Of a stretch of 33,689 bases of DNA, positions 1 through 33,689 are shown one piece after another. The stretch comes from a virus: the IMG/VR virus record IMGVR_UViG_3300033153_002255, positions 1-33,689 of that record, one strand, 5' to 3'. The position numbers and the translations under genes were made by a program. Below the pieces are notes generated by a model. It saw only the letters and a list, made by a program, of their open reading frames with translations, did not search any database and was not told where the DNA came from. Within the stretch, counting starts at the first letter, position 1, and every line of letters starts with the position of its first letter.

Positions 1-48
1 TTTAAGGTTTTGTGTACCTATAGAGACTAAAATGTCATTTTTGCGGGG

Positions 49-507
49 GTTATAGTTTTTATAGCTCCGAAACTTTATTATGAAGTTATATACTTGAAAT
101 ATTCTAGTTTCAAAAAAGACTATAAAAACTATAACATCTTTGCTAGGCACTGCCTCGGGGCATTAGGTACCTAGAGTCAATAATACTAAGTGTTACTTAC
201 AACTTACAAAAATAAAAAGACTATAAAAACTATAACGCAAACCTCGTAAAATAGGGCTATAGTGTTTATACTACCTTAAACCTCTCTAAGCTCCATTAAG
301 CACCACTAAGCACACAGAAACAACCTGAAAGATATCTGAACTATCTCAACTAACCTAACCATTTAAACAACCGACCAAAACACCCTATGCTACCAAAAGT
401 AACACGATATTTAAGGTTAAACCCACCTAAAGGACTCCGAGGGCAGAAAAGCACCACGCCCACCGCAAAAAACCGCTTAAGTTTGAGCGAACTATAAAAA
501 CTATAAC
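49..507. repeat. Four dispersed 16-bp iteron-like repeats
   Basis: The word CTATAAAAACTATAAC occurs at 120-135, 221-236 and 492-507 on the + strand and once inverted at 49-64. Each copy contains the half-repeat ACTATA twice, separated by a few A residues. Copies at 120 and 221 also share a preceding AAAAAGA, and the copy at 492 is preceded by GAA. I saw no further exact copy elsewhere in the window. Such repeats are typical of initiator-binding iterons or repressor operators; which applies is unknown. Confidence 0.75.
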
Positions 508-618
508 ATTTGACCATTCAGCCCACTTTAAGAAAGTTACGCTATAACAGTCACTATATATAAACCACCACTTACCAAACCGACTAAGTAATAGTTAGGA
601 CAGCTACACAAACCGCTT

Positions 619-649
619 TATAATAGATTAAGCTAAATTACACTATAAT
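619..649 (+). promoter_or_regulatory. Candidate early promoter -10 boxes
   Basis: Perfect TATAAT hexamers lie at 619-624 and 644-649. Neither has a good TTGACA box about 17 bases upstream. Some bacteria, including Campylobacterota, use sigma-70 promoters with a -10 box and no conserved -35, so these are plausible but weak promoter calls for the leftmost gene. Confidence 0.3.
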
Positions 650-744
650 ACATACATGAAAGAGAGATAGATTAACTAGCTAAACGACCTTTAAACTCTA
701 AGGTGTTTTTAAGCCGAGTTAGCCTATCATACTCTTAACGATTT

Positions 745-816
745 GATTAGAGACTACTAGATAACTTTGTTTGTCCTTTGTGACTACTAGTCTCTAATCA
801 GACCGTTAGGCTGAAA
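745..816 (+). promoter_or_regulatory. Structured 5' leader element, copy 1
   Basis: An 11-bp perfect inverted repeat pairs GATTAGAGACT (745-755) with AGTCTCTAATC (789-799) around a 33-base loop. It is followed directly by CAGACC, three bases, then AGGCTGAAA (799-816), 33 bases before the start codon at 850. The same arrangement with different stem bases recurs at 9893-9973. The conserved single-stranded tail with different but still paired stems suggests a functional RNA leader, processing site or protein-binding site. Confidence 0.5.
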
Positions 817-849
817 TTAAAAAGTCCCATAGGGCATAAAGGATATATT

Positions 850-1479
850 ATGGCAAAAGAGCAAATTAAATTAGAAGATGGTAGAGTAGTTAAAGTAGCT
901 ATGAGTGCAGTAGTATCGTACCTAGTAAGCATTAAGAGTGACCTATTACAGACAGCGGAGTTTACTAAGCTATTAGTAGCAGGGAAAGGCGGTTTTAATG
1001 GAGAGGATAGCTTTGTTACTATAGATGGGAACAAAGTAGCTAGAATTTGTGCTATGACAGGTGCAGTGTTTGCACATGACAACACAGACAAAGCACTATC
1101 GTTTTTCTATAAAAATGGTTCATACATGATAGGTGCAGAAGTTGTTAAAGCTAATGCTCGTAAATCATGGGAAATGGACAGAGAAGACAGAGAGCTAGAG
1201 CTTGAAAATGATATGTTAGAGGGCAATATCAAGCCTAAAGAGTGGAAAGAACAAGCTACACTAATTCAAGCGGAAGAGTTCCACTTTGAACTTGACGAGG
1301 ACACTAAAGCTGACCTTATCGCTGACTTTGGTGGCTATGCAACTAAAGAGGACTTTATCACAGCTTACAACGCTGACGAAGTTCTACCATTCACAGACTT
1401 TGAAGAGGAGACTAAGGCACTAAGAGCTTTAGCACCTAAAAGAGTTGAAGAGGCAGAAGACGAAGCAGAAGAGGCATAA
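850..1479 (+). CDS. Early protein of unknown function with acidic C-terminus
   Basis: A 209-residue protein I do not recognise. The start is well supported by AAAGGATATATT immediately upstream of ATG. The middle (about 100-150) is rich in charged residues, and the last 30 residues are strongly acidic (ends VEEAEDEAEEA). Acidic tails are common in phage single-strand DNA-binding and DNA-mimic proteins, but no fold is evident, so that is only a possibility. It is the first gene of the left arm and is insulated: a structured leader lies upstream and a strong hairpin (1491-1529) follows, so it may be expressed alone, early and at high level. Confidence 0.8.
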   Translation: MAKEQIKLEDGRVVKVAMSAVVSYLVSIKSDLLQTAEFTKLLVAGKGGFNGEDSFVTIDGNKVARICAMTGAVFAHDNTDKALSFFYKNGSYMIGAEVVKANARKSWEMDREDRELELENDMLEGNIKPKEWKEQATLIQAEEFHFELDEDTKADLIADFGGYATKEDFITAYNADEVLPFTDFEEETKALRALAPKRVEEAEDEAEEA

Positions 1480-1490
1480 CAGCCTCTTAG

Positions 1491-1529
1491 ACTTTTAGAG
1501 TAGTATAGAAATATACTACTCTCTAAAGT
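1491..1529 (+). terminator. Strong hairpin with GAAA loop after first gene
   Basis: ACTTTTAGAGTAGTATA (1491-1507) pairs with TATACTACTCTCTAAAGT (1512-1529) around a GAAA tetraloop, with one bulge. The inner 11 pairs are perfect. Only a short T-containing stretch follows, so it may be a terminator, an RNA-stabilising 3' end or a processing site. Confidence 0.5.
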
Positions 1530-1582
1530 TTAACAGAGCGATAAGCACTATTAATACTTAATACATAATACAAGGACACCAA

Positions 1583-1816
1583 ATGCAAGATATAATCGAG
1601 AGAGCAGAGAGAGTAGCTAGAGAGCTAACGAACTTTAAGAGATATGGTAAAGCTAAAGACGAGCTATACAGACTACAGAACGGCAAAGGCTCTTTAGTTT
1701 TAGAGCTATTACAAGTAGAGCCGAGACAGATAGACCAAGCACTAGTTAGAGCCGACCAAGAGACAGAGAGAAGTTATACACTACTTACTAGCCTAGTGCA
1801 AGGGAGAGAGGTATAA
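1583..1816 (+). CDS. Small helical protein, unknown function
   Basis: A 77-residue charged protein, mostly predicted helix, with no recognisable domain or membrane segment. AAGGA lies seven bases before the ATG. The stop overlaps the next start as TAATG, so it heads a run of small, translationally coupled early genes (1583-2940). Position and size fit host-takeover proteins of lytic phages, but no specific role can be given. Confidence 0.7.
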   Translation: MQDIIERAERVARELTNFKRYGKAKDELYRLQNGKGSLVLELLQVEPRQIDQALVRADQETERSYTLLTSLVQGREV

Positions 1817-2031
1817 TGACTATATTAACAGACCAAGGCACAAAGACACACTACAGCCACGACACTAAACTAACGAGTAGAGCTATAGATAATGAGCTAC
1901 ACAGGATTAGTTTAACGGGTACACTACCGAGAGCCTACCCCGAAGACTGCCTAGACCTACTTAACGAAGTAGCTAACCTAAGCAACGAAGACTATAAGGC
2001 TCTAAGCGAGTTTCAAAAGAGGAGGAAATAA
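1816..2031 (+). CDS. Small early protein, unknown function
   Basis: A 71-residue protein of no recognised family. It begins at a TAATG overlap with the preceding gene and ends at another with the next. It carries His, Asp and Glu residues but no motif I can name. The GGAGG just before its stop serves the following gene. Confidence 0.65.
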   Translation: MTILTDQGTKTHYSHDTKLTSRAIDNELHRISLTGTLPRAYPEDCLDLLNEVANLSNEDYKALSEFQKRRK

Positions 2032-2252
2032 TGCCTAAAGACCTTATACTAACAGAGACAGTTATAACCGCTATGCGAGACACCTACACTAAGGAAGACA
2101 TAGATAAGGCTCTAAACTTCACTTTGTGGAGTTGGTATGATGTAATGACAGCCTTTAGAGAGATAGGCTATGAGCCTACACAAGCAGAAGAGGAGCGTAT
2201 TAAAAAGGCTCTATTCACTAAGAAGATTAACCATATAACAAAGGATATATAA
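2031..2252 (+). CDS. Small early protein, unknown function
   Basis: A 73-residue protein, largely helical, containing a Trp-rich patch (FTLWSWYDVMTAF, about residues 30-42). No family recognised. A good ribosome site, GGAGGAAATA, precedes the ATG, which overlaps the previous stop by one base. Confidence 0.7.
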   Translation: MPKDLILTETVITAMRDTYTKEDIDKALNFTLWSWYDVMTAFREIGYEPTQAEEERIKKALFTKKINHITKDI

Positions 2253-2719
2253 TGCAACTACACACATTCAAGGCACATAAGCAAGGTATTAAAGAGAACA
2301 TGGAGCAGAACTTAATCCACGCTAAAGCAACAGACAACAGAGAAGCACCCGACTACTGTTTCACTAAGCAATACGAGACTATAGAGATACATAAGAGCAT
2401 AAAGGGCGAAGACCTACTACACCAACTAGAGAGAGTCACACAACTAGCTAAACATGGTACACTAACACAGAGAGGTAAAACTAAGCAAGAGGGCAGATAT
2501 GACTTTTACAACTCTATAGATTATATAGTAACTACAAAGCACTTTAGACAGACTATAGGTGATGACCAAGTAGAAGAGGCTATGAAAGACCTAGTTAAGA
2601 AAGCTATGGGATTAAGAAGCTATGACTACCTAAACTGCCAAGTAATGGCTATATATAAGAAAGGTGAAATAACATGGCAAGAGGCTACACAAGCACATAA
2701 GGAGGATTGTAACCTATGA
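2252..2719 (+). CDS. Early protein of unknown function
   Basis: A 155-residue soluble, charged protein with no recognised domain. It starts at TAATG behind AAAGGATATA, the same start context seen at 850, 9984 and 31356. Its stop overlaps the next gene by four bases (ATGA type). It is the largest member of the small early cluster. Confidence 0.7.
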   Translation: MQLHTFKAHKQGIKENMEQNLIHAKATDNREAPDYCFTKQYETIEIHKSIKGEDLLHQLERVTQLAKHGTLTQRGKTKQEGRYDFYNSIDYIVTTKHFRQTIGDDQVEEAMKDLVKKAMGLRSYDYLNCQVMAIYKKGEITWQEATQAHKEDCNL

Positions 2720-2940
2720 TAGTAAATCAGACCAACTACAGAGCTATAGCTAGATACCTAGTTAAGCATTGGAGCTATGTAGGGAAAGCATCTAGCTATA
2801 ATCAGCTAACCTCTCTAATTAACTCTAAGATACGAGAAGAGAAGATAGCTAACGTGAACCCACAGCTTAAGCTACAGATAGCTACAGTGAGTACAATAGT
2901 GTATGCCCTACAAGGTGCAATAGATGTACTGCAAGATTGA
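2716..2940 (+). CDS. Small early protein, unknown function
   Basis: A 74-residue helical protein, basic in the first half, with no recognised domain. The ATGA overlap and an upstream GGAGG support the start. A short hairpin with ATACC/GGTAT arms follows at about 2944-2958, before the next gene. Confidence 0.65.
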   Translation: MIVNQTNYRAIARYLVKHWSYVGKASSYNQLTSLINSKIREEKIANVNPQLKLQIATVSTIVYALQGAIDVLQD

Positions 2941-2999
2941 GCCATACCTAATGGGTATAGCAACTATAACACTAATATACATACTAATATGGAGATAAC

Positions 3000-3203
3000 A
3001 TGGCAACTATAATTGAAGACGAGGCACTATACTATGACTATATAGATACAGTAGCGGAGAGGTTAGGCACTACAGCTAAAGTAGTTGCAAGGTTTATACA
3101 CATAGACGACATGGAGGACGTTCTAAACGATATGTACCAAGCCGAGACAGACCATATAGCTAGTAACCTCATGAGATACCAAGAGGCACTAGATAACTCC
3201 TAG
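3000..3203 (+). CDS. Small acidic protein, unknown function
   Basis: A 67-residue acidic protein starting MATIIEDEALYYDYID. GGAGATAAC precedes the ATG at good spacing, the same sequence as upstream of 8232. No family recognised; small acidic early proteins in phages sometimes mimic DNA or inhibit host enzymes, but nothing here shows that. It is the last gene before a structured non-coding gap. Confidence 0.65.
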   Translation: MATIIEDEALYYDYIDTVAERLGTTAKVVARFIHIDDMEDVLNDMYQAETDHIASNLMRYQEALDNS

Positions 3204-3251
3204 TGAAGAGTTTAGGCTCTTTAACAACCTAAAAGGACACAAGATAGGCAG

Positions 3252-3355
3252 AGTAGCCAAGACCTTACACCTAGCCCAAATATACAAGGCTACTAAGGCT
3301 TTGAGACTCAGAGTGAAGTTATCGAGCCTAGTTATTGGCTCATAGCTCAACGATA
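3252..3355 (+). other. Structured non-coding segment
   Basis: The gap 3204-3470 holds no convincing gene. Several complementary arms are present: AGTAGCC (3252-3258) with GGCTACT (3288-3294), TATCG (3320-3324) with CGATA (3351-3355), and inside it GAGCC with GGCTC (3337-3341). Together with the hairpin just downstream this looks like a folded RNA, either an untranslated region or a small non-coding RNA. It does not fit a tRNA cloverleaf. Confidence 0.35.
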
Positions 3356-3362
3356 CGAGGCT

Positions 3363-3403
3363 TTAAAAAGTGCGTCAACTCACGACATGGACGAACTTTT
3401 TAA
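3363..3403. terminator. A/T-flanked hairpin, probable terminator
   Basis: TTAAAAAGTGCGTC (3363-3376) pairs with GACGAACTTTTTAA (3390-3403) with one mismatch around a 13-base loop. The A-run on one side and T-run on the other make it terminator-like in both directions. It separates the early gene cluster from the replication operon. Confidence 0.55.
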
Positions 3404-3436
3404 GACCTCCTAAGCAAGATATAAGTATTTATAAAG

Positions 3437-3442
3437 TATAAT
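3437..3442 (+). promoter_or_regulatory. Candidate -10 box for replication operon
   Basis: TATAAT lies just after the terminator-like hairpin and about 29 bases before the preferred start at 3471. No convincing -35 is present. If used, transcription would start near 3449-3450, which excludes the ATG at 3441 as the start of the next gene. Confidence 0.4.
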
Positions 3443-3470
3443 GTTATTTATAAAGCAAAGGATTATTTAT

Positions 3471-4034
3471 ATGTATTCACAGTTACTAAAGAGAATAGCA
3501 GAGCCTACTAAAGACTACTACGATATTATATTAGACCACAAGCTAGACATCATAAAGAGAGTCAAGGTATATGGACAGACTCAGACAGCTACAGAACTAG
3601 GTATGTCACAGACTACTTTATCCAACCACCTTAAACTACTTAATGCACTAGAACATAAAGAACACAGACGATATAACCTATATTATATAACCTTTAAGAA
3701 TGTATGTAAAATCGGTGTCTCTAGTGATATAGCTAACAGATTATATAAGTTTAGTGAGGCTATTACTATAGAGACATGGGCTATGGACGAGAAGACAGCT
3801 AAGGAAGCAGAGAGTTTCTTTAAGTTGAGACATAAGAATAAATCATTATCTGTTAAGTACCCTAATCACCCTCAAGGGGGTGCTTTAATGATAGATGATG
3901 AAGACAGACCTTTATATAAAGACATAAAGCACTATGAGATAGTTCAATGTGCTAAGGAAGTATTTATGGGTAATGTAATGACTAAAGCAGATAGAATATA
4001 CCTAGCTACTCTAGCTGAGGAGACACTATGCTAA
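3471..4034 (+). CDS. HTH plus GIY-YIG-like (T5orf172/Mug113) protein
   Basis: A 187-residue protein from the ATG at 3471, chosen because AAAGGATT precedes it and a TATAAT box overlaps the upstream ATG at 3441. Residues 36-57 form a helix-turn-helix (TATELGMSQTTLSNHLKLL). From about 68 it has the T5orf172 pattern of the GIY-YIG superfamily: LYYITFKNVCKIG (70-82), Arg90 and a downstream Glu in the helix around EAESFF. Such proteins are often selfish nucleases or phage regulators. The last bases overlap the primase-helicase start. DNA binding is likely; nuclease activity is inferred. Confidence 0.75.
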   Translation: MYSQLLKRIAEPTKDYYDIILDHKLDIIKRVKVYGQTQTATELGMSQTTLSNHLKLLNALEHKEHRRYNLYYITFKNVCKIGVSSDIANRLYKFSEAITIETWAMDEKTAKEAESFFKLRHKNKSLSVKYPNHPQGGALMIDDEDRPLYKDIKHYEIVQCAKEVFMGNVMTKADRIYLATLAEETLC

Positions 4035-6343
4035 CACCTATAACAAATATACAACCTTTCATAGACTTAGACTACCACACAGTTCCTCTTAATGGTAAAG
4101 GTATTACTAGAGACTCTAAAGGTAAGAAACATGGCTACTCATTTGCCTCTAATTGGCAGAGAACACATACAGAAGAGTTGAACGAGCTTAGTACACCTAT
4201 TGGTGGTTTACTACCTATAGAGATTGTAGCTATAGATTGTGATGATGAGGCTACCTATAGAATGTTCAAAGCTATAGACCCTACTAATGTAGCCTTTATG
4301 GATAGTATAGGTAAACAAGATAAAGATGGTAATGTTATAGAATGTGGTACTATACTGTATAAGCGTTCAGATTTATCCCCTGCTTCATTTAGAGGTACAG
4401 GCGACCTAGCGATAGACTACTTTTGTGGCTCAGGCATGGTGTTTCTACCTACTAAAGCTAACAAGACTAAGACTACATGGTTAGAGGATACAGATGGTAA
4501 CTTACATAACCACCTAGAGCAGAGAGTGGAATTTAAAGAGCTACCTTTACAAGTGGTAGATTTACTAAACTTAGTTAAGCAACAGCCCGAGCCACCTAAG
4601 ACAGTAGCCACTACGGGTATAGCTCAGAGAGGTAAAGGTTTCTTAGCTAAGGTACTAGAGAATATGGATTTAACTAAGGGAGATTACTACCCTTTAATAA
4701 CTAAGATACTTACACCTAAAGAGTATAGAAATGCTAAGTATGCTAAACAGCAACACTTACACCCGAATGACTTATCAGAGGGAGCTAGTGGACATATGTA
4801 TTTGTTTAAGATAGCTACAATACTTGCTAGTGATAATACAGTAGATAAAGACTTATTTCGTGATGTATTAAACTACCTTAACGACCTATGGGACGACCCT
4901 TATTCATCTACTAAACTAGAGAAGACTATTATCGCACCTATAATTAGTGGTAGACAGCTCAACCCACAAGGAGAACCTTACTTTGAGTATGACGAGAATT
5001 GGGACTCAGCTAGTGGCTTTAGTGTTATCACTAAGAGAGACTCTACTATACTAGAGGTGTTCTATGATGACCTAAAGATGACATACTACCTATTCGATAT
5101 AGTTGAGAGTAACATATTAGGTATCACTAAACGCACAGACCTAGTGAACTACATTAAAGGTGTAAGTGGTACGTTTGACCAAAAGGAGCTAGACAACTAT
5201 ATGCAGGTTATACATACTCATTCGCACCCTACTAGAGATTTTGGTTTCTATAATGACGACAGAGACTTTAACCTATTCAAGTCTAGCCATGCACTTAAGA
5301 TACTAAGTAACCCTGAGCTACACAAGGACAGCTACAAGATACCTGTAGAGTTTATAGCTTATATAGAGAACTTTATACCTAGTGAGGAGCAGAGAGATTA
5401 CTTCCTACAGCTACTAAGAACTAAGCTAACTACGTTTGCCTACTCCCCCGTTGTACCTTATATAATAGGTGTGCAGGGTAGTGGTAAGAATACTATAATG
5501 ACTGTACTACAGAACATCATGGGTGGCTCACAGTACGTTAAGACTGATGTAGGTGGCGAACAGTTCCTAGAGAAGTATAATAGTTGGTTAATGGACACTT
5601 ACTTTGTTCAGCTAAATGAGCTAGGAGATACTGTAACAAGTGCCTCTGAGAAGAAGAAAGCTCAAGGTATCCTAAAGAACTACACAGGCTCACAACAGTT
5701 TGAGTGTAGAGCTATGCACACAGACGCTAGAACATACCCACAAACGGCTATGTTTATTATGACTGCGAACCAAAGCCCTCTAACTATAGAGGACACAGAC
5801 AGAAGACTATACTATATAGCTACACCAAACACATTCGACCATAGCCCACAATGTATGGCTAGTGACCCCGTTACAGTGTATAACGCTATAATGGCACAGA
5901 CAGATGATATAGCTTATTGGTTAGCTACAGAATACACTAACCTACAGAAGCATGACTATGTTCGAGCTAGAGAGAGCGAGGGTAAACAAGAAATGGTATT
6001 CGGCTCACTTAATAGCTCAACTAAGATAGCATGGGCTTTATCTAATGGAGAGTTTGACTTATTGATGGAGTGGCTAATAGACCCTAGAACTATATTCAAC
6101 GCAGAGGTAATAAACAACAGAGTTACACTACCTAGATTAGCAGAGGCTTACCACCACCACAGTAACTCAGAAGACCCCGAGGGTGTAATGAAGTTGGCTA
6201 TGAAAGCTCAAGGAGTGAAAATGCACTTTGGCTCACATAATGTACCATACTATGATGTACCACACATAGGAGACTATGATGGGTGTGCTATAGAAGAGGA
6301 CGAAGACGCTGAGGACATAGAGCTAGAGGAGCTAAGAACATAA
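4028..6343 (+). CDS. Primase-helicase, Prim-Pol-like N-terminus with SF3 helicase (P4/D5 type)
   Basis: A 771-residue replication protein. The N-terminal third has a probable primase/polymerase domain with an acidic motif near IVAIDCDD. The C-terminal half is a superfamily 3 helicase: Walker A GVQGSGKN (481-488), an acidic Walker B-like region QLNELGD (528-534), sensor Asn581 in MTANQSP, and an arginine finger DRR (591-593). It should unwind the fork and prime synthesis for the family A polymerase encoded downstream. The last 17 residues form an acidic tail with IEEDEDAEDI (755-764), identical to a stretch in the SSB. Helicase identity is clear; primase activity is less certain. Confidence 0.88.
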   Translation: MLTPITNIQPFIDLDYHTVPLNGKGITRDSKGKKHGYSFASNWQRTHTEELNELSTPIGGLLPIEIVAIDCDDEATYRMFKAIDPTNVAFMDSIGKQDKDGNVIECGTILYKRSDLSPASFRGTGDLAIDYFCGSGMVFLPTKANKTKTTWLEDTDGNLHNHLEQRVEFKELPLQVVDLLNLVKQQPEPPKTVATTGIAQRGKGFLAKVLENMDLTKGDYYPLITKILTPKEYRNAKYAKQQHLHPNDLSEGASGHMYLFKIATILASDNTVDKDLFRDVLNYLNDLWDDPYSSTKLEKTIIAPIISGRQLNPQGEPYFEYDENWDSASGFSVITKRDSTILEVFYDDLKMTYYLFDIVESNILGITKRTDLVNYIKGVSGTFDQKELDNYMQVIHTHSHPTRDFGFYNDDRDFNLFKSSHALKILSNPELHKDSYKIPVEFIAYIENFIPSEEQRDYFLQLLRTKLTTFAYSPVVPYIIGVQGSGKNTIMTVLQNIMGGSQYVKTDVGGEQFLEKYNSWLMDTYFVQLNELGDTVTSASEKKKAQGILKNYTGSQQFECRAMHTDARTYPQTAMFIMTANQSPLTIEDTDRRLYYIATPNTFDHSPQCMASDPVTVYNAIMAQTDDIAYWLATEYTNLQKHDYVRARESEGKQEMVFGSLNSSTKIAWALSNGEFDLLMEWLIDPRTIFNAEVINNRVTLPRLAEAYHHHSNSEDPEGVMKLAMKAQGVKMHFGSHNVPYYDVPHIGDYDGCAIEEDEDAEDIELEELRT

Positions 6344-6645
6344 TGACATATATTTATGAAACAGAGCCTAAGTTATATAGACAATGGAATGGTGCTAAAT
6401 CTAGGTGTTATAATCCTAAACATAAGAGGTATAAGGACTATGGTGGGCGAGGCATTAGAATATATAAGAAGTGGCTACATAATCCTAGCCTATATATTAA
6501 ATACTTAAAGAGCTTACCTAATTGTAATGAAGAGGGTTATACACTAGATAGAATACATAATGACTTTGGTTATGAGCCTATGAATTTAAGATGGGCTACT
6601 ATATCAGAACAATGTATTAATAGAAGACCAAGATGCGTGATATAA
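6343..6645 (+). CDS. HNH/AP2-type homing endonuclease-like protein
   Basis: A 100-residue protein with the pattern common in free-standing phage HNH genes: W..AKSRCYNP, YKDYGGRGI, a Trp, then LDRIHND, GYEP.NLRWAT and EQ..NRR. In this family the HNH-type metal site and DNA-binding strands lie in these blocks. It starts at a TAATG junction with the primase-helicase and overlaps the next gene by 13 bases, as though it was inserted neatly between replication genes. Likely a mobile nuclease gene; activity is inferred from the pattern only. Confidence 0.75.
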   Translation: MTYIYETEPKLYRQWNGAKSRCYNPKHKRYKDYGGRGIRIYKKWLHNPSLYIKYLKSLPNCNEEGYTLDRIHNDFGYEPMNLRWATISEQCINRRPRCVI

Positions 6646-6857
6646 TAGTGGGCTGTGTCACTAGACTACCCGAGCCTCTACCCGATAGGTTCTTTAACAT
6701 GGAAATGAGAGTAGACAACTATCCAACTAAAGAGGATAGACAGGAGCTAGTGGACTTCCTACAGCCTCATATTAATGAGATAGTAGATGATGTAGTGTAT
6801 ATAATAGACACAGAGTGGAATATTAAAGTATGGGAGATAACAGATGGAAGAGGCTAG
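6633..6857 (+). CDS. Small protein between nuclease and helicase, unknown function
   Basis: A 74-residue acidic protein, no family recognised. The ATG at 6633 lies inside the end of the HNH-like gene and has no strong ribosome site; a GTG at 6648 is an alternative start. Its 3' end overlaps the following helicase gene by 14 bases. Confidence 0.55.
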   Translation: MRDIIVGCVTRLPEPLPDRFFNMEMRVDNYPTKEDRQELVDFLQPHINEIVDDVVYIIDTEWNIKVWEITDGRG

Positions 6858-8130
6858 TATATATGACCAAGAGATAGAGTTCGTGATAGGCTTTGCAGGT
6901 AGCGGTAAGAGTACAGAGTTAGCTAAACGATTTGATGGTAAAACTAGTTTAGTGCTTACACCAACTCATAAGGCTAAAGAGGTACTACTAGGCAAGGGAG
7001 TTCAGAACGTAGCTACGATACACAGCTTACTAAAGCTAGTACCTACACTAAACCAAGAAATGCGTAGAGGACAGCGTATGCAGAAACTACAGCAGATAGG
7101 CGACCTAGACCTAAAGGCTATAAAGAATATAGGTATAGACGAGTTCTCTATGATTAATGTAGAGATACTAGATATGCTCCTAGAAATGCTACCCGCTAGT
7201 TGTAAGGTTACAGTATTCGGAGACCCTTACCAACTTGAGCCAGTTGATGGAGAACTAGTTGAGCCAGAGTGCTACACTAATAACATCACAGAGCTAACTA
7301 CTCAACACAGAGCGGAAGCACCCGAAGTAGTAGAGACGTTTATGAGGTTTAAGGACTTCATCAAGGGTACAGGTCAAATGGACTTAAGGGTAGACCTACC
7401 TAATGGTACTATAAAGGGCTTCAACCCTAAGACCGATAGAGCCTTAGCGTTTACTAATGCCAAGGTACTACAGCTAAACGAGGAGATAGCCGAGGAGCTT
7501 AACCTACCTAAAGAGATAGGTATAGGAGAGGAGATTATGATTAATGGTTTAGTTGGTACATTAGTTGAGGAGCCACTATTCGAGGAGGTTAGACGTATCT
7601 ACCCTAAATGTGTCTCTAAGGGTAAGCTAATGACAGGAGATAAACTGATAGGTGCTATAGAGGATATAGAAGAGGATATGCGTAAGTACAATAATAATAT
7701 CAGCTATGCACCTTTAGGCTACATCAAGATAGACGAGGATGTTTACTCTTTCAGCTATGACCTAGACCACTACGCAGAGGCTAAACGTAGAAAGAAAGAA
7801 GTCGAGACTATACAGTTCGCTCTAATAGACGAGCATAACCTAGCTAAGGACGTTAAGCTTAGTGAGTGGTGTAAAGACAATAGACAAGCTAAGTATGTTA
7901 AGGCTAGAGGAACAGCATGGAAGCAGTACCTATTGCACCAAGGGCTACTATGGGATTTAAGAAGACCATTCGCTACAACAGTGCATAAGGCTCAAGGACA
8001 AGAGTTTAGTCGTGTATTTATTGCACAGAACGACATGAAGCAGATTATAAGAGGTAAACATTACCTAAAGTACGCAAGACTTATGTACGTTTCTTTGAGT
8101 AGAGCTATACATAAGGTGGTAATAGTATAA
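6844..8130 (+). CDS. SF1 DNA helicase, Dda/RecD2-like
   Basis: A 428-residue superfamily 1B helicase, close in size to T4 Dda. Motifs in order: Walker A GFAGSGKST (16-24, Lys22), motif Ia LTPTHKAK (about 39-46), DEFS (99-102), GDPYQLEPV with the conserved Gln, QHR, and the C-terminal TVHKAQGQEF (from 379) and YVSLSRA. Such enzymes move 5' to 3' and help replication initiation or fork restart. It sits between the SF3 primase-helicase and the SSB and probably works with both. Its stop overlaps a tiny membrane-protein gene (TAATG). Confidence 0.92.
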   Translation: MEEASIYDQEIEFVIGFAGSGKSTELAKRFDGKTSLVLTPTHKAKEVLLGKGVQNVATIHSLLKLVPTLNQEMRRGQRMQKLQQIGDLDLKAIKNIGIDEFSMINVEILDMLLEMLPASCKVTVFGDPYQLEPVDGELVEPECYTNNITELTTQHRAEAPEVVETFMRFKDFIKGTGQMDLRVDLPNGTIKGFNPKTDRALAFTNAKVLQLNEEIAEELNLPKEIGIGEEIMINGLVGTLVEEPLFEEVRRIYPKCVSKGKLMTGDKLIGAIEDIEEDMRKYNNNISYAPLGYIKIDEDVYSFSYDLDHYAEAKRRKKEVETIQFALIDEHNLAKDVKLSEWCKDNRQAKYVKARGTAWKQYLLHQGLLWDLRRPFATTVHKAQGQEFSRVFIAQNDMKQIIRGKHYLKYARLMYVSLSRAIHKVVIV

Positions 8131-8222
8131 TGGATGCAGACTTACAAGGTTTAATATTAGCTAGTGTAGTAGCAATAGGTTATAGTGTATATAAGCTAGG
8201 TGTATTTCAATTATGGTTTTAA
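8130..8222 (+). CDS. 30-residue single-span membrane protein
   Basis: A micro-ORF, MDADLQGLILASVVAIGYSV and ten further residues ending LWF, starting at a TAATG overlap with the helicase. Nearly the whole protein is one hydrophobic helix. The next gene follows nine bases later with its own ribosome site. The tight packing supports a real gene. A role in membrane targeting or lysis timing is possible but not shown. Confidence 0.55.
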   Translation: MDADLQGLILASVVAIGYSVYKLGVFQLWF

Positions 8223-8231
8223 GGAGATAAC

Positions 8232-8486
8232 ATGGAATATTTAGATAATAGAGAAGTGATGGACACATTCCCACACTTGTATGAGGGCTATAAGCCTACA
8301 GTAGAGGTAGAGATAGATGAAGAGTTAGGCTTACCTATAGTACAGAAAGAGACTATAGAGCAGAAGTATGGTACTCCTCCTCTAGACCCTAGAAATGACT
8401 TTCATAATAGCTTGAAAGAACAGTTTGAACGTAATGGTAGACTAAGTCATAGACAGGTTAGTTGCCTAAAGAACCCGAGGTACTAA
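8232..8486 (+). CDS. Small protein, unknown function
   Basis: An 84-residue charged protein with no domain I can name. GGAGATAAC lies directly before the ATG at good spacing. The first half is acidic; the end (RNGRLSHRQVSCLKNPRY) is basic and could touch nucleic acid. It lies between two short membrane-protein genes. Confidence 0.7.
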   Translation: MEYLDNREVMDTFPHLYEGYKPTVEVEIDEELGLPIVQKETIEQKYGTPPLDPRNDFHNSLKEQFERNGRLSHRQVSCLKNPRY

Positions 8487-8487
8487 T

Positions 8488-8616
8488 ATGAGAGTTGAAA
8501 TACCTTTGACTATACTACCCGACCTAATAGGTGTAGGCTTCCTTAGTTTCCTATTCATGGGAATATCTATATGGGCTTTACTAGAGATAGATACCGAGAT
8601 ATCTAAGAGACTATAA
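8488..8616 (+). CDS. 42-residue single-span membrane protein
   Basis: A micro-ORF beginning one base after the preceding stop (TAATATG). Residues about 8-32 form one hydrophobic segment (LTILPDLIGVGFLSFLFMGI and on), followed by a charged tail ending SKRL. Its stop is followed by an AGGAG serving the next gene. With the 30-residue membrane protein at 8130 it makes a pair of small membrane proteins inside the replication operon; function unknown. Confidence 0.55.
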   Translation: MRVEIPLTILPDLIGVGFLSFLFMGISIWALLEIDTEISKRL

Positions 8617-8628
8617 TAGGAGAACTAA

Positions 8629-9069
8629 ATGAACCAACGTAAAATAGTATATATACCTTGTGGAGTATGTGGGTATAAACGCAAAACTACCCTAGCTAAA
8701 GCATGGGCAGATAAAGTACCTAAGTGCAAGAACTGTAAAAACCTTAATAGGGCAGTTCGTAAACCTAAAGGAGAGTATAAGCTATACTATGTCAAAATAG
8801 GAGACTTATACAAGATAGGTATTACAGAATATGAGAATATCAAACATAGATTTATAGGTGTAGATATAACTGTAATAGGTATATGGCAAGGTAGTGAGAG
8901 TGATATTAAGTCTACCGAGAGACATCTACTTAAATCTAAGACTATCGGAGTGTTACAAGAGGATTGTGTACTACCTATGGGAGTAGGCTATACTGAAATG
9001 AGCTATAAAGAGATACTAAATGAGAGTGATATATTTTTACTTAATAGGACTTATTTAAGCTTGATATAA
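8629..9069 (+). CDS. Zinc-ribbon plus GIY-YIG-like protein
   Basis: A 146-residue protein. Residues 11-36 hold two CxxC pairs (C11/C14 and C33/C36), a zinc-ribbon. From about 51 follows a GIY-YIG/T5orf172-like block: YKLYYVKIGDLYKIGITEYE with an Arg nearby and a Glu in STERHLL. Free-standing proteins of this kind in phages are usually homing or selfish nucleases. It is the second GIY-YIG-like gene of the window. AGGAG precedes the ATG. It closes the operon segment upstream of the SSB cassette. Confidence 0.7.
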   Translation: MNQRKIVYIPCGVCGYKRKTTLAKAWADKVPKCKNCKNLNRAVRKPKGEYKLYYVKIGDLYKIGITEYENIKHRFIGVDITVIGIWQGSESDIKSTERHLLKSKTIGVLQEDCVLPMGVGYTEMSYKEILNESDIFLLNRTYLSLI

Positions 9070-9087
9070 GAGATTTTTCGATATACT
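9061..9087 (+). promoter_or_regulatory. Weak candidate promoter for SSB
   Basis: TTGATA (9061-9066) and TATACT (9082-9087) resemble sigma-70 boxes, but spacing is 15 bases, shorter than ideal. They lie at the end of the preceding gene and would give an untranslated leader of about 120 bases before the SSB. The 145-base gap 9070-9214 also holds a small GCTAC/GTAGC hairpin near 9173-9189. Confidence 0.3.
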
Positions 9088-9214
9088 GTACTTTAACTTA
9101 ACATGAATTTACCACGCTTTAAGAACTAAGGGTATCACTTGAACGAGGTGGCTAAACTACAAATATAGACAGCTACACTTAACGTAGCACTCGAGAGAGA
9201 CAGGAGACAGAAAC

Positions 9215-9826
9215 ATGGCAGGATATGCAAAAGAGGCTTTCACTAGCCCCAAGGGTAACATGAAGTGGGCGTTTATTACAGGAGATGGTCGTAAAGACAA
9301 GTTCTCTATAGTAATCAGTGTACCCGAGGCAGAAGCTAAAGAGGCTATGGCATCCATAGACCTATTTTGGAAAGAGAACAAACCTAAGCAGTCTAAACCA
9401 CGTCCTAAATCTACGGGCTATAAGTTCGAGGAAGATGAAGAGACTGGAGAGCGTACTGGTATGGTATATTTCAGCTTTAGTACGGGTACATCATTCCCTA
9501 GTGGAGATAAGAAAGTTGTAAAGGTGTTCACAGCTAAAAAACCCGTTCGTGAAGTATCTCTAGGTAACAAAAAGGTAGGAGAAGGCTCTATTGGTAGAGC
9601 TATTGGCTCACTAGCTATCTTTGAGTATGAGGGTACTTATGGTACTACATTATACCTAGATGCTATCAGTCTATCTAAGTTTGTTGAATATGTTGGTGGT
9701 GTAGATGCCTCTGATATTGAAGAAGACGAGGACGCTGAGGATATCGACTTAGGCATGGAAGCTGTAGAAGCAACTGATGTTCAAGAAGAGACTCCTGAAG
9801 AACCTGCGGACGTTCCTAGAACATAA
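9215..9826 (+). CDS. Single-stranded DNA-binding protein, DUF2815/Enc34-like
   Basis: A 203-residue protein resembling the Enc34/DUF2815 family of phage ssDNA-binding proteins, which have an OB fold like T7 gp2.5. The first 160 residues are beta-rich with conserved Lys, Phe and Gly (FITGDGRKDKF, SIGRAIGSLAIFEYEGTYG). The last 40 are acidic and include IEEDEDAEDI (168-177), identical to the tail motif of the primase-helicase; both proteins end in Arg-Thr. It should coat ssDNA at the fork, and the tail probably contacts partner proteins. GGAG-type sequence precedes the ATG. It stands alone between two non-coding gaps. Confidence 0.8.
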   Translation: MAGYAKEAFTSPKGNMKWAFITGDGRKDKFSIVISVPEAEAKEAMASIDLFWKENKPKQSKPRPKSTGYKFEEDEETGERTGMVYFSFSTGTSFPSGDKKVVKVFTAKKPVREVSLGNKKVGEGSIGRAIGSLAIFEYEGTYGTTLYLDAISLSKFVEYVGGVDASDIEEDEDAEDIDLGMEAVEATDVQEETPEEPADVPRT

Positions 9827-9827
9827 G

Positions 9828-9880
9828 CAGGTGGGTTTGACAGCTACCTGAACTAAGCTGTAGGGAGTGTAACTACTCCC
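9828..9880 (+). other. Potential H-type pseudoknot and hairpin after SSB
   Basis: CAGGT (9828-9832) can pair with ACCTG (9846-9850) while ACAGCT (9840-9845), in its loop, can pair with AGCTGT (9856-9861); the arms abut, as in an H-type pseudoknot. A separate hairpin GGGAGT/ACTCCC follows (9863-9868 and 9875-9880). The structures begin two bases after the SSB stop codon. A terminator, mRNA stabiliser or autoregulatory SSB site are all possible. Confidence 0.35.
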
Positions 9881-9892
9881 GCCATTAGATTT

Positions 9893-9973
9893 GAGAGAGG
9901 CGATAGTGTAGACGTACAGTGTGACTAGGTTACCACACAAGCTATCGTCTCTCTCAGACCTATAAGGCTGAAA
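9893..9973 (+). promoter_or_regulatory. Structured 5' leader element, copy 2
   Basis: GAGAGAGGCGATAG (9893-9906) pairs with CTATCGTCTCTCTC (9942-9955), 14 positions with one G-T. Its loop holds an inner GTGTG/CACAC hairpin (9919-9923 and 9934-9938). It is followed directly by CAGACC, four bases, then AGGCTGAAA (to 9973), matching copy 1 at 745-816. The next gene starts at 9984 behind AAAGGA. Confidence 0.5.
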
Positions 9974-9983
9974 AGGACATATA

Positions 9984-10283
9984 ATGAAAGATTTAACAAT
10001 AGAAGAGTTAGCTACAATAGCTAAAGAGGCACAAGCTAAATATGACAAGGCAGTACATGAGCGTAATAAAGCTAAGTCTAAGTCACCAAAAGGTACTATT
10101 GTAGCTACCTCAACTGATATAGGCTTTGAGTGGGACTGTAACGCAGACCAAAACTCAGTCATTAGACACACAGTAGCTACAATTACAAGTGCTATGGATA
10201 CACTAAAGGAACAACCATTGGTACAGCTAGAGTTAGTTATGAAGCTAATGGAAGAGCTAAAAGCTGTAGCACTTAAGAGCTAA
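9984..10283 (+). CDS. Helical protein before DNA polymerase, unknown function
   Basis: A 99-residue protein with helical ends and a short middle segment; no family recognised. The start is firm: AAAGGACATATAATG. It heads the polymerase operon, one base before the polymerase start, directly behind the second structured leader. Placement suggests a replication accessory, but this is only positional evidence. Confidence 0.7.
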   Translation: MKDLTIEELATIAKEAQAKYDKAVHERNKAKSKSPKGTIVATSTDIGFEWDCNADQNSVIRHTVATITSAMDTLKEQPLVQLELVMKLMEELKAVALKS

Positions 10284-10284
10284 C

Positions 10285-12036
10285 ATGACAGTTAAATATG
10301 AGAGTGTTCCACTAGCATATGTAGCTAAACTAACAGACCTAACTAAACCAGTGTTCTACGATAGTGAGACACTAGGTTTATATGGAGAGGTAGTTCTAGC
10401 ACAGTTCAAGCAGGAGCATTGGGACGAGGCTTATGTAGTTGAGTACCCTAACAATCACAGACTACAAGAATTAGTTAAACAAATGTGGATAGTAGCTAAA
10501 CCTATTAGCTATGACATGGGCTTACTTGAGCTACAACCACAAAAGATTGACTGTATAGAGATAGCCGCTAAGTCAGCTATGCCACTTTCAGTGAATAAAA
10601 GAACCAAACAGAAATCATTTGCATTAGACGTTATAGCACCTCAATTCTATGTAGGTATAAATAAGAAAGATATGCAAAAGAGCTTCCTAAAGAAACGTAT
10701 GGCTATGTCAGAGGAACAGCTACACTACGGTGCATTAGATGTATATGCTCTAGAGTGGTTATGGCAACAGCCCAAGATGCAAGAGGTTATACAGAACAAC
10801 CTTAGCTATAGAGTGGACATGAAGAACCAAATGTTAGCTCTAGCGTATCAACACAATGGTATGCCAGTGAAAGCTAAGGTATGGAGTGCAGTAAATAAGA
10901 AGACAGAGCTAGAGAGAGCAGACTACCAAGACGAGCTAAACACTTTAGTTGGTACAGACCTCAACGTGAAGTCTTTTATGCAGAAACAGAAAGCGTTTCC
11001 TGAGCTACCTATAGATAAGAAGACAGGTAAGATACCTACGGGAGAACCTGCGTTCAAGAAGCTATTACTAGATGGTAAGGCTGAGCCTGATAGACTTAGA
11101 GCATACGAGTTAGTTATGAAGACAACTAAACGTAGAACTGAGCTACAAGACCTTGAGAAGTATCGTGAAAGCTATATACCTACAGAAGACCCCGTTAGGA
11201 TTAGAACATTCTACAATGTAGCGGGAGCTATAACGGGTAGATATACTTCTAAGGGTGGCGATAGAGTAGGTTATACTAATATACAGAATATCGGTAGACA
11301 CTTCAAGCATATATTTGGCTATGAAGAGGGTACACCTAGAAAGATTATATCAGCTGACTACAGCACTGCGGAGTTAATAGCAGGTTGTGAGATTATGAAG
11401 ATAGACTCTATGCGTGACCTAATCATGAACGGTATAGACCTACATAAGGCTATGGCTAGTAACATTACGGGTAAACAAATAGCTGACATCACTAAGGACG
11501 AGAGACAAGGAGCTAAGGCTGTAAACTTTGGCTACCTATTTGGACTAGGTGTTGAGAAGTTTCAAGTGTACGCATACGATACTTATGGAGTTAAACTAAC
11601 TAGAGCAGAGGCAGAAGAGTATAAAGCTATTTACTATGAAGCACACCCTGAGATAGCTAAGTACCATAAGCAGATGGGTAGAAATGTTAAGAAGTCGGGC
11701 TTCCTAGTGAAGACTGCTTTAGGCAGAGTAATACACCCAGACCGCTATGCTGATGCACTGAATATACCCGTACAAGGTACAATAGGTGAAACAACTAAGA
11801 TGGCTCAGAACTTTCTCATGGAGGACTATAGTAGTCTAATGAAAGAGGGTATGATAATTAATATGGTACACGATAGTATCATACTAGACTTCCCTGATGA
11901 ATATGCAGAGGATGCTGGAGAGGCTCTAGAGAAATCTATGAAGCTAGGGTGGACAGAGATTAGCAAGTCTAGTCTCTTTAACTACCACGACTTACCTATG
12001 GGTGTCGAGGTAGATATTGGAATGGAGTTTATGTAA
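10285..12036 (+). CDS. DNA polymerase, family A
   Basis: A 583-residue replicative polymerase. The 3'-5' proofreading domain has motif I YDSE (Asp26, Glu28), motif II around ISYDMGLLEL and motif III HYGALDVYALE. The polymerase domain has motif A ADYSTAEL (Asp358), motif B RQGAKAVNFGYLFG (Arg407, Lys411, Phe415, Phe419) and motif C MVHDS (His529, Asp530). All key catalytic residues are present. Phe419 stands where E. coli Pol I has Tyr766. It is shorter than T7 gp5 (704) and lacks a 5' nuclease domain, which is encoded separately at 12265. The partner helicase is probably the SF3 protein. Confidence 0.96.
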   Translation: MTVKYESVPLAYVAKLTDLTKPVFYDSETLGLYGEVVLAQFKQEHWDEAYVVEYPNNHRLQELVKQMWIVAKPISYDMGLLELQPQKIDCIEIAAKSAMPLSVNKRTKQKSFALDVIAPQFYVGINKKDMQKSFLKKRMAMSEEQLHYGALDVYALEWLWQQPKMQEVIQNNLSYRVDMKNQMLALAYQHNGMPVKAKVWSAVNKKTELERADYQDELNTLVGTDLNVKSFMQKQKAFPELPIDKKTGKIPTGEPAFKKLLLDGKAEPDRLRAYELVMKTTKRRTELQDLEKYRESYIPTEDPVRIRTFYNVAGAITGRYTSKGGDRVGYTNIQNIGRHFKHIFGYEEGTPRKIISADYSTAELIAGCEIMKIDSMRDLIMNGIDLHKAMASNITGKQIADITKDERQGAKAVNFGYLFGLGVEKFQVYAYDTYGVKLTRAEAEEYKAIYYEAHPEIAKYHKQMGRNVKKSGFLVKTALGRVIHPDRYADALNIPVQGTIGETTKMAQNFLMEDYSSLMKEGMIINMVHDSIILDFPDEYAEDAGEALEKSMKLGWTEISKSSLFNYHDLPMGVEVDIGMEFM

Positions 12037-12263
12037 TGAGACTAATACAAGATGGCGACACTTATGCAGTCATCCAAGATGATGGTATGCGTATGGTAGA
12101 CCTAAAGCTTGACGGCAAGTATATAACTTTCTTTGCTCGTAAAGACTTAGCTGACATAACATTTGCAGGGTGGAGAACATTGACACCTAGAGAGATAAGA
12201 GCTTACCAAGATTGGGAGACTATAAGACAGTCTAAAAAGCTTAAAGTATTAAAGAGAGGTTAG
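12036..12263 (+). CDS. Small protein after DNA polymerase, unknown function
   Basis: A 75-residue protein, beta-rich at the start and basic at the end (RQSKKLKVLKRG). It begins at a TAATG overlap with the polymerase and ends one base before the exonuclease start. No family recognised. Tight coupling hints at a replication accessory role. Confidence 0.7.
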   Translation: MRLIQDGDTYAVIQDDGMRMVDLKLDGKYITFFARKDLADITFAGWRTLTPREIRAYQDWETIRQSKKLKVLKRG

Positions 12264-12264
12264 A

Positions 12265-13143
12265 ATGACTAAGACAGTATATATTGACAGTGACAGCCTA
12301 CTATATAGGTCGGCTCACATTAATAATATGAAAGACGACTGCCTAGATGAAGCTATGGCTATAGCTGTAGATGGGGATGATGATAACTACCTAGACTCAC
12401 TAGATGGTCTAGAGACAGCAGAAGACACAGATATGTTAGAGGCTATGGCTAGTACGTTTCACTCTATGGTTAAAGAGATTATGATAGCTTGTCAAGATGA
12501 TGCAGATGCTAAGGGTTATGACATTGACCCGACACCTACACTTGTATTGACTGTAAAGGGTAGCTCAGACAGATGTGACAATCTAGCTGACAACTTTAGA
12601 TACGAAGTCATGGAGAGTGTAGAAGACGAGAACGTCAAAGCCTATAAGCACTCTAGAGCAGGTATGGAAGTACCCGATGGACTACTAGAGATATACAACT
12701 ATGTTTTCGACCTACCTAACAGTGTATGTATAGGTGGAGTAGAGGCAGATGATGTTGTTGTCTATTATGGTACTCAAGGGCATATAGTTGCGGCACTAGA
12801 TAAGGATGTTCTCGGCTCACTAGAGTACGCTTACAACTTTGGTAGAATGGAGTGGGTAGAGAATACACCCGAAGATATAGCTAAATTCCCTTACTATCAG
12901 ACGCTCACAGGCGACTCTAGCGATGGTTTACGAGGTGCGTACAGAATTGGGGATAAGAAAGCAACTGCACTTCTCGAGGGGCTGACAGACCCTTTAGCTA
13001 TGTGGAAAGCTGTAGTAAAGACGTATTATATGAAAGACCAAACTCTTGAGGAGGCTATAGCTACTTTCCGTTGTGTTAGTATGCTACAGTGGACACCTGA
13101 GAATGGCTTAGTATATTGGCAACCGCCTAAAAAGGAGCAATAA
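12265..13143 (+). CDS. 5'-3' exonuclease / flap nuclease, T7 gp6-like
   Basis: A 292-residue PIN-fold nuclease. The N-terminus has YIDSDSLLYRS with metal-binding Asp8 and Asp10. Then GGVEADDVV (Glu160, Asp162, Asp163), AALDKD, and the helix-hairpin region with GDSSDG (Asp217, Asp220) and YRIGDKKATALLEG. These are the acidic clusters of the Pol I 5' nuclease/T7 gp6 family. Expected roles are removing RNA primers and degrading host DNA. An acidic insert at about 36-60 is unlike the core family. It lies directly downstream of the polymerase, supplying the missing 5' nuclease. Confidence 0.9.
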   Translation: MTKTVYIDSDSLLYRSAHINNMKDDCLDEAMAIAVDGDDDNYLDSLDGLETAEDTDMLEAMASTFHSMVKEIMIACQDDADAKGYDIDPTPTLVLTVKGSSDRCDNLADNFRYEVMESVEDENVKAYKHSRAGMEVPDGLLEIYNYVFDLPNSVCIGGVEADDVVVYYGTQGHIVAALDKDVLGSLEYAYNFGRMEWVENTPEDIAKFPYYQTLTGDSSDGLRGAYRIGDKKATALLEGLTDPLAMWKAVVKTYYMKDQTLEEAIATFRCVSMLQWTPENGLVYWQPPKKEQ

Positions 13144-13541
13144 TGATAACACGATTAAGCCTACCTGCCGCAATAGCGTCAATACTAGGTAAGAAAGACC
13201 ATGAAGAGTATCGTAATGTAGGTCAATGTATGAAGATACAAGACCTCTATAAGCTAATGGGATTGTCTAACAGTCCTATGCTATACAACTACATGAGTGG
13301 TAAGACAGCTAAGATTGAACCTGAGAGAGCAGTGGTACTATTGGATAAATTCAATATCCTTATAGACAACTGGCTTGATGAAGACGACCTTAGAGAAGAA
13401 GCTAACAACACAGAGTTGTCACTACAAATAGCTAGAGAGCCTATTAAGGGTATCATAGAGGAAGTTGTAGAGATAGAGAGTAATGAAGATATTTATGCAC
13501 TGCGTAAAGGTCTTAGAAAGCTAATAGCGAGGTACTACTAA
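13143..13541 (+). CDS. Putative HTH DNA-binding protein
   Basis: A 132-residue protein. Residues about 30-80 (KIQDLYKLMGLSNSPMLYNY, then MSGK and a helix) resemble an XRE-like helix-turn-helix, with the variable MSGK loop typical of such domains. The C-terminal half is charged helix. It could be a regulator, but no repressor role is shown. TAATG overlaps at both ends. Confidence 0.5.
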   Translation: MITRLSLPAAIASILGKKDHEEYRNVGQCMKIQDLYKLMGLSNSPMLYNYMSGKTAKIEPERAVVLLDKFNILIDNWLDEDDLREEANNTELSLQIAREPIKGIIEEVVEIESNEDIYALRKGLRKLIARYY

Positions 13542-13759
13542 TGGCAACTGATGCACTAGAGAAACAAGTAGGTGGTAAACACTATAAGAAGCACTCTATA
13601 CAACCTTGGCACATCATAGATGAATATAACCTAGACTTCTACCTAGGTAACACTATTAAATATATCCTTAGAGATAAGGGAGACAACCAAATAGAAGACC
13701 TAGAGAAAGCTATACATTACCTAGAGCGTAAGATAGAGATACTAAAAGAGAACGGGTAA
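13541..13759 (+). CDS. DUF3310 (SaV-like) protein
   Basis: A 72-residue protein matching the DUF3310 pattern common in phages: QVGGKHYKK, IQPWHII, a Tyr/Phe-rich strand, LGNTIKYILR and a charged helix EDLEKAIHYLERKIE. The biochemical function of the family is not settled; it is sometimes labelled a nucleotide kinase-like protein. It sits among DNA metabolism genes, as in many phages. Confidence 0.85.
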   Translation: MATDALEKQVGGKHYKKHSIQPWHIIDEYNLDFYLGNTIKYILRDKGDNQIEDLEKAIHYLERKIEILKENG

Positions 13760-13762
13760 GTT

Positions 13763-13927
13763 ATGCCTAGACTAGAGACATGGGACGAGCCTATCAAGGG
13801 ACTACATATTAGACGCATTAAAGTGACTACTAGTAGAGCTGAGATAGTGCAACGTATTAAGGCAGTTAATCGCTTTAAGCACAAACGTATGATAGCTAAA
13901 GCGTGGAAGCGTGATGAAGCCCTATAA
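13763..13927 (+). CDS. 54-residue basic protein
   Basis: A small, strongly basic protein (MPRLETWDEP, then HIRRIKVTTS and RFKHKRMIAKAWKR) in the gap before the SNF2-like helicase, which it overlaps by 14 bases. ATG lies three bases after the previous stop with GGG nearby but no classical ribosome site. It fills an otherwise empty stretch of coding-like sequence, so it is probably real; the basic surface suggests nucleic acid contact. Confidence 0.5.
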   Translation: MPRLETWDEPIKGLHIRRIKVTTSRAEIVQRIKAVNRFKHKRMIAKAWKRDEAL

Positions 13928-15191
13928 ACACCAACTGTCTATAGCTAGTGAAGCCTACTCTGTACTACAGAAGTATGGTTTAGTCTACTTAGCTATGGAG
14001 GAAAGAACGGGTAAGACACTAACGAGTTTGGTGTTAGCTGAAATAAGTGCTTGTACTAAGGTACTTGTACTAACTAAGAAGAAAGCACTAGGAGGCTGGT
14101 ATGAAACACTTGATAGTTACTCAGAGAACCCTAGAGTGGATGGAGTCAATGGGCTTAAGCACTGGACATTGTGTGGTAGCACAGACGTTACCGTCACAAA
14201 CTACCATGGGGTGCATACAGCAGTCAAGAAGAACGGGAAGACCACATACAAGCTCAAAGTCAGCCCTAGTGATTTCGACCTTATTATCCTCGATGAACCT
14301 CATGCCTATCTTGCAGCCTACCCCAAGCTCGGTGCTATATGGAAGAGTACTAGACGAGTTAGTAAAGGGAAGCCCATCATATATCTCGGAGCAACTCCTT
14401 ATGCACAAGGGTATCAGTTGCTCTTTAATCAACTACGGCTCAGTGATTGGAGTCCCTTTAGAGGATATAAAGACTTCTATAGGTTCTTTGACTACTATGG
14501 GATATCTAACAAGATTAGAACAGACTATGGGCTACAAGAAACCTATACGAAGTGTAAGCCCTCTGTTTGGGCTAAGTGTAAGCATTTGTTTATCACATAT
14601 ACTCGTAAAGAACTCGGTTTTGAACATGAGCCAGAGGACGTTATTCACTATGTAGAGCTAACACAGTCTACTAAAGATATGTATAATGACTGTATGACTA
14701 AGCAACTGTTTCTAACAGAGCAGTTTGAGATTATGTTAGACAGCTCTATGAAACTACGGACTACTCTACATATGATAGAGGGTGGTGTAGCTAAAGAAGA
14801 TAAAGAGTATTATCAACTAGATAATGACGAGAAGATACAACAGATATTAAAGGACTTTGGCGATGACGAAAGAACTACGATTATGTATCACTACAAAGCT
14901 GAATATAGAAAACTTGCGGGAGTCTTTAAGCGAACTCAACTCCTCCAAGCTACTAGCTACGCAGAGGGAGTTGACCTTAGTGGACAAGACAACCTTATTA
15001 TCTATAGTCAAGATTTCAGCACAGCTAGACATTCTCAGCGTAGGGCTAGACAAGCTAACAAAGAACGAGATAGACCAATCAGTGTCCACTTCTACCTAGT
15101 TAAAGGTGGTATTAGTGAGCAAGTATATAAGACAGTATCTATAAATAAAACTAACTTTGTAGATAGTGTATTCATTAAGGAGAAATTATAA
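13914..15191 (+). CDS. SF2 helicase, SNF2-like
   Basis: A 425-residue superfamily 2 protein from ATG 13914 (a GTG immediately before is an alternative). Motif I MEERTGKT (28-35, Lys34), motif II DEPH (127-130), motif III LGATP, and a C-terminal RecA lobe with YAEGVDLSGQDN and QRRARQ (motif VI arginines). This layout is that of compact phage SNF2-like helicases, whose exact role (fork remodelling, recombination or displacing proteins) is unsettled. Codon use between about 14160 and 14440 differs from its surroundings, with many CTC, GTC and CCC codons, suggesting a recombined patch. Confidence 0.85.
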   Translation: MKPYKHQLSIASEAYSVLQKYGLVYLAMEERTGKTLTSLVLAEISACTKVLVLTKKKALGGWYETLDSYSENPRVDGVNGLKHWTLCGSTDVTVTNYHGVHTAVKKNGKTTYKLKVSPSDFDLIILDEPHAYLAAYPKLGAIWKSTRRVSKGKPIIYLGATPYAQGYQLLFNQLRLSDWSPFRGYKDFYRFFDYYGISNKIRTDYGLQETYTKCKPSVWAKCKHLFITYTRKELGFEHEPEDVIHYVELTQSTKDMYNDCMTKQLFLTEQFEIMLDSSMKLRTTLHMIEGGVAKEDKEYYQLDNDEKIQQILKDFGDDERTTIMYHYKAEYRKLAGVFKRTQLLQATSYAEGVDLSGQDNLIIYSQDFSTARHSQRRARQANKERDRPISVHFYLVKGGISEQVYKTVSINKTNFVDSVFIKEKL

Positions 15192-15412
15192 TGGTAGAGA
15201 ACGTAAGTAGTATAAAATGGTATGAGTGGCTATGGTTATGGCTATACGAGACTCATACAATGGTAGAGACAGAGACTGACCACGGACAGAAATTGACTGT
15301 AACCCTACACTATAAAGAAGTGAATGGGCATACCTATATAGTTAAAGAGGGCATCAAGGTGACTCCAGCTAAAGGTAAACACAATAGGAGAATAAGACGT
15401 AATGGCAACTAA
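15191..15412 (+). CDS. Small protein before DNA ligase, unknown function
   Basis: A 73-residue protein with an aromatic N-terminal stretch (WYEWLWLWLYE, about 10-20), a beta-rich middle and a basic end. No family recognised. It begins at a TAATG overlap with the SNF2-like gene and overlaps the ligase start by 11 bases. Confidence 0.65.
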   Translation: MVENVSSIKWYEWLWLWLYETHTMVETETDHGQKLTVTLHYKEVNGHTYIVKEGIKVTPAKGKHNRRIRRNGN

Positions 15413-16289
15413 AATCAATAAGGCATTAGACCTTAACAAACTACACCAAGAACACGCTAAGGGTAAGCTACTAAAGAAAGTAGCACAGTTCCCTATGTAT
15501 TGTCCTATTAAGTATGATGGTAACTATGTAGTTGTACTAGTCGATAGAGGACAAGCTACATTTCATACAAGTGGTGGACTAACATATAGACACCTAGACA
15601 ATGCAGGAGATATCTTCAAGGGTAAACCTGATAACGCATACTACGTAGAGCGTATACATGGAGAGGGTAAGCTAGGCGATAGAAACCGTTGTAACCTTAA
15701 AGGCTCTAAGACAGACCAAACGTCTCAAGGGCATAGCTATAAGGTGTTCGGTGTTACTAGCCTAGAAGACTACTATGATGGTAGAAGTCATGTTAGGTAT
15801 GATATAGTAATTGAGGTACTAGAGCAACTGTTTGAACCTAAAGACCTAGCAGGTCGTGGTAAGCTAGTGGTAGACCAACGTGAGCTCGATGCTTATTTAG
15901 ATACTGTAGTAGCTAGTGGTTTCGAGGGTATAATGGGTATAGACCCTAAGTGGAAGTGGAGTCACCACAAGACTAGTAGACGAGTAAACTTTCTAAAGTA
16001 TAAGAAGCGTCCTACAGTAGACCTACTATGTATTGATGTTATAGAGGGTGAGGGCAAGTACAAAGGTATGATTGGCTCACTTAGACTAAAGGATAGTACA
16101 GGTAGAGTAGTTGATGTTGGTAGTGGTATGTCAGATGATGATAGACGACAAGACCCAGACTACTTTAGAGGTGCTGTAGTTGAGATGTTCTATGAGCAGA
16201 TAGTTGATACCTATATACAACCTACATTCGGTAGTGAGTATGAGGGTGTTCTAGTTAGACACGATAAGAAACCAACGGAGATAGACTAA
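15402..16289 (+). CDS. ATP-dependent DNA ligase
   Basis: A 295-residue minimal ligase. Motif I is IKYDGN with the adenylated lysine at Lys37. A conserved acidic motif follows near VERIHGE (Glu83/Glu88), then motif IV FEGIMG (Glu175), and motif V FLKYKK (Lys199, Lys201). The C-terminal third fits the OB domain (GEGKYKGMIGSL). It is shorter than T7 ligase (359) but complete in key residues. It should seal nicks left after primer removal by the exonuclease at 12265, and may help repair damage from host nucleases. Confidence 0.93.
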   Translation: MATKINKALDLNKLHQEHAKGKLLKKVAQFPMYCPIKYDGNYVVVLVDRGQATFHTSGGLTYRHLDNAGDIFKGKPDNAYYVERIHGEGKLGDRNRCNLKGSKTDQTSQGHSYKVFGVTSLEDYYDGRSHVRYDIVIEVLEQLFEPKDLAGRGKLVVDQRELDAYLDTVVASGFEGIMGIDPKWKWSHHKTSRRVNFLKYKKRPTVDLLCIDVIEGEGKYKGMIGSLRLKDSTGRVVDVGSGMSDDDRRQDPDYFRGAVVEMFYEQIVDTYIQPTFGSEYEGVLVRHDKKPTEID

Positions 16290-16696
16290 TGTTTGGAGAT
16301 AAAACTATACTAGTAAAGGGTGGCTCACATAATCACACACATAACCACAAGACTACAGAACAGAAAGCACCTACTGATGAGTCTATGAGATTACTAGACG
16401 AGTTCAAAAAGGAAGCCTTAGATAGTGTAGTAGAGAGAGGTATGCTCAAGTGTGAAAACACTAAGACTGAGATAGCCTATATGTTGGTACATGAAGACTT
16501 CTTTGACCTAACTGCTAAGTATAGGTTTATAATGAACGGCAAAGAGTTCAACGGAGAGTTCAAGGTAACTGATAGTGATATAGGTACTATAGAATTTGCT
16601 GAGCTATTAGCAGAAAAGGTACTAAAGCACATGGTACTAAAGCTCTCATTTGGGCTTATTAAGACACAAAAATTCAGTAAGGTAGGATTAAAATAA
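16289..16696 (+). CDS. Protein with His-rich N-terminus, unknown function
   Basis: A 135-residue protein. Residues 13-20 hold SHNHTHNH, a likely metal-binding stretch; the rest is mixed alpha/beta with no recognised fold. It starts and ends at TAATG junctions between the ligase and the next gene. Confidence 0.65.
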   Translation: MFGDKTILVKGGSHNHTHNHKTTEQKAPTDESMRLLDEFKKEALDSVVERGMLKCENTKTEIAYMLVHEDFFDLTAKYRFIMNGKEFNGEFKVTDSDIGTIEFAELLAEKVLKHMVLKLSFGLIKTQKFSKVGLK

Positions 16697-17094
16697 TGAA
16701 ATATATAACAGACCAAGGTGTGCTAATGGACTTGTTCATACACTCTGTAGTAAAGAGAAGTCCCGAACTAGCTCACAAGTCTTTCATTAAGAAGATACAG
16801 AATAAACTAGACAGATACCATAAGCGTAGAGTAGCTATGTGTCAAGTATCGGAGCTTAGAGTTAAAAAGGCTGTTACTAAGGCAGAAGAGGAGTTGAGAG
16901 ACTTACCTAGTGAGATTAGTATAGGTGCAATCATATGGCTTATACATAATCGTAATAGAGAACTCTTGAAACCTTACAATTTTGACCCTAAGAGCTTTGA
17001 GGATATGAATAAATACTTCCATGCACAAGGAGTTATCATGGCTACAGCTAAGGTACTCAATAGAATAGAGGAGCATATGAAAGATGACGATTAA
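16696..17094 (+). CDS. Basic helical protein, unknown function
   Basis: A 132-residue protein, mainly helical, with a basic segment (KKIQNKLDRYHKRRVAM) in the first half and an acidic C-terminus. No recognised family. Coupled by TAATG to the previous gene; the end overlaps a 58-residue ORF by 11 bases. Confidence 0.65.
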   Translation: MKYITDQGVLMDLFIHSVVKRSPELAHKSFIKKIQNKLDRYHKRRVAMCQVSELRVKKAVTKAEEELRDLPSEISIGAIIWLIHNRNRELLKPYNFDPKSFEDMNKYFHAQGVIMATAKVLNRIEEHMKDDD

Positions 17095-17260
17095 AATAGA
17101 CAGCCGAGCTGAATACGAAATGTATATAAAAAAGCTCGTAAACAAAAACCTAAAACTAAAGAACGCTAGTGGAGCTACAGTAGTAGCCCTAGCTATGCAG
17201 TGTTTTGATGATGGTGTAGTGTTCGGTCAAGGTAGATTAGAGGTACAAGTAGTTGCTTAG
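17084..17260 (+). CDS. 58-residue protein, unknown function
   Basis: A small ORF, MTIKIDSRAEYEMYIKKLVN onward, ending VQVVA. It overlaps the previous gene by 11 bases and covers a stretch that would otherwise be empty. Its start lies inside the previous coding end, so a ribosome site cannot be judged independently. The beta-rich end VVFGQGRLEVQVVA looks like a real folded protein. No function known. Confidence 0.5.
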   Translation: MTIKIDSRAEYEMYIKKLVNKNLKLKNASGATVVALAMQCFDDGVVFGQGRLEVQVVA

Positions 17261-17315
17261 CTATAGTATATTCAAGGCTAGAGTAAGGGAACGATTTACC
17301 TTAGCTCACACACAC

Positions 17316-17429
17316 ATGACTAAAGCAGAGTACTTAGGTGCTATGGTTAATAAAGCCTTTCATGGGTGGCGTAATTATTACAACTTATATAGAGCAAATA
17401 AAGTAAGTACAAAGGAGTGGGAATGTTAG
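17316..17429 (+). CDS. 37-residue protein, unknown function
   Basis: A short ORF, MTKAEYLGAMVNKAFHGWRN onward, ending KEWEC. It overlaps the VRR-NUC gene start by seven bases. No strong ribosome site is seen upstream. Amphipathic helix with aromatic residues; could be a small regulator or a remnant. Confidence 0.4.
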   Translation: MTKAEYLGAMVNKAFHGWRNYYNLYRANKVSTKEWEC

Positions 17430-17809
17430 AGAGTGGGTATCAGTCCAAGATAATAAAGGACATAATCTACATTGGCGGTACAGCTATAACAGGTAAGTTC
17501 AAGACAGGAGAGGCTGATATACAAGCAGGGTATCCCTTTAGTATAATGGCTAAACAAGGTATGTCATTTAGACCTAAAACTGTATTGGTTAAACTAGCTG
17601 TAGAGGTTAAGACACCTAAAGCATATGAGTACCTTATGAAAGGTGTTAAAGAGGTAGATGGTTTATATGTAATACATGACGACACTAAGCTAAAGGAGCA
17701 TGAACACCTACAGATAGCCAAGCTGAATAATGTACGCAAGAGAGGTGGGTTTGCTTTAGTAGCCCACTCATTCCAACAAGTAAAGGAGTATATGGATGGC
17801 AAAGTATAG
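17423..17809 (+). CDS. VRR-NUC nuclease
   Basis: A 128-residue protein from ATG 17423, preferred over GTG 17417 because AAAGGAG ends at the right distance. It shows the VRR-NUC core: GEADI (Asp32), VEVKTP (Glu61, Lys63) and a helix with Gln, HLQIAKLN, followed by GGFALVAHS. This PD-(D/E)XK family includes phage enzymes that cut branched DNA, so a Holliday-junction or flap role in processing replication products is likely, not proven. It follows the SNF2-like helicase and ligase genes. Confidence 0.88.
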   Translation: MLESGYQSKIIKDIIYIGGTAITGKFKTGEADIQAGYPFSIMAKQGMSFRPKTVLVKLAVEVKTPKAYEYLMKGVKEVDGLYVIHDDTKLKEHEHLQIAKLNNVRKRGGFALVAHSFQQVKEYMDGKV

Positions 17810-18017
17810 TACAGAAGAGCTATTAGGAGTACCACCTCAAGTATTCTCAGCTATGGGTCAGTCAATGACTCATGTAGAGTATATGAAAGTTGCGATTGCA
17901 CTATTGCATTTGCGTAAAACGGAGACAATAGACGACCACTCTACAGAGCTATGGAAGTATAGACAGAAATCAGTGGAGTTTTATGAAGAACGATTAAAGG
18001 AGTTCAAAAGTGTATAA
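17796..18017 (+). CDS. Small helical protein, unknown function
   Basis: A 73-residue helical protein, no recognised family. Overlaps the nuclease end by 14 bases; AAAGGAG lies upstream of its ATG. It ends just inside the following MazG-like gene. Confidence 0.65.
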   Translation: MAKYSTEELLGVPPQVFSAMGQSMTHVEYMKVAIALLHLRKTETIDDHSTELWKYRQKSVEFYEERLKEFKSV

Positions 18018-18456
18018 AGACGTAATGACGTTTAATAAGAGACGTAATCAGTTAGTGTTGAATATGAAGCTAGAGTTAGACATGATACGTGAGGAGATTA
18101 AAGAGTTTTGGGATGCTGAGACAGTAGCTCAACGATTAGATGCTTTAGTTGACACAGAGTATGTATGGTTAGGTACACAAATGAAAGCTAGTTACAACAC
18201 TTTCCACCTACCTGATGAACTAGTTAGTAGTATGAGACAAACACTAGGTTTAATGGGTGACGTATTAGCTGAAGAGCTAGGTATGCACATGGCTGAATGT
18301 TATCACTTAGCACGTAAGATAGTGTGTGAGATTAATGAAATGAAAGGTACAGCTAAAACAGAAGAGGGTAAAGTCAAGAAGCGTAAGAAGCTACGTGATG
18401 CTACTAAAGAGATAGCACTGATGATAGAGTCAGTTACAAAACCAAAGGAATACTAG
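18010..18456 (+). CDS. MazG/PRA-PH-like NTP pyrophosphohydrolase
   Basis: A 148-residue all-alpha protein. The pattern MIREEIKEFWDAE (Glu28, Glu29, Glu32) and RLDALVDTEYVWLG (Asp44, Asp48) is the Mg-binding EExxE and D signature of the MazG/PRA-PH superfamily. These enzymes hydrolyse NTPs or dNTPs and, in phages, may tune the nucleotide pool or alarmone levels. Start is GTG 18010, supported by AAAGGAG seven bases upstream; the first in-frame ATG (18025) has poor spacing. Confidence 0.75.
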   Translation: MYKDVMTFNKRRNQLVLNMKLELDMIREEIKEFWDAETVAQRLDALVDTEYVWLGTQMKASYNTFHLPDELVSSMRQTLGLMGDVLAEELGMHMAECYHLARKIVCEINEMKGTAKTEEGKVKKRKKLRDATKEIALMIESVTKPKEY

Positions 18457-18750
18457 ATGGCTAATGAAGCAGAGATAGAAAAAGAGATACAAAAGAAAGG
18501 TTTAAATGCACCTAGACTAACACCCGATTTAATAGATAGTAAGATAGAGTACTGCGAGTTCTTTCGTGTAACTAACACTACTGTAACTATATGTGCTATG
18601 ATATTAAAGAATGGTTATACGGTAGTAGGTAAGTCAGCCGCAGTCTCTATGGAGAACTTTGACAGTGAACTAGGAGAGAAGATAGCTCGTGATGATGCTA
18701 GAGAGCAGATTTGGGCTTTAGAGGGTTATTTACTAAAGGAGAGATTATAA
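18457..18750 (+). CDS. N4 gp49 / Sf6 gp66 family protein
   Basis: A 97-residue protein matching the Phage_gp49_66 family pattern: LNAPRLTPDLIDSKI, a conserved FFRVTNTTVTICAMILKNGY, VVGKSAAVSMENFDSELGEK and the IWALEGYLL end. The family is widespread in podoviruses but its function is unknown. It begins right after the MazG-like stop and overlaps the next gene by one base (TAATG). Confidence 0.85.
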   Translation: MANEAEIEKEIQKKGLNAPRLTPDLIDSKIEYCEFFRVTNTTVTICAMILKNGYTVVGKSAAVSMENFDSELGEKIARDDAREQIWALEGYLLKERL

Positions 18751-18986
18751 TGTCTATAGAAATGGAAGACTGTTTAATGAAAGCAGTAGTTGAATGTATT
18801 GATGGAGAGTATGTACTTAAAGTTACAGTGCCACAGAGGTCTATAAATGAGTGGACTTTAGGTAAGGACGAGGCTATAGCCAAAGGTAAAGCTAGTAGTA
18901 TTCTATCTAGCTACACTAATGGACTAGAGTTCGTCCAAGAGGAAGTACGTAAAGTATTCGCAGAGAAAGAGGAGAAGGCTAATTAA
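18750..18986 (+). CDS. Last left-arm protein, unknown function
   Basis: A 78-residue protein from the TAATG start at 18750. An in-frame GTG/TTG-type start further upstream would lie inside the previous gene and is not needed. Beta strands in the first part, helix at the end; no recognised family. Its stop lies inside the bidirectional terminator. Confidence 0.65.
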   Translation: MSIEMEDCLMKAVVECIDGEYVLKVTVPQRSINEWTLGKDEAIAKGKASSILSSYTNGLEFVQEEVRKVFAEKEEKAN

Positions 18987-18995
18987 GCCTTTCTC
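18972..18995. terminator. Bidirectional terminator between convergent arms
   Basis: GAGAAGGCT (18972-18980) pairs with AGCCTTTCTC (18986-18995), one bulged base, around the loop AATTA. Both stop codons of the convergent genes fall inside it (the + gene ends at 18986, the - gene at 18983). A classic T-run is weak, but the position makes terminator activity in both directions the natural reading. Confidence 0.65.
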
Positions 18996-19522
18996 TCTAT
19001 CCACACATTACCATGTGCACAATCTAGTGTACCATTGGTATCTTCTTTTCTAATATCTAACTGAAATGTAAACAATCCATCAGCCGCCATAGTGAACGGG
19101 AAGATATAGTCAAATGTATCTCTATCTGTAACATCCGCATTTTCCTTACTGAACTCTTCAGGTGCACCACCATTAAGAATGAACTGATGGAATACAGACT
19201 TATTAGCAGTATCAAAGCTATATGTATCAGACATACCAACAATGTATTCTCCTGCTAAGATATTAACAGCTAAATTACCTATAGTAGTATAAACATTAGA
19301 TATATCTAATGTATCAACTGTACTATTAAACTCATAGAAACTAAGAGCCTCTAGGTGGTCTAACCTATTATTAACAACTATTGCATCAGTCTCTAATGCA
19401 TCAATAGCTAGTCTATTAGCCTCTACACCCTCTGCATTAATAACTATAGCTTCTGTATTATCATTAATCTGTTGTATAATCTGCTGACCACTAGAGCCAC
19501 CCTCTCCACATATTAATTCCAT
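18983..19522 (-). CDS. Coiled-coil and beta-domain virion protein, unknown
   Basis: A 179-residue protein, last of the late operon. The N-terminal 60 residues are a heptad-like helix (QQINDNTEAIVINAEGVEAN onward), then a beta-rich domain with FHQFILNGG, TFDYIFPFTMAADGLFTFQL and an end that is typical of small receptor-binding or decoration folds. Possibly a short trimeric tail or capsid protein. It starts at TAATG on the spanin-like gene. Confidence 0.55.
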   Translation of the reverse strand: MELICGEGGSSGQQIIQQINDNTEAIVINAEGVEANRLAIDALETDAIVVNNRLDHLEALSFYEFNSTVDTLDISNVYTTIGNLAVNILAGEYIVGMSDTYSFDTANKSVFHQFILNGGAPEEFSKENADVTDRDTFDYIFPFTMAADGLFTFQLDIRKEDTNGTLDCAHGNVWIERKA

Positions 19523-19662
19523 TACTTCTCCTTTACTGTTTTATAGCCTAAGCTATAGTCTCTAACAACCTTTGAGCTATCATCAAAGGTTAATACTCTG
19601 ATGCTACACCCTTGTAGCACCACAACTACGGTTAAGACCGCCATATACAACCACTTCATCAT
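19522..19662 (-). CDS. Small lipoprotein, outer-spanin-like
   Basis: A 46-residue protein with a lipoprotein signal: two Met/Lys residues, a hydrophobic run (LYMAVLTVVVV), then lipobox LQGC with Cys19 and a 27-residue mature tail. This matches the size and export signal of an outer-membrane spanin subunit (Rz1-like) that helps disrupt the outer membrane. No Pro-rich tail and no paired inner spanin are visible, so the role is a guess from the lipobox. The start overlaps the previous stop (ATGATGA), and its own stop overlaps the next gene (TAATG). Confidence 0.6.
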   Translation of the reverse strand: MMKWLYMAVLTVVVVLQGCSIRVLTFDDSSKVVRDYSLGYKTVKEK

Positions 19663-19910
19663 GCACCTACATTGAACTTTTCAGTACAGTGTAGTGTTAG
19701 TGAACCAGGAGGTAGTGCATATACCTTATACTTACTAACATGAAACACAACGGGAGTAGCTACACTCTCATGTACTAATGTAGCTATACAATCCTTGTTA
19801 CTCTCGAATAATAAATCAGTCTCTCTAATAGTATATGTACTATTCTTATCTTGACCAAAACCTATGCTAACTTGTATAGCTTGTATTACGTTACCTCTTG
19901 ACTTAACCAT
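19659..19910 (-). CDS. Small beta-rich protein, unknown function
   Basis: An 83-residue protein with no transmembrane segment or domain I recognise; predicted mostly beta strands. Start at an ATG just beyond AAAAGGAAC. It lies between the giant 1046-residue protein and the lipoprotein, in a late operon, so a minor virion or lysis role is possible. Confidence 0.6.
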   Translation of the reverse strand: MVKSRGNVIQAIQVSIGFGQDKNSTYTIRETDLLFESNKDCIATLVHESVATPVVFHVSKYKVYALPPGSLTLHCTEKFNVGA

Positions 19911-19911
19911 T

Positions 19912-22900
19912 TTATGTTCCTTTTAATGTAATAGGTATATCTCCACCCTTAGAACTGTAGTAAGACTCTATAGTTTTCATATCTAGTTTATGCTCTTTAG
20001 CATAATGATGAAATACTTTAGTAGGGTTCTTACGCATCCATCTAGTGTATCTACCTGACTCTTTAGGACTAAAGGCACTTCTACCTATAGAACGTTCATA
20101 TATTTCTGAGGCTTCCGAAAAGGTTGCACCTTTAGATAATGCTTTATCTAGTAAATCTTTAGCTTTAGTTTGAGCCTTATTACTAGGTATTAACCCTTTT
20201 ACTTTTAACTGCTCTAAGGCTTCCTCTACTGTAACACCAAATGCTTCTGCCTCCTCTTCAGCTTGTTTATACAACTGCTCTTCTGCGTGCATAGACTCTC
20301 TTTCAGCTATAACAGACTTAGACTCTTTCTGTATAGGCTCTTGTGACTTAGCAAAGTTATGCCCTTGTAAAGCATCTGTTAGCTCATCTTCACTAGTAAT
20401 AGTATTCTTTAGTCTCTCAGCCTCAGCTTGTTTAGGTGTATCGCCTTTCTTACTACTTGCATCAGCTTGACCTTTAGCTGTAGCTTTCTTAGCCTCTGCT
20501 GTCTTTCTATTAGCCGCTTTAGCTGTCTCAGATTGCTTATAAGGTACTATAGATGGGTCAGGTTCAGCTGTAACTATACCACCCTCTTTATAAGATGCTT
20601 TAGGTTTAGTGTCTATCATACTATCTAGTTCATCTAATTGCTCGACTTGCTTGTTGTATATACCTACTTCATCCTCATCTAAGTCTAGACCCTTTAACTC
20701 GGGAAACTCTTCTTTAGCTCTATCAGATAGACCATCAGTGAATTTCTCCTCCACTACATCCATGCCTTGTTCACCTGCTTTCTTAGCTTTAAGACTACCC
20801 TCTATTTTACTAGATACCTGTTTAATCTCTTCCGTAATCACCTCTACGTCCTCTTTCTTGCCAGTCTTCTTAGCCTTATCAGCTAACTTACGGAGCTTAA
20901 CTATGTAGTCACTAGCTGACTTCTCAAACTTATCTCTAACTCTCTGAACTACTTTCTTGTCTTTGATTAGCTGGGCTTTCTCTTTACCTTGAGCTTTCTG
21001 TATATCATTCTCTATCTTAGTTATCTCTTTATCAGCTTGTTTAGCTTGTTTCTCTGCATCAGCTACAGCTTTCTTCTCTACGTTGAGGTCATACTTATTA
21101 GCTGAATAGTTTATCTTAGCTATCTTCTCGTTATGTAACTCAGCTACTTTCTTCTGTTTAGCTAATGCCTCTGTAGTTCCTATACTCTCAGACTCAGCCA
21201 TCTTAGAAGTGGCTGTTGCATCGTCAGCTCTAGCTATTAGTGTATCTCCCTCTTCTTTAGCGGTTATAGCTCTCTCTTGTTGGTCTAGAATACCCTCAGC
21301 CATTTCAGAGTCAGCTTTCTCCACTAGAGCATTATCAGCGGCTATCTGTTCTTTCTCCGTAAGAGGTTCCTCTTTAGCTTTAGGGTATCCTGCATCAGTT
21401 GAACCGCCCGTTGGTGTTCTACTTGTGTCACCCGTAGGTGCGGCTTGTCCACCTAACTCAGCACTTGCTCTAGAGCTTTTTAATAACTCTTTAGCTATCT
21501 TAGCTATATCGCCTTTACCTTGTGACATACTAGTCAATAACTTAACAGGGTCTGTACTTCTCTTAACTGCATCTTGTATTAGTTTAACTGCCGCAGTATT
21601 CTTTCTTACTTCAGGAGCTAATACATCAAGTATCTTATGGAACGCCTTACCAACTATGTTAGCTTGTATAGCATCTTCAAAGTTGGTACGATACATACCA
21701 CCCATAGTAGTAGCAGTTCTAAGTTGTGAACCCGAATAAGCGGAGTCAGCTACTTGAGACTCTACACTAGAGTGTCTGTTTTTCATACCATCTACTAGAG
21801 CTATATCCTTAGAGGATAACTCTATCTTACCATTTCTAACTAGGCTTTGTACCTTTTTACTTAGTGAGTTCCAATTAACAACTTTATAGTTACCCAAGTT
21901 AGTCTTGATTTCATTCTCTATTAAACCTTTCAGTTCATTGCTTTCTACAGCTTCCACCATAGCCTCTACTCTTTGAGTAGCTGTGTTTAGATATGCTTTA
22001 CCTGCCTCGGGGTCAGTTCTCATAGCTGTCTTTAGGAAGTTTACACCCTCAGGTCCCCCTTGTTCAGCTAACTCTAAAGCTCTCTGACTAATGGCTTTGT
22101 ACCCTTTCTCTGGGTCAACTGTGTATAAGTCATATAGCTCTTTAGCTTCTTTTTTATTTAGGTATAGTTTCTCAGTTAAATACTCGAGAGACCTACCTTT
22201 ACTACCTTTCAATAGGTGTTTACCTATATTTACTACAGTACCACCTACTACACCAAAGACAGCATCTTCTACTGCAGCTTTCTTAAACTTATGGTAGATT
22301 TCTAACTCTTCTAGTTTTAATTGTGAACTATAAGAGTTAAATACTTGGTCTACTACAGCACCCGTACCCGAACCTAGAGCACCACCTAAGATAGCACCAC
22401 CACCTGCCGTTATAGCTCTACCCAAAGGAGGGAGAGGGGCTCTAGCTCCTAGAGAGGCTCCTCTAAGAGCACCACCAGTACCCATAACTAGTTCTGATTT
22501 AGCATTGAATATACTACGAAGAGCACTAGCTGTATAAGGTATAGGTTTACCATTAGGTGCTTTAAAGAACCTTTGTACATTACCCTCTGCATCAGTCTGT
22601 GTAATAACTTCAATACCATACTGAGCTAGAGTCTCTGTCATATCCTTTCGCATATTATCTAGAGTTTTAGAGTCTGACTCTTCCCACATAACACTAGTAT
22701 TATGTAACTCCTCTATTCTCTGCATAACAATCTTAGGGTTCTTAGCTGGGTCTGTATAAGACTCAATTTCATCTTTAATAGCACCACCAGCCTCTAAGAT
22801 TATACTAGGTGAATGAGGTACACTGTCTTTTATAAAATTCCCTACAGCTTTAGCTTTATCTACTATCTTATCGTATGTAGTAGGTTCTCTAGGAGTCTCT

Positions 22901-23052
22901 TCTACTTCTTCAACTACGGCAGGAGTCTCCTCCCATTCAATGTTTTCATCTGTTACCTCTACCTCTTGGTAAGGAGTAGCCTCTACAGCAGAGGAAGCAG
23001 TACCGTCTGCCCACTCTATTTCATCATCAGCTGTATTTACTTCTTCATACAT
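19912..23052 (-). CDS. Giant internal virion/ejection protein, putative
   Basis: A 1046-residue protein. The N-terminus has two copies of an IEW motif (EIEW near 12, NIEW near 38) in an acidic stretch. Around 200-235 is a Gly/Ala-rich hydrophobic segment (AITAGGGAILGGALGSGTGA), like membrane-inserting parts of ejection proteins. The middle and C-terminal half is extended coiled coil with many Lys, Glu and Ala. Size, composition and place after the portal fit podovirus DNA-ejection proteins (functional analogues of T7 gp15/gp16 or P22 gp16/gp20). No lytic transglycosylase motif is apparent. Confidence 0.6.
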   Translation of the reverse strand: MYEEVNTADDEIEWADGTASSAVEATPYQEVEVTDENIEWEETPAVVEEVEETPREPTTYDKIVDKAKAVGNFIKDSVPHSPSIILEAGGAIKDEIESYTDPAKNPKIVMQRIEELHNTSVMWEESDSKTLDNMRKDMTETLAQYGIEVITQTDAEGNVQRFFKAPNGKPIPYTASALRSIFNAKSELVMGTGGALRGASLGARAPLPPLGRAITAGGGAILGGALGSGTGAVVDQVFNSYSSQLKLEELEIYHKFKKAAVEDAVFGVVGGTVVNIGKHLLKGSKGRSLEYLTEKLYLNKKEAKELYDLYTVDPEKGYKAISQRALELAEQGGPEGVNFLKTAMRTDPEAGKAYLNTATQRVEAMVEAVESNELKGLIENEIKTNLGNYKVVNWNSLSKKVQSLVRNGKIELSSKDIALVDGMKNRHSSVESQVADSAYSGSQLRTATTMGGMYRTNFEDAIQANIVGKAFHKILDVLAPEVRKNTAAVKLIQDAVKRSTDPVKLLTSMSQGKGDIAKIAKELLKSSRASAELGGQAAPTGDTSRTPTGGSTDAGYPKAKEEPLTEKEQIAADNALVEKADSEMAEGILDQQERAITAKEEGDTLIARADDATATSKMAESESIGTTEALAKQKKVAELHNEKIAKINYSANKYDLNVEKKAVADAEKQAKQADKEITKIENDIQKAQGKEKAQLIKDKKVVQRVRDKFEKSASDYIVKLRKLADKAKKTGKKEDVEVITEEIKQVSSKIEGSLKAKKAGEQGMDVVEEKFTDGLSDRAKEEFPELKGLDLDEDEVGIYNKQVEQLDELDSMIDTKPKASYKEGGIVTAEPDPSIVPYKQSETAKAANRKTAEAKKATAKGQADASSKKGDTPKQAEAERLKNTITSEDELTDALQGHNFAKSQEPIQKESKSVIAERESMHAEEQLYKQAEEEAEAFGVTVEEALEQLKVKGLIPSNKAQTKAKDLLDKALSKGATFSEASEIYERSIGRSAFSPKESGRYTRWMRKNPTKVFHHYAKEHKLDMKTIESYYSSKGGDIPITLKGT

Positions 23053-25649
23053 TATTTAACTCCTGTACTATAGTTTTTCCCATCACTACCTTTAAAGATT
23101 TTACCATCTTTACTAATAGCCATTACTTGGACATTATTACCATTACCTACATCAACCACTTTACCTTGAGTGATAGCCGCAGGAGCTCCCTCAGCTCTAT
23201 CAGGTATCTCACCCTCAGTGGCTTTTAATAGCTCAAGAGATTTCAATGGTATATCATCAACTAAAGACTTAGCTTGGTTTCTTAATGTACCTTTAATACC
23301 TTTAGCAAACTGTTTAACTGCCGCTTCATAAGACGATTTATTAGAGTAAGCCTTAGAGTTAAAGATATCAGCTAGTCTTTTGTACTCTGCATCTGCTACA
23401 GCTGTACCCGAGATAGAACGTAGGTAGTTAGATAATATCATACCTGCCTTAGTGTTACCCGTAATACGTCTAAGCTCTTCAGCTTTCTTTGTATCACTTA
23501 ATTTATTAAACTGTGAAGTAGGAATTGCTTTAACTACAGCACCCTCTAAACTAGGCATCCAACCAGTGTCATAACCATCGCCTTGTAAATCAGATACTAA
23601 CTCAGCTGACTCTGTATAAGCGTTCTTTAGTTGTACCATTTCGCCTATCTCTTTCTTAAAAGTCTTTCTCTGAGCATCATCTGTTAAGCCTCTAGCTTCC
23701 TCTAAGTGTTCAGCTGTAACTTTAAAGTCTTTACCTTGGACACCTATTCTAGTAGTGAACTTATTAGCCTTAGCTAATCTACCACCATCGCCACTACCAC
23801 CACCTGTGATATGCTCTAGTTTATTCATTCTAGCAGTAATTCTCTTGTAGTCCTCTTTAAATGTAGGGCTATCAGGGTCTAACGCATTTCTTTCTTTTAA
23901 AGCTAAACTATGCTCTTTATCTTTAGTAGACTGCTCAGTAAGTTTAAGTTTTCTATTCTCTAGGTCTTTCCACTCTTTAGAGTCTGTAGACACTAACTTC
24001 TGTTGTGCTATTAAATCTAGATACTCACCTCTCTTAGCAGGTGTAATATAGTTAATCTTATCTATTTGACCTTGAATATTCTTGTACTCTTTAGAGCTAG
24101 GGTCTAGGTTCTTAAGTGCATTATTCAACTGAACTACCTCAGGAGCTGTAGAAGTCTCAGCTTTAATGTGGCTGTCTTTAGCAAACTTAGCTTCATAGAT
24201 AGCCATTGTATCTTTGTCTCCTGCTTTAACTGCTGTCTTATACCCAGCTATATTCTTCTGTAACTCTGTACGGTGGTCTGCTGTCTTAGCCTTAGGAAAG
24301 ATAGCCGACATAGCTTGGTCATTTGTAGCACCATTGACTCTCATGAACTCGAAGTTCTTTATCTTCTGACCTTTATCAGGAATAGGGTATGTCTTACCAG
24401 CTAACGCATACAAGTGTCTCATATACTCATCACTAGGTTCAGTACCTCTAGATATCTGTGTCTGAATACTTGCTTCAACTACAGCTTCATTCTGTGTTGC
24501 TTTAGAGGTGTTAGGCTTAGTTAAGTCTTGGTCCTCTGTAGTAACCTCTTCTGTAGTACCATCAGGTTTAGTAGTGGTAGTTATAGTAGTACCTTTCTCT
24601 TCTCCTGCTTTCTGAGTACTCTTAGAGCCATCAGGGTTCTTAGTTACTACGGGCTTTCCCTTAGCATCTACTATAGCACCTCCCTCGTCTACTTTAACTA
24701 GTTCGCCATTTACCATAGCTTCTGTAGTAGGTAGTCCTTGATTACCACCTTTATAATCCATTTGATTAGTCTCTGTACCAGCCATAGGGTCTTTAGTAGC
24801 TGTCTGTCTAATAGACTTATTAACTTGGTCAATAATCTCTGTCTTCTCTTCGGGAGTTGAACTAGATAAGGCATCAGGATTAAAATAGACACCTGCTGCA
24901 TCAGCTTTAGCTTTAGTGTCAGCCATCTTCTTATCTAACTGTAGATTAGTTGCTTTCTTAATAACTGTCTCTTGTTTCACTTTAGTATCAGCCATCTTCT
25001 TATTTTGTTCAGCTGAAGCTCTACTACCCGACTTAGTTGCTATACCTAAGTTCTCTGCATTAATATAGTTATCTCCTACTTTAATCATAGATAACAAAGG
25101 TTGCATATCTGTTTGTAATGTCTCCCATGCTTTCTTGTCCTCTGGGTCATTAAGGTCATACCCCATAGAAGCTGGAGTAACACCTAGGTTAGATAGGTTC
25201 TTATTGTACTCCATCTTATCTCTAGGTAAAGATAAGTCCATTTTCTCTATTGTATCTCTAGGACCAAAACCCATAGTCTTAGCTAGACTAGGGTTGTTCT
25301 TAAATAATGTATTAGCATCAGCTATCTTATCATCATTCTCTTCTACTGTAGAAGCACCTACTATGCCATTAGTAGCTGCAGAAGCAAGATTAGCATTAGT
25401 AGCCTTTTGGTTTACTTTAGTTTCATCCATTGTCTGCTTAGTCTCTGCACTAATAGCTGTATCAGTTTGATTGTTAGTAGCATTTAATTGGTCTTTCTTT
25501 TGTTGAGCTAGAGCATAAATCTCTTCTGCTCTATCTTGTTGAAAACCTTTAATGTCTCTATTCTGCTTACTGTTTAGTGCTTTATCTACTACACCATAGC
25601 CTTGACCTAGTCCCGATACAAATGCGTTAGCACCTTGTCCTCCATACAT
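23052..25649 (-). CDS. Large internal virion/ejection protein, putative
   Basis: An 865-residue protein directly after the portal and TAATG-coupled to the 1046-residue one. The first third is Gln/Asn/Thr-rich helix with the repeat KKMADTK twice (around residues 210-250); a low-complexity Thr-rich stretch (KGTTITTTTKPDGTTEEVTT) follows near 350. The C-terminal half is long coiled coil. Internal virion protein is the natural call, by size and neighbours; no enzyme motif seen. Confidence 0.6.
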   Translation of the reverse strand: MYGGQGANAFVSGLGQGYGVVDKALNSKQNRDIKGFQQDRAEEIYALAQQKKDQLNATNNQTDTAISAETKQTMDETKVNQKATNANLASAATNGIVGASTVEENDDKIADANTLFKNNPSLAKTMGFGPRDTIEKMDLSLPRDKMEYNKNLSNLGVTPASMGYDLNDPEDKKAWETLQTDMQPLLSMIKVGDNYINAENLGIATKSGSRASAEQNKKMADTKVKQETVIKKATNLQLDKKMADTKAKADAAGVYFNPDALSSSTPEEKTEIIDQVNKSIRQTATKDPMAGTETNQMDYKGGNQGLPTTEAMVNGELVKVDEGGAIVDAKGKPVVTKNPDGSKSTQKAGEEKGTTITTTTKPDGTTEEVTTEDQDLTKPNTSKATQNEAVVEASIQTQISRGTEPSDEYMRHLYALAGKTYPIPDKGQKIKNFEFMRVNGATNDQAMSAIFPKAKTADHRTELQKNIAGYKTAVKAGDKDTMAIYEAKFAKDSHIKAETSTAPEVVQLNNALKNLDPSSKEYKNIQGQIDKINYITPAKRGEYLDLIAQQKLVSTDSKEWKDLENRKLKLTEQSTKDKEHSLALKERNALDPDSPTFKEDYKRITARMNKLEHITGGGSGDGGRLAKANKFTTRIGVQGKDFKVTAEHLEEARGLTDDAQRKTFKKEIGEMVQLKNAYTESAELVSDLQGDGYDTGWMPSLEGAVVKAIPTSQFNKLSDTKKAEELRRITGNTKAGMILSNYLRSISGTAVADAEYKRLADIFNSKAYSNKSSYEAAVKQFAKGIKGTLRNQAKSLVDDIPLKSLELLKATEGEIPDRAEGAPAAITQGKVVDVGNGNNVQVMAISKDGKIFKGSDGKNYSTGVK

Positions 25650-25650
25650 A

Positions 25651-27624
25651 TTACTGTCCTCCTGTTGGTTGTGGTAAGCCTAGTGTAGCTGACTGTGGAC
25701 CACGTTGTTGTACTGACATAGAGGTAGCATTAGATGGCATTGTACCACCTGCAGAACCTCCTGCACCATTGTTACCACCCATAGCTCCACCCATTATAGC
25801 TTGAACGTCTCCGCCCGCCATAGCAAGTCTAGGGTCTATCTTACCTTGTTCAATACCTATAGCTGTTTCCATAAGTAGTCTAGCAATCTCTAAAGAGTGC
25901 TTAGTACCAAATTCAGATACTTGCATAGCTAGTGTTCTAAGGTATGCCGCAGGGTTAGTCTGCATCAATATCTGACCAGCTGGACCATTAACGAATGTCT
26001 CCATTAGTAACTGATTACGTTCATCTGCGTTCTGTCCATTAGAAGCTACTACCTTAATATCTACATCACTAAACTCTATTGTAGTATCAGGCTCATTGAT
26101 AGGCGACATAACTATATTGCCATCAGCGTCTTCAATAGGTTCTCCATCAGGACCTAATTCTTCTGTCCATACTAGGTTAGTAACTATTGTACCATCTTGA
26201 GTAATCTCTCCCGTAGGCATTTCGATAGGTTTGTTTATTTGAGTATAATGCTTACTATTAAGTGGGTCAGCTATTGTGAATATCTGCTCTGCTTTATAGT
26301 ATTGCTTAATCAAGTCAACTATATCTATACCTATCATTCTAAACATATACTCAACTCTATCAGTTACCATAGTCATTTGACTAGCTGATGATTGAGCCTG
26401 CATAGCTACCTTACGTCCCGAGTCACTAGCAAATGCTTGACCTAAGAAACTATCATTGATACCTAGTACCGATTTGATACGAGTCAACGCTTGGTCTATG
26501 ATTAGGTATTGTTGCTGAATATCTCTACTCATATCTTCTACCTTAATACCTTGTAGGTCTACTACAGGTATAATAGCATTGATACGACCAAATAGCTTCT
26601 TGAACTCTTCCATATCATCTACTGCATTATCCTCGACAAATGCCTTAGACGTATTAGCTAATAACTGTATCTGTAATAGAGCTTGATTAATAGCTTTCTG
26701 TGTCTCTGTAATATCTCTAAACGGACCATAGTATTCACTAATATCTGAGTGAGACATCTTAGTTATACGATAAGGAAATCTAGGTACATTAAGAGTAATC
26801 TCTTTCTTCTCTAGAATAACCTCGTCATTCCATATAACACTATATATCTTACCTTTGTGCTTGATAACTGTCTTAACTATAAGGTAGCTGTTATGGTCTT
26901 TGTATCTACCATTCTCATGACCACCTGTATATTCTCTATCATAATCTGCTTGTCTGTCTCCATCTAAGAAGTTATAGTAGTCTGTTAGACCTTTAATCTT
27001 CTCTGCACCAAATAGTTCAATAAGCTCTTCTTCACGAAGCCACTTGAATGTACTAACGTGCTTAGCGTCACTATAGTCGTCTAAACTAGACATAGGGTCA
27101 ATACGACACTGCCAACTAGGTATGTGAGATAGTTTAATCTCGTATATCTCTCTGCCGTAGTCGTCTGTTCTACCCGTAGGTATTACTTCTTCATAACATA
27201 CCATAAGACCCGTTAGGAGTCCATCAAGTTTGATACGTTTGTTTAAAGCTGAAAATGAGTTCTTATCTAGTGTATATTCAACTACATCATTCAGTAGTAA
27301 AGCTGTAGTAGCTGAACCCATATATCTAGGTTCTACATTAATCTGATTTGTAATAGTCTCCATATAACCTATCATAGAGTTAGCTAACATCTTAATAACA
27401 TTGAATGTCTCAGCTGGCTGACCATTCTCTACAAGTGTAGCTAATTGTTTTTCGGTATACTGTCTATTATGATATAGGTCAATAACCTCTTGTCCCTCTG
27501 CGATAGAGTTCCTATAAGCTTCTTCTGAAATCTTATAGGCATCTCTACACTCTTGTAGGAGTGGGTCTAGAGAAGTAGTTGTGCGGTTCCCAGGCATCTG
27601 CCCTAGTGCTGTAGGTGTAGACAT
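25651..27624 (-). CDS. Portal protein, P22-like
   Basis: A 657-residue protein with the P22-family portal layout: an N-terminal helix (LLQECRDAYKISEEAYRNSI), then EVIDLYHNRQYTEKQL, NVIKMLANSMIGYMETITNQ, the wing and clip (ISEYYGPFRDITETQKAINQ) and a long helical stem and crown. This dodecameric ring is the DNA entry and exit gate of the capsid vertex and the docking site for the ejection and tail proteins. The Gly/Asn/Gln-rich C-terminal tail is variable. It is well coupled to the ejection proteins downstream. Confidence 0.88.
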   Translation of the reverse strand: MSTPTALGQMPGNRTTTSLDPLLQECRDAYKISEEAYRNSIAEGQEVIDLYHNRQYTEKQLATLVENGQPAETFNVIKMLANSMIGYMETITNQINVEPRYMGSATTALLLNDVVEYTLDKNSFSALNKRIKLDGLLTGLMVCYEEVIPTGRTDDYGREIYEIKLSHIPSWQCRIDPMSSLDDYSDAKHVSTFKWLREEELIELFGAEKIKGLTDYYNFLDGDRQADYDREYTGGHENGRYKDHNSYLIVKTVIKHKGKIYSVIWNDEVILEKKEITLNVPRFPYRITKMSHSDISEYYGPFRDITETQKAINQALLQIQLLANTSKAFVEDNAVDDMEEFKKLFGRINAIIPVVDLQGIKVEDMSRDIQQQYLIIDQALTRIKSVLGINDSFLGQAFASDSGRKVAMQAQSSASQMTMVTDRVEYMFRMIGIDIVDLIKQYYKAEQIFTIADPLNSKHYTQINKPIEMPTGEITQDGTIVTNLVWTEELGPDGEPIEDADGNIVMSPINEPDTTIEFSDVDIKVVASNGQNADERNQLLMETFVNGPAGQILMQTNPAAYLRTLAMQVSEFGTKHSLEIARLLMETAIGIEQGKIDPRLAMAGGDVQAIMGGAMGGNNGAGGSAGGTMPSNATSMSVQQRGPQSATLGLPQPTGGQ

Positions 27625-27628
27625 ACGA

Positions 27629-28408
27629 CTAACCTAACACAGGTAGTTTAGCCCAATCCGAGCCAACACCTGTGCCTTTACCGCCCCAAGTGATACCACG
27701 AGAAGCATCATCCCATGTGTTACCAGCTCCACCTGAGCCACCAAAGCCCTCTATACCAAGACCAATAGCTGAGCCAAACATACTACCTGCCGCTCCCATA
27801 TAGCCTGCAGAAGATTGACCATACTGTCCAGCTTGATTACCATAAGCGTTCTGTAGGTTAGTACTACCCGCTTGTGCGTTACCCGATTGTAGGCTAAGAG
27901 CGTTCTGCATAGCATTGTTAGCTGAATTACGTTGACCCTCTCCGAAGTTTAGGAAGCCTTGTTTCATCTGATTAACTTGTTCAGGTGCCATGATGTCTAT
28001 ACCTGCATTACCCTCAGCTGTTTGGAACGCTGACTCTTGGAGTGCCTGTTGTTTCATACCAGCTGACTGTAAACCAGTTGATGCCATAGAGTCATTAAAC
28101 TGTTGCATCTGTTTATCCATATGTTGCTTATACATACTCTTGTTCTGCGTAGAGAACTTATCAGGGTCTAAGTTATTATAGTACTCTGATAGGTTATCTT
28201 GGATACCACCGAATGTACCCTCCCAGTCATCTAACATACCTTGTGCAGTCTCTACACCCTCCAAACCTAATTGTCTTAGGTATCTTTGCATCTCTTCAGC
28301 TGAGCCAATGGACGCATTCATTGCATCTTCAGCTTTATTGCCGTCACTGACCCCCTTTGCTAAACTACCAGCACCTACTACGGCTGACGCTATTGCTGCT
28401 CCTGTCAT
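27629..28408 (-). CDS. Ala/Gly/Gln/Asn-rich virion protein, putative
   Basis: A 259-residue protein with a hydrophobic N-terminus (TGAAIASAVVGAGSLAKGV), long helices rich in Gln and Met (QMQQFNDSMASTGLQSAGMK), and a Gly-rich end. Location just ahead of the portal and this composition resemble small internal or ejection proteins (P22 gp7-like) of podoviruses. It is not homologous to anything I can name with certainty. Confidence 0.5.
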   Translation of the reverse strand: MTGAAIASAVVGAGSLAKGVSDGNKAEDAMNASIGSAEEMQRYLRQLGLEGVETAQGMLDDWEGTFGGIQDNLSEYYNNLDPDKFSTQNKSMYKQHMDKQMQQFNDSMASTGLQSAGMKQQALQESAFQTAEGNAGIDIMAPEQVNQMKQGFLNFGEGQRNSANNAMQNALSLQSGNAQAGSTNLQNAYGNQAGQYGQSSAGYMGAAGSMFGSAIGLGIEGFGGSGGAGNTWDDASRGITWGGKGTGVGSDWAKLPVLG

Positions 28409-28409
28409 A

Positions 28410-28835
28410 TTACACCTTCCTATTAAGTCGATACACTTTAGCTATTAGTGTATGTCGTTTATCTAGCACACGAATGTGCTCACTTTCTATTTCAGTAGAC
28501 CCGAGGATATCTCCATTCGGGTAGTCTTGAAATAACCTATCATAGAACTGAGCTAGTAGATTACTTTTTCTATGCTCTCTGCCTATGAATACTCTTATAC
28601 CATTATATCTATGTAGGGTAGGTGCTATAGCTTCTGTCTCGTCTCTAACGATAAAGAAGCCTCTCATAGCATCATCTACATAAACCGTATCTCTAGGGTC
28701 TGCAAGGTGTTGGACAACAGTGTCAATGTAGACACCTATAGTTTTACTGTAATGAGCTGGTGCTATTTCACTATACATAGCCATCATCATTACTGCAACT
28801 CTAGAGCTGTCATTTATATCTGCAATTCTTATCAT
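28410..28835 (-). CDS. GNAT-like acetyltransferase
   Basis: A 141-residue protein with the GNAT order: N-terminal strand MIRIADINDSSRVAVMM, central strands with GFFIVRDE, a GREHRKSNLLAQFYDRLF segment at the acetyl-CoA loop and helix position, and a final LDKRHTLIAKVYRL strand. GNAT proteins in phage virion operons are known but their targets are unclear. It lies between tail nozzle and portal genes. TATAAT appears at 28841-28846 on this strand, almost at the start codon, and is probably chance. Confidence 0.65.
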   Translation of the reverse strand: MIRIADINDSSRVAVMMMAMYSEIAPAHYSKTIGVYIDTVVQHLADPRDTVYVDDAMRGFFIVRDETEAIAPTLHRYNGIRVFIGREHRKSNLLAQFYDRLFQDYPNGDILGSTEIESEHIRVLDKRHTLIAKVYRLNRKV

Positions 28836-28869
28836 GCCCTATTATAGCGATTTACCCCTTAAACAGCCC

Positions 28870-29052
28870 TTAAACTGCGGCTTTGTTGAGTGCCTTGATT
28901 ATATGGTTCACTGCTGTTTTCACTGTTTCAAGGTCATCTGTAGGAGTCAAGAGCCTAATAGGCTCCTCTAAATCTAACTGTTGTATCTCTATGTCCTCGA
29001 CCCTAGTAGCTAACTCGCTAACTAAGGCTTCTATATCATCTAAATTTTCCAT
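28870..29052 (-). CDS. Short coiled-coil protein
   Basis: A 60-residue acidic protein, MENLDDIEALVSELATRVED then a second helix, likely a coiled coil. Its start overlaps the nozzle-like gene stop (TAATG). Small structural or chaperone-like role possible; no family recognised. Confidence 0.6.
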   Translation of the reverse strand: MENLDDIEALVSELATRVEDIEIQQLDLEEPIRLLTPTDDLETVKTAVNHIIKALNKAAV

Positions 29053-31121
29053 TATGGTAACTCTCTATTCTTCCAACTATATTGGATAGACTTAACTACA
29101 CCTTTACCTTTAATTATAAAGGCAATACTGTATGAGCTATTCTCTTTGTTCGGTATCCCTATTAGGTTTACATCATCTTTGGAGAACACTTCATCTCCTA
29201 TAACAGTTACATCATCTAGTAACTCAACGTCTTCTTCTACAGCTATAGTCCCATCACTAAATATAACCTTTATATTGAACTTACCTGTCATGTTTAGTCT
29301 TATCTTCTCATATTGTTTAAGGGTAGAGTAAGAGCCATCTATGAAAGTAGGGCTTATATACAATAGCTCAGTAAAGTCAGAACCTATGTATTTATCAGCT
29401 ACATTTAAATCAAATGCACTACACTGTAGATAATCATCACAGCCTAGAGTATCTGTACAACCTAAGAATACAACATTAGGTATAGCAGTAACTACATATA
29501 GTTCTCCATCTACAATACCTATAGAGGCTATGTTCTCATAATCAAATAGACCATAACTATAGCCTGTACCACGCTTAAAGTCTAGATAGATAATACCATC
29601 CTCTAAGTCTCCTGTACCTACCGCACCATCAGGGAATAAGGTCTCACTAGGAAACAACTCTTCTGTAGGATACAATGTAGGTTTATAACTTAGATAGTAA
29701 ACCTCATTCAGTACACAAGATGCAGTAGGCTCAATACCTATAAGAGTCTCTATCTTATCTGATGTTAAATCTATAATCTGATACCCATTAGAGCGACATA
29801 AACCTGTCTCACTCAACCATATAACATTATCTTGTAGATAACCTATACTCTTTCTAGACATACAACCTAGTATGTTAGATATTACTTTTAACCTAAAGTT
29901 CTGTGGCGAAGTACCTAATAATAGATATGTAAAACTCATACCAAATATAAGAAGACCCGCAGGTGCTTTAGCCATACCCGTTATCTTATCGGGCATAGTG
30001 AAGAAATTGTTTATATACCAAGCATCGGGATTACCTAAAGCAGAGAAATAAACGTTTTCTCCTAATGAACCGAACAGTCTACCATTCAACTCTACAAAGT
30101 CATTCATACCCTCTAAAGGTGCTCCCGAACGTAGTGTTTGTAACAGTCTACCATCTATCTCTGTATCATCTAGTGAGTCAGTATAAGGTATAGGTAGAAC
30201 AGCATCCGCACCACCCGTAGGGTCTATAGACGTTACAGTAATATTAGTATCTGTAGAGGTTACTACAAAGGTAAAGTCATTTTGTATTACACCACCTAAT
30301 ACAGACTCAAGGTATATAATACCATTAACTACTGTAGTTGTATACAACCCATCTGCTTCAATTAAGACAGCTAGTGCCTCAGCTATAATAGATGGAGTGT
30401 CTCCAGCTACAGTTGCATAAATATATGTACCCACTATAACAAGTACCTCATCACTAATCTCAAGTTTTACTTCTAGACCACCTACAGCTGTAGTACCATC
30501 TATAGTTACACTACCACTAGCAGGGTCAGCTGGTATAGCATCTAATTGCTCAACCATAGTAAACCTAGGTAGATAACCACCTATTCTATATATTCTATAG
30601 CTATCAGCTTGAGGAGGTAATGTCTCTACACCCGTAATAATTATGTCTTCTTTATCTACTGTTAGATAAGGAGGCAATGGAGATGGAGCAGACTCAACAC
30701 CTGTATCTCTCGAGTAGAATGTATACGCATACTGAAAGTCACCCGTATGCTTACCATTAGGTGTATTAGCCGCTGAAACTATAGTTGGTGCTGTAGTTGG
30801 AGTAGGTATACCTAGTGGTAGCTCTCTACCATCAAACAGTACCTTTCCTGTATGTACACCATCCGCCCAATATAGGTTACTACCTAACATAGCATTAGTT
30901 CTAAAGTTAGGGTAGAACAATATCTTAGATTGAAACTCTATAAAGTGTGGGTCTCCTGCATCCTCTAGGTGCTGTAATGTAGGCATAGACAATAGCGAAC
31001 CATTCTTTATGTTTACATTAACAACTACTCTAGACTCATTCTTAGCTACTAAGTGAGAGGCACGAACTGTGTTCATACCTGCTGTAAAGTCAATGACTTC
31101 TGTGTTTAATGAACTAGCCAT
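29052..31121 (-). CDS. Tail nozzle/hub-like protein, putative
   Basis: A 689-residue beta-rich protein. The N-terminus (IDFTAGMNTVRASHLVAKNE) and blocks such as YAYTFYSRDTGVESAPSPLP and YRIYRIGGYLPRFTMVEQLD, plus FGSLGENVYFSALGNPDAWY, resemble podovirus tail nozzle or hub (beta-propeller) proteins. It should close the tail and contact fibres. Distant from T7 gp12 and P22 gp10, so the name is by fold-like pattern. Lies between the head-fibre-like protein and a coiled-coil protein. Confidence 0.6.
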   Translation of the reverse strand: MASSLNTEVIDFTAGMNTVRASHLVAKNESRVVVNVNIKNGSLLSMPTLQHLEDAGDPHFIEFQSKILFYPNFRTNAMLGSNLYWADGVHTGKVLFDGRELPLGIPTPTTAPTIVSAANTPNGKHTGDFQYAYTFYSRDTGVESAPSPLPPYLTVDKEDIIITGVETLPPQADSYRIYRIGGYLPRFTMVEQLDAIPADPASGSVTIDGTTAVGGLEVKLEISDEVLVIVGTYIYATVAGDTPSIIAEALAVLIEADGLYTTTVVNGIIYLESVLGGVIQNDFTFVVTSTDTNITVTSIDPTGGADAVLPIPYTDSLDDTEIDGRLLQTLRSGAPLEGMNDFVELNGRLFGSLGENVYFSALGNPDAWYINNFFTMPDKITGMAKAPAGLLIFGMSFTYLLLGTSPQNFRLKVISNILGCMSRKSIGYLQDNVIWLSETGLCRSNGYQIIDLTSDKIETLIGIEPTASCVLNEVYYLSYKPTLYPTEELFPSETLFPDGAVGTGDLEDGIIYLDFKRGTGYSYGLFDYENIASIGIVDGELYVVTAIPNVVFLGCTDTLGCDDYLQCSAFDLNVADKYIGSDFTELLYISPTFIDGSYSTLKQYEKIRLNMTGKFNIKVIFSDGTIAVEEDVELLDDVTVIGDEVFSKDDVNLIGIPNKENSSYSIAFIIKGKGVVKSIQYSWKNRELP

Positions 31122-31122
31122 G

Positions 31123-31356
31123 CTACACTCCTATTTCACCACTAAACGTACCATCACCATTTTCAATAACTTTAACAGTGACACCACCTATAGTAGCTTC
31201 CGTAGCCCCTGGGAGGTCATAAGGTGCATTCTCTAATGATTGCACAGCCTCAGTAACTCTCTCTATTCCATTCTCTATATTTAATAAGTGTAGTGCATTG
31301 ATAGCAGGTGCAGTTCCGTTAACCCAACCTGTCTTCTCGTAATTCTGTAGTGCCAT
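31123..31356 (-). CDS. Head-fibre/decoration-like small protein
   Basis: A 77-residue protein with an N-terminal pattern WVNGTAPAINALHLLNIENG (seen at the base of many fibre and head-fibre proteins), a short helix, and an ATIGGVTVKV end typical of small trimerising beta units. It starts at ATG behind AAAGGATATATA. Likely a small virion attachment or decoration protein; exact site unknown. Confidence 0.55.
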   Translation of the reverse strand: MALQNYEKTGWVNGTAPAINALHLLNIENGIERVTEAVQSLENAPYDLPGATEATIGGVTVKVIENGDGTFSGEIGV

Positions 31357-31366
31357 TATATATCCT

Positions 31367-32131
31367 TTACCATATTATCTCTATTATACCTGTGCCACCT
31401 GCACCACCATAGCCACCACATTCACCTGTGCCCGTAGAGTCGTGACGACCACCGCCACCTCCTCCACCGCCAGCTGCATGACCACCTAAACCACCCACAA
31501 GACCTTGACCACCTCCAGCTCCACCTGTTCCGATAGAACTGTCAACACCTTTAAGACCATCTGTCCTAGTACCAGCTCGATAGTGTCCCGTACCACCTGC
31601 TCCACCGAAACCACCAACAGTAACATAGTTACCTTGCCAATTAGATTCTCCACCTACCTTACCTATGTAACCATCGTCTTCACTACCACAACCATGTGCT
31701 CCACCTGAGCCACCTTTACCTACCGTAAAAGGTATAGCTACGTGAGGAGTTATAGATACTATATTACTAATATTGTCAGAGCCAGCTCCACCACCTTTTC
31801 CTCCAGAGCCATCTGAACCACCCCATGTCTCTCCGCCTTCTCCACCGCCACCGCCACCGCCACCTGCGTGTACGTTGATTGTAGCTGAATAGAGGTCAGC
31901 AGGAGCAGTGAATAGGAAGTCACCATCTGCGTTCATATGAACTAGGTCAGCACCAACGGCACTACCTGTCTCTTCTACTACACCTTTGTACCCTATCTTA
32001 ATAGAGCCACCTGGTGCTTTACGAAGCCATACAACTTTACCTAATAGTGTCAGGCTCATTAGGTCTTTACCTAATAAACTGACTCTACCAGTTATTTCGT
32101 CAATGTCTTGACCTAATAGTAAGAGTGCCAT
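31367..32131 (-). CDS. Glycine-rich tail adhesin, putative
   Basis: A 254-residue protein from the TAATG start at 32131, preferred over an ATG 18 bases upstream because this junction type is usual here. The first 90 residues form an attachment-type domain; from about 95 to the end runs a polyglycine pattern (repeated GG, GGG and GGGGGG blocks with Ser/His/Thr loops), ending GTGIIEIIW. Gly-rich stretches of this sort build polyglycine-II sandwiches in phage adhesins such as T-even gp38 types, where the loops between them bind receptors. It follows the fibre gene, so likely determines host range. Confidence 0.7.
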   Translation of the reverse strand: MALLLLGQDIDEITGRVSLLGKDLMSLTLLGKVVWLRKAPGGSIKIGYKGVVEETGSAVGADLVHMNADGDFLFTAPADLYSATINVHAGGGGGGGGEGGETWGGSDGSGGKGGGAGSDNISNIVSITPHVAIPFTVGKGGSGGAHGCGSEDDGYIGKVGGESNWQGNYVTVGGFGGAGGTGHYRAGTRTDGLKGVDSSIGTGGAGGGQGLVGGLGGHAAGGGGGGGGRHDSTGTGECGGYGGAGGTGIIEIIW

Positions 32132-33689
32132 TACGCAGTCCTCTGCCACACATTGATAGTTATTCTACTACCACGTACATCAAGTGTAGCTCCACTAGTA
32201 CCCGCATTAACATTAGTCATTGTGACAGTACCCGTAGGCGTGCCAGCTGATGACGCATTTATAGACTCACCAGTACCACCTCCCCATCTAGGTGACGCAC
32301 CACCACCATCGGGTGCACTGTTAGTACCACTATACATCGGGGTCATTGTATGGGTATGGTCAGCCATAGCACTACCAGCAAATACAGCTGTATTAGAGTG
32401 ACTGTGCTCAGCTAACGTATTAAGAGGAGTATTCTCTCCACTAGCTATACCATCTTGAACTGTACCATCACCAAAACTAAGTGAAGCATCTCCTGTAATT
32501 AACTCCCATGTACCACCATATATAGTAGCAGGGTCGATAACGTCCATTCTTAATACTACTGACCCAATAGGGTGTAAAGCAGCTATAGTCGCATCAACGT
32601 ATGTTGTATCAGCTTTAAGAGCTATCGTAGCGTCTTGAGCATTGTTCTCACTATCTACATAAGTTATATCAGCTTTTAAGTCTATAGTCTGTTTATCATA
32701 TGTAAAGTCCATTAGATCAGACTCAGATACTGCCTTAGACCATATACCATAGGTAGTACCATCACCAAATCTAGTGAAGTAACCTTGGTCTGTCGTAGCT
32801 CTCTGCCCAACTAATGTTACAGCTTCAAGCTCAAACAATGAACCCCTGTTTATAACTAGTTGCTCTACAGATATATTAGTACCTGCTGAAGCTGGAGGTA
32901 AATCACCTAACATTCCATCTACTACACCTAAGTGAATACCCATACCAACTACATTATTTATATCAGTAATTGCGTTAGCTGATACTCTCATAACTTGGTC
33001 TGCACTTGATATACCTAATGGAGAGGTAAAGTCACCTATACTTTTTGTAGTGAATACAGCTTTATTAGCCGTACTAGCATTAACAAACTCAGCTTGAGTC
33101 ATATCTCCCGCACCTATATCTACAACCTTTAAATCTACATAATCTTTAGTAGCAGGGTGCATAGGTAAACTAGGTGTATATGCTGTGTGCTCAACTACAG
33201 TATCTAGTGTTGTAGCTATATCAGCCTTAGTATCAATAGCAGGCTGTACAGCCCCACTAAACCAAGCTAACATATACTCAAAACTCATAGTCTCTGTTGC
33301 ATTAGGTAGTGCAGGAAATATAGGGCTAGACACATTGAATACTTGAGCTGAGTTACCTGATATATTAGCTTTAGTAGCTAATGCTGCAGTCACTTGAACC
33401 GTATCGGGTTTTTCAGCTAGACCATCATCTACATAACCTCTGTTAGCCGCATCCGTTATAGCTATTGGTACATTAACACCAAACACTTGTAAAGGATTAC
33501 CAGCTAATTGTGCATACCTAGTATCTGCCTCTCCGATTGTAGTCTTCTCTTCTATAGCCTCAGCTATAGAGAGTGACTCACTATAAGGTAGATTGGTTGC
33601 ATTAACCTGAGTACCTGTCCTAGTACCACTACTCGTTCCCATACCTACATCAATGTCTTCTATTAATGCAGGTTCTTTTTTTATTCTAG
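32131..33689 (-). CDS. Tail fibre with gp12-like collar end, partial at right edge
   Basis: The coding frame is open to the right edge; an internal ATG at 33642 would give 503 residues, but the frame continues another 15 codons with no stop, so the true N-terminus is probably missing. Repeated fibre units appear (NPLQVFGVNVPI and NSAQVFNVSSPI; KADITYVD and KADTTYVD). The C-terminus has the collar/short tail fibre pattern: HPIGSVVLRMD, YGGTWELITG, then EHSHS and DHTHT (HxH metal sites as in T4 gp12) and the end ITINVWQRTA. It should be a trimeric receptor-binding fibre. The only GATC of the window lies here. Confidence 0.75.
   Translation of the reverse strand, partial: RIKKEPALIEDIDVGMGTSSGTRTGTQVNATNLPYSESLSIAEAIEEKTTIGEADTRYAQLAGNPLQVFGVNVPIAITDAANRGYVDDGLAEKPDTVQVTAALATKANISGNSAQVFNVSSPIFPALPNATETMSFEYMLAWFSGAVQPAIDTKADIATTLDTVVEHTAYTPSLPMHPATKDYVDLKVVDIGAGDMTQAEFVNASTANKAVFTTKSIGDFTSPLGISSADQVMRVSANAITDINNVVGMGIHLGVVDGMLGDLPPASAGTNISVEQLVINRGSLFELEAVTLVGQRATTDQGYFTRFGDGTTYGIWSKAVSESDLMDFTYDKQTIDLKADITYVDSENNAQDATIALKADTTYVDATIAALHPIGSVVLRMDVIDPATIYGGTWELITGDASLSFGDGTVQDGIASGENTPLNTLAEHSHSNTAVFAGSAMADHTHTMTPMYSGTNSAPDGGGASPRWGGGTGESINASSAGTPTGTVTMTNVNAGTSGATLDVRGSRITINVWQRTA

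Follow-up and report, generated by a model that had tools for sequence, protein, structure and literature searches.

The window, by which we mean the whole stretch of 33,689 nucleotides analysed here (IMG/VR virus record IMGVR_UViG_3300033153_002255), represents part of the genome of a KF-1-like podovirus, and its principal features are as follows.

1-850 and about 18990-19650: intergenic stretches
4028..6343, + strand: primase/helicase of the KF-1 group (phrog_19785, DNA polymerase/primase)
6343-6645: HNH endonuclease (phrog_3377), encoded between primase and helicase; many phages carry this common type
6844..8130, + strand: Dda-like helicase (phrog_325)
9215..9826, + strand: Gp2.5-like single-strand binding protein (phrog_112)
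10285..12036, + strand: family A DNA polymerase, 79% identical to the protein of the nearest relative
12265..13143, + strand: exonuclease (phrog_107)
13911..15191, + strand: phage helicase with a ResIII-type domain
15402..16289, + strand: ATP-dependent DNA ligase (phrog_114)
25651..27624, - strand: portal protein, the query that found 80 relatives
29052..31121, - strand: internal virion protein (phrog_511)
32131..33642, - strand: tail protein whose C-terminal region resembles Vibrio phage tail fibres
32715..32718: the sole GATC of the window, within the tail-protein gene

To judge from related genomes, which measure 40-44 kb, this fragment appears to lack about 10 kb. The phage is probably lytic. 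No lysogeny gene was found among the window proteins scanned, and a search for phage tRNAs returned none. The intergenic stretch at 1-850 carries repeated 'actataaaaactataa'-like words, a candidate regulatory or origin sequence, and a VRR-NUC-like endonuclease is encoded by the window as well. The gene at 13911..15191 was considered as a restriction enzyme on account of its ResIII domain and rejected, being a phage helicase. No C5-MTase was found in the window, itself a fragment, or in its nearest relative, and no N6/N4 methyltransferase of PF01555 was found in 19 relatives, so that there is no sign of self-methylation of these kinds.

The primase/helicase, the family A polymerase, and the portal protein are homologous over most of their length to those of the KF-1-like podoviruses, and the same replication module and portal are found in Edwardsiella phage KF-1 (Kafunavirus), Vibrio phage VPMS1, Pseudoalteromonas phage PH1, and Dickeya phage Amaethon, with protein identities of 33-35% for the primase/helicase, 30-32% for the polymerase, and 41-42% for the portal. 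Membership of the genus Kafunavirus was rejected, as megablast of window positions 1-24000 against 50,697 phage records gave no match and the key proteins are 30-42% identical; judged by its sequence, the window is thus placed as a distant relative of KF-1 and not as a Kafunavirus. The nearest relative that we found, IMGVR_UViG_3300033153_001096 (L003-L005; 43,347 bp), aligns with the window, the larger aligned pieces showing a nucleotide identity of about 71-77%; its open reading frames were identified with a simple longest-frame rule. Full-length relatives carry terminal direct repeats (114 bp in L003-L005 and in L096-L098, 127 bp in L102-L104 and in L108-L110, and 91 bp in L111-L113); these resemble overlaps left by the assembly of genomes that are circular or circularly permuted.

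The earlier note on this DNA had reported that the four G/C-only palindromic tetramers appear absent, and exact counts over all 33,689 bp bear this out, with zero copies each of GGCC, CCGG, GCGC, and CGCG. How surprising this is depends, as do all counts of depletion given here, on the null model used. At the G+C content of the window (39.3%), independent bases predict 50 copies of each; a dinucleotide model predicts 45, 18, 23, and 9.5 (in the order given above), and a second-order Markov model 33, 18, 15, and 6, with GGCC and CGCG additionally checked against shuffles. The figure of some forty copies of each tetramer put forward earlier was therefore an overestimate, 6-33 being realistic, and the reason for the lower expectation is that CpG is depleted in the window (0.43). 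By the same token, the absence of CGCG taken alone is marginal, only 6-9.5 copies being expected.

These figures invite the simplest alternative, namely that composition or codon bias, through low G+C, CpG depletion, and codon preference, made the tetramers rare without any selection on sites, and the CpG depletion, the G+C of 39%, and the expected counts below the first estimate all lean that way. Pooling tells against it: the four palindromes were seen 0 times against 72 expected, far from the Markov expectation, whereas the twelve non-palindromic G/C tetramers show no equal deficit but a slight excess (319 observed against 257 expected), so that the earlier contention that such words are frequent and that low G+C is no explanation holds. 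The same alternative fares no better within genes, where synonymous codons were shuffled with the proteins and codon usage preserved. In coding DNA these shuffles predict 22.8 copies of GGCC, 8.4 of CCGG, 17.5 of GCGC, and 8.4 of CGCG (z = -6.2, -3.5, -5.1, and -3.3, respectively), and for GATC, to which we return below, 84 copies (z = -11), that is, still 8-84 copies for each purged tetramer.

Moreover, codon choice tracks the adjacent base at precisely those positions where a site would arise. Before a C, aspartate is encoded by GAC 105 times and by GAT once, while elsewhere the counts are 214 and 377; isoleucine ATC is used at 0 of 144 positions that follow a codon ending in G as against 80 of 528 elsewhere; and glycine GGC is used at 0 of 74 positions before a C as against 106 of 700 elsewhere. 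Selection acts on sites, not on codons, and it is through the choice among synonymous codons that the sites are avoided, in other words lost without change of the encoded proteins. On the Markov and synonymous-shuffle nulls we accordingly rejected a cause in low G+C or in codon bias, and consider such an origin extremely improbable. Codon usage in the window is in itself odd for 39% G+C, with GAG used more than GAA, AAG slightly more than AAA, and ATA, CTA, and AGA preferred; the preferences for GAG over GAA and for ATA, AGA, and CTA are thermophile-like and would suit a thermophilic host. Among the dinucleotides, TA, AG, and CT are over-represented and AA/TT under-represented.

The depletion reaches beyond G/C-only words. 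The most extreme purged word of the window is GATC, present once against 68-119 copies expected (dinucleotide shuffles gave 85 +/- 9). Among the 5-mer classes that contain none of the five purged tetramers, a screen brought out exactly three that are strongly depleted: GAWTC (GAATC/GATTC), with 1 observed against 27 expected; CCTTC/GAAGG, with 4 against 53; and GCWGC (GCAGC/GCTGC), with 8 against 55. Because the paired words are reverse complements of each other, GCWGC is indistinguishable here from GCAGC, and GAWTC from a one-strand GATTC site. We take these words to be type II specificities, GAWTC that of TfiI, CCTTC that of HpyAV, and GCWGC that of TseI/ApeKI, or alternatively, as GCAGC, that of BbvI. 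The grouping of the purged words as G/C-only was thus mistaken, since the set also takes in GATC, GAWTC, CCTTC, and GCWGC; what unites its members is that they are restriction sites, not their composition.

Other low words were weighed and set aside. AATT (60 observed against 107 expected in the window) is significant under both nulls, and was dropped as a restriction signature because it accompanies a general depletion of A/T runs (AAAA, AAAT). Such runs, AAAT and AATT among them, are strongly depleted relative to synonymous shuffles in coding genes, AAAA being seen 135 times against 443 on both strands, and the same depletion is present in the nearest relative; restriction is an unlikely cause of the deficit in AATT and AAAA. 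CATG and CTAG are low by the second-order Markov model, but under the codon null CATG stands at expectation and CTAG above it, and neither was retained as an additional avoided word.

Most informative of all is how the avoided words change from member to member of a single clade. In the nearest relative GATC, GGCC, and GCGC all stand at zero, as in the window apart from its single GATC, while, unlike in the window, CCGG (5 copies) and CGCG (2 copies) are only weakly reduced and the avoidance of GAWTC (23 observed/36 expected) and CCTTC (23/71) is weaker or absent. Within the eight-member clade to which both belong, GGCC is purged in the window, the nearest relative, L012, and L020, and not in L018, L019, or L022. 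In observed/expected counts, L012 has GATC 8/112, GGCC 1/32, CCGG 1/14, and GAWTC 3/37; L019 has GATC 5/107, CCGG 0/21, and GCGC 1/11, with GGCC at 94/67; L020 has GATC 5/115, GGCC 0/24, CATG 9/126, GAWTC 0/41, and CCWGG 2/29; L018 has CTAG 65/227; and L022 has CTAG 43/177 and GATC 20/155. The strong avoidance of CTAG in L102-L104 (65/227) and L111-L113 (43/177) is not shared by the window, and the record IMGVR_UViG_3300028030_000002 (L108-L110) has a purged set that is larger than that of the window and different from it, comprising GATC, GGCC, GCGC, CCGG, CATG (9/126), GAWTC (0/41), and CCWGG (2/29).

When 45 genomes or fragments of the family, each at least 15 kb long, were compared, purging affected GATC in 27, CCGG in 4, GGCC in 4, and GCGC in 3, so that only the loss of GATC is common in the wider family; by the criterion of this comparison the largest purged sets are those of L020 (five words) and the window (four). 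In KF-1, VPMS1, PH1, and Amaethon the counts of GGCC, GCGC, and CGCG are normal, unlike in the window; VPMS1 and PH1 strongly avoid GATC only (3/84 and 3/81), and CCGG is partly reduced in PH1. The avoided set, then, varies by lineage and is therefore not a fixed property of the family, and selection by changing host repertoires fits this pattern.

Two further alternatives have to be measured against the turnover. One is that a phage endonuclease, for example the HNH enzyme at 6343-6645, cuts host DNA and that the phage genome lacks the words in question for its own protection. The window does encode HNH and VRR-NUC-like endonucleases, but to account for at least seven unrelated words several nucleases would be needed, HNH proteins like this one are common in phages, and an avoided set that turns over among relatives is hard to reconcile with this idea, which we regard as extremely unlikely. 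The other is a coincidence of single-word pressures unrelated to restriction, such as Dam/SeqA/mismatch-repair effects on GATC or avoidance of CRISPR PAMs. Here the loss of GATC in 27 of the 45 family genomes or fragments, Vibrio and Pseudoalteromonas phages included (3/84 and 3/81), is in its favour, as is the PAM depletion that has been reported in phages (PMC4246573); such pressures nevertheless leave the joint loss of GGCC, GCGC, CCGG, GAWTC, CCTTC, and GCWGC, together with the turnover, unexplained, and we hold them to be very unlikely.

The best explanation, to which we assign a probability of roughly 0.86, is purging driven by type II restriction enzymes of the host, the repertoire of which turns over. 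Specific recognition words are strongly under-represented against composition-matched nulls, and the selection by restriction proposed at the outset draws support from a depletion that is word-specific and synonymous, from the agreement of the words with known type II specificities, from the turnover of the set, and from the relatives with gammaproteobacterial hosts, in which GGCC and GCGC are not lost. Telling against it are the marginal status of CGCG, the merely slight reduction of CCGG and CGCG in the nearest relative, and the part of the depletion (AATT, AAAA) that restriction is unlikely to have caused. We infer that the selection comes from host restriction enzymes with these specificities: a phage genome with fewer sites would survive entry more often, sites would be lost one by one, mainly through synonymous substitution, and the endpoint would be a genome that can hardly be cut at these words. 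The near-loss of at least seven words probably lets the phage slip past host defences.

As to the host, Campylobacterota were chosen for the search because the portal protein has weak matches to Helicobacter prophages (about 25% identity) and to a Sulfurovaceae contig (26%), and they are a plausible host phylum. CRISPR-spacer links sought between window positions 4001-24000 and 397 Campylobacterota genomes, and between positions 14001-33689 and one of particular interest (G308), gave short, imperfect, or chance-level matches only; assignment through prophages or binned contigs was rejected, as these yielded distant relatives only and the bins were taxonomically inconsistent; and homologues of the tail and HNH proteins carry no clear host signal. 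Several of the words are avoided in this phylum too: of 54 Campylobacterota slices or sets, 27 have an observed/expected ratio (O/E) below 0.3 for GGCC, 16 for GATC, and 13 for GCGC, with ACGT (21) and GTAC (11), neither of which the window avoids, also falling below this level. G308 is the genome that best matches the profile of the phage, with O/E of 0.06 for GATC, 0.09 for GGCC, 0.09 for GCGC, and 0.08 for CCGG, and with ACGT (0.77) and GTAC (0.97) close to normal, as they are in the window.

This genome (L172, L208-L217, L234-L241) contains 11 C5-MTase matches, one of which, an M.HhaI-like enzyme (E 2.5e-117), directly adjoins a restriction enzyme of the HinP1I family (PF11463, E 1.8e-53), a pair that by homology would constitute a GCGC system; HinP1I, NgoFVII, and BglII-like restriction enzymes adjoin C5-MTase matches in G308. 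Across 298 Campylobacterota genomes, restriction-enzyme families above the cut-off comprise DpnII (70), HinP1I (25), HaeIII (11), and HpaII (9). In the comparison with restriction genes of candidate hosts that the earlier note had proposed, families for GATC, GCGC, GGCC, and CCGG are present in the Campylobacterota. G308 does not avoid CGCG, GAWTC, or CCTTC, which counts against the restriction explanation. It shows that a bacterium with such an avoidance profile exists, and serves as an example and not as the host; a host group with many type II systems, for which this one genome provides an existence proof, is plausible.

It is possible, although we put it forward only tentatively, that the hosts met by this lineage together possess at least seven or eight type II specificities, with which it keeps up through genome-wide purging and nothing else. 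In that event the turnover of words would allow the restriction repertoire of the host, and perhaps the host, to be read from the genome of an uncultivated phage. Since the purging looks extreme and the avoided set changes between close relatives, the words that such a phage avoids may serve to document which restriction enzymes it has encountered, and may offer a testable clue to its host.

That non-temperate dsDNA phages avoid orthodox type II sites is established (Rusinov et al. 2018, PMC6286503): elimination of sites is complete or nearly so in about one-tenth of viral genomes, and under-representation is significant in about one-quarter (PMC6286503). The window resembles those phages in the near-complete elimination of orthodox type II sites from a dsDNA phage genome, and differs from them in that at least seven words have been purged together. 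With no copy of the four G/C palindromes, a single GATC, and three 5-base words depleted, it looks like an extreme case: the loss of restriction sites is an already known anti-restriction strategy, and what is notable is the number of words purged together.
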